In this document: positions 1 through 64,000 of the stretch, one piece after another
Numbering within the stretch: position 1 is the stretch's first letter
Layout: every line of letters starts with the position of its first letter
Assembly (NCBI RefSeq): GCF_007066085.1
Contig: NZ_CP041405.1
Location: forward strand, 4,171,001-4,235,000
From: Paenibacillus thiaminolyticus
Lineage (GTDB): Bacteria > Bacillota > Bacilli > Paenibacillales > Paenibacillaceae
DNA length: 64,000 nt
Reading direction: 5' to 3'
Notes under the pieces: generated by a model
The model's input: only the letters and a program-made list of their open reading frames with translations
Database searches by the model: none
Told to the model about the DNA's origin: nothing
Program-made: the position numbers and the translations under genes

Positions 1-480
1 GGCCCTTTTGCTTCAAGCCGAAGCGAAACGGCTGAAATTCCTGCCGTTTTGCAGGATTCCCTTTCTGGTCAAGTCGTCCATATCGAATTGCTGTATTGAC
101 GCAGGATTTTGCTTACCGAATAGGCGCGTCTGGAGAAATCGTGCAGTTTTTGCGGATTTCGCCTACCGGATAGAAGTGTCTAGGGAAATGGTGCAGTTTC
201 CAGGCCGTTGGAAAACCCCTGTTTTTTACGAATGGGTGGAGATTGTCCATTTTCCTACTCACAACTTGGACCCATAGCGTTTTAAATCGATTTTTTCTAC
301 TGAGAAACGAGATCCACCACATAAAAAATGAAGTGTCACAAAATCCCTTGGGCTTTCTCAACAGCCTGGCTTTTGCAGGAACTGCCTTAGGTAGCGGCTG
401 AAATAGCATAAATTCCTGTACAAATGCAGGATTCGCCGCTAGTCCCGCCACCGCCATTCCCCCTCTACATGCTCTGTTGT
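1..480. repeat. Gene-free border with short dyad and direct repeats
   Basis: No convincing gene. Two copies of a short dyad with the form CTGAAATTCCTGC...GCAGGATTC are visible near 31-58 and 411-433 (the second copy is diverged). A direct duplication of about 50 bp sits at 101-149 and 151-200; both copies contain a TACCG(A/G)ATAG block and end in GTGCAGTTT. Open frames across this stretch have no family resemblance and no ribosome site. Similar low-complexity repeat patches occur at other gene-cluster borders in this window. Confidence 0.5.
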
Positions 481-624
481 CCATTCTTGCCCGGCATCAT
501 GCTTCAATCCCTATGGGACAGTCCCTTCCTTCTATGCAGTTCACGGCAGCAATGCGCTTCACCCGCAACGCTTAGCCGTTCATATGCGGCGAATCTAGGC
601 AGAGCTGCATCGGCCCGGACGCCG

Positions 625-1308
625 TTAGCGGGAGCGGGGGCTCTTCCTCGGATGAAGGAAGAGCCGCAGGCATTCCCTCGCTCCGAGGAGGGCGACCGCC
701 GTGAACAGGAGCGCCCACAAGGCGGCCGGAACCGGGGTCAGCCGCGCCAGATTGGCGGCATCCCCGGCCTGGCCCGGATTCTGCACGGCCAGGATGAGCA
801 AGAATACGGGGCCCAGGACCGATTCCACCAGGGCGATGAAGGCGACCAGCAAGTAATAGCCTTGCCGCAGCCATGGCCATGGGCAGAAGCAGATCGCGGC
901 GGTCAAGAGCAGGAAGCCGATGCACCACATGACGCCGTAGCCGTTACGCACGAAGAAGAGCAGGCTAATGGCCGTGAGGATAAGAACAGCCATTAATCCG
1001 GTCTGCTGCTTCCCGCGGGAATGTCCGTAGAACAGCAGGACAGCGAACACCGTAGAGACGATATAGCCGGCGAGCGCGATAAGAATGAAGCGCCACGAAT
1101 GGGCTGCCGCGGAAGAGTACGTGACTCCGCTATGATCGGCGAATAAATGAATATACAATACTTTGCCGGACACGAGCAGGGTGACGATCGCGTGACCGAA
1201 CTCATGCACGAGCGTATCTACATTGCGAAAGAAAGAAGAAAACGGAATGACCCGCGTCAAGACGGCGGCCACCACCAGAAATACGACGGTTTTTCCCCAA
1301 TGCTTCAT
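625..1308 (-). CDS. M50B-like membrane metalloprotease-family protein
   Basis: A polytopic membrane protein of 227 residues resembling the peptidase M50B-like family. An HEFGH motif (the HExxH zinc-binding pattern) lies near residue 37, after a first membrane segment, followed by several hydrophobic helices. The start is the ATG at 1308, which has a GGGGGAG ribosome site 5 nt upstream; an in-frame ATG 27 codons earlier has none. M50 enzymes cleave within membranes, but M50B-like members are mostly uncharacterised and no second zinc-ligand motif was identified with confidence. The gene stands alone, so no substrate is suggested. Confidence 0.75.
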   Translation of the reverse strand: MKHWGKTVVFLVVAAVLTRVIPFSSFFRNVDTLVHEFGHAIVTLLVSGKVLYIHLFADHSGVTYSSAAAHSWRFILIALAGYIVSTVFAVLLFYGHSRGKQQTGLMAVLILTAISLLFFVRNGYGVMWCIGFLLLTAAICFCPWPWLRQGYYLLVAFIALVESVLGPVFLLILAVQNPGQAGDAANLARLTPVPAALWALLFTAVALLGARECLRLFLHPRKSPRSR

Positions 1309-1518
1309 CGTCGCTCCCCCATTTGGCTTCAGGTCAACCCGGGGTGCGGGAAGCGCGGCGGTTGTAGTGCCGCTTCTCCTCCATATCACCGGATTATCTT
1401 ATCCATTATATCGTGATCCGGCCGGAGATTCCCATCCTATTCTTCACTCGCTTCCTGCAATCTTGAATTCCTAGCGACTGCCCCTTGTCCGGCCAGACCG
1501 TGCGAACAGGCCCTCCGG

Positions 1519-1923
1519 TTAGATGACCCGGCGCATCGACAGGCGCACGGAGCCCCAATGTCCACCGTCCATATCACTGATTTGGACGCCCGGGTCGCCC
1601 CATGTATGAATGAACTTTCCATCGCCGATATAGATGCCGACATGTCCCGGAATCCGGTCATTCTCGAACCGTCCGGGAACGGTGAAGAAGACCAGATCTC
1701 CCGGCATGAGCTTATCCCGGGTGACGGCGGAGCCCTGCTTGGCCTGATCCTGAGCCACGCGCGGAAGCTTGATTCCGTAATGCCCGAACACATGCTGGGT
1801 GAAGGAGGAGCAGTCGAACTTCTTCGATTCTTCATAAGGAGCGGTACCGAATTGGTACGGGACCCCCAGGAACGATTTCGCGTATTGAATCAAGGCCTGG
1901 GCATCCACCCCCGTGCCGGTCAT
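1519..1923 (-). CDS. NlpC/P60 cell-wall endopeptidase domain (probably the 3' half of a frameshifted gene)
   Basis: A complete NlpC/P60 (C40) domain of 134 residues, expected to cut peptidoglycan stem peptides outside the cell. The nucleophile Cys38 lies in FDCSS, His94 in PGHVG, and a further polar site near His106. On its own this frame lacks a signal peptide, and its ATG (overlapping the upstream stop as ATGA) has no ribosome site. Reading this frame upstream of the ATG gives a plausible linker (DPDAGQTPPDGG) that joins the preceding stalk-domain lipoprotein if one base is restored near 1978-1982. The two frames were therefore probably one secreted enzyme. Confidence 0.85.
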   Translation of the reverse strand: MTGTGVDAQALIQYAKSFLGVPYQFGTAPYEESKKFDCSSFTQHVFGHYGIKLPRVAQDQAKQGSAVTRDKLMPGDLVFFTVPGRFENDRIPGHVGIYIGDGKFIHTWGDPGVQISDMDGGHWGSVRLSMRRVI

Positions 1924-2399
1924 GCGGAGCCCGCGCGCCGAGATGCCGCCGTCGGGCGGCGTCTGCCCTGCATCCGGATCGCCCCGATATCAATGGTCTG
2001 CCGTTCCGGATTCCATTGCACCGGAGCCTGGAGCAGCAGGGACAGGGATTCGACGGTGGCGAACGGCGCTCCCTTGAGCCGGACGGGGGCTTGCGGCAGC
2101 GTGATCGGCTGGCCGGAAGCAAGCGCTTCGGGGCGTCCCGGATACAGCTCATAGATCACGTCGGTATAGCCGATGCGCACGACCTGGTCGCGATCCTCCA
2201 TTCGCAATCCGAGCGCATGCGCGGCTTCGCGCAGCGGAATCAGCCGGCTGCCTCTCGCATCGATATGCGATCCGTCCAGCAGCGCCGTGCTTGTCGGACT
2301 GGGCGGTTCAATCGGATTCGGCTTGGCGCAGGATGCCGTGATCCCTAGCAATGATGCGGCGCAGCACAGCAGCCAAAAACGAACGCCGGAGTAACCCAT
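1920..2399 (-). CDS. Lipoprotein with copper-amine-oxidase-N-like (stalk) domain, 5' half of split hydrolase
   Basis: 159 residues. The N-terminus is a lipoprotein signal (hydrophobic run, then TASC near residue 24). A domain like the copper amine oxidase N-terminal (stalk) domain follows, with the typical pattern RLIPLREAAHALG...VVRIGYTD...LKGAPFATVESLSLLL...IDIGA. Despite the family name such domains are wall-associated modules in Bacillales. The last ~18 residues are arginine-rich and unlike the rest, as expected after a frameshift, and the other frame continues smoothly into the NlpC/P60 domain. The pair is best read as one anchored wall hydrolase interrupted by a 1-nt change. A sequencing error or true mutation cannot be told apart here. 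Confidence 0.75.
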   Translation of the reverse strand: MGYSGVRFWLLCCAASLLGITASCAKPNPIEPPSPTSTALLDGSHIDARGSRLIPLREAAHALGLRMEDRDQVVRIGYTDVIYELYPGRPEALASGQPITLPQAPVRLKGAPFATVESLSLLLQAPVQWNPERQTIDIGAIRMQGRRRPTAASRRAGSA

Positions 2400-2568
2400 G
2401 GCGAATTCACCTCATTCGTTTTGATAAAATATAAGAAGCACCCGATTCGGTCTATACTTGGCTTATATTTCTCGCAGCAGCGCTTGCCCCTCTTCGAAAG
2501 AGGCGAAGACGCTTCTACTTGCAGTGTGCGCCGGGAGCGGGCTGGTTATGTATGACAGCGCGCCGAAG

Positions 2569-3417
2569 TCAGCGTCCCGTCGCTTCGATCCAGCGGAACA
2601 TTCGCTGCACGGCTGCGCAGTGCTTCTCGGGCGGGAATAAATGACCTTCCCCGGCATAAGTATGCAGTTCCGTCTCCTTGCCGAGCGATGCCAGCCTGTC
2701 CCGCATCCGGACAGCATGGGCATAAGGAACCTGCTCATCCTCCGTCCCGTGGATAAGCAGGACGGGACAGCTGATCTGCTCCGCCAGATGGATCGGAGAG
2801 CGAAGGCGGAACGCCGCTTCCTGCCGGGCAGGCGTTCCTCCGATAACGCGCTTGAGCATGCGCCGCAGGTCGATGCGTTCCTCGTACGTCTGGGCCAGAT
2901 CCGATACGCCGCTCCAGAGGATGAGGCGATGGATGCCGGGGGCGCCTGCCGCCGTTCTAGCCGCGTTGATGGCCCCGCGGGAGAAGCCCATGACGGAGAT
3001 TCGCCGCGCATCGACGAACGGCAGTTGGACGAGCATGCGCCAGGCGGCGCGTACATCCTCCGTGTCGGAGCCGCCGAATTCATCCCGGCCTTCGCCCCCT
3101 TCATTGCCGCGGTAGCACGGGGCGAAGACGATATATCCATGGCTGGAGAACTGCTCCAGCCAATGCGTCCGCACGCGGCCGAACTTGCCCATTCCGCCGC
3201 GGCAATAGAGAAGGACTGGCCAACTGCCCGCCGACATGTCCCGGCGTTCCGGCGGCCAGCCGCAGGCCGCTTCCGCCGGGCGCGGAAGCTCCGGGCACGC
3301 ATAGTGGCCGCGAAGCCAGAGCCCCAGCCGCTCCGGATCCAAGCGGTATCCGGGCGGCAGGCTCAAATATCCGGTGACCTTGTGCTCCCCGGAGAGGTAG
3401 GTAAGATGGAGCAGCAT
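2569..3417 (-). CDS. Alpha/beta hydrolase of the prolyl-oligopeptidase (S9) type
   Basis: 282 residues with a full alpha/beta-hydrolase catalytic set: nucleophile Ser146 in GFSRG, acid Asp227 in LIHGTEDEQV and His259 in GEGH. The YRGNEGGEG loop and GTEDEQVP segment are typical of the S9/dienelactone-hydrolase-like group, which act as peptidases or esterases. No signal peptide, so probably cytoplasmic. It is transcribed alone, divergent from the Mug-type gene. Substrate cannot be predicted. Confidence 0.85.
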   Translation of the reverse strand: MLLHLTYLSGEHKVTGYLSLPPGYRLDPERLGLWLRGHYACPELPRPAEAACGWPPERRDMSAGSWPVLLYCRGGMGKFGRVRTHWLEQFSSHGYIVFAPCYRGNEGGEGRDEFGGSDTEDVRAAWRMLVQLPFVDARRISVMGFSRGAINAARTAAGAPGIHRLILWSGVSDLAQTYEERIDLRRMLKRVIGGTPARQEAAFRLRSPIHLAEQISCPVLLIHGTEDEQVPYAHAVRMRDRLASLGKETELHTYAGEGHLFPPEKHCAAVQRMFRWIEATGR

Positions 3418-3654
3418 GGGCGAATCCTCCGGTTCTTGTCCTTGGACATGTATTTTCTATATAGTGTGTCTATCGTCTCATATATTTCTTGCATCATGCA
3501 GCCGGATTGGCCGCGTTTTATTTAATGCCATTCATAGGTATTATAATCATAGGATTGACCTGGGAACCAGCAATCGGTCGTTGCTGTCATTTACTATTAA
3601 TCCCATTAATTTTTTTAATTTCCATATTCGGATCAAGAACAGGAGGCGGTATTT

Positions 3655-4164
3655 ATGAATCCGATACCCGATCATCTCGCCTGGGGGCTGGATGTGCTGT
3701 TCGTCGGCTTCAATCCAAGCCCGCGCTCGGGGGAGACGGGCCATCATTACGCCAATCCGCGCAACCGCTTCTGGACGATCCTGCACCGGGCCGGCTTGAC
3801 CCCGAGGTTGTACCGGGCCGAGGAGGACGGAGAACTGCTTAAGCTGGGCTACGGCTTCACCAACATTGTCGCCCGGCCGACTCCGACGGCAGCGGACATC
3901 ACGGCGGCCGAATATGCAGAGGGGCGCAACCTGCTTCGCCGCAAAATCGAGACGTACCGTCCGCAGACCGTATGCTTCGTCGGCAAGGGCGTCTATGAAG
4001 CTTACAGCGGACGGAGAGGCGTGGAATGGGGATTCCAGGACGAGCCGGTCGTAGAAGGCGTGCGCGATTTCGTGGCGCCGTCATCCAGCGGTCTTGTGCG
4101 GATGAAGCTGGAGGAGATCGTTAGCATCTATGCGCAGTTGGCCCGGCAGCAAGATGGGGAGTGA
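3655..4164 (+). CDS. mug: Mismatch-specific (G:T/U) DNA glycosylase, Mug/TDG family
   Basis: 169 residues of the Mug/thymine-DNA-glycosylase branch of the uracil-DNA glycosylase superfamily, which removes U or T from G mismatches in base-excision repair. Visible motifs are GFNPS (residues 18-22, the catalytic GxNPx loop), the HHYANPRNRFW segment that follows, and SSSGLVRM near the C-terminus (the intercalation loop, usually NPSGLN/SSG). An AGGAGG site precedes the ATG. It is probably monocistronic; a stem-loop follows the stop. Confidence 0.9.
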   Translation: MNPIPDHLAWGLDVLFVGFNPSPRSGETGHHYANPRNRFWTILHRAGLTPRLYRAEEDGELLKLGYGFTNIVARPTPTAADITAAEYAEGRNLLRRKIETYRPQTVCFVGKGVYEAYSGRRGVEWGFQDEPVVEGVRDFVAPSSSGLVRMKLEEIVSIYAQLARQQDGE

Positions 4165-4177
4165 ATCGCCGCAGGAG

Positions 4178-4198
4178 CTCTGGGCGGAATGCCCAGAG
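4178..4198 (+). terminator. Stem-loop after mug
   Basis: A perfect 8-bp stem CTCTGGGC/GCCCAGAG with a 5-nt loop starts 14 nt after the mug stop. A short T-run (TTTT) comes only 6-10 nt after the stem, so termination efficiency is uncertain. Confidence 0.45.
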
Positions 4199-4344
4199 GG
4201 CTGAATTTTCGAGCATGACGGAGGATAACTGTAAGCGGAAGCGCTCAGGCTCCAAGCAGCGCACTCCGGTCGTGAGAGGCGTGCTGAGGCGTTTTCAGGA
4301 CGTTTTCAACGACAGGCCCTTATCCGTTATACTTACAGAAGCTG

Positions 4345-4371
4345 TTTACGCATCGATTAGGAATGCGTAAA
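4345..4371 (+). promoter_or_regulatory. Perfect inverted repeat in the leader of the small gene at 4397
   Basis: TTTACGCAT and ATGCGTAAA form a perfect 9-bp dyad with a 9-nt spacer, ending about 25 nt before the TTG start. A -10-like TTATACTT lies just upstream (near 4328). It could be an operator or an mRNA hairpin. Confidence 0.4.
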
Positions 4372-4396
4372 TCCATTCAAGCAGGGAGTGACGATT

Positions 4397-4567
4397 TTGA
4401 GTAACGAGCATATGTTGGAACGCAAAAATGAATTGCTGCGCCGCAATATTCAACAGTATCTTCTTCTAGAGAATCAGCACGGATTAAGCCAGCAGGAGCA
4501 GCATTTTTTGCAGCATCTCATTAAGGAAATGCACCAGAACAATTATGAGATGAACCGTCAATCGTAA
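4397..4567 (+). CDS. Small conserved-looking hypothetical protein, 56 aa
   Basis: A short gene of 56 residues starting at TTG 4397 (GGAGTG ribosome site 8 nt upstream; an in-frame ATG at 4412 is an alternative). The product is a charged, glutamine-rich helix-forming protein beginning SNEHMLERKNELLRRNIQQ, with no signal or membrane segment. A leader, ribosome site and a strong intrinsic terminator directly after the stop make it a genuine transcription unit. I do not recognise the family. Its size and Gln/Glu-rich helices recall small sporulation or regulatory proteins, but that is only an impression. Confidence 0.6.
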   Translation: MSNEHMLERKNELLRRNIQQYLLLENQHGLSQQEQHFLQHLIKEMHQNNYEMNRQS

Positions 4568-4612
4568 CCCCCTCCCGCTTATTTGCGGCCCTCGGGCGTG
4601 CCATATAGCGAA

Positions 4613-4639
4613 GAGTCCGGATGCCCGGGCTCTTTTTTT
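4613..4639 (+). terminator. Intrinsic terminator
   Basis: Stem GAGTCCGG/CCGGGCTC with a 4-nt loop, followed by seven T. It ends the small gene at 4397-4567 and separates it from the helicase gene. Confidence 0.8.
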
Positions 4640-4716
4640 CATGGGAGGATAACATGTACAATAGAGAACATCGGGCTTGAACCGAGTGCAGCAACAGGCA
4701 ACAACGAAAGGATAGT

Positions 4717-6954
4717 ATGGTCATGCAGGAGAAGGAAGGGTTCTTGGCAAGCAAGCGGCGGGAGGGCATCGTTCTCAATACGGTACAGACAGAGGCGGTC
4801 CTTCATACCGACGGGCCAATGCTGCTGCTGGCCTCTCCCGGATCGGGGAAGACGACGACAATCGTGATGAAGATCGGGTACCTGATCGTGGAAAAAAAGG
4901 CGGATCCGTCACGCATTAAGGCGATCACCTTCAGCAGAGCGTCTGCGGCAGACATGAGGGAACGGTTCGCGCGGCTCTGTCCTGAGCTGCCGGTCCGCAG
5001 GGTCGATTTCTCGACGATTCACAGTCTGGCGTTCGCGGTCACCCGCGAGCATCTCCGGAATGCGCGCACTGATTTCCAGATCATCGAAGGGGATGTCGAT
5101 CTGGGGAGCCGGGAAGAAGCCCCGATGGGAATGCCGGCTCTTCACAAAAAGCTCATCCTGCGCGAGCTATACAAGTCGATTGCAGGAGAACATATCGCCG
5201 ATGATCAGATGGATGAATTAACGACCTATATCAGCTTTGTCAAAAATAAATTGCTTCCTTCGGATCAATGGGAGCGCGTCCCTTGCAGCGTGCCGAAGGC
5301 GGCGCATATCGCCCGGCAGTACGAGCAATTCAAGCGAACGGGAACGGACAAGCTTCTGCTTGATTACGACGATATGCTGACGGTAGCCTATAAGGCGTTC
5401 AGCCGTGACCGGAAGCTGCTGCAGCGGTACCAGTCCCGCTATGATTATATTTTGACCGATGAGAGCCAGGATACGTCGCTCGTGCAGCATGAGATTATCG
5501 GCCAGCTTGCCCAGCCGCACCGGAATCTGTGCGTTGTGGCTGACGATGATCAGAGCATTTATACGTGGCGGGCTGCGGAGCCGGATTATTTGCTTCAATT
5601 CAAGCAAGTATACCCTGATGCGAAGCTGCTGAAAATGGAGCAGAATTACCGCTCTTCCCGTAATATCGTCGAAGTCGCCAACCGCTTCATCATGCAGAAC
5701 AAGCAGCGCTATGACAAGCAGATGTTCACGGCCAACCCGCCGCAGCGGCCGATTGCCCTCACGGAGGTCGCCGAATACGAGGATCAGGCCAAAAAAGTGG
5801 CGGAGCGCGTGTCCGCCATAGCCAATTTGCGCGATACGGCTGTCCTGTACCGGAACAATTCTTCTTCGATTGCGCTGATGAATGAGTTCGATCGCGCCGG
5901 CATCCCGTTTTTTATCCGTGACGGGGACAGCCGATTCTTCTCGCATTGGGTGGTCGAGGATGTGCTGAACTTCATGCGGATGGCGTTTACCGACCGGCGG
6001 CCTGATCTTTTGGAAAAAATCCATCTCAAGTTCAATGGCTACATCTCGAAGCAGCAAATGGCGGCATTGAAGGACATTCACAACGGCGAATCGGTCTTCG
6101 ACAATTTGCTTCGCCATGTGCCGCTGCAGGACTACCAGATCAGTCTGCTGCAGGACGGCAAGGAGACCTTCGCCGGGCTGAAGGAGATGACCCCGCAAGC
6201 GGCTATCCGCGTTATCCGCACGAAGCTGGGCTATGACAAGGCCGTCGAGAAAACATGCGAGCGGCTCGGCTTCCGCAAAGAGTATATCGTCGGCATATTG
6301 AACACGCTGGACAATATCGCCGATGGCCTCGCCACACTGCCAGACTTCGCGGCACGTTTGAAGCGGCTGGAGGCGATCATGGACTCCGCCAAGCGGAACC
6401 GGGACGCTAACGCGGTCACGTTCGCTACGCTTCACAGCGCGAAGGGTCTGGAGTTCGAGCATGTGTTCATGATCGACCTGGTGGAAGGCATCATTCCTTC
6501 GCAGGAGGACATCCGCAGCTACGACAAAGGCGAGACCGCGGAGATGGAGGAAGCGGTCCGGCTATTCTATGTCGGCATGACGCGGGCAAAATCCCAGCTT
6601 GAACTGCTGTCCTACCGGGAGCGGGGCGGGGAGAAGGCGAAGCGTTCCCGGTTCGTGTCTTATGTGGAGAAGCTTCAGCCTGCGCCTGCGGCGAGCTCGG
6701 CGCAGGCGGTGACTGTGTCCGTACCGCAGGCAGGAGCGGCTTCTATCATCCCGAATGCGGTTCGGACATGGAGCGGGATCGGGGCCGGAACGAAGGTGAA
6801 GCATTCCACCTTCGGCCCGGGCGAGATTATCAGCCTGGACGAAGAGGCTGTCGAGATTCAATTCGCGGGCGAGCGGAAGCGGCTGTCCGCTTCCACTTGC
6901 TTGAGCCGCGGGCTATTGGCGTTGGCGGAAGAAGCCGTCCCTCCGCGCGGATAA
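4717..6954 (+). CDS. UvrD/PcrA-like superfamily 1 DNA helicase
   Basis: 745 residues with SF1A helicase motifs in order: Walker A ASPGSGKTT (39-47), a GxT-like motif Ia TFSRASAADMRERF, Walker B DESQDTS, motif III DDDQSIYTWRAAEPD, motif IV QNYRSS, motif V ATLHSAKGLEFEHVF, motif VI EAVRLFYVGMTRAK. The C-terminus (VKHSTFGPGEIISLD) is the Tudor-like tail seen in PcrA that contacts RNA polymerase or DNA. It unwinds DNA 3' to 5' in repair or recombination. It differs from canonical PcrA in the insert regions, so it is probably a paralogue rather than the essential PcrA. Monocistronic. Confidence 0.9.
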   Translation: MVMQEKEGFLASKRREGIVLNTVQTEAVLHTDGPMLLLASPGSGKTTTIVMKIGYLIVEKKADPSRIKAITFSRASAADMRERFARLCPELPVRRVDFSTIHSLAFAVTREHLRNARTDFQIIEGDVDLGSREEAPMGMPALHKKLILRELYKSIAGEHIADDQMDELTTYISFVKNKLLPSDQWERVPCSVPKAAHIARQYEQFKRTGTDKLLLDYDDMLTVAYKAFSRDRKLLQRYQSRYDYILTDESQDTSLVQHEIIGQLAQPHRNLCVVADDDQSIYTWRAAEPDYLLQFKQVYPDAKLLKMEQNYRSSRNIVEVANRFIMQNKQRYDKQMFTANPPQRPIALTEVAEYEDQAKKVAERVSAIANLRDTAVLYRNNSSSIALMNEFDRAGIPFFIRDGDSRFFSHWVVEDVLNFMRMAFTDRRPDLLEKIHLKFNGYISKQQMAALKDIHNGESVFDNLLRHVPLQDYQISLLQDGKETFAGLKEMTPQAAIRVIRTKLGYDKAVEKTCERLGFRKEYIVGILNTLDNIADGLATLPDFAARLKRLEAIMDSAKRNRDANAVTFATLHSAKGLEFEHVFMIDLVEGIIPSQEDIRSYDKGETAEMEEAVRLFYVGMTRAKSQLELLSYRERGGEKAKRSRFVSYVEKLQPAPAASSAQAVTVSVPQAGAASIIPNAVRTWSGIGAGTKVKHSTFGPGEIISLDEEAVEIQFAGERKRLSASTCLSRGLLALAEEAVPPRG

Positions 6955-7079
6955 TGGGCGAGGCGGCCCGGCGTATCCAGTGCATGCTGAAGGCGGCCCG
7001 TGCGCCTCACGTATACTGGAGGGCCGAGCCATTCGTCGGCACAAGCCGAGGGCGCCTTTTCCTCTACGGAAGACATGGT

Positions 7080-7847
7080 CTAGCTGGACACTGCGTGCGT
7101 GCGCCGCTTCCGCCTTACCCCGGCCTGCTCGGCATCCCAGCGGAAGGTCAGTATCGCAATGGTCATGCAGAGCACGGTGAATCCGGCCAGGATGGCGAGC
7201 GGCTCCCAGACCAAGGCGGACGCTGTGTCGGCATGAATGGCAGCGCCCATCGCCTTGACGAAGTAGTGGAAGGGCTGGAGCGAGGCGATGATGCGTACCC
7301 ATTCTGGGGCGCCATCCAGACGAAAGAATGCTTCGCTCGTGAACAGCATCGGGAAGCTCATCAAGTTCGAGATCATGTTGACATTGCCCTCGTCGCGCGA
7401 CAGATTCGCCGCGATATAACCGATGGCCGTGAAGCACACCGTCCCGACGAGCAGCACGAGGAACATCAGTCCGACACTCGCAACATGCAGCGTAACTCCC
7501 AGCATGAGGACGGCCATCGTGATGATGCAGCAGCTGACGACCAGCGTCAGCGCAGTCCGCGCGCCGGTCATGGCCCCGATGAACGCCGCGGTAGAGAACG
7601 GGGTGGCGCGCAGCAGCTTATAGATCCCCCGATTGCGGTGGGCCATCACATAGAAGGCCGTGACCATCGTCGCGCCGAACAGCACATTCATCGTGAGTAC
7701 GCCTGCCAGCAGCCGCCCGGAATAGGCCGCGTCATCGAAATAAATTCCAAGACCCGCCAACAACGCCAGCGGAAAAGCAATGGTCCAAAACAGCGTATGA
7801 ATATCGCGAAAAATCCCGAAGACCAGTGTCCGGAAAATCGTAATCAT
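7080..7847 (-). CDS. ABC-2 type exporter permease
   Basis: 255 residues with about six hydrophobic segments and the ABC-2 permease layout; a cytoplasmic segment YVMAHRNRGIYKLLRATP resembles the region coupling to the ATPase. It pairs with the ATP-binding protein 41 nt upstream. Together they form an exporter of the drug/peptide-resistance kind, but the cargo is unknown. Confidence 0.88.
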   Translation of the reverse strand: MITIFRTLVFGIFRDIHTLFWTIAFPLALLAGLGIYFDDAAYSGRLLAGVLTMNVLFGATMVTAFYVMAHRNRGIYKLLRATPFSTAAFIGAMTGARTALTLVVSCCIITMAVLMLGVTLHVASVGLMFLVLLVGTVCFTAIGYIAANLSRDEGNVNMISNLMSFPMLFTSEAFFRLDGAPEWVRIIASLQPFHYFVKAMGAAIHADTASALVWEPLAILAGFTVLCMTIAILTFRWDAEQAGVRRKRRTHAVSS

Positions 7848-7888
7848 CGCTAAAATTTCCTCCTTGAGAGTGGATTCGGGCGGACGGC

Positions 7889-8599
7889 TCAGTTTTCCGC
7901 CAGCCGCAGGTACAGCTCCTCCAGACTGTCCGCCTCGTATGCCGTGAGCAGTTCCTCCGGCGTCCCGGCGGCCTGAATGACGCCCCGGTTCATCATGATG
8001 ATGCGCGACGCGAGCTTATACACCTCTTCCATATCGTGCGAGGTGAAGACGATAGAGGTACCGCCCTCCGCGAGGGAATGAATTAATTCCCGAATGTCGC
8101 GCCGTGCGCGCGGGTCGAGCGCCGCCGTCGGCTCATCGAGGAACAGGAGCGCCGGATGGTGCACAAGCGCCATGGCGATGGCGAGCCGCTTCTGTTGGCC
8201 GCCGGACAGACGTGCCGCATCGGTTCGGGCGGCCTCGCCAAGTCCGCAGCGCCGCAGATGCTCCATCAGAATGCGGTCGGGCATCCGGCAGCCATAAAAA
8301 GCGGCGAACATACGCAAATTTTCCAAAGCGTTAAAACCGGGAAAGAACGGAGTCGACTGCAGCTGCAGCCCAATATGGCGATAGGGATCTGCGGTCCAAT
8401 AGCTGATCTGTCCCTGATCCGGCCGCCGCAGGCCAAGCAGCAAATCAAGCGTTGTCGATTTCCCGGCTCCATTCGCTCCAATGATGGCAAGCACCTCCCC
8501 CTGCCGAATCGTCACGTCCACGCCGTTCACTACAGTACGGCGTCCGAACGCTTTGACGAGCCCCGCCGCTTCGATTAAGACGTTTGCTTGCATGGTCAT
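7889..8599 (-). CDS. ABC transporter ATP-binding protein
   Basis: 236 residues. Walker A is GANGAGKST, signature LSGGQQKR, Walker B LLFLDEP and the H-loop TSHDMEEV. Start chosen at ATG 8599, which has AAGGAGATG 8 nt upstream; an upstream in-frame ATG at 8644 lies inside the promoter/operator. Energises the permease encoded just downstream. A perfect 20-bp palindrome overlaps the predicted promoter, so expression is probably controlled by the adjacent PadR-family repressor. Confidence 0.92.
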   Translation of the reverse strand: MTMQANVLIEAAGLVKAFGRRTVVNGVDVTIRQGEVLAIIGANGAGKSTTLDLLLGLRRPDQGQISYWTADPYRHIGLQLQSTPFFPGFNALENLRMFAAFYGCRMPDRILMEHLRRCGLGEAARTDAARLSGGQQKRLAIAMALVHHPALLFLDEPTAALDPRARRDIRELIHSLAEGGTSIVFTSHDMEEVYKLASRIIMMNRGVIQAAGTPEELLTAYEADSLEELYLRLAEN

Positions 8600-8635
8600 G
8601 AACTGCTCATCTCCTTTTTTATTTAGCCAATGTTT

Positions 8636-8655
8636 TATATCCAATATTGGATATA
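8636..8655 (-). promoter_or_regulatory. Probable PadR operator in front of the ABC exporter genes
   Basis: A perfect 20-bp palindrome TATATCCAATATTGGATATA overlaps a -10-like TATAAA 37 nt before the ATPase start. The core CCAATATTGG recurs as CCAACATTGG in front of the padR-like gene. Confidence 0.65.
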
Positions 8656-8728
8656 TTCGTGAAAGGAAAGCCGCTCGTTCCGGAATACGGATGATACGGC
8701 AAGGCTATGGCAAGAAGATTTCTCCCTG

Positions 8729-9253
8729 TTACTGCTGCATCAGTGCGATGACTTTGCGGAGATAGGCGATATCCAGCTCCAGCAGTGCGATCGCATTGTC
8801 GAACGAAGCTTCCGCGATAGGGGGGAGCCCGTATTGACGCTTAATCTCCTTCCCTAGCTTCCACTGCTCCAGCGTTGCCTCCAGTTCCTTCACATTCTGC
8901 TCCAGCAGCGGCTTCGCTTCTTCCCGGGGAATCTCGTCAATCCAGGTCAGTCCGAGCACGAAATCAGACTTAACCGAATGGGGCGCAAGAGTCAGCGATT
9001 CCCGCACCTTCTCTTTGAAGTACCGCTCGCCCTGTTCCGTGATGGCATAAATTTTGCGCAGGCGGGCTCCGGTCCGTTCCTCCGCCTCCGTCCGAATCAG
9101 CCCTTCTTTCTCCATCTTGTTCAAGGAGTAATAGATCGAGCCGGACAACACATTTGTCCACACATCGACGCGACTGGTCTGGATCGTCTGTTGAATTTCA
9201 TAACCGTGCATCGGCCGCTGGCGCAGTAAGGAGAGAATAATCAAGTCGGTCAC
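8729..9253 (-). CDS. PadR-family transcriptional regulator
   Basis: About 174 residues. The N-terminal winged helix carries the family hallmark PMHGYEI and the wing (GSIYYSLNKMEKEGLI...RKIYAITEQGE); the C-terminal half is helical, for dimerisation (Vir_C-like). GTG at 9253 is preferred because a GGGAG site lies about 10 nt upstream; a TTG seven codons earlier has none. PadR proteins generally repress exporters and detoxifying genes and release on ligand binding. Its neighbours and the shared CCAAYATTGG dyads point to autoregulation and control of the ABC pair. Confidence 0.9.
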   Translation of the reverse strand: MTDLIILSLLRQRPMHGYEIQQTIQTSRVDVWTNVLSGSIYYSLNKMEKEGLIRTEAEERTGARLRKIYAITEQGERYFKEKVRESLTLAPHSVKSDFVLGLTWIDEIPREEAKPLLEQNVKELEATLEQWKLGKEIKRQYGLPPIAEASFDNAIALLELDIAYLRKVIALMQQ

Positions 9254-9303
9254 AATGCGTGAGCTCCCTTCCAATTGTGCAATAAATAATGATTGGTTTG
9301 ATA

Positions 9304-9326
9304 CAACATTGGATACCCAACATTGG
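9304..9326 (-). promoter_or_regulatory. Direct repeat of PadR-type operator cores upstream of padR-like gene
   Basis: CAACATTGG (9304-9312) and CCAACATTGG (9317-9326) form a 13-14 bp-spaced pair matching the core of the palindrome at 8636-8655. A related TTGTCCAATATCCCAA lies near 9396. This fits autoregulation. Confidence 0.55.
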
Positions 9327-9429
9327 CTATTTGGTCGATACCTGAATTATAGGGCGCGGGATGACTGTTGTCAATCCGCTTTCTGTTGTCCAATATCCCA
9401 ACCGCTCAGGGATGCGTTCCCGGAAGAGC

Positions 9430-9900
9430 ATTTTTCGTGTCGATAACCCCCATTAATTTCCCCCCCTCTCGCAAAACGCAGATTACGTCACTTAGGTATC
9501 GCATGAGTGTGATAAGCAGCCTCTCGTCTCATCTATCTGTAACATTATATTCCTGTCTGCGCTCCCTGCTCCATTTTTCTAATATAGTGTGCCATCTCAT
9601 TTCGGGCTGCTGTCAGTACCGAGCGGTATTTTATAACGTTAATCTTGTGCATCATTAATGAAAATTGATCTACGATGTAATCATTTCGAGGCTGAGGTAT
9701 GGAGATAGGTGGCCCGAGACTGATTAGCTTATGGAGAGCCTGAATCGATGGGAGAGTGCAGATACAGGCTGCGACAGACCGACAGATGCATCAGAATTTT
9801 TCACTTTAATCGACCATGCAGGTCCGCAGCATATTAGCAGGTTCTGCCAACTTCCGAACATAGAGGCATGAGGCTGAACCATCTGCCGCTTACACAGTAA
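9430..9900. other. Intergenic stretch, no gene seen
   Basis: Between the PadR promoter and the aldehyde dehydrogenase leader I see no supported gene, RNA or strong repeat. A TATAAT at 9902-9907 probably serves as the -10 of the downstream gene. Confidence 0.5.
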
Positions 9901-9946
9901 TGTATAATGAGAAATAGATTTGATGTTCATGGAAAGAGGGATAGCA

Positions 9947-11389
9947 ATGTCACAGGTTGAGACCTACGGATTGTTCATTAACGGCGAGTGGAGGGTGACG
10001 GAGCAGACCACACCGCTGTTCGCCCCCTATGATGGGGCGCTGCTGGCCCGAATCAGCCAGGCCGGCGAGGCCGAGCTGGAGGAGGCGATCGCCGGGGCGC
10101 AGCGGGCGGCGGTCAAGATGAGGGCGATGCCCGCCCATGCCCGGGCCGATATTTTGCTGAAGGCGGTCGAGCAGATGACCGAACGCAAGGAGGAACTGGC
10201 CCGGCAGTTGGCCCAGGAAGCGGGTAAGCCGATTCGGGCTGCGCGAGCCGAGATGGAGCGGACGATTACAACGTACCGGTTCGCGGCGGAAGAGGCGAAG
10301 CGTCTCTACGGCGAGACGATCCCGATGGATGCGGCGCCGGGCGGGGAAGGCCGGTTCGGCTTCGCAATGCGCGAACCGCTCGGTGTCGTCGCCGCGATTA
10401 CGCCGTTCAATTTCCCGGCGAACCTGGTGGCGCATAAGCTCGGCCCGGCCCTGGCTGCCGGCAATGCCGTCGTGTTGAAGCCGGCCTCCCAGACGCCGCT
10501 TAGCGCGCTCGTATTGGGCGATATTTTCCGCCAGGCCGGCCTGCCCGGCGGGGCGCTGCAGATCGTGACGGGCAGCGGCCGCGTGATCGGCGACCGTGTC
10601 GTCGCGGACGAGCGCGTGCGCAAGATTACGTTCACGGGCAGCGAGGAGGTCGGGGCCCGCTTGAAGGCGAAGGCCGGGCTGCGCAAGACGACGCTGGAGC
10701 TCGGCTCGAATTCGGCGCTGATCGTCGAGCCCGGGGTGCCGCTGGAGTCGATTATTCCACGCTGCGTGGAGGGGGCCTTCGCCTACGCCGGACAAGTGTG
10801 CATCTCTATTCAGCGCATCTATGTGCACGAGTCGATCTGCCACGAGTTCACCGCGCGGTTCGTGGCGCGGACACAGCAGCTTCGTGCCGGCGATCCGCTG
10901 GATGAGGCCACCGACATCAGCGCTATGATTTCCGAGGGCGAAGCGGAGCGCATCGAGGCGTGGGTGAACGCGGCCGTGGCGCAGGGGGCTGAGATCGCCT
11001 GCGGCGGCCGCCGCGAGGGAGGCTATTTCATGCCGACGGTGCTGCTCGGCGTGACGCCGAATATGGACGTCTCGTGCCGCGAGACATTCGCGCCCGTCGT
11101 GTCCATTGTCCCTTACGCCTCGCTCGATGAGGCGATTGCGCTGGCGAACCGCTCTGACTTCGGCCTGAACGCCGGAATTTATACGGCAAATCTGGCGGAT
11201 GCGATGAGAGCGGCCCAGCAGCTTGAGGCAGGCGGCGTTATCATCAACGACATCCCGACCTTCCGCACCGATCATATGCCGTATGGCGGCGTCAAGAATA
11301 GCGGCTACGGCCGGGAAGGCGTCAAGTACGCGATTCAGGACATGACGGAATTGAAATTCGTGTGCGTAAACACTTTTCCGTCGGTTTGA
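9947..11389 (+). CDS. NAD(P)-dependent aldehyde dehydrogenase
   Basis: 480 residues, normal length for the family. Catalytic Cys285 (GQVCIS), general base Glu251 (LELGS) and Asn155 (PFNFP) are all present, as is the Rossmann motif ITFTGSEEVG. Oxidises an aldehyde to the acid in the cytoplasm. The LELGSNSALIV and GQVCISIQRI signatures recall the lactaldehyde/succinate-semialdehyde-like branch, but the substrate is not determined. Start at ATG 9947 (AGAGGGA site) rather than the ATGs just upstream. Confidence 0.9.
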   Translation: MSQVETYGLFINGEWRVTEQTTPLFAPYDGALLARISQAGEAELEEAIAGAQRAAVKMRAMPAHARADILLKAVEQMTERKEELARQLAQEAGKPIRAARAEMERTITTYRFAAEEAKRLYGETIPMDAAPGGEGRFGFAMREPLGVVAAITPFNFPANLVAHKLGPALAAGNAVVLKPASQTPLSALVLGDIFRQAGLPGGALQIVTGSGRVIGDRVVADERVRKITFTGSEEVGARLKAKAGLRKTTLELGSNSALIVEPGVPLESIIPRCVEGAFAYAGQVCISIQRIYVHESICHEFTARFVARTQQLRAGDPLDEATDISAMISEGEAERIEAWVNAAVAQGAEIACGGRREGGYFMPTVLLGVTPNMDVSCRETFAPVVSIVPYASLDEAIALANRSDFGLNAGIYTANLADAMRAAQQLEAGGVIINDIPTFRTDHMPYGGVKNSGYGREGVKYAIQDMTELKFVCVNTFPSV

Positions 11390-11474
11390 CGCTTGTCACG
11401 GATTTGTGAATATCTTGGTCCGGGACGGAAATGTATAATGAAGGTATCGACAGGAGTCAGGGGGGCTTATTCGA

Positions 11475-13118
11475 ATGATGAGAACAATAGTTGACGTTGC
11501 AGCCCGTATCGGCGTGCCGGCAGAGCAGCTTGAGCTCTACGGCAAGTATAAGGCGAAGCTGGGCCAGGAAGTATGGGAGGCGAATGCGCATCGGCCTGAC
11601 GGCAAGCTGATTCTCGTCTCGGCGATGAATCCGACGCCGGCGGGAGAAGGGAAGACGCTGACGACGATCGGGCTGACGCAGGGGCTGAACCGCATCGGCC
11701 GGCAGGCGGTGGCAGCGCTGCGCGAGCCGTCGCTAGGGCCTTGCATGGGAATGAAGGGCGGCGCGACCGGCAGCGGACGCGCGCAGATTGTGCCGGCGGA
11801 GGACATCAATCTTCATTTTACCGGAGATATTCACGCGATTACGTCGGCGCATAATCTTTTGGCCGCCATGATCGACAATCATCTGTATCAGGGCAACGCG
11901 CTCGGCATCCAGCCGGAACGCATCGTCTGGAAGCGGGCTGTCGATATGAACGACCGCGCGCTGCGGCATATCGTCGTCGGGCTGGGCGACGGCAACGGCG
12001 CCGTGCGGGAAGACGGCTTCATGATTACGACGGCTTCGGAGATTATGGCCGCGCTCTGTCTGTCCGAGGATATGGACGACCTGCGGACGCGGCTCGGCCG
12101 GATGGTGGTCGCCTATACCTATGAGGGCGAGCCGGTAACCGCATCGCAACTGCAAGCTGTCGAGGCGATGTGCGTGCTGCTGAAGGACGCCATCTACCCG
12201 AACCTGGTCCAGACCGTGGAAGGGGATCCGGTATTGGTGCATGGCGGTCCGTTCGCGAACATTGCGCACGGCTGCAGCAGCGTGCGGGCGACGCGCTATG
12301 CGCTGAAGCTGGCCGACTATGTCGTGACCGAGGCCGGGTTCGGCGCCGATCTGGGCGCGGAGAAGTTCATGGATATCAAATGCCGCCAGAGCGGACTGGC
12401 GCCGTCGGTTGTCGTCCTGGTTGCGACTGTGCGCGCCCTGAAGTATAATGGCGGCTTGGCGAAGGATCAGTTGGAGCAGGAGTCTCCGGAGGCGCTCGCG
12501 GCCGGATTTGCTAATCTCCGCCGCCACGTGGAGAATATGCGGAGCTTCGGCGTGCCGGTTGTCGTCGCGGTGAACCGGTTCGCGGCCGATACGGAGAAGG
12601 AGCTGGAGGCCGTTCAGCGGATGTGCAGCGAGATTGGAACGGAGGCGATTCTGTCCGAAGCATGGGCGAAGGGCGGAGAAGGCGCAGCGGCGCTGGCGGA
12701 AGCCGTCGTGCGGCTGGCCGACGCGCAGGAAGAGGGCCGGTTCCGGCTGCTGTACGAGGATGAGCTGCCGATCGAAGAGAAGATCGAAGCGATCGTCACC
12801 CGCATTTACCGTGGAGCGGAGATAGCCTACAGCCCCGCCGCCAAGCGGGCGCTGCGAGAGCTGAAGCGGTTCGATACGGCAAAGCTCCCGGTCTGCATGG
12901 CGAAGACGCCGTATTCGTTCAGCGATCGGCCGGGTCTCCTCGGCGCCCCGGAAGGGTTCACGCTGGAGGTGCGCGATATCCGCTGGTCCGCGGGTGCAGG
13001 CTTCATCGTCGTGCATACCGGCCAGGTGCTGACGATGCCGGGCTTGCCGAAGCATCCGGCTGCGGAGAGGATCCGCCTCGATGAGGAGCAGGGCGTCGTC
13101 GGACTGAGCGGACAATAG
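11475..13118 (+). CDS. fhs: Formate-tetrahydrofolate ligase
   Basis: 547 residues, typical for Fhs. It makes 10-formyl-tetrahydrofolate from formate, ATP and THF, feeding purine and formyl-Met synthesis. Visible signatures: the P-loop segment PTPAGEGKTLTTIGL (about 53-67), REPSLGPCMGMKGGATGSG, and the ribose/folate segment DINLHFTGDIHAITSAHNLL. A -10 TATAAT at 11432-11437 and an AGGGGGG-type ribosome site precede the ATG. The thiamine-binding-type gene follows 64 nt downstream. Confidence 0.97.
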   Translation: MMRTIVDVAARIGVPAEQLELYGKYKAKLGQEVWEANAHRPDGKLILVSAMNPTPAGEGKTLTTIGLTQGLNRIGRQAVAALREPSLGPCMGMKGGATGSGRAQIVPAEDINLHFTGDIHAITSAHNLLAAMIDNHLYQGNALGIQPERIVWKRAVDMNDRALRHIVVGLGDGNGAVREDGFMITTASEIMAALCLSEDMDDLRTRLGRMVVAYTYEGEPVTASQLQAVEAMCVLLKDAIYPNLVQTVEGDPVLVHGGPFANIAHGCSSVRATRYALKLADYVVTEAGFGADLGAEKFMDIKCRQSGLAPSVVVLVATVRALKYNGGLAKDQLEQESPEALAAGFANLRRHVENMRSFGVPVVVAVNRFAADTEKELEAVQRMCSEIGTEAILSEAWAKGGEGAAALAEAVVRLADAQEEGRFRLLYEDELPIEEKIEAIVTRIYRGAEIAYSPAAKRALRELKRFDTAKLPVCMAKTPYSFSDRPGLLGAPEGFTLEVRDIRWSAGAGFIVVHTGQVLTMPGLPKHPAAERIRLDEEQGVVGLSGQ

Positions 13119-13181
13119 ATTGGCAAGTCATCGCAAAAAGGATACAGAATGAAGGCAGGAGCACGAAGGGAGGATGGCGCT

Positions 13182-13487
13182 ATGGCGCTGGCAGAGATTA
13201 CGGTCATCCCTATCGGGACAGAGTCGACGAGTTTGAGCTCGTACGTCGCCGATATGCAGCGTGCCCTCGAGCAGGTCGACGGAATCGTCTACGAACTGAC
13301 GGCGATGGGGACGATTATTGAAGGGCCGCTGGATCGATTATTCGAGGCGGTACGCGCATTGCATGAGAGCCCATTCCAGGGCGGGGCTTCCCGGGTGTCG
13401 ACCGTCGTGAAAATCGACGATCGCCGCGACAAGGCTGGATCAATCGGGCAGAAGCTGGCTTCCGTTCGGGAAAAGCTGGAGCATTAA
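13182..13487 (+). CDS. MTH1187-type thiamine-binding family protein
   Basis: 101 residues of the small ferredoxin-fold MTH1187/YkoF-like family (DUF77). Its pattern is visible: AEITVIPIGT at the N-terminus, SSYVADMQRAL, YELTAMGTIIEG, then a Lys/Arg-rich tail. Members bind thiamine or a related pyrimidine, but their physiological role is unclear. Start at ATG 13182 with AAGGGAGGAT 6 nt upstream; an ATG 11 codons earlier lacks a site. Possibly co-transcribed with fhs. Confidence 0.85.
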   Translation: MALAEITVIPIGTESTSLSSYVADMQRALEQVDGIVYELTAMGTIIEGPLDRLFEAVRALHESPFQGGASRVSTVVKIDDRRDKAGSIGQKLASVREKLEH

Positions 13488-13532
13488 AAAAGTATCCCTA
13501 TCCTCTAGCTGCTCCGGCAGCGGCAAGATATG

Positions 13533-13571
13533 AATCGCCTCCCCGGTCAGTGCGACCGAAGGGAGGCGATT
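13533..13571. terminator. Inverted repeat between convergent genes
   Basis: AATCGCCTCCC and GGGAGGCGATT pair over 11 bp with a 17-nt loop, between the thiamine-binding-type gene (+) and the GDPD gene (-). No T-run follows on either strand, so it may slow or trim transcripts rather than be a classic terminator. Confidence 0.5.
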
Positions 13572-13585
13572 GTGCATTATGTCAG

Positions 13586-15397
13586 CTATTCAAGATTAAG
13601 CAAAAAGACCGGTTCCCCGCCAAGCTCCTTGATGGCTTCCCTCGCTTCCTTCGGAATGTCGGTAATAATGCCGTCTACCCCGAGCGAGTAGAAGTGGGCC
13701 GCTCGTTCCGGGTCGTTAATTGTCCACACATAGAGCGGCTTGCCGATCAGCTTGGCGGAGGCGACCAGGCGGGCGGTGACGAAGGCCTCCTCCACGACGA
13801 AGAAATCGGCATCGAACCGGTTCAGCGGCGCGAAGGTGGCGTAAATTATATAGCCGGCCTTCAACTCGGGAGCCTTTTCCTTCAACTCTTGAAGCAGATT
13901 ATACTCGAGACTGGACACGACAACCTCATTCTCGGCCTGATGCCGGCGAATCGTATCGATGAAGCTGGAGACATAGTCCGGCGTCTCATAACCATGTGTC
14001 TTCAGCTCGAGGTTGAGGCGGATCCGGCCCTTCATCGCATCCAGCACTTCATCCAGCGAAGGAACACGTCCGGCATATCCGTTCTGGAAGAGCGGAATGT
14101 CCTGCAGCTCAGCCAGAGTCAGATCATAGACATTGACATTGTGCCGCGCCAGGCGCTTCAGATTGTGGTCGTGAATGACGGCCAGCTTCCGATCCTGCGT
14201 CTGCAAAATGTCCAGTTCAATATAATCGGCCCCGGCCTCGACCGCTCCTTCGAACGCGTCCATCGTATTCTCGACCCCCGTGTTCACATTCCCGCGGTGG
14301 GCGATGATGACGAACTTATCTTTCGCTTCGCCCCAGTCGGTCAGCAGCGCCGTGACGCCCCAGCCGATCGCAATGAGCATGAGCAGGCCGAACAGGGCCA
14401 GCTTCGGGCGATGCTGTGAGGCGAAGAGACGTCTTCCCGCCCGGGTCGGGCCTCCGGCAATATCCGGCTCGTCCGAATGCAGGGAGATGTGTTTCTTGCC
14501 TGCGTACCGGACATAGAGCCGGGTGACGACGGTGATGAACAGGGGCGTCATGACGAGCGTCATCACGTAGACCCCGAAGCTGATGACGCCCCCGACCGTG
14601 ACGATGGCTGTCTCGGGGAGACTTTCCGGCAGCATGGCAATCGCCGCCGCGATCAGGGCGATGTAGACGGCGATGATCAGCACGAACACGAGCACCCATT
14701 CGCCGACAGCCCGGAGAATCGACCATTTGCTCTTCCAGAACAGACGGGCACTCTTCGCGAAGGCACGCCAGAACTGGTTCGAATCCTCCAACACAAGGAT
14801 GGGCAGCGCATAGATGCAGAGCAAGTTCAGAATGGCGACGATTGTGAAGAACAGGATAAATGCTGCCGTTCCAGTGCTGGTCTTCATCAGTTCTCCCGTA
14901 ATGAAGTTCGGAATCGAGACGTTCGGCAGCAGCGAGGAGCCGAAGCCCGTATTCAGCAGCGGGAAAAGCAGAAGCAGGTATAGCGCCAGGCCAAATATCC
15001 CGATGCGCCACAGCCCAGGAAGGCGGGATAATGCTTTGAGCACGACGGCGCGCAGCCGGACCGTTTTGCCTTGCATCCCATAATAAGCGATATAAATAAG
15101 AACGGCGAATTCGGTATAAATCAGCATCATCGCCACCGGAGCGAGCAGGACGAGACTGAGCAATCCGTACCGGCTCAGGACGAAGCGCAGCAGATCATGA
15201 TTGGCTGCGGCCCCGAAGCCGCCGATCTCCAATATTTTGTTGAAGACGATCGACATGAACGGGATGAATAACCCGATTGTCATTAGCTTATAGAACAGCT
15301 CGAAAAGAAGAAAGGGCCGGTAAGCATATTTCCAGACCTGCAGCACCCCGCGAATCATTTGGAACGGACGCCGCGTCCGTAGGTTCAAGGTGTTCAT
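13586..15397 (-). CDS. Membrane-anchored glycerophosphodiester phosphodiesterase
   Basis: 603 residues in two parts. Residues ~1-340 hold a multi-helix membrane domain of the kind fused to GDPDs in Firmicutes (GPDPase_memb). A further helix precedes a C-terminal GDPD TIM barrel with HRG (IIAHRGNVNTGVENTMDAF), the metal site ELDILQTQD and HDHNLKR. It hydrolyses glycerophosphodiesters to glycerol-3-phosphate; membrane-linked forms may act on lipid or teichoic-acid glycerophosphate outside the cell. Start at ATG 15397 (AAAGGAAAC site). Confidence 0.92.
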   Translation of the reverse strand: MNTLNLRTRRPFQMIRGVLQVWKYAYRPFLLFELFYKLMTIGLFIPFMSIVFNKILEIGGFGAAANHDLLRFVLSRYGLLSLVLLAPVAMMLIYTEFAVLIYIAYYGMQGKTVRLRAVVLKALSRLPGLWRIGIFGLALYLLLLFPLLNTGFGSSLLPNVSIPNFITGELMKTSTGTAAFILFFTIVAILNLLCIYALPILVLEDSNQFWRAFAKSARLFWKSKWSILRAVGEWVLVFVLIIAVYIALIAAAIAMLPESLPETAIVTVGGVISFGVYVMTLVMTPLFITVVTRLYVRYAGKKHISLHSDEPDIAGGPTRAGRRLFASQHRPKLALFGLLMLIAIGWGVTALLTDWGEAKDKFVIIAHRGNVNTGVENTMDAFEGAVEAGADYIELDILQTQDRKLAVIHDHNLKRLARHNVNVYDLTLAELQDIPLFQNGYAGRVPSLDEVLDAMKGRIRLNLELKTHGYETPDYVSSFIDTIRRHQAENEVVVSSLEYNLLQELKEKAPELKAGYIIYATFAPLNRFDADFFVVEEAFVTARLVASAKLIGKPLYVWTINDPERAAHFYSLGVDGIITDIPKEAREAIKELGGEPVFLLNLE

Positions 15398-15583
15398 GAT
15401 GAATATGTTTCCTTTAGATGAGAATTTATCAGAATTCGACGCTATCTGAGGCGCGTCATCCTTCATGCTGTATAACCTATTATAGGAAAATAGCGCCCAT
15501 GATCCAAATGAATCGGAGAAGCGGAAAATTGGAGCCCCGCATGATGGAAGCGTTAGCCGCTGGATCGCAGCCTCGACTGCAGC

Positions 15584-15627
15584 AAAAAAGCTACCCTGCG
15601 GCAGATGGATTCTGCTGCAAGATAGCT
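15584..15627 (-). terminator. Intrinsic terminator of the glutamate dehydrogenase gene
   Basis: On the minus strand AGCTATC...GCAGCAG pairs with CTGCCGCAGGGTAGCT, followed by six T. Lies 30 nt past the dehydrogenase stop. Confidence 0.75.
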
Positions 15628-15657
15628 CTTTTCATTCGCTGTTCACTGTGCGATGTA

Positions 15658-16923
15658 TTACACCCAGCCGCGAGCGCGCATAGCTTCAGTAACGCGTTGA
15701 AGCGAGATCATGTATGCGGCCGTACGCAGGTCCGTATTGTATTCATTGGCCATGTCGCGTACCGCTTCGTACGACTTGACCATATTCGTCTGCAGCTTGT
15801 CGAGGACTTCCTCTTCGCTCCAGTAGTAGTTCATCAAGTTCTGTACCCATTCGAAGTAGGATACGGTTACGCCGCCGGCATTTGCCAAAATATCGGGAAT
15901 GACGATGCAGCCTTTTTGATTCAGGATGGCGTCCGCCTCCGGTGTCGTCGGGCCGTTCGCTGCTTCCGCGACGATGCGGGCTTTGATACGAGGGGCATTT
16001 TCCTTCGTGATGACATTTTCCAATGCTGCCGGAATGAGGATGTCGACGTCTAGTTCAAGGAGTTGCTCGTTCGAAACGTGGAAATCTTGACCGTATTCCA
16101 AAATCGTCGCTTCGTCCTTCAACTGCTCGACGCGGTCGAGATCGAGTCCGTTCGGAGCGTAGATTCCACCGCGGGAGTCGCTTACGGCTACGATAGTCGC
16201 GCCGAGGTCGGCCAGCAGGCGAGCCGCAATGCGTCCGGCGTTGCCGAAGCCTTGAATGGCGACTGTGGCCTTCTCCATCGGCCGGCCGATGTCTTGAAGC
16301 GCCGATTGAATCGTATATACGCAGCCTTGGGCCGTCGCTGCATTCCGTCCTTGGGAGCCTCCGATAATAATCGGTTTGCCTGTAATGACGCCCGGCGTAT
16401 AATGTCCGCGCAGCTTGCTGTAGGTGTCCATCATCCAGCCCATGATCTGCGGTGTCGTGTATACGTCTGGAGCCGGAATGTCCCGTTCAGGTCCTACAAT
16501 ATCTGAGATGGCTTCCATGAACGCGCGGCTGACCCGTTCAATTTCCCCTTTGCTCATTTGGCGTGGGTCGCAAATGACGCCGCCCTTGCCCCCGCCGTAA
16601 GGCAGGCCAACGACGCCGCATTTGAATGTCATCCACATCGATAATGCTTTGACCTCGTCCAGTGTCACGTCCGGATGGAATCGGATGCCGCCTTTTGTTG
16701 GTCCAATAGCATCGTTGTGCTGGGAACGATACCCATCAAAAATCCGTACCGTACCATCGTCCATCCGTACAGGGAAGCTCACCGATAAGACCCGTTTCGG
16801 TTTTTTCAAAAGTTCAGTAACATGCTCGGGTAACTGTAATTTTGCCGCAGCCGTATCGATTTGCTTTTGTACGATTTCGTACGGGTTTAGCACTTCTGCT
16901 TGTTCACGTTGTAACATTTCCAA
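15658..16923 (-). CDS. gudB: Glutamate dehydrogenase (NAD-type, GudB/RocG-like)
   Basis: 421 residues. It interconverts glutamate and 2-oxoglutarate plus ammonium. The substrate site GPTKGGIRFHPDV, catalytic segment GLPYGGGKGGV with its lysines, and PAPDVYTTPQIMGWMMD are intact. The Rossmann motif GFGNAGRIAARLL and the PAALENVIT segment are also present. Length and sequence match the Bacillus GudB/RocG type. Monocistronic with its own terminator. The choice between gudB and rocG names cannot be made without an arginine-catabolism context, which is absent here. Confidence 0.93.
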   Translation of the reverse strand: MEMLQREQAEVLNPYEIVQKQIDTAAAKLQLPEHVTELLKKPKRVLSVSFPVRMDDGTVRIFDGYRSQHNDAIGPTKGGIRFHPDVTLDEVKALSMWMTFKCGVVGLPYGGGKGGVICDPRQMSKGEIERVSRAFMEAISDIVGPERDIPAPDVYTTPQIMGWMMDTYSKLRGHYTPGVITGKPIIIGGSQGRNAATAQGCVYTIQSALQDIGRPMEKATVAIQGFGNAGRIAARLLADLGATIVAVSDSRGGIYAPNGLDLDRVEQLKDEATILEYGQDFHVSNEQLLELDVDILIPAALENVITKENAPRIKARIVAEAANGPTTPEADAILNQKGCIVIPDILANAGGVTVSYFEWVQNLMNYYWSEEEVLDKLQTNMVKSYEAVRDMANEYNTDLRTAAYMISLQRVTEAMRARGWV

Positions 16924-17717
16924 GGCTCATCACCCATCCTTTCAAGCGTTATAGGAACACTTTTCAAACATTATACTGAGAATGTGCGGATTTTGAAATA
17001 GCAAACATTACGAAATTCACAAAATAGTTAAAGATTATATGACGTTTAGTGTAAATTTTCATTACATTAATTTATTCTTTTATGGCTATAAAACCTTTTA
17101 ATAGAAAATATCTGTCAATTATACGCATGTTTTTCGTCTTCGTGATGTGGACATTTGGGCGATGGCAGAAGTAAGGAAGGGAAAGCTGACGTGGCATAAT
17201 CCTAATGCCAGCATGTGTTCTCGTTTATTGGGATTTGTCTTTCTCAGGAGGACGTTCGTGTTTTTTGGAAAATGGACGAGAGCCCTCTCTTCACCCGGAG
17301 AACCGGCATAACGGAATGCGGAGTGCTGTTCTTCTATCCTAAAATGTGCCCTATTATAATGGAAATGATTTTTTTTATTGTGGTGATTATTTTTTGTTAT
17401 TCCCCGTCCAAATTATACATCGCTTCTATTATACAGCATGGAATTTCCCCATTATCCCCCCTTTTGTTGCGATCTGGCACAATGCATCTTAAAAAACTCC
17501 ATTGCTTTGCTCTGATGCAGTATTTAAGCTTGAAAATATAGTATGCAGGATGCGCAAGATTCGATGCCATCCAAGCTGCAGGTGAGGAATCGGGATGCAG
17601 CATCTTCGGTTGCCTGCCCGATCGGAAGGGGCTTCAGCATGAGCGGCTATAAACGGATCGGTTCCGCTGATGTAGAAGCCGAGGGCGTATTTGCACGGAA
17701 CGCATGAGTACTGATGG
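16924..17717. other. AT-rich intergenic stretch
   Basis: Contains the glutamate dehydrogenase promoter region (AT-rich, ~16980-17140). I see no supported gene: a frame at 17215-17541 has low-complexity hydrophobic content and no ribosome site. A minus-strand segment around 17640-17720 reads HQYSCVPCKYALGFYISG, which looks protein-like and could be another decayed gene, but I cannot place it. Confidence 0.4.
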
Positions 17718-17993
17718 ATGTCGCTCGGCGTCGCCTCCTTTCCGTATCTGGACGCCGCGCCCGCGTACCGTTCGGAGGCGATTTTTCTCGAATCCGGACA
17801 TTTGCAGGATCCGTTTGTATGGACAGACGGTAAAGGAGGAGATATGATGATTGCCAAGGACATGGACGGGTGGGTATGCAGCGAGAAATACAACGGAATC
17901 CGCGCCACGTCCCGGGATGGCCGCAGTTGGTTGCTGGATTGTGCGAAGCATACGTGGAATATGGTCATACCAATCGATGGAGGGATTCGATGA
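17718..17993 (+). pseudogene. Probable remnant of a glycoside-hydrolase-like gene
   Basis: 91 codons reading LQDPFVWTDGKGGDMMIAK... then SEKYNGIRATSRDGRSWLL. This resembles the repeated blade segments of five-bladed-propeller glycosidases (DPFVW, MIAKD, ATSxDGxxW). The normal protein is several hundred residues, so only an internal piece remains, without a ribosome site. The frame ends in TGA overlapping the ATG of the SGNH hydrolase, suggesting the two genes were once neighbours in one unit and most of the first was lost. Confidence 0.45.
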
Positions 17994-18643
17994 ACAGCTC
18001 AGTACCGAAGCGAACGATGCAAGACGGAGATGTAGTTCTTTTTCAGGGCGACAGCATCACAGATGCGGGCCGTCAGCGGGAGCTGCCCTCTCATCTGGGC
18101 ACAGGCTATGCCTTCATGGCGGCCGGTCTGTTCCAGAGCATGTACCCGCAGCTCGATGTCATGTTCCTGAACCGGGGCATTAGCGGGGACCGGGTATGCG
18201 ATCTGCAGGCACGATGGGAGGAAGACTGCCTGAAGCTGAAGCCGACATGGGTCAGCATTTACATCGGGATTAACGATTGCTGGCGGCGCTATAGCCGTCA
18301 GGATGAGACGACGGCCGAGCAATTCGAGTCAGGGTACCGTGATATTATTGAACGGACCTTGAAGGAGCTGGAAGCGCAGCTCGTGCTCATCGAGCCGTTC
18401 GTGCTGCCGGTGCCAGCTGATCGGACACAATGGCGGGAGGATCTGGATCCGAAGATTCACATTGTGCGCCGGTTAGCCCGTGAATACGGCGCCTATTATG
18501 TGCCGCTGGACGGTCTGTTCGCGCAGGCGGCCGCCCGCCGCGAACCGCAATTCTGGGCACCGGATGGCGTGCATCCGACACCGGCGGGCCACGCGCTGAT
18601 CGCGAAGGCTTGGCTGGAAGCGGTGGGCGCTCCGGCATTCTAA
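17990..18643 (+). CDS. SGNH/GDSL-family hydrolase (esterase-like)
   Basis: 217 residues with all four SGNH blocks: GDS nucleophile (FQGDSITDAGR, ~residue 20), block II Gly (NRGISGDRV), block III Asn (IGINDCWRR) and block V DGVHPTPAGH with catalytic Asp/His. Family members include rhamnogalacturonan and xylan acetylesterases and lysophospholipases. No signal peptide, so it likely deacetylates an imported or cytoplasmic substrate. Start at ATG 17990 with GGAGGGA 5 nt upstream. The upstream glycosidase remnant suggests a role on carbohydrate esters. Confidence 0.88.
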   Translation: MNSSVPKRTMQDGDVVLFQGDSITDAGRQRELPSHLGTGYAFMAAGLFQSMYPQLDVMFLNRGISGDRVCDLQARWEEDCLKLKPTWVSIYIGINDCWRRYSRQDETTAEQFESGYRDIIERTLKELEAQLVLIEPFVLPVPADRTQWREDLDPKIHIVRRLAREYGAYYVPLDGLFAQAAARREPQFWAPDGVHPTPAGHALIAKAWLEAVGAPAF

Positions 18644-18867
18644 TCGAATGCGTTGCCTAAGGGCTTGTAGGGCCATCCTGTGTCGCCTTTGCGCGGCGCA
18701 GGATTTTTTGCGATCCGGGGAGCGGCATAGCACGGCATACTTGTCATTAGATTGGACTTGCGGGGCCGGCTTGGCTTGTGGCAATTGCCGGGTATGCTTG
18801 AATTCAGCCCTGTGATGTTGTTATGCTAAAGCCGAAAGGTTCACGAACATAGCGAGGAGGTTCGAAT

Positions 18868-19569
18868 GTGACCCGCATTTTAATTGTGGATGACGATAAG
18901 GAGATTGCCGATTTAATTGAAATATATTTAAGGAACGAAGGCTACCAACTGCTCAAGGCGCATGACGGGGTTGAAGCTTTGTCGGTGCTGGAACGGGATC
19001 CGGTGGACCTGGTCATTCTGGATATCATGATGCCGAAGCTGGACGGGATGTCCGTCTGTCTGAAGATTCGGGAAAAGCAGGCGACACCGGTTCTCATGCT
19101 GAGCGCCAAAGCAGAGGACATGGACAAAATTATGGGACTGATGACCGGCGCGGATGATTATATGGTGAAGCCGTTCAACCCGTTGGAGCTGGTGGCCCGC
19201 GTCAAGTCGCTCCTTCGCCGCACGTATCAGTTGAACGCTCATATCCAGGCCGGTTCCGAGCCTGCCGGAGTCATCCGCATTCAGGATCTTGAGATCAACA
19301 AGGCGACACATTCCGTTCGGGTGAACGGGCAGCCGATCCATTTGACCTCGATGGAATTCGAAATTCTCTATGTGATGGCTAGCCATCCTGGAAGAGTCTA
19401 CAGCGCCGAGGAGTTGTACGAACGGGTGTGGCAGGAGAACTTCAACGGTTCCCACAATACAGTAGCGGTTCATATCAGCAAGCTGCGGGATAAGCTGGAG
19501 GCCCATGGCGACAAGTATATTCAGACCGTATGGGGAGTAGGGTATAAGATTGAACAAGCATTGGGCTAA
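18868..19569 (+). CDS. OmpR/PhoB-family response regulator
   Basis: 233 residues. Receiver domain: acidic pocket VDDD (8-10), phosphoacceptor Asp52 (VILDIMMP) and Lys101 (VKPFNP). The C-terminal winged helix (LTSMEFEILYVMASHPGRVYS...WGVGYKIE) is the OmpR type. Start is GTG at 18868 after GAGGAGGTT; the overlapping ATG at 18866 is out of frame. The kinase gene overlaps its 3' end by 20 nt, so the two are translated together. Sequence is close to VanR/YcbL-like cell-envelope regulators. Confidence 0.93.
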   Translation: MTRILIVDDDKEIADLIEIYLRNEGYQLLKAHDGVEALSVLERDPVDLVILDIMMPKLDGMSVCLKIREKQATPVLMLSAKAEDMDKIMGLMTGADDYMVKPFNPLELVARVKSLLRRTYQLNAHIQAGSEPAGVIRIQDLEINKATHSVRVNGQPIHLTSMEFEILYVMASHPGRVYSAEELYERVWQENFNGSHNTVAVHISKLRDKLEAHGDKYIQTVWGVGYKIEQALG

Positions 19570-20713
19570 AAGTATCCGTTGGAAGCTGCTCTTTAGGTTC
19601 GTGCTTACCCTGCTGCTTACCCTTATGAGTCTAGTTTTGCTCATGTTTGCGGCTGGTGTGATTCGGGAGCTGAAGGAGCCTGTTACGTACCGAATCATCA
19701 ACTTCCTGGCGTTTGAGCTGGGTGTTGTGCCTACGATGGTGATTACGGGCATAATCCTGTTCATCCTCTTCTATGTGCTGCTGAACCGCCAACTTATTGC
19801 CAGTCTTGAGCGGATTACAGAGACGGTGCAGCATATTGCCGATGGGGATTTCGATCAGCGGTGCAATATTACGACCGATGACGAGATCGGGCGTCTGGCC
19901 AAAAACATTGATAACATGGTCTACCAATTGAAGAACTCTATCGAGGAAGAACGGCTGGCGGAACGGACGAAGAATGAGCTGATTACGAGCGTTTCGCATG
20001 ATCTGCGGACGCCGCTCACCTCGATTCTCGGCTATTTGGGGCTGGTTGAGCAGGATCGTTATCGCGATGAAGTGGAGCTGCGGCATTATATTCATATTGC
20101 ATATGAAAAGGCCGAGCGGCTGAATGTCATGATTAACGATCTGTTCGAATATACGCGGATGAACGGCGGCATGACCTTGCGCACCAAGCCGATGAACGTG
20201 TCAGAGATGGCCGGCCAGCTGTGCGTGCATTACCGGTACCCGATGGAACAGGCTGGATTAACGCTGCAAATGAGCAGCAATACAGACAAATGCTGGGTTA
20301 ATGCCGATCCGGACAAACTGGTGCGCGTGTTCGACAATCTGTTGTCCAATGCGACGCATTATGCGTACAGCGGTAGCGTCGTGGAGCTTCATCTCCGTCA
20401 AGAGAAAGACAAGGTGGAAATTGTCGTCAAAAATGCGGGTGACCCCATCCCGAGCCACGATCTGCCTCATATCTTCGATCGCTTCTATCGCGTCGAAAAA
20501 TCACGTTCCGAGAAAACCGGCGGCTCCGGACTCGGCCTTGCGATCGCCAAGACGATTATCGAGCTTCACGGCGGAACCATCCGTGCCGAGAGCTCATCCC
20601 AGGCGACGCTGTTCATTATCGAGCTTCCGCGAATCGATCCGCCTGATCCTGCTTATAAGAGTCAAGCAGACGGCGCATCCGGGCAGGGCGCCTCAGCCAC
20701 TGCGCCCGAATAA
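19550..20713 (+). CDS. Sensor histidine kinase
   Basis: 387 residues, TTG start at 19550 inside the end of the regulator gene. Two membrane helices (about 13-37 and 60-79) are separated by only a short outside loop, as in intramembrane-sensing kinases. A HAMP domain follows (~80-132), then the H-box SVSHDLRTPLTS (His150), N-box DNLLSNATHYA and G-box GGSGLGLAIAK. It likely senses membrane or wall stress and phosphorylates the upstream regulator (VanS/YcbM-like). The C-terminus is a Ser/Ala/Gly-rich tail. Confidence 0.93.
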   Translation: MNKHWAKSIRWKLLFRFVLTLLLTLMSLVLLMFAAGVIRELKEPVTYRIINFLAFELGVVPTMVITGIILFILFYVLLNRQLIASLERITETVQHIADGDFDQRCNITTDDEIGRLAKNIDNMVYQLKNSIEEERLAERTKNELITSVSHDLRTPLTSILGYLGLVEQDRYRDEVELRHYIHIAYEKAERLNVMINDLFEYTRMNGGMTLRTKPMNVSEMAGQLCVHYRYPMEQAGLTLQMSSNTDKCWVNADPDKLVRVFDNLLSNATHYAYSGSVVELHLRQEKDKVEIVVKNAGDPIPSHDLPHIFDRFYRVEKSRSEKTGGSGLGLAIAKTIIELHGGTIRAESSSQATLFIIELPRIDPPDPAYKSQADGASGQGASATAPE

Positions 20714-20730
20714 GTCGAATAAGATGGTCA

Positions 20731-20757
20731 AAGCAGTGCCAGGGGCGCTGCTTTTTT
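20731..20757 (+). terminator. Intrinsic terminator of the two-component operon
   Basis: AAGCAGTGCC/GGCGCTGCTT hairpin (one mismatch, 3-nt loop) followed by six T, 17 nt after the kinase stop. Confidence 0.8.
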
Positions 20758-20820
20758 GTTGACTTGGCGGCGTTGGTTTGTGGGGTGTGGAGGCGAGGTC
20801 TTTGATTCATTGCTGCTGCG

Positions 20821-20905
20821 CTCTATTGCTTGTACGGCTCTATTGCTTCTACGATTCTATTATTTCTAAGCTTCTATCGCTTCTACGATTCTATTGCTTC
20901 TATGG
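20821..20905. repeat. Five tandem 17-bp repeats
   Basis: Five units of exactly 17 bp of the type TTCTATTGCTTCTACGA, with a partial sixth. The divergence is mainly at three positions. It lies just past the two-component terminator, in a ~500-bp gene-free stretch (20760-21264) that otherwise shows nothing. Confidence 0.85.
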
Positions 20906-21264
20906 CTCTTTTGATCGGTATCCCCGTCGTTCAGGAAAAGTCGCTTAGGAAAAGCGGAATGATAATAGCACACTAGTATGTCTACGTGCCAAACAGAGAA
21001 ACAAGGATGCGATACGATTATGATGATGGAAGATAAATAGGAAAAGGGTACACGCCGAATTTGAGCAGGGTAATAGCTTCATTATACGAGAATCCGCATC
21101 ATGTCAAAATCCCAATACGAAATAAGTTCCGATACTACATCCCATAAATTATTTCCCACCTAAAATATCGACTTCAAATTAGTTACGGCTCATGAGGAAC
21201 GGTAACTTTAATGATTTATTGGATTCACGAGTGATAAGCAGTATCCGCTTCCCTGCGAATAGAT

Positions 21265-22185
21265 TCACGCAGCCGCCGTATATCGAGAGCGGCCTCGTAA
21301 TGAGCTTGCCCGCCTCAAATAACGCTCCCGAGCCCCATTTCTGGCACAGCATATCTCAGCCAAATGCCCCCATTCGGCTGCGTGTCGGGCAATTGCATTT
21401 TCCCGGTAACAAAATTCATCTAAATAATGCTGCAGGTACTTGCCGCTTATCCCGCGGAACGTATCGCATAGCCAACGCTTTGCTCGCCGGAACACAGTAT
21501 ATAGGGGACTATTGTGCTTGACTCGAAACCGCTGGCGGATAATTGAGATTGCAGCGGTCAGCGCCGATACATGTTGTTCAATAAAGTCATCGCATCCCGA
21601 AGGAAGCAGCAGCTTACCGGACATATGCTGCCGGTTGACCAGCTTCATCTTATATTCCTGCTCCTGGCCATCTGGGGCCAGCGAGGCTGCCACGATAAGC
21701 GGATGTTCCTGTGCCGTCAGCTCGAAACAGGAATATTGGCGGCTGCTGCCGTAATAGGCGATAAAGCCATGAACGTTATGCTCGAGCTGTTCTTGCTCGT
21801 CAACACAACTAATCGCAGTGCGAATCTTATGGAGCATCGCCCATGCCGTCTTGTAGGTAACCTCAATAATAGAGCTCAGCTTGACCGCATTAATACCTTC
21901 ATCCCGACGAGAGACAAGCCATATCGCGGCTATCCACTTCCGGAGGGAGGTTCTGCTGCCCTCCATGATCGTGCCAGCGGTTAGGGATGTCTGGTGCTGG
22001 CAAGCGCTGCATTCGTACAAAGGAAGGCGCCGGGTCCGGATGACATAGGCACGGGTATGCCGGCAGTTCGGGCAGCGGTAGCCATGAGGCCATTTCAGCG
22101 CAAACAGGGCAGGAATACATGAGTCTTCTGTAGGGAACCGACCCGCCAACTCCTCCAACGTACCGGCGTTCGTCCAACCAATCAT
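21265..22185 (-). CDS. IS1595-type transposase-like protein, catalytically degenerate
   Basis: 306 residues. The N-terminal zinc ribbon (CPNCRHTRA...YECSACQHQTSLTAGT) is intact, followed by the IS1595/ISXO2 linker (W..AIWLVSRRDEGINAVKLSSIIEVTYKTAWAMLHKIR). The C-terminal block VFRRAKRWLCDTFRGISGKYLQHYLDEFCYREN is also recognisable. The first catalytic Asp region (normally VDETYxGG) reads NVHGFIAYYGSS, and the second Asp region (TDG) is missing. The enzyme should be inactive. The frame is nonetheless open, with an AGGAGGGG site and an elaborate promoter, so it may be retained for DNA binding. No flanking terminal inverted repeats were found. Confidence 0.8.
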   Translation of the reverse strand: MIGWTNAGTLEELAGRFPTEDSCIPALFALKWPHGYRCPNCRHTRAYVIRTRRLPLYECSACQHQTSLTAGTIMEGSRTSLRKWIAAIWLVSRRDEGINAVKLSSIIEVTYKTAWAMLHKIRTAISCVDEQEQLEHNVHGFIAYYGSSRQYSCFELTAQEHPLIVAASLAPDGQEQEYKMKLVNRQHMSGKLLLPSGCDDFIEQHVSALTAAISIIRQRFRVKHNSPLYTVFRRAKRWLCDTFRGISGKYLQHYLDEFCYRENAIARHAAEWGHLAEICCARNGARERYLRRASSLRGRSRYTAAA

Positions 22186-22218
22186 CCGAGCACCCCTCCT
22201 ATATTACAGATTAAAAAC

Positions 22219-22267
22219 AAACATATGTTCTTATGTCAATCCTACCAAACATATGTTTCCATGTCAA
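22219..22267 (-). promoter_or_regulatory. Promoter with tandem LexA-like dyads
   Basis: On the minus strand TTGACA (22262-22267), a 17-bp spacer and TAGGAT (22239-22244) make a promoter whose spacer is filled by the palindrome AAACATATGTTT. A second copy of the TTGACAT + dyad block follows 28 bp downstream, with GAACATATGTTT (22219-22230), which fits the Bacillus SOS-box core GAACRNRYGTTY. The two blocks match at about 19 of 22 positions. Confidence 0.6.
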
Positions 22268-22341
22268 GTGGAGTTTTGGTATGAAAAAATAAAACAAGAA
22301 CGAGCCTCGTTACATGAAGACCATTGTTTTGAACCTTAATT

Positions 22342-22790
22342 GCCTGAGTAGTTGGGAGGTTCATCAAAAGCGTGCAAAGAACTTCTGGGACAGTGGGAGT
22401 TCATCATAAGGCGTGTAAAAGCCTCCTTGTGTAATTGAGAGAAGCAAAAGGCATTGCAAATCCATTCCTGAATGATCGGGAGACTCTCCGTAAGGCGCTG
22501 CCCAAATGCACTCCTGAGCGATTGGGAGAATCGCTGCAAGGCGTTGCCCAATACCTACCTGAATGATTGGGAGGCTCACCGTAAGGCGTTGTTATGCGCT
22601 CCTGAGCGATCGGGAAGGCTCACCGTAAGGCGTTGTAATGCGCTCCTGAGTGATCGGGAGATTCACCGTAAGGCGTTGTAAGTGCACTGCTTAGCGTCGG
22701 GGAGATTCGGCATAGGGCGTGTGCAAGGGCAACCTGAGTGATTGGGAGACTTGCTGTAAGGGTGCAGAGGTACTCTGCATAGCTAGGAGT
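22342..22790. repeat. About ten degenerate tandem repeats of 42-46 bp
   Basis: Units begin CCTGAGTGATYGGGAG and continue TTCACCGTAAGGCGTTG, ending in a variable TGCRCT. The central units (about 22550-22690) are nearly identical and the outer ones progressively decayed, as in an ageing minisatellite. There are no unique spacers. The stretch 22268-23064 holds no convincing gene. Confidence 0.85.
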
Positions 22791-23064
22791 AGGAGATTGA
22801 TTGCCGCGACGGCAAGTGAATGTGAGAAGCGACCCTGAGCCGATGGGAGGGCGAGCAGGAGGGACACAAACACAAAAAGGGGATTGTGCTGTATCGGGAA
22901 AAGGGGAACAGGTACAGGTACAGGAACAGGAACAGGTTCCGAGGGGCTTCATATTTTCTTCATAGTTTCTTATGTTTTGTTCATTATTGCTTACAACTAT
23001 GTTAAGCGAGGTTCTATAGAATGAGGATCATTCTAAGAACGATAATGAGTTGAAGGTGAGATAA

Positions 23065-24027
23065 ATGATGAAACCAGTCGAGAAGAAGCGGTGGGTGTTG
23101 TTAGGAGCGGTTTTGGTTGTGGGGGTATGGTTTTGGGCGCAGCCGTCGGCTTTGGGGGTTAAGCAGTTTTTGAAGAGTGCTCTGGCTGAATTGCAGCCGG
23201 AAAGGGATAACCGGTTGTTCGCACATTATGACTTGGAAGCAGAGGCGGCGATCGTCATTGATCCGGATACGGGGAAGGTGCTCTTTTTCAAAGATGATCA
23301 GGAACGGAAGGCGCCTGCCAGCACGACAAAAATGATGACGGCGCTGCTTGGTCTGGAGCGGAAGCAGGGTAATGAGACGGTGGAAGTGGGTGCGGAGGTC
23401 CTTCTTAAAGAACCGGGGGAGAGCACGGCGGGGTTGCAGCCGGGTCAGGAAATTTCCTGGTACCAGCTGATTGAAGCGCTGATGCTGCCATCCGGCAATG
23501 ATGCGGCGCGCACGATCGCGGTCCAGATTGGACGCCAGGAAAGCGGCGATCCGGATATGAACATTGATGAGGCGATGAAGGTGTTCGTTCGTTTAATGAA
23601 TGACCGGGCTGAGGAGTTGGGGCTGCGCAATACTCATTTCAACAATCCGCACGGTCTGAATGATCCCGATCATTACAGTTCGGCTTATGATTTGGCAATT
23701 ATTGCCCAAGAGGCGATGAAGAACAAGCATTTCCGCGCGATTGTTCGCATGACGTATGCGGAGGTGACCCCGGCCTCGGTTGGAGCGCAGGGTGAAGTGT
23801 CCGGATTGGTCAACCGCAATCAGCTGCTGCAAAAAGGGAGCGAATATTATTATGAAGGAGCGACTGGGATAAAGACCGGCTTTACGGATGAGGCGGGGTA
23901 TTGTCTCGTGTCGTCGGCGGTGCGGGATGGCCGCCATCTGATTGCCGTCGTGCTCCATTCGACAAGCGATAAGGTGTGGAAGGACTCGCATAAGCTGCTT
24001 GATTTCGGATTCGGTCAACTGGATTGA
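23065..24027 (+). CDS. D-alanyl-D-alanine carboxypeptidase (S11, DacF-like)
   Basis: 320 residues. It trims the terminal D-Ala from peptidoglycan pentapeptides outside the membrane. The three penicillin-binding motifs are present: SxxK as STTK (86-89), SGN (143-145) and KTG (in GIKTGFTDE). An N-terminal hydrophobic segment (about 9-25) acts as signal or anchor. It lacks the long C-terminal domain of PBP5/DacA, as does DacF. Ribosome site AAGGTGAG. Monocistronic. Confidence 0.93.
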   Translation: MMKPVEKKRWVLLGAVLVVGVWFWAQPSALGVKQFLKSALAELQPERDNRLFAHYDLEAEAAIVIDPDTGKVLFFKDDQERKAPASTTKMMTALLGLERKQGNETVEVGAEVLLKEPGESTAGLQPGQEISWYQLIEALMLPSGNDAARTIAVQIGRQESGDPDMNIDEAMKVFVRLMNDRAEELGLRNTHFNNPHGLNDPDHYSSAYDLAIIAQEAMKNKHFRAIVRMTYAEVTPASVGAQGEVSGLVNRNQLLQKGSEYYYEGATGIKTGFTDEAGYCLVSSAVRDGRHLIAVVLHSTSDKVWKDSHKLLDFGFGQLD

Positions 24028-24039
24028 GGAAAATAATAG

Positions 24040-24078
24040 ACGCCCCCTGCATGACGATTACCGTCGCGCAGGGGGCGT
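24040..24078 (+). terminator. Stem-loop after the DD-carboxypeptidase gene
   Basis: Perfect 11-bp stem ACGCCCCCTGC/GCAGGGGGCGT with a long loop, 12 nt past the stop. Followed by GTTAT rather than a T-run, so a weak or bidirectional terminator between convergent genes. Confidence 0.55.
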
Positions 24079-24158
24079 GTTATAGGGGTTACAAAGAAAG
24101 CGGCAGAACCATAGGTTCAATTGCATCTTTGCGGTTGCAGTTGGTTATGACTTCGTGA

Positions 24159-25148
24159 TTACTCCACGCGGGAGTTGTTTTTCACGAAATCGATGATTTC
24201 GTCTACATAACCGAAGGCAAGTGCGGTTACTGTATCGGCTGCGCCGTAGTAAATCGCAATGCGGCCGGTAGCGGCATCCACGAGCGAAGCGCATGGGAAT
24301 GCAACGTTCGGAACGTCCCCGACGCATTCGTACAGGGTGGATGGTTGCAGCAGGTATGGCTCGCTGCGGTACAGGACTTTCCAAGGCTGCTCCAAGTCAA
24401 GCAGCGCGGCGCCGAATGCGTACACAAAGCCGTTGCAGGAGTTGAGCACGCCGTGGTAGATCATCAGCCAGCCTTCGCTTGTCTCGATTGGGATTGGGCC
24501 TGCGCCAATCTTCTTGCTCTGCCATCCGCCCATAGGCGCCATGACATGGCGGTGATGTCCCCAGTGCTCCAGATCCGGGCTCTCGCTGTAAAAAATATCG
24601 CCGAATGGAGTATGGCCCGTGTCGGATGGACGGCTCACCATTGCATATTTGCCGTTAATTTTGCGCGGGAACATAACCCCGTTGCGGTTGTAAGGCAAGA
24701 ATGCATTTTCAAGCTGATGGAATGTCTTGAAATCGTATGTGTAAGCGATACCGATTGTCGGCCCGTGGTAAATGTTGCACCAGGTAACATAGAAGCGGTC
24801 TTCGATCCAGCATACGCGCGGATCGTAGCCTTCGATGAAGTTGCCGATCTCTGGATCGTCGCATTGGAACTTGATTGGTTCCGGGTTGATGTCCCAGTTC
24901 ATACCGTCTTTGCTGAAGCCGGCATGAAGCCGCATGTAACGGCATTTGTCATCGCAGCGGAAGACGCCTGCGAATCCGCCTTCGTAAGGAACGACGGCGC
25001 TGTTGAAAATACTATTGGAATTAGGCAGCAAATCACGCGGGATGACCGGGTTGTTGCTATAGCGCCACAATACCTCTTTATGGCCTGCTGGCCGCTCTTC
25101 CCACGGCATGTTCGGGATATCCGGACCGAGAATCTTCAATTGGCTCAT
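24159..25148 (-). CDS. GH130 beta-mannoside phosphorylase-like protein
   Basis: 329 residues of glycoside hydrolase family 130, cytoplasmic enzymes that split beta-1,2- or beta-1,4-mannosides with phosphate to give mannose-1-phosphate. The five-bladed propeller is evident in repeated segments such as [59 protein letters not shown] and [20 protein letters not shown]. The single general acid Asp is expected in the GYDPR region. Start at ATG 25148 (GAGGAG site). The LacI-type gene upstream and a dyad at 25439 suggest repression in the absence of the sugar. Confidence 0.9.
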
Positions 25149-25438
25149 GATGTGACTCCTCACTTTGCAAATAATGTCATGATGAAATATGGTACAGCGT
25201 GGATAGACATGCACCTTCAGGCCGGCGAAGCTCTCCAGCCCCTCCCTTACAGTCTGGGCAGGAAGGACTCATCATAGACCTGGGCGGTCACCACCTGCTG
25301 CCGGCGAATGCCGCCGCGCCACAAAAATGGCACAGGACAAGGCGCCTTTTTCCTACATTCAGAGTAATGCAGACTTGGCATAATGTCAAGTTGATGATGT
25401 GCATTTTGCATCTAAAATCCTACAAAACCATCCGATTT

Positions 25439-25466
25439 AACTTACATTTTAAAATGAATGTAAGTT
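25439..25466 (-). promoter_or_regulatory. Probable LacI-family operator upstream of GH130
   Basis: AACTTACATT and AATGTAAGTT form a perfect 10-bp inverted repeat around an 8-nt centre; a further TTTACATTTTGC half follows. The arms share GTAARGTT with the dyad at 26630-26658 in front of the lacI-type gene itself. Confidence 0.55.
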
Positions 25467-25506
25467 TACATTTTGCTAGACATGCAGCGTGAGGCCCGCG
25501 AGCCGA

Positions 25507-26556
25507 TTACTGGAAAGGGCGGACTAACGATTCCCGCCACATCATCTCGACATCGAGCCGGATCATCTCGTTAGGCCGCTTCGGATGGCCCATTCTCCAT
25601 ACGATCTGGTCGCCTGCCCGCATGCCCATTTCCTCCTTAGGAACATGCACGGTCGTCAGAGACGGCTGCACCAGTATCGATTCCGCGATATTGTCGAAGC
25701 CGGTCAACGCGATATCTCCCGGGATGCTGAGCCCCGATTCGCGTATGATATTCATCAACTCAATCGCGATCGCGTCGTTCACGCAGACGAAGGCAGTCGG
25801 CTTCCGCTTCAGGGCGTGGAAGGCTTCCCGCAGCTCCGCTTCCGTGTAGTAATGGCGCTGCATGCGGTTGATGATGCAGCAGTCCTCATCTGCGTCCATT
25901 CCGCGCTCTCTCAAGGCGAGCTGGAAGCCTTCCCAGCGCTCGCGGTAGCTCAGGCATGATCCAATATCCCCCACGAAGCCGATATTCCGATGGCCCTGAT
26001 CAATAAGCTTGCTTGCCAGCATATGGACGCTGTGCTTGTTGTCAGCCAGCAAAATGTCGCATTTCAAATCGCCGGGCTTATAATCGGCATGGGTGTCGAT
26101 GAACAGGGATGCCGTTCCCGTAGATGCGATCATCTCATAATATTCGCGGAGGAACGGCCCGATCGTGATGACTCCCGCCGGCTTCTGCTGGTGAAAAAGT
26201 CCCGGAAGGAGAAGCTGGCGTTCTTCCTCCATATCGACGATGGTCATCGTCAACGTGCAGCCTGCTTCCTTCAGCGTCGCATTCAGCCCCTTCAGAAAGG
26301 ACATCCAATAAGGATTGCCCATATAGTCCGAATGGGTCAGCAGTGCAACAAGCCGGTTCTCTGCGGCATAAGCCTCGGAGGTGGTCAGTTCATGATGAAT
26401 CTTCATATAACCGAGCTCGACTGCCTTCTGCAGGACGCGCCGCTTCGTGTCTTCACGCAGACCGGGGTCGTTGTTCAGCGCCTTGGATACGGTGTTCCGG
26501 GACAGGCCCAGGGCGTCGGCGATATGCTGCTGAGTAACTTTTGTTTTATGTGACAT
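25507..26556 (-). CDS. LacI-family transcriptional repressor
   Basis: 349 residues. The N-terminal LacI helix-turn-helix (VTQQHIADALGLSRNTVSKALNNDPGLREDTKRRVLQKAVELGY) precedes a periplasmic-binding-like effector domain. That domain contains FVGDIGSCLSYRERWEGF, AFVCVNDAIAIELM and DIALTGFDNIAES. It likely represses the GH130 gene and itself, and binds a mannoside or similar sugar. The gene is divergent from the transporter region, so the intergenic dyad may also influence the solute-binding gene. Confidence 0.92.
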   Translation of the reverse strand: MSHKTKVTQQHIADALGLSRNTVSKALNNDPGLREDTKRRVLQKAVELGYMKIHHELTTSEAYAAENRLVALLTHSDYMGNPYWMSFLKGLNATLKEAGCTLTMTIVDMEEERQLLLPGLFHQQKPAGVITIGPFLREYYEMIASTGTASLFIDTHADYKPGDLKCDILLADNKHSVHMLASKLIDQGHRNIGFVGDIGSCLSYRERWEGFQLALRERGMDADEDCCIINRMQRHYYTEAELREAFHALKRKPTAFVCVNDAIAIELMNIIRESGLSIPGDIALTGFDNIAESILVQPSLTTVHVPKEEMGMRAGDQIVWRMGHPKRPNEMIRLDVEMMWRESLVRPFQ

Positions 26557-26619
26557 GGGTTCATCGCTCCGATTTCGTGGTGGTTGATCCTAGATTCGTG
26601 CTGTACAGTGTTTAGTATT

Positions 26620-26658
26620 AGTATAATTTAACTTTACTTTTTTGACAAATGTAAAGTT
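26620..26658 (-). promoter_or_regulatory. lacI-type gene promoter overlapped by operator dyad
   Basis: Minus strand: TTGTCA (26643-26648), 17-bp spacer, TATACT (26620-26625). The inverted repeat AACTTTAC/GTAAAGTT (26630-26637 and 26651-26658) spans the spacer and -35, consistent with autorepression. Confidence 0.6.
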
Positions 26659-26754
26659 GCAAATGATGGGCTATTATCGAAAATGGATCGTCCCGATCGG
26701 ATAGGCCGAGCGCTTGAAACGGGCAGCGGAAGAAGAGTAAAATAAGCTTTGGAC

Positions 26755-26793
26755 AAGGGTCTATCAGAACATGCATACTGATAGGCCCTTTTT
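26755..26793 (+). terminator. Intrinsic terminator in the leader of the solute-binding gene
   Basis: AAGGGTCTATCAG pairs with CTGATAGGCCCTT (one mismatch) and is followed by five T. It lies between divergent genes, with no annotated + strand gene before it. Either a short RNA or leader ends here, or it acts as an attenuator for the gene at 26847. Confidence 0.6.
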
Positions 26794-26846
26794 GTATATA
26801 TTGCGGCATGGAGCCGAACTTCAGCATCAGGAAAGGAGAGAGAGGA

Positions 26847-28502
26847 GTGCAAGAGTATAAGGGGAGAATGACGAGGGCAAGAAAATTTTTGAATACGCTT
26901 TCAGTGCCGGTGAGGCCGTTATTCGTCGGAGGGAAGCTCGCCGTGGCAGCCGGGATATGTTGTTCGTTGGCGCTGTCGCTCGCCGGTTGTCATGCGGCCA
27001 ACGTGGACTGGATGAAGGCCGAGCGGGATCGAATAGATCCCTCGATCACCATCGTGATGAATAGTCTCGGGATCAGGTTCCCCGAGCCGTGGACAGAGAA
27101 TGATAACCCGTATTTGTCGTATATTGAGGACGAGACGGGGCTCGAGGTGGAGGTCATTATCCCTCCGTGGCACCGGTACGAGGAGCGGGTCGGCGTCATG
27201 ATGATGTCTAGCCATACGCCTGATCTGATTGGCATTTCCGATCCGAATTGGGTCTCGCATTACGCGCGCAAGCAGATGCTGGCTCCGCTCGATCATTTGA
27301 TTGAGCGTTATGCTCCGCAGCTGAAGAAGCGGATTCCCGCCGAAGTGTGGGAGCAGGTATCCTTCAATGGCCAAGTGTATGCCATTCCGAGCCTGAATGA
27401 AGCGAAAGGATTGGAAATGATGTACATTCGCAAAGATTGGTTGGACCGGCTTGGCCTTGCGCCGCCCGAGACGATTGAGGAGACCGTCGAAGTAATGCGG
27501 GCTTTTGCCGCATTCGATCCGGATGGCAACGGCATCCGGAATACATACGGCACCAGCTTTATTGAGGATTTCGGGCGTTCCTCCCCGTGGTTCGGCGCAT
27601 TTGGCGTACAGCTGAATCAGTGGGCGGAGCGTGACGGCAAGCTGGTCTATTCGAATATTTTGCCGGAAATGAAAGATGCCCTTGCCTTCATGCGCGGACT
27701 GGTGGCGGAAGGGCTTATCGACCCGCTGTTCCCGATTCAGACGCAGCGGGGGCTGGAGCGGCAAGTGATTGACGGGCGGATCGGGTTGTTCACCGGCACA
27801 TGGTATGACACCCGCGGGGTGCTGGAGAAAAGCGCTGCACGCGACCCGCAAGCGGACTGGATCACGCTTCCGTATCCGCAAGGACCCGGCGGAACCGGCA
27901 CGTATGGACTGCCAACGGTGCGTTCCTATCAAGTTATTCCGGCCACGAGCCCGCACGCGGTTGAAGTGCTGCAGTTGTTGAATTTTATTTCCGGCGAGGG
28001 GAGGGACACGCTGAAGTTCGGCTTCGAAGGAGAGGTATGGGAATGGAAGGACGGCCAGCGGGTGACGGACATGGGCATGCATAACCGGGATCAATACCGG
28101 GGCCTGTACGCCAATCTGGCCGATATTCCCGAGAGCGGCTACGTCCGCAGCCGCCTGGATTCGCTTGGTTCGCACTATCACTTGTACGATAATCTCCGGC
28201 ATATTTCTCCTTATGCGATGCCGGACGCTTTTCAGTCGCTCCCGACTCCTGCGATGACTCGCTATGCGCCGCTTCTGGCGAAGAAGAACGACAGGCTGAT
28301 TGAGATTGTGCTCGGGGAGCGGCCGCTGGACGATTTCGATACGTATGCGGCCGAGTGGCTGGCCGAAGGCGGAGAAGAGATGACGCGCGAAGCGAATGCA
28401 TGGTTCCAGTACAGCCGTAACCAGGCAAGGCGCGAGGCGGATCGCGATGTTCCGGCTCATTCAACGGAAGGAAGTGACCGTCATGCTCCGGGAGCTTTCT
28501 AA
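26847..28502 (+). CDS. ABC transporter solute-binding lipoprotein (family 1, LplA/YtcQ-like)
   Basis: About 551 residues, the large type of sugar-binding protein. Lipobox LSLAGC (Cys48 from the GTG start). The FTGTWYDTRGV and YGLPTVRSYQV segments and the size suit the oligosaccharide-binding proteins that pair with LplB/YtcP permeases. GTG 26847 is preferred because an AAGGAG site lies 8 nt upstream; ATG 26868 has its purine run abutting the codon. The 3' end overlaps the sensor kinase gene by 20 nt, so the binding protein and kinase are coupled. Confidence 0.88.
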   Translation: MQEYKGRMTRARKFLNTLSVPVRPLFVGGKLAVAAGICCSLALSLAGCHAANVDWMKAERDRIDPSITIVMNSLGIRFPEPWTENDNPYLSYIEDETGLEVEVIIPPWHRYEERVGVMMMSSHTPDLIGISDPNWVSHYARKQMLAPLDHLIERYAPQLKKRIPAEVWEQVSFNGQVYAIPSLNEAKGLEMMYIRKDWLDRLGLAPPETIEETVEVMRAFAAFDPDGNGIRNTYGTSFIEDFGRSSPWFGAFGVQLNQWAERDGKLVYSNILPEMKDALAFMRGLVAEGLIDPLFPIQTQRGLERQVIDGRIGLFTGTWYDTRGVLEKSAARDPQADWITLPYPQGPGGTGTYGLPTVRSYQVIPATSPHAVEVLQLLNFISGEGRDTLKFGFEGEVWEWKDGQRVTDMGMHNRDQYRGLYANLADIPESGYVRSRLDSLGSHYHLYDNLRHISPYAMPDAFQSLPTPAMTRYAPLLAKKNDRLIEIVLGERPLDDFDTYAAEWLAEGGEEMTREANAWFQYSRNQARREADRDVPAHSTEGSDRHAPGAF

Positions 28503-30300
28503 TCGGTTCCGCCAGCGTATTCAGTGGCGCCTGACCGCTTATTTCGTACTCATTCTCGTTCCTTTGACGCTAACCGGCTGGTTCTCGAATGAACGCTCGC
28601 AGCAATTGCTGCTGTCCGAGACGACGGCGCGGACGGAGAGCGCAATGCACGCGCTGATGGACAATGTCGAGCTCGTGCTGCAAAACGTGGAAGAACTATC
28701 GGCCATGCTGTCGACCGATCCGGAGATTGTCGCGACGCTGAATCAAGCGAATCGCGAGCTGGGAGCGCGGGAGGTGATGGCATTCGCCCGCATGAAGCGC
28801 CAGTTCTCCGACTTCCTGTCCATTCATCCGATGTTCTCCCAGATTGCCGTCTATCATGATCATTCCAATGCCGTCATCTCTACGGCACATGGCGTACTTC
28901 CTGTCGACCGCGCGAACGAGCGTATCTGGCTGCGGCAGACGCTAAACGGGATGGGGACGGGCATTGTGTTCATGCAGCCGGACGAACCCATCGGCGGAGG
29001 CAAGCCGTTCGGGCAAGTCTTCGGCGTCGACAGTCTGGCCGTGGTGCGCTCGATGGATATCTATAATCCGGACAGGGAACGGCATGCGCTTATTATTAGC
29101 CTGAATACGGCGCGTTTGCAGCAATATATCCGCTCCCTTCTGCCCTCAGCCCAGTCCGAGCTGCATCTGTATACGGCCGATGGGAAGTGGGTAGCGGGAA
29201 CAGGCCGGCAGCCCGTATCGTATGACAGCTACGCTACGCATGCCGAGGCGCGCGATCAAGTGCTAATCCGCGCAGTATCGCCTTATTACGGCTGGACTCT
29301 GACGCTGGCCCAGCCCAGGGGCGAAATTTTCGCGCAATCCTACAAGCTGGAGCATTATGCCGTGTTCATGATCGCGCTTAGCATTGTGCTTGCTCTACTT
29401 ATGGCCTTCAGCATCTATACCGGTATCGCCGCGCCGCTGCGGAAGCTTGCCCGCGGCATGCGGGCGATAACTGGCGGCAATCTGGACGTGCGGCTTGAAT
29501 CGGATCGGCGGGACGAATTCGGCATCGTGACGGATTTGTTCAATCAGATGGCCTCGAAGCAGCATCATCTCATTCGGGACCACTATGAGCAGAGCCTGAG
29601 ACTGGCCAATACGGAATTGAAGCTGCTCCAATCGCAGATTCATCCTCATTTCCTGTACAACACATTGGATTCTATCTATTGGATGGCGCAGCAGTCCGAG
29701 GCGGAGGACATCGCGGAGATGGTCCTGAATTTGTCCCGCTTTTTCCGGCTCAGCCTCAGCAAGGGCAAGGATGTGCTCACCGTCAAGGAAAGCCTGGAGC
29801 ACCTGCATGTGTACATCCGCATTCAACAGCTGAGGTTCATGGATCAATTTCGGGTCGTGTACGACATCGACCCGCAGACGGAGCAGCTGCCCATCGTCAA
29901 GCTGCTCGTCCAGCCGATCGTCGAGAACGCGATTATCCACGGCGTGGAGAAAGCGGGGCGGGAGGCGGTGCTGCGCATTGCGACGCGGTTGGAGGAGAAC
30001 GGAGCGCGGCCGGTGCTCGTCATCGCGATAACCGACTCGGGCGCGGGGATGGCGGATGCGGCGCGGGAGCGGCTGCAGCGGGAGCTGGCGGCGGTGCTGC
30101 AGCAGCCCGATCAGCATCAAGTGCAGCAGGATGAGTACGCGGGCGCAGGCTTCGGGTTAAGAAACGTGGCGGCGCGCATACGCCTGAATTACGGTCCGGA
30201 AGCCGATATCCGCATTGACAGCGCTCCTGGAGAAGGCACGGCCGTCACGCTTGTTCTGCCGCTGGTAGCGCTGAACGAGACGGCGCTGCTCACGGGATAA
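28483..30300 (+). CDS. YesM-type sensor histidine kinase
   Basis: 605 residues: N-terminal membrane helix, a large extracellular Cache-like sensor (about 45-300), a second helix, HAMP (about 325-380), the His_kinase block LQSQIHPHFLYNTLDSI (His near 387) and HATPase (QPIVENAIIHG...GFGLRNVAARI). Pairs with the AraC-type regulator downstream. YesM/YesN systems usually sense and induce uptake of oligosaccharides or polysaccharide fragments. Start at ATG 28483 (GGAAGGAAG site). Confidence 0.92.
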   Translation: MLRELSNRFRQRIQWRLTAYFVLILVPLTLTGWFSNERSQQLLLSETTARTESAMHALMDNVELVLQNVEELSAMLSTDPEIVATLNQANRELGAREVMAFARMKRQFSDFLSIHPMFSQIAVYHDHSNAVISTAHGVLPVDRANERIWLRQTLNGMGTGIVFMQPDEPIGGGKPFGQVFGVDSLAVVRSMDIYNPDRERHALIISLNTARLQQYIRSLLPSAQSELHLYTADGKWVAGTGRQPVSYDSYATHAEARDQVLIRAVSPYYGWTLTLAQPRGEIFAQSYKLEHYAVFMIALSIVLALLMAFSIYTGIAAPLRKLARGMRAITGGNLDVRLESDRRDEFGIVTDLFNQMASKQHHLIRDHYEQSLRLANTELKLLQSQIHPHFLYNTLDSIYWMAQQSEAEDIAEMVLNLSRFFRLSLSKGKDVLTVKESLEHLHVYIRIQQLRFMDQFRVVYDIDPQTEQLPIVKLLVQPIVENAIIHGVEKAGREAVLRIATRLEENGARPVLVIAITDSGAGMADAARERLQRELAAVLQQPDQHQVQQDEYAGAGFGLRNVAARIRLNYGPEADIRIDSAPGEGTAVTLVLPLVALNETALLTG

Positions 30301-30383
30301 GGTTTGCTGCAGGACGATAGGGAGCAGAAAATTTACGTTTACGATTTATAGATTTTAGGAAGAAGACTGGAGGGAGGAGCAGC

Positions 30384-32009
30384 ATGAATTTGTTGATCAT
30401 TGAGGACGAACCGCGGCTTCGTCACAGCTTGACCGAGTTGATGCCATGGGAGAAGGCCGGCATCACCGGGGTGACGGCGGCTGCGACGGCGGAAGAAGGG
30501 AAGCGATGGCTGCAGGTGAAGCGTCCGGACATTTTGCTCGTCGATATTCAGCTGCCGGACGGGAACGGCCTTGAGCTGGCGCGGCAGGCGATGGCCTGGA
30601 ATGCCGAGGTGAAGGCCATCATTTTGAGCGGCCATGATCACTTCCCGTACGCTCAGGAAGCGCTCGCCCTGGGCGTCAAGCAATATTTGCTCAAGCCGGC
30701 GGGCCAGGATGCGATTGTGCGGGTGGTCGCGGAAGCGGTCGCGGAACGCCGCTCGGAGATTCAGCGCAAGCATGACTATGCCTCGCTGCGCCGGCAATGG
30801 CAGGCCCATCTGCCGGCGCTGCAGCAGCGTACGCTGCGCCTGGGCCTGGAGGGCGGCCTGCCTGCCGAAGCCTTCCGCCTGCGGATGGCGGAGCTGGGCA
30901 TCACGCTCTCCGCGGCCGAGCGCTGTGCGGTGATGGTGATGGAGCCCGATCCTGTCTCCCCTGAGCGGGCGGAGGCATTCGGGGAAGATACCGCGTTGAT
31001 TCACTTTGCCGTCGGTCAGGTGGCCGAGGAGACGCTCCGATCGATGGGAGCCCGTTCGGCCTTGATCTGTCGCGATGTCGATAAGCCGATCGCCATTCTG
31101 TTCCGGCATGATCCAGGCGGCGGCGGTACGGCGGACGGGGACGCGGTCATCGCCATCCATGCCATGGCAGGCGCCATGCTGGAGCATATCAAGACATCGC
31201 TCAAGCTGACGGCCAGCGCTGGCATCAGCTCGGCGCATGGGGGGCTGGAGAATGTGCCCCGCTTATACAAGGAGGCGATGTTCGCGCTGGGCCAGCGGCT
31301 CGTGCATGGGGGCGACCTCGTTATCCCGTATCGCGAAGGCGGGATCGCTCCGCCGCCGGAGGCGGCGGCAGTCCAGAGCGAGCGCTGGATGCGGGAGCTG
31401 GATATCGCCTGGAGTACCGGAGACGAGCGGCAGGCGTCTGCGGCGGCGGAGGCCTGGGTCGGCGAGGTATGCGCCATCGAGCAAGCTGAGGCGCTCAAGG
31501 AGCAGATGCTGCTGCTGCAATCGTGGGTCGTCACGTGGATCCACAAGCAGGGGTGGTCGCTGCATGAGGTGATGCAGGAGGACGCGGAATCGTTCCACCA
31601 TGCGTCGGAGCTGCGCACGAAGCAGGAATGGAGCGGCTGGATGCGGAGCGTGATTCGGTGCATCGGCGCACAATCCTGCCTGGTAAGGCGGCGCGGCGGC
31701 AACCGGCTCGTGGCGGAAGTGAAGGAGCTGATCGAGCGGGAGCTTCACGGCGAGCTGTCGCTGCAAGGAGTGGCGGATCGGCTGTTCATTAACGCCTCTT
31801 ACTTGAGCAGGCTGTTCAAGCAGGAGATGGAGCAGCCGTTCTCGGCTTATGTGCTGGAGCGCCGCATGGAGCGGGCCAAGGAGGCGCTCTTTCAAGGGAA
31901 GCGGGTGTATGATGCCGCTCAAGCCGCAGGCTTCCGCGATGTCAGTTATTTTACGAAGGTGTTCCGCAAATATTGGGGAGTCACGCCTAGCGAATGGAAG
32001 CGGGGCTAA
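30384..32009 (+). CDS. YesN-type response regulator with AraC DNA-binding domain
   Basis: 541 residues. Receiver with EDE pocket (7-9), Asp54 (LLVDIQLPDG) and Lys near 105 (LLKPAG). A long middle section follows, then a C-terminal AraC/XylS double helix-turn-helix (LSLQGVADRLFINASYLSRLFKQ...VYDAAQAAGFRDVSYFTKVFRKYWGVTPSEW). It should activate the permease and binding-protein genes downstream. A GGAGGGAGGAG site precedes the ATG. Confidence 0.93.
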   Translation: MNLLIIEDEPRLRHSLTELMPWEKAGITGVTAAATAEEGKRWLQVKRPDILLVDIQLPDGNGLELARQAMAWNAEVKAIILSGHDHFPYAQEALALGVKQYLLKPAGQDAIVRVVAEAVAERRSEIQRKHDYASLRRQWQAHLPALQQRTLRLGLEGGLPAEAFRLRMAELGITLSAAERCAVMVMEPDPVSPERAEAFGEDTALIHFAVGQVAEETLRSMGARSALICRDVDKPIAILFRHDPGGGGTADGDAVIAIHAMAGAMLEHIKTSLKLTASAGISSAHGGLENVPRLYKEAMFALGQRLVHGGDLVIPYREGGIAPPPEAAAVQSERWMRELDIAWSTGDERQASAAAEAWVGEVCAIEQAEALKEQMLLLQSWVVTWIHKQGWSLHEVMQEDAESFHHASELRTKQEWSGWMRSVIRCIGAQSCLVRRRGGNRLVAEVKELIERELHGELSLQGVADRLFINASYLSRLFKQEMEQPFSAYVLERRMERAKEALFQGKRVYDAAQAAGFRDVSYFTKVFRKYWGVTPSEWKRG

Positions 32010-32010
32010 C

Positions 32011-32073
32011 GGAGGGTGCTATCGGAGGGTGCTATCGGAGGTGCTATCGGAGTGGGCTATCAGAGGTGCTATC
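32011..32073. repeat. Five 12-13 bp tandem repeats
   Basis: Units of the form GGAGG(G)TGCTATC directly after the regulator stop, between it and the permease genes. Confidence 0.85.
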
Positions 32074-32224
32074 GGGCAGCGGGCAAGGCGCTCCTGGCTC
32101 ATAGCCATCAATTTACCAGAAGAAGTCATGGCTTTCCCGTTTTCCTGATGGCGGCCGTCCCTTACGCTAATAATACATCACAGCCGATACAGGGTATGCG
32201 GCCGCAAGGAAGGAGGGAGGCCCA

Positions 32225-33187
32225 ATGGAGATAAGAAATACGGACATTGCCGCCGCTCCGCGTCCACGGCGGAAGCGTTACTGGCGCAAGCTGGGGAGCG
32301 ACGTGCGCAAAGACTGGGACTTGTATATCGCGCTTTTGCCGGGCATCGCCTTTTTGCTCTTGTTCAAGTACACTCCGATGTACGGCGTCGTCATCGCCTT
32401 TCAAGACTTCAATATTTTCAGCGGCATCACGGACAGCCCGTGGGCCGGCCTGCAGCATTTCGAGCGGCTGTTCCAGTCGCCGAAGTTCGCGCAAGTGTTC
32501 TGGAATACGCTCATCATCTCGGTGATGAAAATCGTGCTCCTGTTTCCGCTTCCGATTGTGTTGGCCATCCTGCTGAATGAACTAACCAAAATGTGGTTCA
32601 AACGGCCGATCCAGACGATTATTTACATGCCTCACTTCCTGTCCTGGGTTATCGTCAGCGGCATGTTCATGGATCTGCTGTCCATCAACGGAGGGCTTGT
32701 CAACCGGATGATTGAATGGCTCGGCGGAGAGCCGATCAGATTTTTCCTCGACAACAGCGTCTTTCGCTGGCTGCTCGTCGGCACGGCCGGCTGGAAGGAG
32801 GCGGGCTGGGGCACGATCGTCTATTTGGCGGCGCTGAGCTCCATCGATCCGCAGCTGTACGAGGCAGCCAAAATCGACGGGGCGAACAAGTTCCGTCAAA
32901 TCTGGCATATTACGCTTCCCGGTCTGGTCCCGGTCATTTTGCTTATGTTCATCCTGCGGCTCGGCCATATGCTGGAGGCCGGCACCGAGCAGATTCTCGT
33001 CATGTACAATCCAGTCGTCTATAATGTCTCGGATGTTATCGGAACGTATGTGTACCGCACCGGGCTGGGCGAACAAAATTACAGCTTCTCGGCCGCGGTA
33101 GGACTGTTCGATTCGATTGTCGGCTTCATTCTGATCATCAGCGGGAATTACCTTAGCCGGCGCCTGCTGAACCGGGGCATCTGGTAG
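32225..33187 (+). CDS. ABC sugar permease, LplB type
   Basis: 320 residues, six membrane segments, and the EAA coupling loop YEAAKIDGANKFRQIWHITLPGL near 217-238. The N-terminus (KDWDLYIALLPGIAFLLLFKYTPMYG) is the LplB/YtcP-upstream signature. Together with the next gene it forms the channel of a CUT1-type oligosaccharide importer fed by the lipoproteins of this cluster. No ATPase gene is present; such systems commonly share an MsmX-type ATPase encoded elsewhere. Confidence 0.93.
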   Translation: MEIRNTDIAAAPRPRRKRYWRKLGSDVRKDWDLYIALLPGIAFLLLFKYTPMYGVVIAFQDFNIFSGITDSPWAGLQHFERLFQSPKFAQVFWNTLIISVMKIVLLFPLPIVLAILLNELTKMWFKRPIQTIIYMPHFLSWVIVSGMFMDLLSINGGLVNRMIEWLGGEPIRFFLDNSVFRWLLVGTAGWKEAGWGTIVYLAALSSIDPQLYEAAKIDGANKFRQIWHITLPGLVPVILLMFILRLGHMLEAGTEQILVMYNPVVYNVSDVIGTYVYRTGLGEQNYSFSAAVGLFDSIVGFILIISGNYLSRRLLNRGIW

Positions 33188-33280
33188 AGCGCCGCGCTGG
33201 CGGATGGTGCGGCTGATTGCCCGAGCGGCAAAGCGGAAGGCAGCCGCAGCGGGACGACTGACGAAGAAAGGAGGCCCGGG

Positions 33281-34201
33281 ATGAAAACCGAGCGCAAGAC
33301 GAAAGGGGTGCGGACTGCGATCCGCATGTCGCCGGGAGAGCGCATCTTCCAGGCGCTGAACTATTTCTTTTTTGCCATCGTGTCCTGGACGACGCTGTTC
33401 CCGTTCCTCAACCTGCTCGCCAAATCGCTAAGCGGCGAAGAGGCCGTGCTGTCCGGACGGGTGTCCTTGTTCCCGGTCGATATTCAATTCGGCACGTATG
33501 CGTATGTATTAAGCGACGCCAAATTCATGAACGCCTTCATGGTATCCGTCATCATCACAGTGGCGGGAACCGCCCTGGGGCTCGTCATGACGGCGATCGC
33601 CGCTTATCCTCTGTCCAAGCCGCGGCTGCGCGGGCGGAAATTTTTCATTCTCATGTACGTATTCACGATGTTGTTCAGCGGCGGTCTCATTCCGACGTAT
33701 CTGCTTATGCACCGGCTTAACCTTATCGATACGCTATGGGTTCTCTTCCTGCCGAGCATGATCAGCGTGTTCAATATGTTAATCATTAAAAATTACTTCG
33801 AATCGCTTCCCGACGAACTGGAGGAATCGGCCAAGATGGACGGGGCATCCAATCTGACGATACTGTTCCGCATTACCGTTCCGTTATCTTTGCCGGTGTT
33901 CGCCACGATTGCGCTCTTCTATGCGGTCGGCTTCTGGAACGATTATTTCGCTTCCATGATTTACATCAACTCTCCGGATTTGAAACCGCTTCAGCTGTAT
34001 TTGAAGGAACTGCTGATTCACTCCAATATCACCTATCAGGATGGGGGACATGTGCCGAACATCGATGCCGTCATGAACTCGACGCCACAGGCGATCCAAG
34101 CCGCTTCGATTCTGGTCGCGACCTTGCCGATTCTGCTCGTCTATCCATTTCTGCAGAAATACTTCGTGAAAGGGGTGTTAATTGGTTCCGTTAAAGGTTA
34201 A
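33281..34201 (+). CDS. ABC sugar permease, LplC/YtcP type
   Basis: 306 residues, second channel subunit of the same importer. Membrane segments and the EAA loop EESAKMDGASNLTILFRITVPLSLP are clear. AGGAGG-type ribosome site. The solute-binding gene follows after an intercistronic stem-loop. Confidence 0.93.
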   Translation: MKTERKTKGVRTAIRMSPGERIFQALNYFFFAIVSWTTLFPFLNLLAKSLSGEEAVLSGRVSLFPVDIQFGTYAYVLSDAKFMNAFMVSVIITVAGTALGLVMTAIAAYPLSKPRLRGRKFFILMYVFTMLFSGGLIPTYLLMHRLNLIDTLWVLFLPSMISVFNMLIIKNYFESLPDELEESAKMDGASNLTILFRITVPLSLPVFATIALFYAVGFWNDYFASMIYINSPDLKPLQLYLKELLIHSNITYQDGGHVPNIDAVMNSTPQAIQAASILVATLPILLVYPFLQKYFVKGVLIGSVKG

Positions 34202-34218
34202 GCGCGTTAATGAACGTC

Positions 34219-34238
34219 TGCGCACGTATGCGTGCGCA
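34219..34238 (+). promoter_or_regulatory. Intercistronic stem-loop before the binding-protein gene
   Basis: TGCGCACG/CGTGCGCA forms a perfect 8-bp GC-rich stem with a 4-nt TATG loop. Such hairpins between permease and binding-protein genes often stabilise the downstream mRNA segment and raise binding-protein output. There is no T-run, so it is not a classic terminator. Confidence 0.5.
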
Positions 34239-34266
34239 AGAGAACAAAAGAAACGGGGGAATGTTC

Positions 34267-35745
34267 ATGCGGCGTCAACGGATATGGATCTCGGTGGTGG
34301 CGATCATGACCGTATTGTCGCTTATCGCCTGCAGCAGCACCAAGACGGGCCAGGGCGCAGAAGGCGGGGAAGGGGACAGCAAGCAGCTGCGCCAGCTGAT
34401 GCCGTTCGATCGGTTCGAGCCGAACGGAGACGCGGTAGCCCAGTATTTGAAGGAGAAGACCGGCTATACGGTAAAATATGAGATGCTGCCGGCGGAAAAC
34501 GCCGACGAGAAGCTGAACCTGCTCATGGCGAACAAGGAGTCGTACGACGTCTTGAAGCTGGCGCCTGCTCAATACTACCAGCTCGTGTCCGCTGGAGCGC
34601 TGGAGCCGCTCGACGATCTGATCGAGAAGTACGGCACGAATATGAAGCAGGTGATCGGGCCGGATTCCTGGGTAAGCGCCCGCTATGAAGGCAAAACGTA
34701 TGCCATTCCGGAGACCGGCGGCGGCAATGGTACGGCCTCGTATGCGCTCGTCGTGCGCAAGGATTGGCTCGATGAATTGAATCTGAATGTGCCGACGAGT
34801 CTTGACGAGCTCGTCACGGTGTTGAAGGCATTCAAGGAGAAGAAGAATGTTATCCCGCTGACAGGCGGCAAGGCCCCCGTGCATCCGGACATCGCCAGCG
34901 TGTTCGGCTTGACGACGGCTTGGCTGGAGCGGGACGGCAAAATCATTCATTCCGTCGAAGCGCCGGAGATGAAGGAGTATCTGGCCTTCATGAGCCAGTT
35001 GTATCAAGAGGGGCTGATCGACTCGGAATGGGGCATCAACACGGCGGACAAATCCATCGAGAAGATGGCCAGCGGGAAGGCGGGCATGTACAGCCCGGGA
35101 TGGTGGGTCGCCCCGAATCTCGTGAACGCCTTGGCCAAGAACTTCCCGGATGCGAAGCTGGAGATCGTCCCCGTCTTGAAGGATAAAGCGGGTCTGGCCC
35201 GGGTAGGATCGGTCGGCAATACGACCAACTATTACATCGCGGTGCCAAAATTTTCGAAGCATAAGGAAGAAGCCGTCAAGTGGCTCGATCTGAAGTTCGA
35301 TAAGGATATCTTCAAAGGGATTGCCATCGGCGAAGAAGGGGTTCATCACACCTTCGAGAACGGGGTGTACACGCCGATCATGCCGAAGTTCGCAGACGAA
35401 CGCAGCAATGCGAGCGCTTTCTTGACGGGTGTGGACGAGAAAAATTATCCGACATACTGGCAGGCCCGCCTCAAGAAAAATCCGGTCGTGGAAAATTATT
35501 TTGTCACCTTCCAGGAAAATGCGGAAGGCCTGATCATTGTCGATCCGATGAGCTCGGCGCCGCCAATTCCGGACATCTCGAAAAACCTGCAGCGGTTGAA
35601 TAAATTTCAGGAAGATACATTCATCAACTTCGTAAGCGGGGCGGAGCCGCTGGACAACTATGAACAATTCCTCGCGGAATGGCACGCCCAGGGCGGCGAG
35701 GCTATGGTGAAGGCCGCCAACGAATGGTATGCTTCCAAGCGTTGA
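34267..35745 (+). CDS. ABC transporter solute-binding lipoprotein (second of the cluster)
   Basis: 492 residues. Lipobox LIACSS with Cys22, then a family 1 sugar-binding fold (VPTSLDELVTVLKAFKEKKNVIPL, AGMYSPGWWVAPNL). Start at ATG 34267, 6 nt after GGGGGA; ATG 34261 is an alternative. It lies directly after the two permeases and so is the probable principal binding protein of the importer. The lipoprotein at 26847 may be a co-receptor for the YesM kinase or a second binding protein. Confidence 0.9.
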   Translation: MRRQRIWISVVAIMTVLSLIACSSTKTGQGAEGGEGDSKQLRQLMPFDRFEPNGDAVAQYLKEKTGYTVKYEMLPAENADEKLNLLMANKESYDVLKLAPAQYYQLVSAGALEPLDDLIEKYGTNMKQVIGPDSWVSARYEGKTYAIPETGGGNGTASYALVVRKDWLDELNLNVPTSLDELVTVLKAFKEKKNVIPLTGGKAPVHPDIASVFGLTTAWLERDGKIIHSVEAPEMKEYLAFMSQLYQEGLIDSEWGINTADKSIEKMASGKAGMYSPGWWVAPNLVNALAKNFPDAKLEIVPVLKDKAGLARVGSVGNTTNYYIAVPKFSKHKEEAVKWLDLKFDKDIFKGIAIGEEGVHHTFENGVYTPIMPKFADERSNASAFLTGVDEKNYPTYWQARLKKNPVVENYFVTFQENAEGLIIVDPMSSAPPIPDISKNLQRLNKFQEDTFINFVSGAEPLDNYEQFLAEWHAQGGEAMVKAANEWYASKR

Positions 35746-35776
35746 ATGATGCATTGCGAATAATCCGCATTATCGA

Positions 35777-35807
35777 GACTGCACCGCTTGGCGGCTGCAG
35801 TCTTTTT
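35777..35807 (+). terminator. Intrinsic terminator of the transporter operon
   Basis: GACTGCACCGC/GCGGCTGCAGTC hairpin followed by five T, about 30 nt after the binding-protein stop. Confidence 0.85.
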
Positions 35808-35921
35808 GTAATAGAGGCATGCAGTGGTGATTGTACATGTCGTGTGCAGCCCTTATCCCAGTCTCCCAATCGCTCAGGGTTGATTCGGGGGAGAGAAAGT
35901 AAAAACGGCAGCCGGCAAAAT

Positions 35922-36039
35922 GCCTGAGGATGGTTGCAACAGCTAGAATGCTTCAGGAGAGCTAGAGCAACAGCCAGACTGCTTGAGGGGATTAGAGCAA
36001 CAGCTAAAATGGTTGAGGATAATTGGGAGAAGCCAAAAT
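35922..36039. repeat. Four ~30-bp tandem repeats
   Basis: Units of 28-31 bp of the type GCTTGAGG...AGAGCAACAGC(C/T)A...AT. The gap 35808-36399 contains this array, the 10-bp array below and a stem-loop, but no supported gene. Confidence 0.75.
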
Positions 36040-36190
36040 GCATCTCTAGGCATGTACGAGAAGGACTAAAAAGAGTGGGAACATTGGTGAAGGCCGGGAT
36101 TAGGGGGAATAGCCGCCCTGAGCGGAGGGGAGAGCAAACAAAAGGGGGAAGAGGGATAGGTAGAGCATCAAAACGACAGAACGATTGAAC

Positions 36191-36280
36191 CGAACTGAAC
36201 GGAAGTGGATGGACTTGAATAGAGTTGAATGGAACTGAATGCTGCTGAATGCTGGTGAATGGAGTTAAATGGAGCTGAAC
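36191..36280. repeat. Nine exact-period 10-bp repeats
   Basis: TGAAT or TGAAC recurs every 10 bp in strict register across nine units (such as TGAATGGAGT), so the motif faces one side of the helix. No gene overlaps it convincingly. Confidence 0.85.
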
Positions 36281-36352
36281 GTAAAATGGGCGAATAGATA
36301 AAAACTCTGACGACCGAACGATGGAAATCAGCATGAACAGTATCCCGGAAAG

Positions 36353-36385
36353 TCTCCCCGCCTGACCCGATTGCAAGCGGGGAGA
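36353..36385 (-). terminator. Stem-loop after the FAD oxidoreductase gene
   Basis: TCTCCCCGC and GCGGGGAGA pair perfectly (9 bp) across a 15-nt loop, 15 nt beyond the minus-strand stop; only CTTTCC follows, so a weak terminator. Confidence 0.5.
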
Positions 36386-36399
36386 TAAATTATGACGGC

Positions 36400-37986
36400 T
36401 TATACGGGGTAAATGGACGGCCACTGCAGCTCCACCCCGAGCTGCTGCAGCTGGCGCTGGTATGCCGCCAGATGATCCGGGCCGCTTCGCACCGCGCGCG
36501 GCGCGATCCCGTGGTCGAGGGCGTATGCTGCCAGCGCGCCGGCCGCTTCGCCGATGTTCCATTCCACCGGGTGCAAGCGGTAGCAGCCGTTGGTGATATG
36601 GGTGGTGCCGATATTCTTGCACGCCGGCAGCAGATTGTCCATCCGCACAGGCAGGAGGCTGCCCAGCGGAATCTGGAACGGCAAGGATGATATGTCGATA
36701 TAGTTGTTCCCGCCTGTCGAAGGATGAAGATCGATGCGGTAGCAGCCGAGTCCGACCGAGTCCGCGAACGGTTCGGCCGGTTGGCCCGCGCGGTATTCGG
36801 TGGAGACATGCTGCTCCAGGACGGTGAACTCGGCCCGGATGCGTCTCGATTCCCGGATATAAGGATACATTGCCATGCCGTCTACGGTGCCGGCAATATC
36901 GTACCGGAGCCGCAAGCCCGGATAACCGGAGCTGCCGTCGCTTCGCGGCGCTTCCGTCTGCAGCCAGTACAGCAGCGACAGGCTGAGCTGCTTCGCGTCC
37001 TGAAGATGGCGTTCGCGTTCCGCCTCGCTTACATCGATCACGGAGCCGAGCCAATAGTCGTTCTCCGGCCAGTTCACGATCGTGACGGGGTTCGGAACGG
37101 CCCCGGATGCCGGATCATACAGGGCCGGCTCGGTGATCTGGCGGTAATGGAACAGCGGGAAGGCTCCGGGCTCGCGAAAGAGCGAATATTGCACCGGCTT
37201 CAAGGTGGCCGGTTGGACGCCGGTCCAGCTCAGCAGGCGATCGGGCCAGAAGGATGGCTGATACTGGCGCCAGAAATCGTAGCGTTCCGGCTTCTCGATC
37301 GTATGGTCTTCTCCTTCGGCATACTCGGCGGCGAAGCAGTACGTAATGCCTTGCATATTTTGCGGCTCGGCCGGTCCGGGAACGGCATGCGGCTCGCCGG
37401 TCTCGCGCTGCGATTCCGCGCCGGTAACGTATTCGGCCCCGGATAGGGCAAGCAGATCGCCGCATTCGGTCGCATCGAGAAAATAGGCCCCCGTGCAAAC
37501 ATATTCGTCTCCCTGCGCATCCCGTACCGTAACGGCGCGAATGCGGTCGCCCTCGACCTCGGCGCCGATCGGGCGGCAGCCTGTGCGGATGACAAGACGC
37601 CCGCTGTGCACATATGGGAACAGCATCGATTCCAGCACATGCAGCGCGACGCGCGGATCGTGACAGAGGCGGCTCACAATGCCGTTCCCGGGATTCAGCC
37701 GTTCGTCGGAGCGCGCCTTCGCATTCAGCGGCAAATGCTCCCGGTAGTACCGTCTCACCGCATGGCGGAACTGGCGGTATGTATCCGTGCATCCGAATTG
37801 CTCAATCCATGGATGCTCGTCCGGCGGGACGAGCTGGCTGGTCAACTGGCCGCCGATGCGGGCGGTCTCTTCCGTAAGCAGCACCGTCTTGCCCAAGCGG
37901 CAGGCGGCCAGCGCCGCGGCGCATCCTCCCATGCTGCCGCCGATGATGACGAGATCGGCTTCCCATTCAAGCTGTCGCTGTGTCAT
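36400..37986 (-). CDS. FAD-dependent oxidoreductase (FAD_oxidored family)
   Basis: 528 residues. The N-terminus carries an FAD-binding Rossmann site (ADLVIIGGSMGGCAAALAACRLGKTVLLTEET) followed by IGGQLTSQLVPPDEHPWIE, and later YFLDATECGDLL and GCKNIGTTHITNGCYRLHPVEWNIGEAAGALA, all typical of the PF12831 family. Such proteins are common next to carbohydrate-utilisation genes in Paenibacillus and Bacteroidetes, but substrates are mostly unknown. Start at ATG 37986 with GGGAGGAC upstream. Probably part of the saccharide-use region, facing the transporter operon. Confidence 0.88.
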   Translation of the reverse strand: MTQRQLEWEADLVIIGGSMGGCAAALAACRLGKTVLLTEETARIGGQLTSQLVPPDEHPWIEQFGCTDTYRQFRHAVRRYYREHLPLNAKARSDERLNPGNGIVSRLCHDPRVALHVLESMLFPYVHSGRLVIRTGCRPIGAEVEGDRIRAVTVRDAQGDEYVCTGAYFLDATECGDLLALSGAEYVTGAESQRETGEPHAVPGPAEPQNMQGITYCFAAEYAEGEDHTIEKPERYDFWRQYQPSFWPDRLLSWTGVQPATLKPVQYSLFREPGAFPLFHYRQITEPALYDPASGAVPNPVTIVNWPENDYWLGSVIDVSEAERERHLQDAKQLSLSLLYWLQTEAPRSDGSSGYPGLRLRYDIAGTVDGMAMYPYIRESRRIRAEFTVLEQHVSTEYRAGQPAEPFADSVGLGCYRIDLHPSTGGNNYIDISSLPFQIPLGSLLPVRMDNLLPACKNIGTTHITNGCYRLHPVEWNIGEAAGALAAYALDHGIAPRAVRSGPDHLAAYQRQLQQLGVELQWPSIYPV

Positions 37987-38242
37987 TTGATGTCCTCCCT
38001 CGTGTCTTGATTTCCATACATTGCCTATCCCCAGTATAGATAGTTCCATGGCGGAGGAATATAGACTTTCGTTGCTATTTATGGTAAATGGAATACGTTT
38101 TTGTTGATACCCTCTATTGATATCCATCACCCTCCGCATGGTCAGCGGTTGACTTCCTGAATGAATGCAGGTTGGATGAAACTGTTTCTTTGCAGGAAAA
38201 TATGGTAATCTTGGGTTGACTATGCTGTAGAAGGAGGACGTT

Positions 38243-40375
38243 ATGTACAAACCCGGAACGATAGCACTTCTGTTGTTGTTATGCTCTGCTATGCTCCATG
38301 AACAGCCGGTGTCCGCCAAAGCGGAAGAGGCTCGGAAGAGTACGGTGCAGCCGGTGCATAGCATTGATCTGGCAAGATGGGGAATTCGCAATGACGGGAC
38401 GCAACCGGCACAGACGACAAAGGGGATTAACGATGCGCTGGCATGGGCGGGTAAAGCGGGCATAACGGCCGTGTCGCTGCCTCCAGGAAAGTACACTATC
38501 GATAAAAACAGCCGGATTAACATGGTCAGCAACATGACTTTTCAACTTACGCCTGATGTTATTTTGCAGAAGGAGCCCAATGATAAAGAAAGATATGATC
38601 TGATGTATATCGGGTACGGTGTTCACGATGTGACGCTGCTCGGCGGGACATATCAGGGCGACAAAGACATGCATGATTACTCCAAAAAGGATCATCCGGA
38701 TAGTAAAGGGACACATGAAGGGGGATATGGCATCCTGCTTGAAGGGGCCGAGCGCGTAACGATCGATGGGGTGAAAGCGGTTAACTTCACGGGAGACGGG
38801 CTTATGCTGAGTGCCCATGGAACCAACACCGGGGTGCTGGACGCCAAATCCTTTGTTAGGGGCGGGATCGACAGCAAAGGCAAGCCGATCAGAGATTTGA
38901 AAAAAATCAGAACCAAGTCGATGCAACCCCTCTCCCATGAGATATTTCAGAAGGAAGGTTATTTTGAACTGGCCAATTTCCAAGGATTACCCCCAAACTT
39001 TGACATCTATTTCTATGAGTCCAACGGGGCCTTTGTGGAAAAGCGCTCGGCAAAGATGAGAGAGAACATGGTCATTCCCCAAGGAGCCGCCTTTTATCAT
39101 GTGGTGTTTCATCAACCATCCGCGGCCGGCGCTTATGTCCAGGTGTGGAACCGGGTTCCCACGTCGGATTCCGTTGTCAAAAACTCCGAATTTGCCTTCA
39201 ATCGAAGACAGGGCATTACGGTGGGCGGAACCCGCAACGTAACCATTATGGATAATATTCTGCATGACATGAAAGGAACGGCTCCTCAATCAGGGATTGA
39301 TGTGGAGGGGGGCTTTTTCGAGAATGGAAACTGGAACTCGGACGTTACGATCAAGCGAAACCGTTTCTACAACAACGCAGCTTATGATCTTATTTTGTAC
39401 GATGGGCAAGGGGCCCATGTCGAGGAGAATTACTTTGGTTCCACCAACAAGTTCGGTCTTGCCGTCTCTGCTCCTTTTGCGGACGCGGTCATTGTCAACA
39501 ATCATTTTGACGGTTCCAAGATTGTAGCGGAGAATGACGCCGTATTCACAGGGAACAAGATGAATGATTCCATTGCCAGTTTTCTGGGACCGAACATTCA
39601 GGTGAACGGCATGACGCTGACGGATGCCGTATTCCGAGTGGACGGCAAGGAGAAATTCGGGGTGAAGGTGTCCGAACTTACGATTTACAATAACAAGAAG
39701 AGGGAGTCCGGGTTGATCGTTAACGGCATGCCCAGTGAGTTCAGGAACGTGAAAATTATCGGGGAGTCCACCCTCCGGGTGATAACAGGCAACGCCCCGG
39801 GAGGCAGTGTGTTTCATAATCTGGAGGTGCTTGAATATAATTCCACGTACGGCTTGAGTCTGCCCCCTGGAACGTATACCGATTGCCGGTTCGAGACTGC
39901 CGATACCGGAACGTTCGGAGCGGTCTTCATCAATACGGCCGGGAAATACGCGTTTAACAACTGCACCTTTGTCTCCGCTTCTATGGCAACGAATAATGTG
40001 ATAGCGAACCATACAGAGCTCGATTTGTCTATTAAAAATTCAATCTTCGAGGTTCAGGGAACTGCCCCGGCGATCCGTGTCCAGGCCGTCAAAAAATTTG
40101 TGTTCGAAAATAACCTGGTCAACGCCTTTTATCTGGATAACAGCGATATTGAATTGATCAAGATCAATGATTATAGTAAACGCCAATTAAAAGCGACTGT
40201 GCGGAGCGCGGCGATTCGGGGGAACATGATTCGGAGCAATATGCCGGCCGCGGGAATATCGACCATCAACGCAGGGATCGGAGCGCCCGTGTATACGGTG
40301 GAGAACAATATTCTTCATACCGCGAAACTGGCTTTAAAACCGAACGATAAGTCCCAGAACAATCAGGTTGAATAA
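38243..40375 (+). CDS. Secreted right-handed beta-helix protein, polysaccharide-lyase-like
   Basis: 710 residues. A signal peptide (about 1-26) ends SAKA. A pectate-lyase-like N-cap follows: WGIRNDGTQPAQTTKGINDALAWA...LPPGKYTI. Long parallel beta-helix coils come next, with many N-x-F/I turns (VVKNSEFAFNRRQGITVGG, NVTIMDNILHDM, VTIKRNRFYNNAAYDLILYDG). Such proteins bind, cleave or epimerise polysaccharides. Lying directly before the eps genes, it may trim or process the exopolysaccharide, but catalytic residues cannot be assigned. GAAGGAGG ribosome site; no terminator seen before wzz. Confidence 0.85.
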   Translation: MYKPGTIALLLLLCSAMLHEQPVSAKAEEARKSTVQPVHSIDLARWGIRNDGTQPAQTTKGINDALAWAGKAGITAVSLPPGKYTIDKNSRINMVSNMTFQLTPDVILQKEPNDKERYDLMYIGYGVHDVTLLGGTYQGDKDMHDYSKKDHPDSKGTHEGGYGILLEGAERVTIDGVKAVNFTGDGLMLSAHGTNTGVLDAKSFVRGGIDSKGKPIRDLKKIRTKSMQPLSHEIFQKEGYFELANFQGLPPNFDIYFYESNGAFVEKRSAKMRENMVIPQGAAFYHVVFHQPSAAGAYVQVWNRVPTSDSVVKNSEFAFNRRQGITVGGTRNVTIMDNILHDMKGTAPQSGIDVEGGFFENGNWNSDVTIKRNRFYNNAAYDLILYDGQGAHVEENYFGSTNKFGLAVSAPFADAVIVNNHFDGSKIVAENDAVFTGNKMNDSIASFLGPNIQVNGMTLTDAVFRVDGKEKFGVKVSELTIYNNKKRESGLIVNGMPSEFRNVKIIGESTLRVITGNAPGGSVFHNLEVLEYNSTYGLSLPPGTYTDCRFETADTGTFGAVFINTAGKYAFNNCTFVSASMATNNVIANHTELDLSIKNSIFEVQGTAPAIRVQAVKKFVFENNLVNAFYLDNSDIELIKINDYSKRQLKATVRSAAIRGNMIRSNMPAAGISTINAGIGAPVYTVENNILHTAKLALKPNDKSQNNQVE

Positions 40376-40457
40376 AGCGGCACGCTGTGCTTCAACCGCA
40401 TAAGGATCGGATTTTGTCACGCTCACGGAATTGTCACAATCAAGGAATTGTTTATTA

Positions 40458-40509
40458 TTGACACGTTCTCTATTAAGAACTAAACTAGGTAATATCGTTC
40501 TTAATAAAG
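40458..40509 (+). promoter_or_regulatory. eps promoter with SinR-type operator in the spacer
   Basis: TTGACA (40458-40463), a 17-bp spacer and TAAACT (40481-40486). The spacer is filled by the inverted repeat GTTCTCTATTAAGAAC (40465-40480), whose left arm is an exact SinR half-site GTTCTYT. A further half-like GTTCTTAATAAAG starts at 40497, near the expected transcription start. A repressor bound here would exclude RNA polymerase. A sinR gene lies at the end of the same locus. Confidence 0.75.
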
Positions 40510-40541
40510 TTAAATCCGTGATTAGGCAGGTGAACTTCGTG

Positions 40542-41282
40542 ATGAACGATGAATCATTCACATCCGACGGCAAGATGGCGGTCAGAGAAATTAACTTGAA
40601 GGAAACATACGGTGTCCTTCAACGGCGTTGGTGGATCATTCTCGTATCTATCATCATTTGTGGCGTGTTGGGCGGTCTTTATGTTTCCAGGCCGAAGCCG
40701 GACGTGTATGCATCTTCAGCACGTATTATCCTGTCTTCCAGTGAAATAAACATGAGAGGGACTATGCTGGTCATGATCCGCGAACCGATCGTGATGGAGC
40801 GCGTGATCAAGGAATTGGGGTTGAGGCAGTCGCCCGAAAGTTTGCGAAAACAGATCTCCGTAACCAGCGTCGATAACTCATTCGTTACTTTGGTGACGGC
40901 TTTCCATGAACATCCCGGGCTGGCGGCTCACATCTCGAATGCGGTTGTCGAGGCTTTTAAGCAGGTGGCAGCCGAACGTTTAAAGTTTCATGGCGTAATC
41001 CTGCTAAGCGGAGCCAAAGAGGATCCCAACCCCGTTCCCGTGAATAAGCCGAGCTATGCAGGGCTGTATATTGCCCTGCTTGCAGGGGCCATTGCAGGCG
41101 TGGGCCTTATCTATGTGATGGATTCGCTGGACGGCTCCATACGTTCGGCGCGCGAATTGGAGAGATTGCTGGGATTGCCGGTACTGGGGCAAATGGACTG
41201 TGTGCGCAAAAGGGAGATCCTTCGCACGATGAAGAGCGAGACCATAGGTCATGGGGGAAGTGGTGAATCCCTTGGCACATGA
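40542..41282 (+). CDS. epsA: Wzz/EpsA-type chain-length and co-activator protein
   Basis: 246 residues. An N-terminal membrane helix (RRWWIILVSIIICGVLGGLYV), a short extracellular part, and a C-terminal helix (GLYIALLAGAIAGVGLIYVMD) followed by SIRSARELERLLGLPVLGQ. This is the YveK/EpsA/CapA layout, which controls polymer length and activates the partner BY-kinase. ATG 40542 is chosen for its AGGTGA site. First gene of the eps transcript. Confidence 0.88.
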   Translation: MNDESFTSDGKMAVREINLKETYGVLQRRWWIILVSIIICGVLGGLYVSRPKPDVYASSARIILSSSEINMRGTMLVMIREPIVMERVIKELGLRQSPESLRKQISVTSVDNSFVTLVTAFHEHPGLAAHISNAVVEAFKQVAAERLKFHGVILLSGAKEDPNPVPVNKPSYAGLYIALLAGAIAGVGLIYVMDSLDGSIRSARELERLLGLPVLGQMDCVRKREILRTMKSETIGHGGSGESLGT

Positions 41283-41925
41283 GCAGAATCGTTCCAACCC
41301 TATACTCGTGGATTACAGCACGATAACTTATCATCATGCCTCTTCAGCCCAAGCGGACCAATTTCGCGTTCTGCGCAACAATATTCTGTTTGCGGTTACG
41401 GACGCCCCGTGTGCTTCGTTGGCGGTTACCTCGCCCCGGCCGGGAAACGGGACGACGACGGTGGCCGTCAATCTCTCCATTGCTTTCGCCCAGCGCGGCG
41501 ATCGGGTGTTGTTGATTGATGCCAATGTTCGGCGTCCGGCCATCCACCGGATTCTGAACGTGAAGGCTGGCCCGGGGCTGGCAGAGGCTGTGGGACAGCG
41601 AGCGGTTATTGAGGAAGTAATCCAAGAGACTCCGATTGAGAACCTGTGTGTGATATCCAGTGGCTCATCGGTTACGGAGCTGCTGGATTTATGCGATTCA
41701 TCGTTCATGGACCGGCTTGAGCTGACACAGGATTTTGATATCGTTCTGGTGGATTGCCCGTCCGTGCTGTCGGCCAGTGAAGCCAGTGTGCTGGCCAGCG
41801 GATGCAGGGCGACCTTGCTCGTGATTGAGAACGGCAGGACGTCTGCCGAGGATGCGCTTGAGGCCAAGAGGCTGCTGGAGTTCGGGCATGTCCGAATTGC
41901 GGGCACGTTTTTCAATAAAAAGTGA
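41251..41925 (+). CDS. EpsB-like BY-kinase with a lost Walker A lysine
   Basis: 224 residues like CapB/EpsB/YwqD bacterial tyrosine kinases that regulate capsule export. Walker A' (VLLIDANVRRPAIHRI) and Walker B (DIVLVDCPSVLSASEA) are recognisable. The Walker A region, normally PGEGKS/T, reads PRPGNGTTT, so the ATP-binding lysine is Thr68. The C-terminal tyrosine cluster is absent too: the protein ends FFNKK. It is therefore probably a pseudokinase or structural partner. The start overlaps the wzz 3' end by 32 nt; GTG 41263 is an alternative. Confidence 0.82.
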   Translation: MGEVVNPLAHEQNRSNPILVDYSTITYHHASSAQADQFRVLRNNILFAVTDAPCASLAVTSPRPGNGTTTVAVNLSIAFAQRGDRVLLIDANVRRPAIHRILNVKAGPGLAEAVGQRAVIEEVIQETPIENLCVISSGSSVTELLDLCDSSFMDRLELTQDFDIVLVDCPSVLSASEASVLASGCRATLLVIENGRTSAEDALEAKRLLEFGHVRIAGTFFNKK

Positions 41926-42010
41926 TCAGATACATGGTAAGTGCGGGTTCTGCATATCGTTTTGTTCGTTATTACGAACGAATTGGCCACACAAGAACAA
42001 TGGGGAAGGG
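41926..42010 (+). ncRNA. Candidate EAR (eps-associated RNA) antitermination element
   Basis: In B. subtilis a structured leader called EAR lies exactly here, between epsB and epsC, and promotes antitermination along the eps operon. This ~85-nt gap is short and structured: a GATA...TATC closing pair around GTGCGGGTTCTGCAT, then GTTCGTTATTACGAAC (perfect 6-bp stem, 4-nt loop), then TTGGCC. I recognise the position and the presence of helices, but not the covariation, so this is a proposal. Confidence 0.45.
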
Positions 42011-42022
42011 GGAGTGAGCGTA

Positions 42023-43855
42023 TTGACTTACAAGCAAAGGCTTTCGCTGCTCGCCATGCTGGATTCGCTTATCGTCCTGTTATCGATTTACATCAGTTAT
42101 TTTCTCGTGTCCGCGAACGTCATGGTATTCGCGGACCCGTTGATCGTAACTTCTTCCGTCGCGCTGCTGCTTGGATATCATCTGTTTGCTTTTGTGTACA
42201 CCTTGTATAAGAAGGCGTGGGAATACGCCAGCATAGGTGAATTGATCGGCATCGTCAAAGCGGTCACGCTGTCTATTGTCACGGGTGTGGCGGTTCAATA
42301 CATAGCTGTTCAGGAATTTCATGTACGGTTAATGGCTGTGACCTGGATGATCATGATGATCCTGATTGGGGGTTCGCGGTTTTGCTGGCGCTTAATGCGC
42401 AATGTTACCCCCAAGCAGGAGCAGCGAAGCCTGTACAAACGCACCTTGATCGTGGGCGCCGGCTCGGCGGGAACCATGGTGGCAAGGCAATTGCTTCATT
42501 CCCCGGATCAGGATATGAGGCCGGTGGCTTTTGTAGACGATAATCGGCACAAACATGGCTTGGACGTGTTGGGGGTTCCCGTCGTCGGCGGCACGCGTGC
42601 CATCGAACAGATTGCCAGGGACTATCAGATTGAACTTATTGTCATCGCCATCCCCTCTCTCGACAAACCCGGGCTGAAGGCTATTTTCGATGAGTGTGCG
42701 AAAACCAAGGCCAAAACCCAAATTATTCCCATGATTGAGGATATCGCCAGCGGCAAGGTGTCCGTCAGCCAGTTCAGGGATGTGCAGGTGGAAGATCTGT
42801 TGGGAAGGGAACCTGTGGAGCTTGATCTGGCAAGCATCAGCGATTGTGCAACAGGCAAAGTAATCCTGGTGACGGGAGCCGGCGGCTCTGTCGGCTCGGA
42901 AATATGCAGGCAAATATCGAATTTCAATCCTCGCAAGCTGATCCTTCTCGGGCACGGGGAGAACAGCATTTATTCCATTGAGATGGAACTCCAAAACCTT
43001 TTCAAGGATAAAAGCATTCAATTCTATACGGAGATTGCGGATTTGCAGGACGAGAGCAAAATTGTCCGCGTATTGAACAAGCACAGACCGGATGTCGTCT
43101 ATCATGCCGCAGCCCATAAGCATGTTCCGCTGATGCAGCGGCACCCGGAGGAAGCGGTGAAAAACAATGTTATCGGCACTTTGAATGCGGCCAAGGCCTC
43201 CAGTCAGGCAGGCGTTTCGACGTTTGTTATGATCTCTACCGACAAAGCCGTCAATCCGACTAACGTCATGGGCGCAACGAAGCGGATCGCGGAGATGATC
43301 ATTCAATACATGGACGAAATAAGCCCCACCACATTTGTAGCTGTGCGCTTCGGAAATGTTCTGGGAAGCCGGGGGAGCGTCATTCCGCTGTTCAAAAAGC
43401 AAGTCGAACGCGGGGGACCGGTCACGGTCACCCATCCGGATATGGTGCGTTATTTTATGACGATTCCGGAAGCCTCGCGTCTCGTTATTCAGGCCGGGGC
43501 TTTGGCCCGGGGCGGCGAGATTTTCGTGCTGGACATGGGCGATCCGGTGAAAATCGTGGATTTGGCCAAAAATGTGATTCGCCTGTCGGGATATTCCGTT
43601 GAGGAAATCGGAATCGAATTTACGGGGATCCGCCCGGGCGAGAAGCTGTATGAGGAGCTTTTGACAGAAGGCGAAATACATGAGCAGCGGGCATATCCCA
43701 AAATTTATATCGGGAAGTCTTCGCAGGTCAACTTCAAGGAAATCGAGTATCTGTTGCAAGTATACGACAAGCTGCCTGCTGATGAATTGAAACAGATGCT
43801 CCTTGATCTGGCCAACAAAAAAGTGAAGCCGAGGGAGCTAGTAAAGACGAGTTAG
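42023..43855 (+). CDS. epsC: EpsC-type UDP-sugar 4,6-dehydratase (CapD/PglF family)
   Basis: 610 residues. Four N-terminal membrane helices, a CoA-binding-like Rossmann domain ([18 protein letters not shown], 138-270) and an extended SDR domain. The SDR domain carries [37 protein letters not shown] (the catalytic Met/Lys variant of YxxxK) and [10 protein letters not shown]. Likely makes UDP-4-keto-6-deoxy-GlcNAc, the first step to N-acetylbacillosamine. TTG 42023, 8 nt after GGGGGAG, gives the usual family length. Confidence 0.92.
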
Positions 43856-43869
43856 ACCGGGAGGTGAGC

Positions 43870-44763
43870 ATGGTAATGAGCAAGGTGAAAAAAGCTATCA
43901 TACCGGCGGCCGGACTTGGTACGCGTTTTCTGCCGGCTACGAAGGCAATGCCTAAGGAAATGCTTCCTGTCGTGGATAAACCAACGATTCAATATATCGT
44001 AGAGGAGGCCGTCGAATCCGGAATCGAGGATATTATTATCGTGACGGGCAAAGGGAAGCGCGCCATTGAAGATCACTTTGATAATTTCCTGGAGCTGGAG
44101 CAGGTGCTGTTCCAAAAACAAAAGCTGGATTTATTGAGCGAAGTACAGAAGCCGGCTCAGATGGTGGACATTCACTACATCCGGCAGAAAGAACCGAAAG
44201 GACTTGGGCATGCGATATGGTGCGCGCGCAAGTTCATAGGTAATGAGCCGTTCGCTGTCCTGCTTGGTGACGATATCATTACCGCGGAGAAGCCTTGCCT
44301 CCAACAGATGATGGAAAAGTACGACAGGTATCATTCATCGATTATCGGAGTCCAGCGCGTAAGAGATGAAGAGGTGTCACGCTATGGAATCGTGGACGGC
44401 ATCAAAGTGGAGGAAGCGCTGTATCAAGTGAAGCATCTGGTGGAAAAGCCGCAGCAAGGCACGACGCTGTCCAATCTGGCCATTATGGGAAGATACATAC
44501 TGACACCGGAGATTTTCCGTATTTTGGCCCGGCAGGCCCCCGGCGCCGGCGGCGAGATTCAGTTGACGGACGCATTAGACACCCTGAATCAGGCGGAAGC
44601 GGTGTATGCTTACCAATTTGCCGGAACCCGCTATGACGTGGGCGAGAAAATGGGATTTATTCAGACAACGATTGAATTTGCCTTACAACGCGACGATCTC
44701 CGCGGTGATCTGCTGAACTATATGTCCCATGTCCTGGCGAGGGAGACCGTGAATGTCGAATAA
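43870..44763 (+). CDS. galU: UTP-glucose-1-phosphate uridylyltransferase
   Basis: 297 residues with [43 protein letters not shown] and VEKP..., all GalU hallmarks. Makes UDP-glucose for the polysaccharide. Lies between epsC and the first glycosyltransferase; there is no galU at this position in B. subtilis eps. Downstream galE (58563) can turn its product into UDP-galactose. GGGAGG site 5 nt before the ATG. Confidence 0.94.
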
Positions 44764-45913
44764 AATACTGTTCTGTGCCACGGTCGATTATCATATAAGC
44801 TCGTTCCATATGCCCGTGCTTCATTGGTTCAAACAACGGGGATGGGAGATTCATATCGCGGCGAAAGGCGAACTGGAGCTTCCGGCTGCAGACCGGAAGT
44901 TCGACATCCCCTTTGAACGTTCTCCCTTTCGCTGGCGGAATCTTGAAGCCTACCGGCAGGTAAAGCGGCTGATCGAGCATCATGGTTATCAGATTGTGCA
45001 TTGCCATACCCCGGTGGGCGGTGTTCTGGCGCGTCTGGCCTCAAGACGTGCCCGGAGACAGGGGGCGCAGGTCATTTATACGGCGCACGGGTTTCATTTC
45101 TGCAGAGGTGCGCCGCTAATCAATTGGATGCTTTATTACCCGGTGGAGAAGCTCTTGGCCCGTTCGACCGATTGTCTCATTACGATCAATCAGGAGGACT
45201 ACCGGTTGGCCGTTCGCCGGCGCTTCAAGGCGGGGCGTATTGAGCATGTGCATGGGGTTGGCGTGAGCGGCGAACGTTTTTATCCGGCACTTCCGGAAGA
45301 CAAGGCAAGCCTGAGAGAGCGGATGTCATTCGATCGGAATGATATTTTATTATTTTATGCGGCCGAGTTCAACCGCAACAAGAATCATCAGCTGCTTATC
45401 CATGCCTTGGCCCGAATACGGGAGCGGGCCCCGCAAGTAAGACTGCTCTTGGCGGGAGAGGGCGCGTTGCTGGAAGCCTGCAAAAGTGTATCCGTGAAAT
45501 TGGGCGTGGATCGGCATGTTCACTTTCTCGGGTATCGGAACGATATTCCCAATCTGCTGCATATGAGTGACATTGCCGTCTCCGGCAGCTTGAGGGAAGG
45601 ACTGCCGGTTCAGATGATGGAGGCGATGGCCTGCGGGCTTCCGGTCATCGCCACCCGGAACCGAGGGCATCTGGAGCTGGTATGCGACGGACGGAACGGT
45701 TATATTGTTCCTCCTCAGGCTGCTGAGCAATTGGCGGAACGCATCGCAACCCTTGCGGCTTCCGCTGACCTGCGGGAGAACATGGGGAGGGAAAGTCTTC
45801 AGATGTTCCGGAAGTATGAGCAGAAGGCGGTTCTCCATGAGCTGGGGCTGATCTATGAATCCCATATGCACAACTTGACGGAAGGGGAGGAAAAAGCATG
45901 TCAGGTCCTGTAA
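44753..45913 (+). CDS. GT4-family glycosyltransferase (EpsD-like)
   Basis: 386 residues, GT-B fold. N-terminal acceptor half ([27 protein letters not shown]) and a GT4 donor half with the EX7E-type site [25 protein letters not shown]. Start overlaps the galU stop by 11 nt; the 3' end overlaps the next gene by 16 nt. The AHGFHF segment is found in EpsD/YveN-type enzymes. Adds a sugar to the lipid-linked repeat; donor unknown. Confidence 0.9.
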
Positions 45914-47007
45914 GAGTGCTCCATGCGGTCGTCAATATGAACCGGGGCGGGGCGGAGACCCTGATCATGAATTTGTACCGCAACCTGGATCGAAGCAAGA
46001 TTCAGTTCGATTTCCTCACCTGCAAGCCGGGGGTATACGACCGTCAAATTGAACGGATGGGCGGCAAGATATACCGGATTCCGTATATTTCAGGCGTTGG
46101 CGTCATAGGGTATTGGCAGGCATTGAGCAGCTTCTTCAAGGATCATGCCGGCTACAGACTCATTCACGCTCATATGGACAAGATGAGCGGTTGGGTTCTG
46201 AAGGCGGCGCGTCAGGCAGGCATTCCCTGCCGCATTGCGCACAGCCATAATACGAGGAGCGAAGGAGGCTTGGCCGCCAAGGCATTCAAATGGTACGCGG
46301 GCCAAAGCATATCTTCATCGGCAACTCATCTCTTGGCCTGTTCGCAAGCCGCTGCCTGTTGGCTCTTCAAGCACAGTTCAGACACGGCAGGCATCGTGAA
46401 GAATGGAATAGAACAAGAGCGTTTTTGCTTCCGTTCCGAAGTAAGGGATGCCGTGAGAAAGGAGTTGGGGATTGGCGAGAGCGCCTTTGTTCTGGGGCAT
46501 GTCGGTCGCTTCCAGCATCAGAAGAATCATGCGTATCTGATTGATGTGTATGCCAAGGCGAGGCCCATGCTGAACGACTCCGTGCTTCTTCTGGCAGGTG
46601 ATGGTCCGCTGCGCGATGAATTGCAGCGCCAGACGGAACGTTTGAAGCTGGAGAACAGCGTGCGTTTTCTGGGCGTGCGAAGCGATATCGACAGATTGCT
46701 TCAGGCATTGGATCTGTTTGTTTTTCCCTCGCGCCATGAGGGCCTGCCGTTGACGTTGGTCGAAGCTCAAGGGGCAGGACTTCCCTGCATTATTTCGGAT
46801 AACGTCACGCGGGAAGTTGATCTGGGGCTGGGGCTAATTCAGTCTCTATCCTTAAAAGATCAGCAGGCTTGGGTGGAACGGGTGTTTGAAGCTGCCCGCG
46901 CCGGCGCCGGCAGGGAGATTCCAGCGGATGCCCTGCGGATGCAAGGGTATGATATCCGCGACACCGCACGCTGGCTTGAGAATTATTATTTATCGATGGT
47001 GAGGTAG
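45898..47007 (+). CDS. GT4-family glycosyltransferase (EpsF-like)
   Basis: 369 residues. NMNRGGAETLIMNLYRNLD at the N-terminus (donor-site glycine loop), HAHMDKMSGWVL, AHSHNTRSEGG, then PSRHEGLPLTLVEAQGAGLPCI for the EX7E motif. The match to EpsF (YveP) is close in layout. Overlaps both neighbours, so co-translated. Confidence 0.9.
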   Translation: MSGPVRVLHAVVNMNRGGAETLIMNLYRNLDRSKIQFDFLTCKPGVYDRQIERMGGKIYRIPYISGVGVIGYWQALSSFFKDHAGYRLIHAHMDKMSGWVLKAARQAGIPCRIAHSHNTRSEGGLAAKAFKWYAGQSISSSATHLLACSQAAACWLFKHSSDTAGIVKNGIEQERFCFRSEVRDAVRKELGIGESAFVLGHVGRFQHQKNHAYLIDVYAKARPMLNDSVLLLAGDGPLRDELQRQTERLKLENSVRFLGVRSDIDRLLQALDLFVFPSRHEGLPLTLVEAQGAGLPCIISDNVTREVDLGLGLIQSLSLKDQQAWVERVFEAARAGAGREIPADALRMQGYDIRDTARWLENYYLSMVR

Positions 47008-47008
47008 A

Positions 47009-47884
47009 ATGCGAACATTAACGGTATTTACCCCGGCATATAACCGTGCTTATTGCTTGACGCGCTTGTATGACAGCCTCGTCAGACAGAACAGCGGCGA
47101 TTTTGAGTGGCTTGTGATTGATGACGGATCTACCGATGAGACACCGGAACTGGTCCGGGCCTGGATTGCGGACAACCGGATTCCTATACGTTATGTCCGT
47201 CAGGAGAATCAAGGCATGCATGGAGCGCATAACACGGCTTATGACCAGATTGAGACCGAGCTGAATGTGTGTATCGACTCCGATGATTATATGCCTGACG
47301 GCGCGGTGGAGAAAATTATAGATTTCTGGCGCAGATACGGCAGTGATCAGGTAGCCGGCATCGTTGGCCTGGATTGCGCACTGGACGGAACCGTGATTGG
47401 GACGCGGCTTCCGGAAGACAAGGCAAGATCCACGCTGTTCGATCTGTACAACAAGCACGGCGTTACGGGCGATAAAAAGCTGGTGTACCGCACGAAGCTT
47501 ACGAAAATGTACCGCTATCCCCTGTTTGAAGGAGAAAAGTATGTTGGATTGGCCTATAAGTATTACATGATTGACCGCGAGTATGAGCTGCTGCTGATGA
47601 ATGAAGTCTTGTGCTATGTAGAGTACATGCCGGATGGGGCTTCCCGGAATATGCTGCGCCATTATCGCAATAATCCGAGGGGATTCGCCTTCTATCGCGT
47701 TCAGCTTATGAAGCTCCCTTTCGCGGGACTTTTCTTCAAATTCAGACAAGCGGTGCATCATGTCTCAAGCTGCTGCCTGGCCCGCAGTCCGGCCATGCTC
47801 CTGGAGTCGCCCGCAAAGCTGCTTACCTTGTTGGCGCTGCTGCCCGGATTTGCGCTTTATGTATTTATCGTAGCAAAGACGTAG
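47009..47884 (+). CDS. GT2-family glycosyltransferase
   Basis: 291 residues, GT-A fold. FTPAYNRAYCLTRLYDSL and WLVIDDGSTDETPELV form the nucleotide site, and CIDSDDYM holds the DxD metal motif. A GGVTGDKK-like acceptor segment follows, then a hydrophobic C-terminal helix that may anchor it. Two nt after the previous stop. Confidence 0.92.
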   Translation: MRTLTVFTPAYNRAYCLTRLYDSLVRQNSGDFEWLVIDDGSTDETPELVRAWIADNRIPIRYVRQENQGMHGAHNTAYDQIETELNVCIDSDDYMPDGAVEKIIDFWRRYGSDQVAGIVGLDCALDGTVIGTRLPEDKARSTLFDLYNKHGVTGDKKLVYRTKLTKMYRYPLFEGEKYVGLAYKYYMIDREYELLLMNEVLCYVEYMPDGASRNMLRHYRNNPRGFAFYRVQLMKLPFAGLFFKFRQAVHHVSSCCLARSPAMLLESPAKLLTLLALLPGFALYVFIVAKT

Positions 47885-47914
47885 CGTGTGATTGGATGGG
47901 AGAGGAACCCTGCG

Positions 47915-48988
47915 ATGACGATCATATGGCTTACGCTTCTGATGGTTTTCATTTTTTCATATACAGCCAGGTATTTTGCGGTATCCCTTCCCCATAGCCC
48001 AATACCTATCCGGCCGAACCGGCTGCTCGTTGCCGCGGTATGCTTCGTCATCGTCATGGTTGCGGGGCTGAGGAAGAATATCGGTGATACGTTTTTCTAC
48101 ATGCATGCTTATGCGCTCAAAAATTTCACATGGGCGACGATCGCAACAGAGAAGGATGTTGGCTTCAATCTGTTCCAAATGCTTCTGAAACAAATTTCAG
48201 AAGACCCGCAAATCCTCATATTTGTGACGGCGCTGATAACGAATGTATTGATTGTGGTTATGATGCACCGCTATGCGAGATTGTTTGAACTGGCGATGTA
48301 CGTATACATCACGTCCGGCGCATTCATTGTCTCCATGAACGGCATCCGGCAATATATGGCGGCCGCTTTACTCTTTGCCGCGACAGCTTACTTGCTGAAC
48401 GGCAGTTGGAAGAAATACATGGTTGTAGTGGCGCTGGCCTCTGTTTTCCATATGAGTGCGCTTATCCTTATTCCTTTATATTTTATCGTCCGCAGGGAAG
48501 CTTGGACCGGCATGACTTTTGGCTTGCTGGCTGCCGGTGTTCTCATCGTCGGTCTTTTCAACCAATTTTCCGATTTGCTATTCTCGGCACTCAGCGAGAC
48601 GCAGTATGGGGAATATAAAGAGTTCAAGGAAGGAGGGGCTAACATCATTCGGGTCGGCTTCTATATGATGCCGCTGCTGGTTGCCTATTGGGGAAGGGAT
48701 AAGCTCCGAATGTTGTTTGCTGACATTGATATTATCGTCAATTTGTCGTTGATCGGGTCATTTTTTATGCTGATTTCTACGCAAAACTGGATTTTCGCCA
48801 GACTGGCCATTTATTTTAACTTGTATCAGATTGTTCTGACAACATGGATCGTCATGGCTTTCCGCAAGAAGGATCAGAAGCTGATTTATTTGTGCATTCT
48901 GGTTATTTACGGCATCTACTTTACTTATGAAAATATGTTTGTTCTCGGCATTAAATATCGCAGTGATTTCTTAATCTGGTTTCAATAA
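47915..48988 (+). CDS. epsG: EpsG-type polysaccharide polymerase-like membrane protein
   Basis: 357 residues, about ten hydrophobic segments, with the EpsG/Wzy-like landmarks RKNIGDTFFYMHAY and MNGIRQYMAAALLF near residue 145. Predicted to polymerise repeat units on the outer face of the membrane. ATG 47915 preferred (GGAGAGGA site). Confidence 0.88.
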   Translation: MTIIWLTLLMVFIFSYTARYFAVSLPHSPIPIRPNRLLVAAVCFVIVMVAGLRKNIGDTFFYMHAYALKNFTWATIATEKDVGFNLFQMLLKQISEDPQILIFVTALITNVLIVVMMHRYARLFELAMYVYITSGAFIVSMNGIRQYMAAALLFAATAYLLNGSWKKYMVVVALASVFHMSALILIPLYFIVRREAWTGMTFGLLAAGVLIVGLFNQFSDLLFSALSETQYGEYKEFKEGGANIIRVGFYMMPLLVAYWGRDKLRMLFADIDIIVNLSLIGSFFMLISTQNWIFARLAIYFNLYQIVLTTWIVMAFRKKDQKLIYLCILVIYGIYFTYENMFVLGIKYRSDFLIWFQ

Positions 48989-49001
48989 GGGGGCAAAGGG
49001 C

Positions 49002-49757
49002 TTGGACGGAGCGGAGAAAATTCCCCGGGTTGTGCATTACTGCTGGTTCGGGCGCGGCGAAAAACCGAAGCTGATCAAAAAGTGTATTCAAAGCTGGCAG
49101 AAGCATCTCCCGGATTACGAGCTGGTCGAATGGAATGAAGATAATTTTGACGTCAAAGCCAATCTTTATGCAAGGGAAGCCTATGAGGCGCGTAAATTTG
49201 CGTTCGTTAGCGATTATGTCAGACTCCATGCCTTGTATCATGAAGGCGGGGTGTACATGGATACGGATGTGGAAGTGATCAAGCCGCTGCATCGCTTCCT
49301 GGTGCATGAAGCCTTCTCGGGATTTGAGGACCATCAATATTTGCAGTCAGGAACGATGGGGGCCGTTAAGCGTCATCCCTGGATCGAAGAGCTGCTTCAA
49401 TATTATGCCGACAGGCCTTTTCTGCTTCAGGGCGGGGATGTGTTCGATCTGACGACGAATACGGCCATAATGAGCCGGATCAGCCAGAAGCATGGATTGA
49501 AGCTTAACGGAGAGCACCAGACACTCCCGAGCGGGGTTGTCTTTTATCCCAGATGGTTCTTCAGTCCTTACGATTATATCAATGGAGGCAATTATATCAA
49601 CGACGATAGTTACACGATCCACCATTTTGCCCAATCGTGGCTTCCTGCCCATGTCCGCGTAAAGAGCTACATCAAGCGCAAAGCAAGCCGCTTGATCGGT
49701 GCGGAGAACATTGCAAGGCTTAGAAGGATATTATCGCAAAAAGGTGCGCAGTCATGA
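49002..49757 (+). CDS. GT32-like glycosyltransferase with DXD motif
   Basis: 251 residues, TTG start after AAAGGGC-like spacing. IPRVVHYCWFGRGEKP, SWQKHLPDYELVEWNEDNFD and FVSDYVRLHALYHEGGVYMDTDVEVIKPL mark the Gly_transf_sug (DXD) family used for capsule synthesis. Membership is clear; donor is not. No direct counterpart in the B. subtilis eps operon. Confidence 0.9.
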   Translation: MDGAEKIPRVVHYCWFGRGEKPKLIKKCIQSWQKHLPDYELVEWNEDNFDVKANLYAREAYEARKFAFVSDYVRLHALYHEGGVYMDTDVEVIKPLHRFLVHEAFSGFEDHQYLQSGTMGAVKRHPWIEELLQYYADRPFLLQGGDVFDLTTNTAIMSRISQKHGLKLNGEHQTLPSGVVFYPRWFFSPYDYINGGNYINDDSYTIHHFAQSWLPAHVRVKSYIKRKASRLIGAENIARLRRILSQKGAQS

Positions 49758-50362
49758 AACGCATATTTGATTTTGTTATTGCGATTGTGCTGCTGATGTT
49801 ATTGCTGCCGCTGCTGGCCGTCATTGCGTTCTTGGTACGAATGCGAATCGGTTCACCCGTTATGTTCCGCCAGATTCGGCCGGGGAAACATGGGGTCCCG
49901 TTTTATTTGTTGAAGTTCAGAACGATGACGGACAAGACGGACAGCTCGGGCCAGCCGCTTCCGGATCATGACAGGTTGGTTCCGTTCGGCCAGTTCCTCC
50001 GGAAATATAGTCTTGACGAGCTTCCCCAGATATGGAATGTAGCCAAAGGGGATATTAGCCTGGTGGGGCCAAGACCCCTTCTTATGGAATATCTGCCGCT
50101 ATATACCGAAGAGCAGGCCAAGAGACATTGCGTGAAGCCGGGCATCACGGGCTGGGCCCAAGTGAACGGACGCAATGCGATCTCCTGGGAGGAGAAGTTC
50201 AAGTACGATGTCTGGTATGTTGAACACCAAAGTTTCTGGCTGGATTTGAAAATTTTATGGATGACGTTCTTCCACGTATTGAAGCCCGGAAACATTCAAC
50301 ATAGCAACCATGTTACGATGCCGGTATTTAAGGGTACCGTGAACTATGAACAGGAAAGGTAG
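49754..50362 (+). CDS. epsL: EpsL-type initiating phosphoglycosyl transferase
   Basis: 202 residues. A single re-entrant N-terminal helix (DFVIAIVLLMLLLPLLAVIAFLV), then PVMFRQIRPGKHGVPFYLLKFRTM, LRKYSLDELPQIWNVAKGDISLVGPRPL with the Asp-Glu pair, and PGITGWAQVNGRN. This is the small monotopic PGT class that links the first phospho-sugar (often diNAcBac) to undecaprenyl-phosphate. ATGA overlap (4 nt) with the previous gene. Confidence 0.94.
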   Translation: MKRIFDFVIAIVLLMLLLPLLAVIAFLVRMRIGSPVMFRQIRPGKHGVPFYLLKFRTMTDKTDSSGQPLPDHDRLVPFGQFLRKYSLDELPQIWNVAKGDISLVGPRPLLMEYLPLYTEEQAKRHCVKPGITGWAQVNGRNAISWEEKFKYDVWYVEHQSFWLDLKILWMTFFHVLKPGNIQHSNHVTMPVFKGTVNYEQER

Positions 50363-50374
50363 AGGAGTCGGCAG

Positions 50375-51550
50375 ATGACAGCGAACCGGAGAATATGGCT
50401 ATCGCCCCCACATACGAGTGGAAGGGAACAAGACTTGATTAACGAAGCCTTCACTACGAATTGGATTGCTCCGCTCGGGCCCCATGTCGATGCGTTCGAG
50501 GCGGAAATCGCGGCTTATGCCCAAGTGAAGGGCGCGGCTGCTGTCAGTTCGGGCACCGCAGCGATTCATTTGGCTTTGACCTTGCTTGGCGCAGGGAAGG
50601 GCGACCTTGTATTTTGTTCCAGTCTGACGTTTGTAGCCAGTGCGAATCCAATATCATATACAGGCGCGAAGCCGGTGTTTATTGATTCGGAACCGGATAC
50701 CTGGAACATGTCTCCCTCGGCCCTGGAGAGGGCGCTGGGCGAAGCGGCGCGGGCCGGAAGCCTCCCCAAAGCGGTCATCGTCGTTCATTTATATGGCCAG
50801 AGCGCCAAGATGAATGAAATTATGGAGGCGTGCGAGCGTTATGAGGTTCCGGTTATTGAGGATGCGGCAGAATCGCTCGGTTCTCTCTATTATGGCAAAG
50901 CCAGCGGGTCTATGGGACGCTTTGGCATTTATTCATTCAACGGAAATAAAATCATTACTACCTCAGGCGGCGGAATGCTTATCTCCAATCATCCGGACGA
51001 ATTGCGCCGGGCGCGCTTTCTTGCCACGCAGGCAAGGGAACCGGCGCTGCATTACCAGCATCAAGTGACGGGCTTCAACTACCGAATGAGCAATGTGTTA
51101 GCGGGTATAGGGCGTGCGCAGCTTCAGGTGCTCAATGAACGGATTGAGGCGAGGCGGAGCATTTTTGAAAAGTACCGGAAGGCGCTGGGAGGAATAGACG
51201 GAATTCATTTCATGCCTGAACTGGAAAACACCCGATCGAACCGATGGTTAACCGCCTTAACTATGGATGACCGGATAACCGGCGTGGCTCCTGCCGAGTT
51301 GATCCATGCGCTTGAAGCCGTCAACATCGAGAGTCGCCCGGTATGGAAGCCGCTGCATCTGCAGCCGCTGTTCCACGATTGCCTGTTCTATGCTCATGGC
51401 GAAGGGAAGCCGGTATCAGAGCAGCTGTTCGAGACCGGGATCTGTCTGCCTTCCGGTTCGGGAATGAGCGAGGCGGACCAGCAAAGAGTCATTGACTGCG
51501 TCCAAGAGTTCTTGTCCCTTCGGTCCGCGAATGCCCAAGTCTACAGATAA
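50375..51550 (+). CDS. epsN: EpsN-type PLP-dependent sugar aminotransferase
   Basis: 391 residues, DegT/DnrJ/EryC1 family. SSGTAAIHLALTLLG, EDAAESLGS and the PLP lysine in SFNGNKIITTSGGGML. Converts the keto-sugar made by EpsC to the 4-amino sugar. Its 3' end overlaps the minus-strand acetyltransferase gene by 10 nt. Confidence 0.94.
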   Translation: MTANRRIWLSPPHTSGREQDLINEAFTTNWIAPLGPHVDAFEAEIAAYAQVKGAAAVSSGTAAIHLALTLLGAGKGDLVFCSSLTFVASANPISYTGAKPVFIDSEPDTWNMSPSALERALGEAARAGSLPKAVIVVHLYGQSAKMNEIMEACERYEVPVIEDAAESLGSLYYGKASGSMGRFGIYSFNGNKIITTSGGGMLISNHPDELRRARFLATQAREPALHYQHQVTGFNYRMSNVLAGIGRAQLQVLNERIEARRSIFEKYRKALGGIDGIHFMPELENTRSNRWLTALTMDDRITGVAPAELIHALEAVNIESRPVWKPLHLQPLFHDCLFYAHGEGKPVSEQLFETGICLPSGSGMSEADQQRVIDCVQEFLSLRSANAQVYR

Positions 51551-52197
51551 CGCTCCCCGGGCTGCCGGGTTCTCGCGATTGTGGCGGGTATGCCGTAAGC
51601 GATGGAGCAACCGGGAATATCATGAAGAACGGCGGCACCGGCACCGATGACGCAATGCTCGCCAATGATCACGCCGTGGATCACGCTTGCGCCGATAGAG
51701 ATCATGCTGTAGTCGCCAATCCGGACTTGTCCACCGGTCGCGGCATTGGGGGCGAGCGTCGCGTAATGTCCGAGCCGCGAGTCATGATCGAGCGAGGATC
51801 GGGTGTACATCACGCAATGGTCTCCGACGATGGCATCGCTGCCGATTACGGCGCCGGCCATGATAACGGAACCTTCGCCGATTCGGGCTCCTCTCGCGAC
51901 AGAAGAGTGCGGGTGTACGGCCCGAATGAAGCGAAAGTCAGGCATGACCTGTCTTATGCTTTGCGTGATGCGGTAGCGGGTCCAGTTGTCTCCAATGGCC
52001 ACGATTCCTCCCTGAATTTGTTGCCGATGCGCGGACAGGTAATCCAGATCTCCAACAATTTCGTATCCATAGCACTCGGTACCAGGCGGTTTATGGCTGT
52101 CGAGGATACCAAGGATTCGGTATTCCCCAGCCTTCTCAATCACGTCAATGACGGCTTTGGCATGCCCGCCGGCGCCAAAAACAATAATATCGATCAT
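51541..52197 (-). CDS. epsM: EpsM/PglD-type sugar O/N-acetyltransferase, inverted
   Basis: 218 residues. N-terminal Rossmann domain (IVFGAGGHAKAVIDVIEKAG) and a left-handed beta-helix of hexapeptide repeats (SVIMAGAVIGSDAIVGDHCVMYTRSSLDHDSRLGHYATLAPNAATGGQVRIG). Acetylates the 4-amino sugar to N-acetylbacillosamine. In B. subtilis epsM lies on the operon strand beside epsN; here it is reversed and starts from a divergent region that holds a SinR-type palindrome. Confidence 0.92.
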   Translation of the reverse strand: MIDIIVFGAGGHAKAVIDVIEKAGEYRILGILDSHKPPGTECYGYEIVGDLDYLSAHRQQIQGGIVAIGDNWTRYRITQSIRQVMPDFRFIRAVHPHSSVARGARIGEGSVIMAGAVIGSDAIVGDHCVMYTRSSLDHDSRLGHYATLAPNAATGGQVRIGDYSMISIGASVIHGVIIGEHCVIGAGAAVLHDIPGCSIAYGIPATIARTRQPGERYL

Positions 52198-52252
52198 TAA
52201 CTTAGGTCCCTCCTCTAGTTAAGGTGAATCGGGGAAGAATGGCAGTAGGATA

Positions 52253-52272
52253 TTGTTCTTTAATAAGAACAA
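52253..52272. promoter_or_regulatory. SinR-type palindrome in the divergent region
   Basis: TTGTTCTTTAATAAGAACAA: 8-bp arms, 4-nt centre, left arm an exact GTTCTYT. A partial GTTCGTTAA lies at 52287. A minus-strand TATAAT (52272-52277) overlaps its edge and could serve the epsM-like gene. Together with the palindrome at 40465 this marks both halves of the eps locus. Confidence 0.7.
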
Positions 52273-52327
52273 TTATAGATTGTTTTGTTCGTTAAAGCGA
52301 GCGATATCTGACTGAAGGAGTAAGTTC

Positions 52328-53512
52328 ATGGAGAAGTCCCTTATCTTGGACACAGACATGCTGACGAACGAAATGAAGTTGATTCTGGAGATTATTACAA
52401 GTGATCGTCCCGAGGATTTGCGCAAGGACAAAGCCGGGCTCTTCAAGGACTGCAAGTGGGATGCATTTTTACGCCTTGCGATGCATCACCGAGTCTATTC
52501 CGTGCTGTATATGCAGATGAAGGATATGGGCGATGATATGGTGCCTCCGGCGGTCATTCAACGTCTGTACCGCCAATATTGCGCCAATACGCTCCGAATG
52601 CTTCATCTGAGCAGCGAGATCGAACATATCGGCAAGGAATTGACCGGAAGAGGTCTGCGTTGTTTATTTTTGAAGGGACCTGTGCTTGGCCAGGATTTAT
52701 ATGGAAGTGTCTCGCTTCGCACCTGCTCGGATCTGGATCTCCTCGTTCCCTTGGCCGAATTAGTTCGGGCGGAAACGATACTTATCACGCTAGGGTACGA
52801 GAAAGATGACTACATTGAGTCCGTACTGGGGGACTGGAAATGGCGGCACCACCATCTGACCTTTTTTCACCCGGTCAAGGGCATCAAGGTTGAGCTTCAT
52901 TGGCGGCTGAACCCGTTCCCGTCCAAGGAACCGAAATTTAACGAGTTGTGGCTCAGGAAGCGAAGAAGCACGCTGTTCGGCAGCCCGATCTATTATTTGG
53001 GAAGAGAGGATTTGTTCGTCTTTCTCGTGACCCACGGAGCCCGCCACGGCTGGTCGCGACTGCGCTGGCTGCTCGATATCAAGCAGCTTCTTAACCAACA
53101 GCCGGATCACGGCCAGATCATGAATAGATTGAGGCGTCGCCGGTGTGTGCGTGCCGGGGGACAATCTGTCGTCCTGGCATCGTCGCTGCTTCAAGCGCCG
53201 TTAGCGCCGGAACTGCAGCAGCTTGCAAGCAGGCGTAGATCGGTGCGGCTGGCCCAGGGCGCCATGTTCTATCTGTCGCAGATGGTTCATCTCCATAAGG
53301 AGCCGATACCTGAAGAAGTCGGAGCCTACCATAAGCGCCATCTGTTCGCGTTAATGCCGCTGCGGCATAAATGCTTGTTCATTCTAAGCTTCATGATGCC
53401 TTATCCCGAGGATGTCAAGGTCATTCGATTGCCGAGAATGCTTCATTATATCTATATTCCCTTAAGGCCCTTCTTGTGGGCGTGGAGGAAAAGCGTGGGT
53501 GTACAGAAATGA
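52328..53512 (+). CDS. Nucleotidyltransferase-fold protein (PF14907 type)
   Basis: 394 residues. Family hallmarks FLKGPVLGQDLYGSVSLRTCSDLDLLVP with metal Asp135 and Asp137, then KVELHWRL and HGARHGWSRLRWLLDIKQLL. The biochemical role is not established; relatives occur in polysaccharide loci and in some lasso-peptide clusters. Good AAGGAG site. First gene of the second eps unit; ATGA overlap with the next. Confidence 0.88.
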   Translation: MEKSLILDTDMLTNEMKLILEIITSDRPEDLRKDKAGLFKDCKWDAFLRLAMHHRVYSVLYMQMKDMGDDMVPPAVIQRLYRQYCANTLRMLHLSSEIEHIGKELTGRGLRCLFLKGPVLGQDLYGSVSLRTCSDLDLLVPLAELVRAETILITLGYEKDDYIESVLGDWKWRHHHLTFFHPVKGIKVELHWRLNPFPSKEPKFNELWLRKRRSTLFGSPIYYLGREDLFVFLVTHGARHGWSRLRWLLDIKQLLNQQPDHGQIMNRLRRRRCVRAGGQSVVLASSLLQAPLAPELQQLASRRRSVRLAQGAMFYLSQMVHLHKEPIPEEVGAYHKRHLFALMPLRHKCLFILSFMMPYPEDVKVIRLPRMLHYIYIPLRPFLWAWRKSVGVQK

Positions 53513-54711
53513 AAAGAGTACTGTTCGCATCCTTCGATATGGAGGTTGGAGGAGTTGAGAGAAGCCTGGCTGGTTTGCTGGAGCATTTTGATTATGAACG
53601 CTATCAGGCGGAGCTGATGCTGTATCGCCATCAAGGCGATTTTATGCCTTTGCTCCCCGAACAAGTCCGGTTGCTGGAGGAGCAACGAGCCTATGCCACC
53701 TTCCGCAAGTCCATCGGCGACATTATCAAGAGCCGGCAGCTGCTGATCGGCCTCGGAAGGCTGACCGCAAAAGTGCATGCCGATATGGCCGGGAAAGCGA
53801 GAGGGTGTGCAGAAACGGGATATCATCAGATGCAGCTGATGTGGAGATATACCCTTCCCTTCCTGCCCCGGAACAAACAGCTCTACGATGCGGCTGTAAG
53901 CTTCTTATGGCCCCATTACTACGTTGCCGAGAAAGTCGATGCCCGCACGAAAATAGCCTGGATTCATACGGATTATTCGACCGTGGCTACGAATGTGCAC
54001 TCGGATTTGAAGCTGTGGAGCAAGTTCGATCATATCATCGCCGTATCTCCTTCATGCAGGGAAGCCTTCTTGGCAAAGTACGGAACCCTGAGAGACAAGG
54101 TGACGGTCATCGAAAACATTATCTCTCCGGACTACATCAAGATGATGTCCGAGGTGTCTGTTGATTCACCGATGGCAGCGGATCCGCGCTTCAAATTGGT
54201 CACCGTCGCCCGTTTGTCGCACGCCAAGGGAATCGACCAGGCTGTCATGGCCTTGAAGAAGCTGAGAGAGAAGGGGCTTGAGGACATTGCCTGGTATGTT
54301 GTGGGTTATGGCGGGGACGAGGAGATGATTCGCGGTCTCATTGCGAAGAATCGGCTGCAGGAGGATTTCATTTTGCTGGGCAAGCAGTACAATCCCTATC
54401 CTTTCATCAAGCAAGCCGATCTCTATGTACAGCCTTCCCGTTACGAGGGGAAAGCCGTGACCGTAACCGAAGCCCAGATTTTGAGCAAGCCTGTTCTGAT
54501 TACCCGCTATCCTACGGCACAGAGTCAGGTTGCCGACGGCAAGGACGGATATATTACGGACTTATCGGTCGAGGGCTTAGCGGAAGGGATTGAGCATTTA
54601 TATCGAGATCGGCAGCTAAGAGGCCGGCTCGCGGACATGTGCAGCAGGACTCAGTATGGCAATGCGGGCGAACTCAATAAACTATACGCATTGTTGGATG
54701 ACAATGGATAG
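53509..54711 (+). CDS. GT4-family glycosyltransferase
   Basis: 400 residues starting at ATG 53509. FDMEVGGVERSLAGLLEHF at the N-terminus, DYSTVATN, then VARLSHAKGIDQAVMALKKL and PSRYEGKAVTVTEAQILSKPVLIT in the donor half. Cytoplasmic. The start codon overlaps the upstream stop as ATGA. Confidence 0.9.
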   Translation: MKRVLFASFDMEVGGVERSLAGLLEHFDYERYQAELMLYRHQGDFMPLLPEQVRLLEEQRAYATFRKSIGDIIKSRQLLIGLGRLTAKVHADMAGKARGCAETGYHQMQLMWRYTLPFLPRNKQLYDAAVSFLWPHYYVAEKVDARTKIAWIHTDYSTVATNVHSDLKLWSKFDHIIAVSPSCREAFLAKYGTLRDKVTVIENIISPDYIKMMSEVSVDSPMAADPRFKLVTVARLSHAKGIDQAVMALKKLREKGLEDIAWYVVGYGGDEEMIRGLIAKNRLQEDFILLGKQYNPYPFIKQADLYVQPSRYEGKAVTVTEAQILSKPVLITRYPTAQSQVADGKDGYITDLSVEGLAEGIEHLYRDRQLRGRLADMCSRTQYGNAGELNKLYALLDDNG

Positions 54712-54722
54712 GAGGCGAGGCT

Positions 54723-55694
54723 ATGGATAACATCCTGCTGCTCGACACCTCAGTCGGTTCCTTGAATAAAGGGGATGAAATCATCATGAAATGCGTGAGG
54801 CGCCAATTGTCTGGTATTACGAGCCAGGCCAATGTGTTTACCGTGCCCACACATCTTTCCCCCTTCGGCTGGTTCCAGGTGATGCGAGATTCATTACGTG
54901 TTCAATTCTATACAAGAGCCAAATACAAGTTTGTCGGCGGAACGAATCTATTGACCATGGACATGTTCACCCATTTCCCGCAATGGAATATTAATGTGTT
55001 TAATTATCGTCCGTTACAAGGCAGCATTCTCCTGGGGGTGGGGGCGGGCAAAGGAGAAAAAATAAAACGGTACACGAAAATGCTGTACCGCAAGGTGTTG
55101 TCCCATGAATATGTGCATAGCGTTCGAGATGAACGAACCTGGAGATTCGTCACGGATTTGGGGCTCAAGGCGTTAAATACGGGATGTCCGACGATGTGGG
55201 CGTTAACGCCCGAGCATTGCCAGGATATTCCCAAGGGGAAATCGGATGCCGTCGTGTTTACGTTGACAGATTACGCAAGAGCGCCCCGTCAAGATCAGCT
55301 ACTGATCGATCTTCTGATTAGAAGCTACAGGAAAGTATATTTCTGGGTTCAGGGAGCCGATGATTATGCGTATTTTCATACGTTATCGAATACCGCAAGC
55401 ATTCACGTCATTCCTCCTTCGCTGGAAGAATATGAAGCTGTGCTCAGCACGGATGTCGACTTTGTAGGCACGCGCCTGCACGCCGGAATTTATGCGATGC
55501 GTCACAAGAAACGTTCCATCATTATTGCGGTTGACGAACGGGCCAGAGGAATGAGTGAGACATACGCCCTGAATACCGTTGACCGTACGGATCTCGCCGG
55601 CCTTGAAGCCATGATCCATTCGGAATTCGCGACGAATGTCCGGATGAACCTGGAGGCCATCCAAGCGTGGTTGGATCAGTTCAAGCAGCGGTAA
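54723..55694 (+). CDS. Polysaccharide pyruvyl transferase-family protein
   Basis: 323 residues. NILLLDTSVGSLNKGDEIIMKCV (the opening GD motif of PF04230), FVGGTN, GVGAGKG, HSVRDERTW and the C-terminal FVGTRLHAGIYAM typical of the CsaB/EpsI/EpsO family. Likely adds a pyruvate ketal to a sugar, giving the polymer negative charge. GGAGGC site. Confidence 0.88.
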   Translation: MDNILLLDTSVGSLNKGDEIIMKCVRRQLSGITSQANVFTVPTHLSPFGWFQVMRDSLRVQFYTRAKYKFVGGTNLLTMDMFTHFPQWNINVFNYRPLQGSILLGVGAGKGEKIKRYTKMLYRKVLSHEYVHSVRDERTWRFVTDLGLKALNTGCPTMWALTPEHCQDIPKGKSDAVVFTLTDYARAPRQDQLLIDLLIRSYRKVYFWVQGADDYAYFHTLSNTASIHVIPPSLEEYEAVLSTDVDFVGTRLHAGIYAMRHKKRSIIIAVDERARGMSETYALNTVDRTDLAGLEAMIHSEFATNVRMNLEAIQAWLDQFKQR

Positions 55695-55718
55695 TATCGG
55701 TCTTGAAGGAGGAAGCCC

Positions 55719-56984
55719 ATGATACAACTGACGCGGGAACAAATCAAAGTAAATCATAACCGTGTGGACTATTTTTTTCAGGTGGACCCCAGGCTTCAAA
55801 AATACTTCAGAGCAAGCAATCATTTATTCATGAAATATAACTATGATATCTCGGGTCTTCCAGCAAGCATATTGTCGATTCCGTTTGCGGCGAACATGAT
55901 GCCGCTCGCGTGGCTTACGGATGCGACGCTGTACGTCGACGAACTGGATCGTTCCTTCTATGACTGTCTTGCGGAACTGAAGCAGGCATATCAGGAGATG
56001 TTCCCCCATTTCCCGCTCAAGGGGCAAATCAAGGTCGGGCAGGTTTCTTCCTATCATTATCAACCGGAGCATGAAGCTGCCGTGCTATTTAGCGGGGGAT
56101 TGGACGCATTGACGACCTATATCCGTCACCGGGATAAGAAGCCTTTGCTCATTACGGAGTACGGATGGCATGAAGGGGACTGTACAGACAGCGAGGTATG
56201 GACGGCAGACCGTGAGCATGCGGAAGCTTTTGCCCGCAAGGAAGGGCTCTCCAATATCCTGGTGGAGTCCAACTACGGCACCTTCGTCTATCCTCAGCGA
56301 ATCGACCGGGATTTCCGGCGCCCGCTGGGGGACACCTGGTGGCATGGACTGCATCACGGTCTGGCGATTATATCGGCTGCGGTTCCTGCAGCCTGCTTGT
56401 TACAGGTGAAAACGGTTTACATTGCGAGCTCGCATACGATCGGCAACACGTATTCATGTGCTTCCGACCCATCGACGGACAATCTGATTCGTTACGGAGC
56501 GGGCGATGTGTTCCATGACGGATACGAGCTGTCCCGGCAGGATAAAGTCAAAGTGGTTGTGGATCACTATGCCGCTGCCAATGACAAGACCGCCGTCCGG
56601 GTATGCTATCGCAACACAGAAAACTGCTGCCAATGCGAGAAGTGCGTAAGAACGATCATGGGGATTGCGGCAGAGGGCCATGACCCGAATGACTACGGTT
56701 TTCCGGTGCCTGATGAGCTCTCCGGTTTTCTGAAGCGGTTTTTGAAGCGGGAGGTCAAGTTTTTCACGAATATCCAAATCGAACGGTTATGGAAGCCGAT
56801 CCAGGAGCGCATGCGGGAGAACCCTGACAACGTGAAGGATCAGGATCTGCTGTCTTGGTTTCCGGAGTACGATTTTGTGGCCCAGCGAAGAAAAGAACGG
56901 TTCCGCTACCGTGTAACGCAATTTTTCCCAATCATTAGAAGGAAAGTGAGAACGGGTTTGCAGCAAATCCGTGAAACCAGGTAA
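55719..56984 (+). CDS. Unassigned PP-loop (ATP pyrophosphatase) protein in the eps locus
   Basis: 421 residues. AAVLFSGGLDALTTY (residues 120-134) is an SGGxD PP-loop as in ATP-dependent amidating/thiolating enzymes and QueC-like proteins. YGTFVYPQRIDRDF and SSHTIGNTYSCASDPSTDNL follow, and near 296-309 a CYRNTENCCQCEKC cluster (Cys296, 303, 304, 306, 309) that could hold zinc. The last ~110 residues are basic. There is no signal peptide. I do not recognise a characterised family; perhaps it adenylates a sugar-linked carboxylate for amidation. GGAGGAAG site. Confidence 0.85.
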   Translation: MIQLTREQIKVNHNRVDYFFQVDPRLQKYFRASNHLFMKYNYDISGLPASILSIPFAANMMPLAWLTDATLYVDELDRSFYDCLAELKQAYQEMFPHFPLKGQIKVGQVSSYHYQPEHEAAVLFSGGLDALTTYIRHRDKKPLLITEYGWHEGDCTDSEVWTADREHAEAFARKEGLSNILVESNYGTFVYPQRIDRDFRRPLGDTWWHGLHHGLAIISAAVPAACLLQVKTVYIASSHTIGNTYSCASDPSTDNLIRYGAGDVFHDGYELSRQDKVKVVVDHYAAANDKTAVRVCYRNTENCCQCEKCVRTIMGIAAEGHDPNDYGFPVPDELSGFLKRFLKREVKFFTNIQIERLWKPIQERMRENPDNVKDQDLLSWFPEYDFVAQRRKERFRYRVTQFFPIIRRKVRTGLQQIRETR

Positions 56985-57000
56985 AAGAGCAGGTACAGGG

Positions 57001-58563
57001 ATGAGAATTCGAAATTCGCTTTATAACATTTTTTTTGGTCTGCTGGGGCAAGCCATTAGCACCATAATGGGTTTTGTCGTTAGAACGGTTTTTATATGGA
57101 CACTTGGCGTTGAGTATCTGGGAGTGAGCGGCTTGTTTTCCGATGTGCTCATGCTCCTGTCTCTAGCCAATCTCGGTTTTGAGACGGCCATCATTTACAG
57201 CTTGTATCAACCTCTTGCCGATCGGGACGAGGCCAGGATAAAAGCTTTTATGCATTTATTTCGAAAAGCCTATCTGTTCATAGGTATGCTTGTGCTCGTG
57301 CTGGGGCTTTCCCTGATTCCTTTTCTTGATGTTTTCATTCAGGGGGAAACGACGGTTTCTCATATCGAAGTCATCTATGTGTTATTTCTGCTCAATTCCG
57401 TGTCTACCTACTTCTTCGCTTACAAACAGGCCATCATTGTGGCCGACCAGCAGCAGCATGTGATATCGCGAATCCATAGTGTGTATGTGATTGCCATGAA
57501 CACGATCCAGATCATCGTGCTTCTCTGTTCGAAAAACTACATTCTATTCCTTGTGATCCAAATTGGAATGAGCGTTCTTAGAAACAAGTATATTTCCCGT
57601 GTGGCAGACCGAAAGTACGAATTCCTGAGGGAGCCGGTCAGCACTCCTTTGGACAAAGGAGAGAAGAAGACCTTTTTTCAGAACCTGCGCTCCCTGCTTA
57701 TGTACAAAGTGAGCGGCGTTGTCATCAATGGGACGGATAATCTGATTATTGCCAACCTATTTGGCGTCATATGGGTCGGATTGTATTCCAATTATTATTT
57801 GATTCTGACAACCTTAACTACATTTGTGAGCTATTTCTTCTATTCTCTAACGGCCAGCGTGGGGAATTTGAACGCTACGGAGGATAAGGAGAAGAAGTTT
57901 TTCTTCTATCGTGTGTTACGCTTGGCCAATTTTTGGGTGTTCGGGCTTAGTGCCGTATGTTTGTGGAATTTGCTTGATCCCGTGATTATTTTATGGCTCG
58001 GAGGTTCTTTTGTCCTCGGCAAGGAGACCTTGCTTGCGATCCTGCTCAATTTTTATACGACGGGGATGCAAAATGCTTCGACCATGTTCCGGGATACGAC
58101 GGGCATGTTCCGAAGGGGAAGGTACAGCCCGTTGATCGCAGCGGCAATGAACATCGGATTATCGATTACGCTTGCACGCTTCATCGGGATGCCGGGAGTA
58201 TTCCTCGGAACAGTCATTAGCCGATTGCTAACCTATTTTTGGGTTGATCCTTATTTGCTTCATAAGCACGTATTCTTGCAACCGCTGCGCCCTTATTTTA
58301 CCCGTTACGCACTGCATGCCGTGTTAGTTCTTCTGGCGGCATCCTTATGCGGCTGGCTTGCAGGATTACTCACGCTGCCGCTGTTATGGGATATCGCCGT
58401 CAGGGTCCTGCTGTGCCTGTCCGTAACGAACCTGATCTTCTATGTGTGCTTTCGCAAATCGAGCGAGTTTATCTACTTAACGAACATAGCCAAGGCGAAT
58501 ATGGGAAAGCTGCCGATCCTTACTAAATTCAATCCGGTCATACGGAGAGAGGAGACAAGGTAA
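57001..58563 (+). CDS. epsK: Wzx/EpsK-type oligosaccharide flippase
   Basis: 520 residues with 12-14 hydrophobic helices of the MOP/PST superfamily: NSLYNIFFGLLGQAISTIMGFVVRTVFIWTLGVEYLGVSGLFSDVL... and NGTDNLIIANLFGVIWVGLYSNYY. Moves lipid-linked repeat units to the outer leaflet for EpsG. Start at ATG 57001 is uncertain (weak site); a GTG at 56971 is worse. Confidence 0.9.
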   Translation: MRIRNSLYNIFFGLLGQAISTIMGFVVRTVFIWTLGVEYLGVSGLFSDVLMLLSLANLGFETAIIYSLYQPLADRDEARIKAFMHLFRKAYLFIGMLVLVLGLSLIPFLDVFIQGETTVSHIEVIYVLFLLNSVSTYFFAYKQAIIVADQQQHVISRIHSVYVIAMNTIQIIVLLCSKNYILFLVIQIGMSVLRNKYISRVADRKYEFLREPVSTPLDKGEKKTFFQNLRSLLMYKVSGVVINGTDNLIIANLFGVIWVGLYSNYYLILTTLTTFVSYFFYSLTASVGNLNATEDKEKKFFFYRVLRLANFWVFGLSAVCLWNLLDPVIILWLGGSFVLGKETLLAILLNFYTTGMQNASTMFRDTTGMFRRGRYSPLIAAAMNIGLSITLARFIGMPGVFLGTVISRLLTYFWVDPYLLHKHVFLQPLRPYFTRYALHAVLVLLAASLCGWLAGLLTLPLLWDIAVRVLLCLSVTNLIFYVCFRKSSEFIYLTNIAKANMGKLPILTKFNPVIRREETR

Positions 58564-59591
58564 TGGCCATTTTGATCACGGGTGGCGCCGGTTATATCGG
58601 AAGCCATACTTGCGTAGAAATGCTGGAGGCGGGATATGATATCGTCGTTCTTGATAATTTCTCCAACAGCCATCCGGAAGCGATTCGTCGGATTTCGGAT
58701 ATTACGGGCAAAGGATTTGCTTTTTATGAAGCGGATCTTCTCGACGAGCAACGCTTGAATCGGATATTCGAGGGACATCGCATCGATGCCGTGATCCATT
58801 TTGCCGGCCTGAAAGCGGTTGGGGAGTCGGTTCAGGTGCCGCTTGAATACTACCATACGAATCTTACCAGCACGCTGGTTCTGTGCAGGGCGATGGCCAA
58901 GCATGGCGTGTACAGCCTGGTATTCAGCTCATCCGCCTCGGTGTATGGGGTACCGGAATGTGTTCCCATTTCGGAGGAAGCCAGCCTTGGGGCGGTGAGT
59001 CCCTATGGAAGAACCAAACAAATGATTGAGCAAGTACTGCAGGATCTGGCTTCTTCTGACCCGAGATGGGGAATTTCCATTCTCAGATATTTCAATCCCG
59101 TCGGTGCACATAAAAGCGGAAAGATCGGAGAGAGCCCTAATGGGACGCCTAACAATTTAATGCCGTTTATTACGCAAGTAGCTGTGGGGAGATTGCCGTC
59201 GCTTAAAGTATACGGCTCCGATTACCCTACAAAAGACGGTACGGGAATCCGAGATTATATTCATGTCGTGGATTTGGCGCAAGGCCATCTGAAAGCATTG
59301 GAGCATTTGGATCATATAAATGGGGTCGAATTTTACAATCTGGGTACAGGCCGGGGGTTTACGGTGCTGGAGATGATCCATTCCTTCGAGAAGGTGTCGG
59401 GGATTCAGATTCCCTATGAAATCGTGGGGCGAAGACCAGGGGATATCGGGATATGCTATGCTGATCCGACAAAGTCCCATATAAGCCTGGGGTGGTTCCC
59501 GAAATACGGCATTACCGACATGTGTGAAGATAGCTGGAATTGGCAGGTTCATAATCCGCAAGGTTATTGCGAGAGGATCACGGCCGGGTAA
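58563..59591 (+). CDS. galE: UDP-glucose 4-epimerase
   Basis: 342 residues. Rossmann ILITGGAGYIGSHTCVEML, SSSASVYG, catalytic Tyr/Lys in SPYGRTKQ and RYFNPVGAHKSGKIGE are textbook GalE. Interconverts UDP-Glc/UDP-Gal for the exopolysaccharide. Its ATG overlaps the flippase stop by 1 nt. Last structural gene of the locus. Confidence 0.95.
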   Translation: MAILITGGAGYIGSHTCVEMLEAGYDIVVLDNFSNSHPEAIRRISDITGKGFAFYEADLLDEQRLNRIFEGHRIDAVIHFAGLKAVGESVQVPLEYYHTNLTSTLVLCRAMAKHGVYSLVFSSSASVYGVPECVPISEEASLGAVSPYGRTKQMIEQVLQDLASSDPRWGISILRYFNPVGAHKSGKIGESPNGTPNNLMPFITQVAVGRLPSLKVYGSDYPTKDGTGIRDYIHVVDLAQGHLKALEHLDHINGVEFYNLGTGRGFTVLEMIHSFEKVSGIQIPYEIVGRRPGDIGICYADPTKSHISLGWFPKYGITDMCEDSWNWQVHNPQGYCERITAG

Positions 59592-59599
59592 TCATCGAA

Positions 59600-59667
59600 T
59601 TCGACAAAACTAGTGCTCCAGAGACGACATACTATGACACCATGGAACGTCAAATGTCGTGTATAAT
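59600..59667 (+). promoter_or_regulatory. sinI promoter region with Spo0A-type box
   Basis: The reverse complement of 59600-59609 is TTTTGTCGAA, an exact Spo0A (0A) box core. A TATAAT at 59662-59667 would be the -10 of sinI, and a partial AATGTCGT lies at 59654. In B. subtilis sinI is activated by Spo0A~P, so placement fits. A 13-bp near-palindrome TACTTAATAAGTA (59670-59682) sits at the likely start point. Confidence 0.6.
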
Positions 59668-59783
59668 ACTACTTAATAAGTATATATTAGGAAACGATGA
59701 AATGCGCCTTTTTTGTCTGGGCACTTTAGGCGTGTGGAGTTAGTGGTGCAACCGGCCGAGTAAATTCGGGAGGCAATGCAATC

Positions 59784-59954
59784 ATGGTTGAAGCGGTTAC
59801 AGGTAACAATGAACAATTGGACAAGGATTGGGTAGCTATTATTTTAACTGCACGACAAATGGGCCTTTCCATTGCGGACATTCGTAAACTTCTTCGCGAT
59901 TTTCAGGCACAGTCTGATCCTGAATGGCCGCTCCATGTCAATTCAGAAGCATAA
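59784..59954 (+). CDS. sinI: SinI-type antirepressor (short gene)
   Basis: 56 residues. The central part EQLDKDWVAIILTARQMGLSIADIRKLL (from residue 10) follows the B. subtilis SinI pattern ELDQEWVELMVEAKEANISPEEIRKYL. The conserved Leu12, Asp13, Trp16, Ala23, Ser29 and the I-R-K helix match the SinI/SinR dimerisation surface. It has no helix-turn-helix. GGGAGG lies 10 nt before the ATG. It faces sinR across a shared terminator rather than lying upstream of it as in B. subtilis. Predicted to bind SinR and release the eps operators. Confidence 0.85.
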   Translation: MVEAVTGNNEQLDKDWVAIILTARQMGLSIADIRKLLRDFQAQSDPEWPLHVNSEA

Positions 59955-59977
59955 CTCACGATTGTTGACATTATCGA

Positions 59978-60047
59978 AAAGAAATCTCCTTCGTTGAGGC
60001 ATGTTTACAGATAACGCGCGGTGAACTCAACAATCGGAGATTTCTTT
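59978..60047. terminator. Bidirectional terminator between sinI and sinR
   Basis: AAAGAAATCTCC/GGAGATTTCTTT (12 bp) plus an inner CGTTGAG/CTCAAC pair. T-rich flanks on both strands (TTTCTTTATTTT on +). Confidence 0.75.
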
Positions 60048-60076
60048 ATTTTGGGCTGCGTCAACGCTAGGGAGCA

Positions 60077-60412
60077 TCATGACTCTTCGCGTGTTAGCTT
60101 CCACTTATTATATTCCAGAAATTCTTTGAATTGCTCTTTACTTACGCCAGAAGCCATCGCTTCTTTTACGAGATTAGTCCATTCTTCGTCCAACACCTCA
60201 GCTTCATTCGAAGCTTCCTTGTCTTGCAGCAGCTCCTCAACTGAGACCCCGAGAATAACACTAATCTTCTCCAGAAATTGAATGGAAGGATTCTGCTGAA
60301 TTCCTCTTTCAATTGAGCTTAAATAGGATTTTGCGACACCTGCTCTTTCGGAGAGTTCTGACAGTGAGTAATTTTTCTTCCTTCGAAGGATTTGAATCCG
60401 TTCTCCGATCAT
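60077..60412 (-). CDS. sinR: SinR-type biofilm master repressor
   Basis: 111 residues, the same length as B. subtilis SinR. XRE helix-turn-helix at 1-62 with SLSELSERAGVAKSYLSSIER as recognition region (AGVAKSYLSSIER is identical, as I recall it, to B. subtilis), then NPSIQFLEKISVILGVSVEELL. The C-terminal SinI/tetramer domain EEWTNLVKEAMASGVSKEQFKEFLEYNKW also matches. GGAGG site. Palindromes with SinR half-sites occur at both eps control regions. It is transcribed toward sinI, just downstream of the lasso operon. Confidence 0.95.
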   Translation of the reverse strand: MIGERIQILRRKKNYSLSELSERAGVAKSYLSSIERGIQQNPSIQFLEKISVILGVSVEELLQDKEASNEAEVLDEEWTNLVKEAMASGVSKEQFKEFLEYNKWKLTREES

Positions 60413-60444
60413 GATTTAACCTCCGTGTATACATCTGCTTGTCC

Positions 60445-60450
60445 CTATTA
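60445..60450 (-). promoter_or_regulatory. -10 element of a separate sinR promoter
   Basis: Minus-strand TATAAT 33 nt before the sinR ATG; the -35 (TTTCGG, 17 bp upstream) is poor. Suggests sinR has its own promoter in addition to possible read-through from the lasso operon. Confidence 0.5.
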
Positions 60451-60479
60451 TATCCGATTTCCCCCACCTCCGAAAGCGG

Positions 60480-62303
60480 CTACAGCGTATAGACGTTAAC
60501 AGGCTGCGCCTCCTGATTTTGTAAAAGATTTGCAAATATGCTCTTTTTTTCTGAGGATAATGACAAAAAGGTTCCCTGTTCAGCCAATTTCCCGTCATGT
60601 ATGACTAAAATTTGTTCCGCGTTTTGGATGGTGGACAGCCTATGGGCAACCACAATGACCGTAATGCGATCCTTCAACCGATGTAAAGCGGTCAGAATCT
60701 TTTTTTCATTCTCCGTATCCAGTGCGCTTGTCGCCTCATCCAGAACAAGGATAGAAGGCTGCCGGATGATGGCTCTTGCCAGGACCAGGCGCTGCCGTTC
60801 TCCTCCTGACAAACGAATGCCTCGATCTCCAATGAGCGTCTCCAATTGGTGAGGAAGCTTGCGTACAAATTCAGCTGCCGAGGAAAAATCGAGGGCTTCC
60901 CACAGTTCGTTCTCCGTGGCACTCGGTTTCACCATCAACAGGTTTTCTCTTATGGTCGCATTATAAAGAAACGGATCCTGCGCCACATACCCGATGGAGC
61001 GTCTGTACGCGAGCAGGTTGTCATTCGTGATCGCTATGCCATCCACGAGGATTTGACCGGATTCAGGCTGCATCAGGCCCATAAGGATATCGATAAACGT
61101 GCTCTTGCCGGCCCCTGATTTGCCAACGATAGCGGTCATCCCTTGGGCTGGAATATGAACGCTGATATTTTGCAAAGCATACACAGGCAGTTGCGGCTGA
61201 TAGCGAAACGAAAGATTTCTGACTTCGATTCCTTGCATAACGAACCAATGGCCAGGTCCCGGAGCGGGCGATTCGGTAAGCGTAATCGCCTGATCTGCGG
61301 CCAATTTGCAGTCACGCTGCAATTGCTGAAGAGCCTTGAAGGCCGGGATGGTCGAGGCTAATTGTTCCAGCTTGGACTGGAGGCTGGTAAATCTCGGCCA
61401 CAACCTGGCAAAGAGCAGGATAACGATCAATAAAGACGGCCCCTCACTCGGAAAAAAACGAAATGACGTAAAGATAAATCCGGCAATAAGCAGTGAGGAC
61501 GCTATTTTATACAACAGCTGGGAATTCAGCCGTAGCCGCACATAATCCAGCTGCTCTTGCATGGTTCCTTCGGTAAGCTGCTGGTGCCACTCCAAGCGGG
61601 AGGGTTCCAGGTTATTGCTCTTTATATCTTTCATTCCTTGAAGCTGGTCCGTGATTCCTGCCAAATAAGCTTGGGCGAGCTTGGACGTCTGGCTGCCGAG
61701 CTGCTTGGATTTGCGAATAAATCCGCGGGAAAGAAAAGCAAGCATGGCTCCGCAGGCAATAACGAACAGCGTTATCTTCGGTGAGATCCAGAAGGCGAAA
61801 ATAATCTGAAGGAGGGTAAACAAGGCAGATGTAATGAATTGGAGAAGCAGACTGATTCCCCCCAAGACTCTGGCGGTTTCGATCGTAAGGGCATTCACCA
61901 GATCGGAAGTTCTGCGATTTATAAAAAAAGGCCATTGCGCTCTTAGAAGAGCACTGTAATTCTCGTAACGCAGTTGTCGGCTGAAATGTTGCTCTATCTC
62001 GGCATTGCGGACCGTAACGGCTCGATGAATGAGGTTCTGAGTGACGACAATCAGCAGGTATACGGTTAGAATGATGGCCAGGGAAGAGGCCTGCGGCAAG
62101 CTGTGCAGGATGTTCAAAAACCGCAGCCTGTTCTCCCAAGCCGGCTCTGACAACAGAACACCGCCAACCGTAAGCATGGGGATGAGCAGAAGAAATGTCA
62201 TGCCCTCCAGGAGACTGCTGATCACCATGCCGATAATGTTGATGCTTAATTGTAACCCTGCCGTTTGATGAAGCCGCTTCATGTACAGAATAATCGAATT
62301 CAT
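60480..62303 (-). CDS. Lasso-peptide ABC exporter (LanT-like without peptidase)
   Basis: 607 residues. Six membrane helices in residues 1-300 and an ATPase with Walker A GKSGAGKST (394-402), signature LSGGERQR (498-505), Walker B ILVLDEATSALD (518-529) and H-loop His554. No N-terminal C39 peptidase, as in lasso exporters that carry already-matured peptide. 4-nt overlap with B2. Confidence 0.93.
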   Translation of the reverse strand: MNSIILYMKRLHQTAGLQLSINIIGMVISSLLEGMTFLLLIPMLTVGGVLLSEPAWENRLRFLNILHSLPQASSLAIILTVYLLIVVTQNLIHRAVTVRNAEIEQHFSRQLRYENYSALLRAQWPFFINRRTSDLVNALTIETARVLGGISLLLQFITSALFTLLQIIFAFWISPKITLFVIACGAMLAFLSRGFIRKSKQLGSQTSKLAQAYLAGITDQLQGMKDIKSNNLEPSRLEWHQQLTEGTMQEQLDYVRLRLNSQLLYKIASSLLIAGFIFTSFRFFPSEGPSLLIVILLFARLWPRFTSLQSKLEQLASTIPAFKALQQLQRDCKLAADQAITLTESPAPGPGHWFVMQGIEVRNLSFRYQPQLPVYALQNISVHIPAQGMTAIVGKSGAGKSTFIDILMGLMQPESGQILVDGIAITNDNLLAYRRSIGYVAQDPFLYNATIRENLLMVKPSATENELWEALDFSSAAEFVRKLPHQLETLIGDRGIRLSGGERQRLVLARAIIRQPSILVLDEATSALDTENEKKILTALHRLKDRITVIVVAHRLSTIQNAEQILVIHDGKLAEQGTFLSLSSEKKSIFANLLQNQEAQPVNVYTL

Positions 62304-62761
62304 GGGTCTGTCCCTGCGCTCTTCGCGAATTTCTCCACCACGACGAACTGCTTCATCATCTCGGCGCCGGTAATGTATATCGAGCCGCTGCGGAGCCAGG
62401 CGTGTGCGATCAGTTCACCGTTTTTATTTTTCCCGGTCCCCAAATATAACGTGCTGTGCAGGTTTCTTTTTTCAAGCATCTTCATACCTGCCATCGCCCT
62501 TACCAAGCATTTGCTCTCCCAGAAAGTATGCCGGCTCACGATCTGGATCGCGCTCCGAATATGCTTCATGGTTTTCGTGTGCGACGGATCATGGACTTCT
62601 GGCGTTTCCATGGATCGTCTCCCCAGCAGAGGCGAGATCTTCGCGAACGGGAAATACAAAAGAATGCGCGCCCACCCCAAATAAAGAAAAGCTTCCGCGA
62701 ATAAAAGGAATGTCTTCCGATCTGATAGGCATAACCATATCCATCTTCGCAACCGGTTCAT
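62300..62761 (-). CDS. Lasso-peptide B2 leader peptidase (transglutaminase-like)
   Basis: 153 residues, PF13471-type. Catalytic Cys85 (SKCLVRAMAGMKML) and His120 (AHAWLRSG) are clear; the third triad residue is not obvious in this C-terminal part. It cuts the leader from the precursor peptide guided by B1. 4-nt overlaps on both sides. Confidence 0.9.
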   Translation of the reverse strand: MNRLRRWIWLCLSDRKTFLLFAEAFLYLGWARILLYFPFAKISPLLGRRSMETPEVHDPSHTKTMKHIRSAIQIVSRHTFWESKCLVRAMAGMKMLEKRNLHSTLYLGTGKNKNGELIAHAWLRSGSIYITGAEMMKQFVVVEKFAKSAGTDP

Positions 62762-63057
62762 AGCCGCTTCACATGCCGTATTAAGCCCTCATGCTCCAAA
62801 TCCGAGAGGAACAGGAGAATGTCTTCCTCGCATTCCGACGACTCTACCTCATATGCGGATAAAATGGATCGGATAATATGTTCCGCCTTCACGGGCGTGA
62901 TAAGCATGTCCCAGATCTCGCCTCCAAGCGTACCGAGATTATAGTATTTTCCCTTCTGGACGCTTAACATCACTTTCTCGCCGGCCATATCGCTAACGAT
63001 ATGGCCCTCGCATTGAACAAGCGTATCGACAGGGGTGATCGAATGAAGTTTGCTCAT
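62758..63057 (-). CDS. Lasso-peptide B1 (PqqD-like leader-recognition protein)
   Basis: 99 residues of PqqD/RRE fold: MLSVQKGKYYNLGTLGGEIWDMLITPVKAEHIIRSILSAYEVESSECEEDILLFLSDLEHEGLI. Binds the precursor's leader and presents it to B2. Separate B1 and B2 genes are the norm in Firmicute and actinobacterial lasso clusters. Confidence 0.92.
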   Translation of the reverse strand: MSKLHSITPVDTLVQCEGHIVSDMAGEKVMLSVQKGKYYNLGTLGGEIWDMLITPVKAEHIIRSILSAYEVESSECEEDILLFLSDLEHEGLIRHVKRL

Positions 63058-63995
63058 TGGTCATTCTCTCCTTGCCGGATAATGTTTAAGATATGCGATG
63101 TCAGATCAAGCGTGCTGAATCCAACCATGGGACGGTGCAGACGGTACATCCCGACCTGGCGAATGAAGGATGACAGGGTCTTGAAGTGCCATTCCATCAA
63201 TCCCAGCGGCTGTACCAACAAATTACGGTACGTATGGTGAAAGAGGACGCGAAAGCGCTCCATCCCCTGGATCGGCGCAATATGAGTGGCTGCATCCCAG
63301 GGAACCAGCTCAAAGATACTTGCCAACGGAAGTGGTTTTTCATGAAAGTTGGACCCCGCGGGCACGGCAAATTTCGTATTACGCTCATAAAGCGGGGTGT
63401 AATTGGCATTGTCCATTCCCATGTGCTTCAATGTGTCCACCCATAATTTTTGCTGCGGGTAAGATGGAACAACCCAAGGAGAGCCTCGAGTCATCACGAC
63501 GGGAATAACATCATCGCTAAGCAGCGGATATCCCTCGGACATCAGGTGCAAGGCCAAGGTGGATTTGCCCGCCCCGGATTCGCCGATAATGGCATAGGCT
63601 TTCCCGTCAATAGCTACGGCGCTGCCGTGCAAAGGCATAATTTTGCGCTGCAGCAATAGAATGCCCATACAAGTCCCCAGAATAAAAAGCCGAACCCAAT
63701 TCTCTTCCGCCTGATCGAACGGAGAGACCAGGATGGAGGAGGCATCCTGTACCGCATATATGGCAGCCCCAGGTACCCGAAACATAACCGTACGGCCGTG
63801 ATCCAGAATAGCGAAGTTTCCATAGAAATGAATGGAGCTGTTCCAGAGAGGCTGCAAGTCTGTCCGCCGTACCGTAATGTTGTCCAGAGGCTCGCGCTCG
63901 CCAGCCAGAGGCAGTTCCGGTAATACAAAGTCGCTCTCAATACGGAAGCCAAAAGCTTTATAATGGTCAGTCCTTACCGCTGCTCGTTCGGTCAT
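63054..63995 (-). CDS. HPr-kinase-like lasso-peptide kinase (PadeK type)
   Basis: 313 residues. PLHGSAVAIDGKAYAIIGESGAGKSTLALHL holds His123 and the P-loop (138-145), and YPLLSDDVIPV gives the metal acids Asp161/162. It lacks the N-terminal HPrK domain. In Paenibacillus, PadeK-type enzymes phosphorylate the C-terminal residue of the lasso precursor. The start is 5 nt from the window end; reverse-strand TGA (64000-63998) may be the stop of the cyclase gene. Confidence 0.92.
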   Translation of the reverse strand: MTERAAVRTDHYKAFGFRIESDFVLPELPLAGEREPLDNITVRRTDLQPLWNSSIHFYGNFAILDHGRTVMFRVPGAAIYAVQDASSILVSPFDQAEENWVRLFILGTCMGILLLQRKIMPLHGSAVAIDGKAYAIIGESGAGKSTLALHLMSEGYPLLSDDVIPVVMTRGSPWVVPSYPQQKLWVDTLKHMGMDNANYTPLYERNTKFAVPAGSNFHEKPLPLASIFELVPWDAATHIAPIQGMERFRVLFHHTYRNLLVQPLGLMEWHFKTLSSFIRQVGMYRLHRPMVGFSTLDLTSHILNIIRQGENDQ

Positions 63996-64000
63996 GCTCA

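Follow-up and report, generated by a model that had tools for sequence, protein, structure and literature searches.

The soil bacterium Paenibacillus thiaminolyticus carries genes for a SinR repressor and a SinI anti-repressor at the end of a matrix polysaccharide (eps) locus, which raises the question of which signals enter this regulatory pair and which genes it controls. The window examined here is a stretch of 64,000 nucleotides, and all coordinates are given in its numbering, including those of features located beyond its end. An earlier note had described the locus as a complete Spo0A-SinI-SinR-eps circuit. The proposed wiring agrees with the sequence and with the comparison of related loci (Spo0A, the 0A heptamer, and the palindromes at wzz and ntp5), but the circuit was not complete, as a putative c-di-GMP riboswitch on the input side and lasso-peptide genes on the output side had been omitted. 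The best explanation, to which we assign a probability of roughly three in four, is that this one locus is a biofilm switch with 2 inputs and 2 outputs. The basis for this switch is the set of genes and sites described below, their conservation, the co-occurrence of the sites with sinR, and the riboswitch match.

The sinR gene (60077 to 60412, reverse strand) encodes a protein of 111 amino acids that was identified by profile and structure-sequence matches. The protein was matched end to end by B. subtilis SinR (PDB 1b0n) with an E-value of 1.2e-38, in line with the homologue and the coordinates previously reported, and the 2 proteins have the stretch AKSYLSSIER in the helix-turn-helix (HTH) domain in common. 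Its architecture consists of an HTH_3 domain (56.8 bits versus a cut-off of 23) and a C-terminal SinI-type domain (57.1 versus 31.4). The uncalled SinI of 56 amino acids in the earlier note (59784 to 59954, forward strand, convergent with sinR) also held up, in that this small protein adjoining sinR narrowly cleared the PF08671 cut-off (32.0 versus 31.4 bits), and synteny and conservation back the open reading frame, with a pooled pN/pS of 0.42 obtained from few changes. It scored below the cut-off of the NCBIfam equivalog model NF046031 (23 versus 80 bits) and is, by these profile scores, a divergent SinI rather than the Bacillus equivalog. SinR and SinI were the only 2 proteins in the whole genome with matches to the SinI domain. 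The sinI and sinR stop codons are separated by an inverted repeat (59978 to 60047), the 12-nucleotide arms of which, AAAGAAATCTCC and GGAGATTTCTTT (59978 to 59989 and 60036 to 60047), are fully complementary; it is terminator-like on both strands and may function as a terminator. A possible -10 element of a promoter belonging to sinR itself (TATAAT, 60447 to 60452, reverse strand) was kept in 4 genomes, and no palindrome was found in the gap before sinR, where the best match had 5 mismatches.

The eps operon promoter (40458 to 40486, forward strand), as seen in an alignment of 4 genomes, consists of TTGACA (40458 to 40463), a spacer of 17 bp and TAAACT (40481 to 40486). A check of the coordinates confirmed that the spacer is filled exactly by the palindrome GTTCTCTATTAAGAAC (40465 to 40480), here called putative SinR operator 1a. 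A palindrome was located directly upstream of wzz in all 10 divergent relatives, and was exact in 9 of these. The imperfect putative operator 1b (GTTCTTAATAAAGTTA, 40497 to 40512) lies 32 bp from 1a, with the same offset in G001, G007 and G011. The first eps gene is wzz, encoding a chain-length determinant (40542 to 41282, forward strand, start codon set by eye; Pfam Wzz 32.6 bits, scored on 40503 to 41282), and next to it is the gene for an EpsB-like tyrosine kinase (41251 to 41925, forward strand; TIGR01007, 120.4 versus a cut-off of 108.05). Between the kinase gene and the epsC-like gene we noted a probable further SinR operator, GTTCGTTATTACGAAC (41964 to 41979), which is a perfect palindrome with 2 mismatches to the core here and one in G001 and G007. 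The same gap contained a palindrome in 8 of the 10 divergent relatives, with one mismatch in all 8.

The first eps block (41825 to 52197) contains the epsC-like gene, for which the open reading frame is listed from 41825 and the start codon is not settled, followed by galU, glycosyltransferase genes, wzy, epsL and epsN on the forward strand, and epsM on the reverse strand (51541 to 52197), in a gene order similar to that in relatives. The second palindrome of the earlier note, GTTCTTTAATAAGAAC (52255 to 52270), was likewise confirmed by a check of its coordinates in the region between the divergent epsM and ntp5 genes. In all 10 divergent relatives, the 5' end of ntp5 has a counterpart of this putative operator 2a (2 exact, 8 with one mismatch). 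The imperfect putative operator 2b (GTTCGTTAAAGCGAGC, 52287 to 52302) is located 32 bp from 2a. The ntp5 gene (52328 to 53512, forward strand) encodes a PF14907 nucleotidyltransferase (206 bits), which is possibly a lasso-tailoring enzyme, since ntp5 is located inside the lasso operons of several other loci, between lasD and lasB2 in L147, L160, L162, and L173. The second eps block (53371 to 59591, forward strand) encodes a glycosyltransferase, a pyruvyltransferase, a protein of 421 amino acids, a Wzx flippase and GalE.

The operator signal is the position of the palindromes, not their number. The genome-wide search proposed in the earlier note returned 3 exact copies of the 16-bp palindrome GTTCTN6AGAAC in 6.61 Mb, all of which were at the sinR locus inside 26 kb, starting at 40465, 52255 and 66220, the last of these 2.2 kb beyond the window end. 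By number, the exact form was not enriched among 60 relatives (0 to 19 per genome versus 0 to 16 for a reversed control), nor was the one-mismatch form in this genome (217 versus 280 for the reversed control), and distant palindromes were therefore not taken as SinR targets. The GTTCTYT half-sites cited previously are present within the palindromes, but on their own they are weak evidence. Since neither their count (16 versus 10.9 expected) nor that of the bare 0A heptamer TGTCGAA (9 versus 8.1) was above chance in the window, neither was used alone.

Among the compared genomes, which are mutually related and were partly picked from the top of the match list, the exact copies sited at the sinR locus were 4 of 5 in G001, 4 of 9 in G011 and 4 of 7 in G007. 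The stretches examined around 80 named sinR loci contained 83 palindromes with a 6-base spacer versus 0 to 3 at every other spacer length from 0 to 12; these were spread over 41 loci, and the exact palindrome was missing from the other 39. In 10 relatives, 53 palindromes of the eps-side type were counted in 390,000 bases, versus 2.0 expected from first-order Markov sequences. The operator was kept in G301, where no SinI-domain match was found. Taken by their co-occurrence with sinR, the palindromes are putative SinR operators.

Each exact palindrome was followed, at a distance of 32 bp, by another half-palindrome with GTTC, and across 4 genomes the offset was 32 in 9 of 12 sites and 31 in the remaining 3. 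When both strands of the whole genome were searched for the double site GTTCN8GAACN15-16GTTC, 8 matches were obtained, versus 2 for the reversed control. Four of the 8 represent the 3 known operators, with the lasso operator counted on both strands; the other 4 resemble chance and were rejected as further operators. It was also noted that these second half-palindromes, a likely fourth site, the third operator with its lasso operon, and the riboswitch had been missed in the first reading of the sequence.

The third putative operator lies at the head of a lasso-peptide operon of the paeninodin family, the end of which is 67 bp upstream of sinR. Putative operators 3a (66220 to 66235) and 3b (66252 to 66267) lie beyond the window, upstream of the lasC cyclase gene (64253 to 66193), and the gene for the paeninodin-family precursor, lasA (64104 to 64238; NF033524, 55 versus 27 bits), is also located beyond the window end. 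The operon runs on into the window with the reverse-strand genes lasK for an HPr-kinase-like peptide kinase (63054 to 63995), lasB1 for a PqqD/RRE protein (62758 to 63057; NF033536, 121.5 versus 80 bits), lasB2 for a leader peptidase (62300 to 62761; NF033537, 102.1 versus 33 bits) and, as the last lasso gene, lasD for an ABC exporter (60480 to 62303). The operon was assigned to the paeninodin family by its PadeA-family precursor and by B1 and B2 proteins above their cut-offs. LasC scored below the cut-off of NF033535 (356.4 versus 525 bits), which is an exception-type model and still the best family of LasC, and the kinase-model scores of LasK were 45.7 bits or less, all under the model cut-offs.

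To what extent the lasC palindrome depends on sinR was seen in 110 of 241 lasC-matching genomes, taken among the matches listed with one lasC per genome and including this genome, a non-random sample with many close kin. Where sinR was close by, 33 of 34 genomes had the exact palindrome upstream of lasC. The corresponding figures were 21 of 35 where sinR was located elsewhere, meaning a different contig or a distance above 400 kb, and one of 41 where sinR was absent, defined as no match at E <= 1e-15 with the best candidates of each genome scored. For G217 and G267, the place of sinR was not among the matches listed. With one mismatch or better, the palindrome was found in 33 of the 35 genomes with sinR elsewhere, and a re-check of 5 genomes without sinR gave no PF08671 match. 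The 3 classes were interleaved in a LasC tree that was used for this purpose only, as the row of L136 was bad, several branches were long, and support was below 80 for 13 of the 47 inner branches.

It could be argued that the lasC-side operator serves SinR autoregulation only, with the lasso genes as passengers in a transcript that has sinR as its last gene. Such an arrangement would suit the 67-bp distance here and the 20 of 80 named loci in which lasD or lasB2 ends at most 500 bp upstream of sinR, but we regard it as rather improbable, given that the palindrome persists at lasC when sinR is located elsewhere, that lasC is divergent from sinR in 9 named loci (L117, L121, L123, L124, L125, L136, L140, L141, and L143), and that a separate TATAAT precedes sinR. 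Nor is it at all likely that the palindromes are read by a different XRE regulator, such as an SlrR-like paralogue. Although 14 proteins in the genome match SinR (sinR itself included) and a second SinR-like gene was found upstream of wzz in 7 of the 10 divergent relatives, this SinR is the only one in the genome to carry a SinI domain, it is flanked by all 3 exact palindromes, and the presence of the lasC palindrome tracks that of sinR. The pattern instead suggests that the SinR/SinI pair controls both the eps matrix genes and the lasso genes.

On the input side, the sinI -10 element (TATAAT, 59662 to 59667, forward strand) was kept in 4 genomes and is preceded by TTTTGTCGAA (59600 to 59609, reverse strand), an exact match to the motif that we take to be the 0A box; its placement upstream of the -10 element in the earlier note was correct. 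The heptamer TTCGACA was found upstream of sinI in the same orientation in 18 of 26 convergent loci (17 of 25 named loci plus the window) and was missing there in 8, and overall the 0A heptamer preceded sinI in 20 of 40 loci versus 2.43 expected. The genome encodes one Spo0A above the family cut-off (413.8 bits).

The sinI 5' leader (59681 to 59766, forward strand) appears to be a c-di-GMP-II riboswitch aptamer, with predicted binding of c-di-GMP and a covariance-model score of 73.0 bits versus a gathering threshold of 53.5 (Rfam RF01786). Of 62 related sinR genes, 43 had this riboswitch and 19 lacked it. A scan of 28 other named loci showed the unrelated c-di-GMP-I riboswitch ahead of sinI instead in 18. 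The genome search with RF01786 was run with stricter filters, Rfam itself was applied to 35 of the 80 named loci, and 7 of the 26 strong matches are loci that were used to build the search model. In an alignment of 28 sequences fitted to the RF01786 structure, and thus biased in favour of that structure, 13 of 20 pairs had changed on both sides versus 8.5 in shuffles, a count that none of the 500 shuffles reached. Further pair types were not above the shuffles (30 versus 28.3, a value reached by 140 of 500), and pairing in the outer closing helix was 55%. With such a match, well above gathering and recurrent at related sinR genes, and with the third exact palindrome at lasC in a distribution that depends on sinR, we give very little credence to a plain B. 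subtilis-type SinIR-eps circuit with the lasso operon and the leader RNA as unrelated neighbours, even if such a circuit would need no more than the eps operators.

The sinI Shine-Dalgarno sequence GGGAGG (59768 to 59773, forward strand) is located immediately 3' of the aptamer. In folding predictions that disregard the pseudoknot, its mean probability of being unpaired in the window was 0.15 in the free leader and 0.60 when the aptamer helices were enforced. Enforcing the aptamer raised the accessibility in 15 of 18 leaders, with the opposite trend in 3, including that of L107, the closest named relative of the window. Relative to the free fold, the enforced fold lost 4 to 24 kcal/mol in stability, and the unconstrained leader was not more stable than shuffles (z = -0.46), a z-score that is uninformative. 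We consider it unlikely that the riboswitch is an OFF switch or acts by transcription termination, with c-di-GMP lowering SinI; the expression platform was deduced from folding alone and the gain in accessibility is absent in those 3 leaders, but it is seen in the other 15 (0.15 to 0.60 in the window), and in B. thuringiensis high c-di-GMP coincided with higher sinI expression in array data deposited by the authors and cited in PMC7793685.

In the 2-input, 2-output switch that we favour, a SinR tetramer would occupy paired 16-bp palindromes, about 3 helical turns apart and bridged by the protein, and would repress the eps promoter, the divergent epsM and ntp5 promoters and the lasso operon. 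Transcription of sinI would be switched on by Spo0A~P. When c-di-GMP is bound, the 3' strand of the aptamer would be kept in the closing helix rather than paired to the Shine-Dalgarno sequence, which would be freed for translation of SinI; SinI would then pair with SinR and release the promoters, and matrix polysaccharide and lasso peptide would be produced jointly. Since sinR starts 67 bp after lasD, read-through from lasD into sinR might add negative feedback by SinR.

Several of these observed or predicted features are shared with the B. subtilis system, namely a SinR with HTH and SinI domains, SinI as antagonist, Spo0A control of sinI, 16-bp operators with inverted GTTCTYT half-sites, and eps as a target. 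The SinR site at B. subtilis kinB has the identical 16-bp geometry, with half-sites at -57/-51 and -48/-42 (PMC5733473), and the binding of SinR to inverted repeats surpasses that to single sites about tenfold (PMC3163267). The differences are that sinI and sinR are mutually convergent here, that a riboswitch is located in the sinI leader, and that a lasso operon carries a putative operator. The TasA amyloid operon is a target in the B. subtilis SinR regulon, whereas no member of the TasA family (PF12389) was found in the P. thiaminolyticus genome by a search that does find the B. subtilis protein. The convergence highlighted in the earlier note was confirmed, but the principle is not new, as tandem sinI-sinR genes face a convergent tasA-sipW-tapA operon in B. 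glycinifermentans (L158), with one-mismatch palindromes upstream of tapA; in the window, by contrast, sinI and sinR converge on each other between 2 converging operons that both have operators.

A putative c-di-GMP riboswitch before sinI is listed for B. methanolicus MGA3 in an RNA-seq survey, in the row (c-di-GMP)-sinI (PMC4342826). That row covers one species and the available portion of the survey does not give the class, whereas the riboswitch here is of class II, which is recurrent among the Paenibacillaceae, and in Bacillus-type genera its position is taken by class I. The predicted control of a secondary metabolite by SinR has a parallel in the B. thuringiensis SinR regulon, which includes the biofilm-linked lipopeptide kurstakin (PMC3909190). 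Paeninodin-family lasso and LPP clusters are located in capsular polysaccharide loci (PMC13381572) and resemble the present operon in their gene set (A, C, K, B1, B2, and D) and position; SinR does not occur in the main text of that paper, and the operator and its tie to sinR are added here.

It seems somewhat more probable than even that, jointly, SinI is under c-di-GMP control across much of the Bacilli and that paeninodin lasso peptides belong to the output of the SinR matrix programme. Riboswitches of class II in Paenibacillaceae and of class I in Bacillus-type genera would then have settled independently before sinI. If true, 2 unrelated riboswitch classes at one gene would clearly exemplify convergent regulation and would be easily overlooked in studies of B. 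subtilis; in the single locus of the B. subtilis group that was examined, sinI had no riboswitch in its leader. According to a 2026 paper (PMC13381572), paeninodin lasso peptides have an unknown role, and a role in biofilms is untested. The lasC operator makes this role testable: as it tracks sinR across genomes, lasso output is predicted to rise together with the matrix in a sinR deletion. The riboswitch, in turn, would unite c-di-GMP and Spo0A-SinI-SinR, 2 biofilm systems, in a single transcript.

The genome comprised 6,612,442 bases in a single contig, on which the window corresponds to C1:4171001-4235000. An exopolysaccharide (eps) locus, in which some genes were named only by similarity of context, extended from 40.4 to 59.6 kb. 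It started with wzz, a tyrosine kinase gene, an epsC-like gene, galU, glycosyltransferase genes, wzy, epsL, epsN and, on the reverse strand, epsM, followed by ntp5 (52328-53512, forward strand, a PF14907 nucleotidyltransferase) and by genes for a glycosyltransferase, a pyruvyltransferase, a flippase and galE. The anti-repressor gene sinI (59784-59954, forward) and the repressor gene sinR (60077-60412, reverse) were located after galE in convergent orientation, their stop codons separated by a 12-nt inverted repeat, and a lasso-peptide operon, lasC-lasA-lasK-lasB1-lasB2-lasD, was located on the far side of sinR and transcribed towards it. The gap between the 2 stop codons (59959-60047) contained 2 nested perfect inverted repeats with arms of 12 and 10 nt, the inner of which resembles a terminator acting in both directions. 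Read-through of transcription from the lasso operon into sinR may occur.

The earlier note had placed a SinR homolog and an uncalled SinI at the end of the eps locus, and both assignments held. SinR aligned over its full length with SinR of Bacillus subtilis, with the AKSYLSSIER stretch of the helix-turn-helix being identical, and a SinI-domain search of the whole genome matched only SinR and SinI. SinI was divergent, barely above the Pfam cut-off and far below the cut-off of the NCBIfam Bacillus equivalog, and SinI-like small open reading frames were found close to sinR in many further genomes, including 39 in the 80 named sinR loci, 25 of which were convergent with sinR. The pooled pN/pS ratios in the 4 close genomes were 0.42 for sinI, estimated from few changes, and 0.05 for sinR. 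The genome encoded one Spo0A protein above the family cut-off, and an exact 0A box was present upstream of sinI at 59600-59609, as had been proposed. The heptamer TG[TA]CGAA, a 0A-box motif, was found on either strand in the 250 bp preceding sinI at 20 of 40 loci, against 2.43 expected; 18 of these were among the 26 convergent loci and shared one orientation, and the other 2 were among the 14 remaining loci.

A c-di-GMP-II aptamer at 59681-59766 was the only Rfam match above the gathering score in the window (73.0 bits, gathering score 53.5). Since it is located between the TATAAT sequence (59662) and the Shine-Dalgarno sequence (59768), it forms the sinI leader. The RF01786 model had 86 matches in 58 of 394 family genomes. 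Of these matches, 43, in 40 genomes, were encoded opposite to sinR and no more than 600 bp from the 3' end of that gene (at 102-314 nt). Among the 62 high-identity sinR genes in the matches listed down to an E-value of 3.1e-37, the riboswitch was present at 43 and absent from 19. Two RF01786 matches beside sinR, G337 C2:553464-553547 and G350 C1:1494122-1494205, were on the same strand as sinR and not convergent. A model built from 8 leaders gave 28 matches in the 80 named loci; 26 of these were at the sinI position with more than 76 bits, 7 of them in training loci, and the remaining 2 were a weak match beside sinR in L114 (49.3 bits) and one elsewhere in L159.

In the leader alignment, which was fitted to the structure, 4 of 5 pair measures were above every shuffle; the count of further pair types was not (140/500 shuffles as high), and the outer closing helix was only 55% paired. 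The 3' C-run of the aptamer was complementary both to the 5' G-run of the closing helix and to the G-rich Shine-Dalgarno sequence, and would pair with one or the other, which suggests an ON switch. Enforcing the aptamer helices, with the pseudoknot left out, increased the accessibility of the Shine-Dalgarno sequence in 15 of 18 leaders (mean 0.33 to 0.66; window 0.15 to 0.60), with no gain in the other 3, including the closest named relative, Paenibacillus sp. 2.1; without ligand, the unconstrained folds were more stable than the enforced ones by 4 to 24 kcal/mol.

An Rfam scan of a further 28 named sinR loci identified a c-di-GMP-I or c-di-GMP-I-GGC aptamer ahead of the SinI-type reading frame in 18, and in all 18 the LDxEW-like motif began 47-74 nt past the aptamer. 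Class I and class II aptamers are structurally unrelated. No class I aptamer was found by Rfam before sinI in L131, L134, L145, L151, L158, L167, L172, L178, L180 and L181, among which L158 (Bacillus glycinifermentans) was the only locus from the B. subtilis group. In addition to the c-di-GMP-I-GGC riboswitch of sinI, L148 contained another one some 2 kb beyond sinR (12049-12131, forward). The link between c-di-GMP and sinI itself has precedent, in that a putative c-di-GMP riboswitch has been published for sinI of Bacillus methanolicus, where it precedes the gene (PMC4342826), and deposited data cited in PMC7793685 gave increased sinI expression at high c-di-GMP in Bacillus thuringiensis; the breadth of the link and the 2 riboswitch classes at one gene were not found in the literature searched.

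The palindromes that the earlier note had singled out at 40465 and 52255 were recovered in a genome-wide search for the 16-bp candidate SinR operator GTTCTN6AGAAC, which occurred in exact form only 3 times, the third copy being at 66220, past the end of the window; the reversed control pattern occurred 9 times. The number of palindromes is uninformative (0-19 per genome in 60 relatives, against 0-16 for the control); their position carries the signal, because, in the close genomes, this locus contained 4 of the 5 exact copies of G001, 4 of the 9 of G011 and 4 of the 7 of G007. In the 80 named sinR loci (1,558,217 bases), there were 83 exact palindromes with the 6-base spacer, in 41 loci, compared with between 0 and 3 for any other spacer of 0 to 12 bases and 1 for the reversed control. 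An extra GTTC half-palindrome was located 3' of each operator in the 4 close genomes, with an offset of 32 in 9 of the 12 sites and of 31 in the other 3, which is about 3 helical turns and would fit a SinR tetramer on one face of the DNA. The first palindrome occupied the spacer of the eps promoter, and GTTCGTTATTACGAAC at 41964, between the tyrosine kinase and epsC-like genes, is a probable fourth operator. SinR prefers inverted repeats as substrate (PMC3163267), and the half-sites at B. subtilis kinB (-57/-51 and -48/-42) have the same 16-bp arrangement (PMC5733473).

Palindromes, counted as exact or with one mismatch and an AT-rich core, recurred in 10 divergent genomes immediately 5' of wzz (10/10, exact in 9), in the gap between the tyrosine kinase gene and epsC (8/10, one mismatch in each case) and at the 5' end of ntp5 (10/10, exact in 2), where they lay up to 33 bases within the longest called reading frame in 5 genomes. 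Others were located before galE or elsewhere, giving a total of 53 in 390,000 bases, where first-order Markov sequences predict 2.0. A second SinR-like gene, preceded by its own palindrome, was located just 5' of wzz in 7 of the 10 (G396, G340, G362, G375, G354, G368 and G376) and was absent from the window; it may encode an SlrR-like partner. The epsC RNA (RF01735) was identified by Rfam within the eps loci of L148 (6415-6526, reverse) and L172 (18202-18311, forward), with no match to this RNA in the window.

The parent kind of this circuit is SinI-SinR control of the B. subtilis type. A search of the genome gave no match to the TasA family. The earlier note had contrasted the siting of the regulators, at the end of the operon that they should control, with that in B. 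subtilis. A location next to a target operon is not in itself new, since the sinI-sinR genes of L158, which are in tandem, already point towards a convergent operon, tasA-sipW-tapA, in which tapA is preceded by palindromes with one mismatch. The new elements, as judged from sequence, are the convergent sinI/sinR pair between 2 operons with candidate operators, a class II riboswitch as predicted input and a lasso peptide as predicted output. In B. thuringiensis, the SinR regulon is already known to include a secondary metabolite instead of eps (PMC3909190). Our literature search found no paper linking lasso peptides to SinR; a 2026 study of lasso and LPP clusters notes their co-location with capsular loci and a biofilm role only as an idea, and its main text does not mention SinR (PMC13381572).

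The lasA precursor scored 55 bits against the paeninodin family model (cut-off 27), B1 and B2 were above their own cut-offs, and LasC scored 356 bits against the lasso cyclase model, below the cut-off of 525. PF14907 nucleotidyltransferase genes of the ntp5 type were located between lasD and lasB2 inside the lasso operons of L147, L160, L162 and L173, and the related LPP clusters include an NTP-transferase, LppN (PMC13381572). The substrate of the window ntp5, behind the second operator, may be a lasso peptide rather than a polysaccharide. A short lasB1-lasB2-sinR arrangement with the palindrome immediately upstream was observed in L111, L119, L122, L128 and L132. The 80 named loci contained 31 lasC genes above 300 bits, in 29 loci, and the palindrome was located at the 5' end of 24 in exact form and of 27 if one mismatch with an AT-rich core was included.

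All counts were drawn from related genomes. A lasC match was present in 241 family genomes, and the 600 bp upstream of the gene were scanned in 110 of them. The exact palindrome was present in 33 of 34 genomes with sinR nearby, 21 of 35 in which sinR was located elsewhere and 1 of 41 without sinR (shuffle expectations 0.00, 0.02 and 0.03), and with at most one mismatch in 34/34, 33/35 and 1/41 (expected 0.63, 0.51 and 0.37). Retention of the palindrome where lasC is unlinked to sinR argues against pure autoregulation of sinR. On the LasC tree, the nearby and no-sinR classes required 4 changes each, with well-supported branches imposing at least 2 of them; the palindrome is therefore not simply tied to one LasC clade. 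The sole genome with the exact palindrome at lasC and no sinR was G301, in which a SinI-domain search found no match. Its LasC was almost identical to that of the sinR-bearing genome G247, which fits a recent loss of sinR. G301 represents a natural loss experiment, in which the candidate operator at lasC has been kept with no SinI-domain match in the genome.
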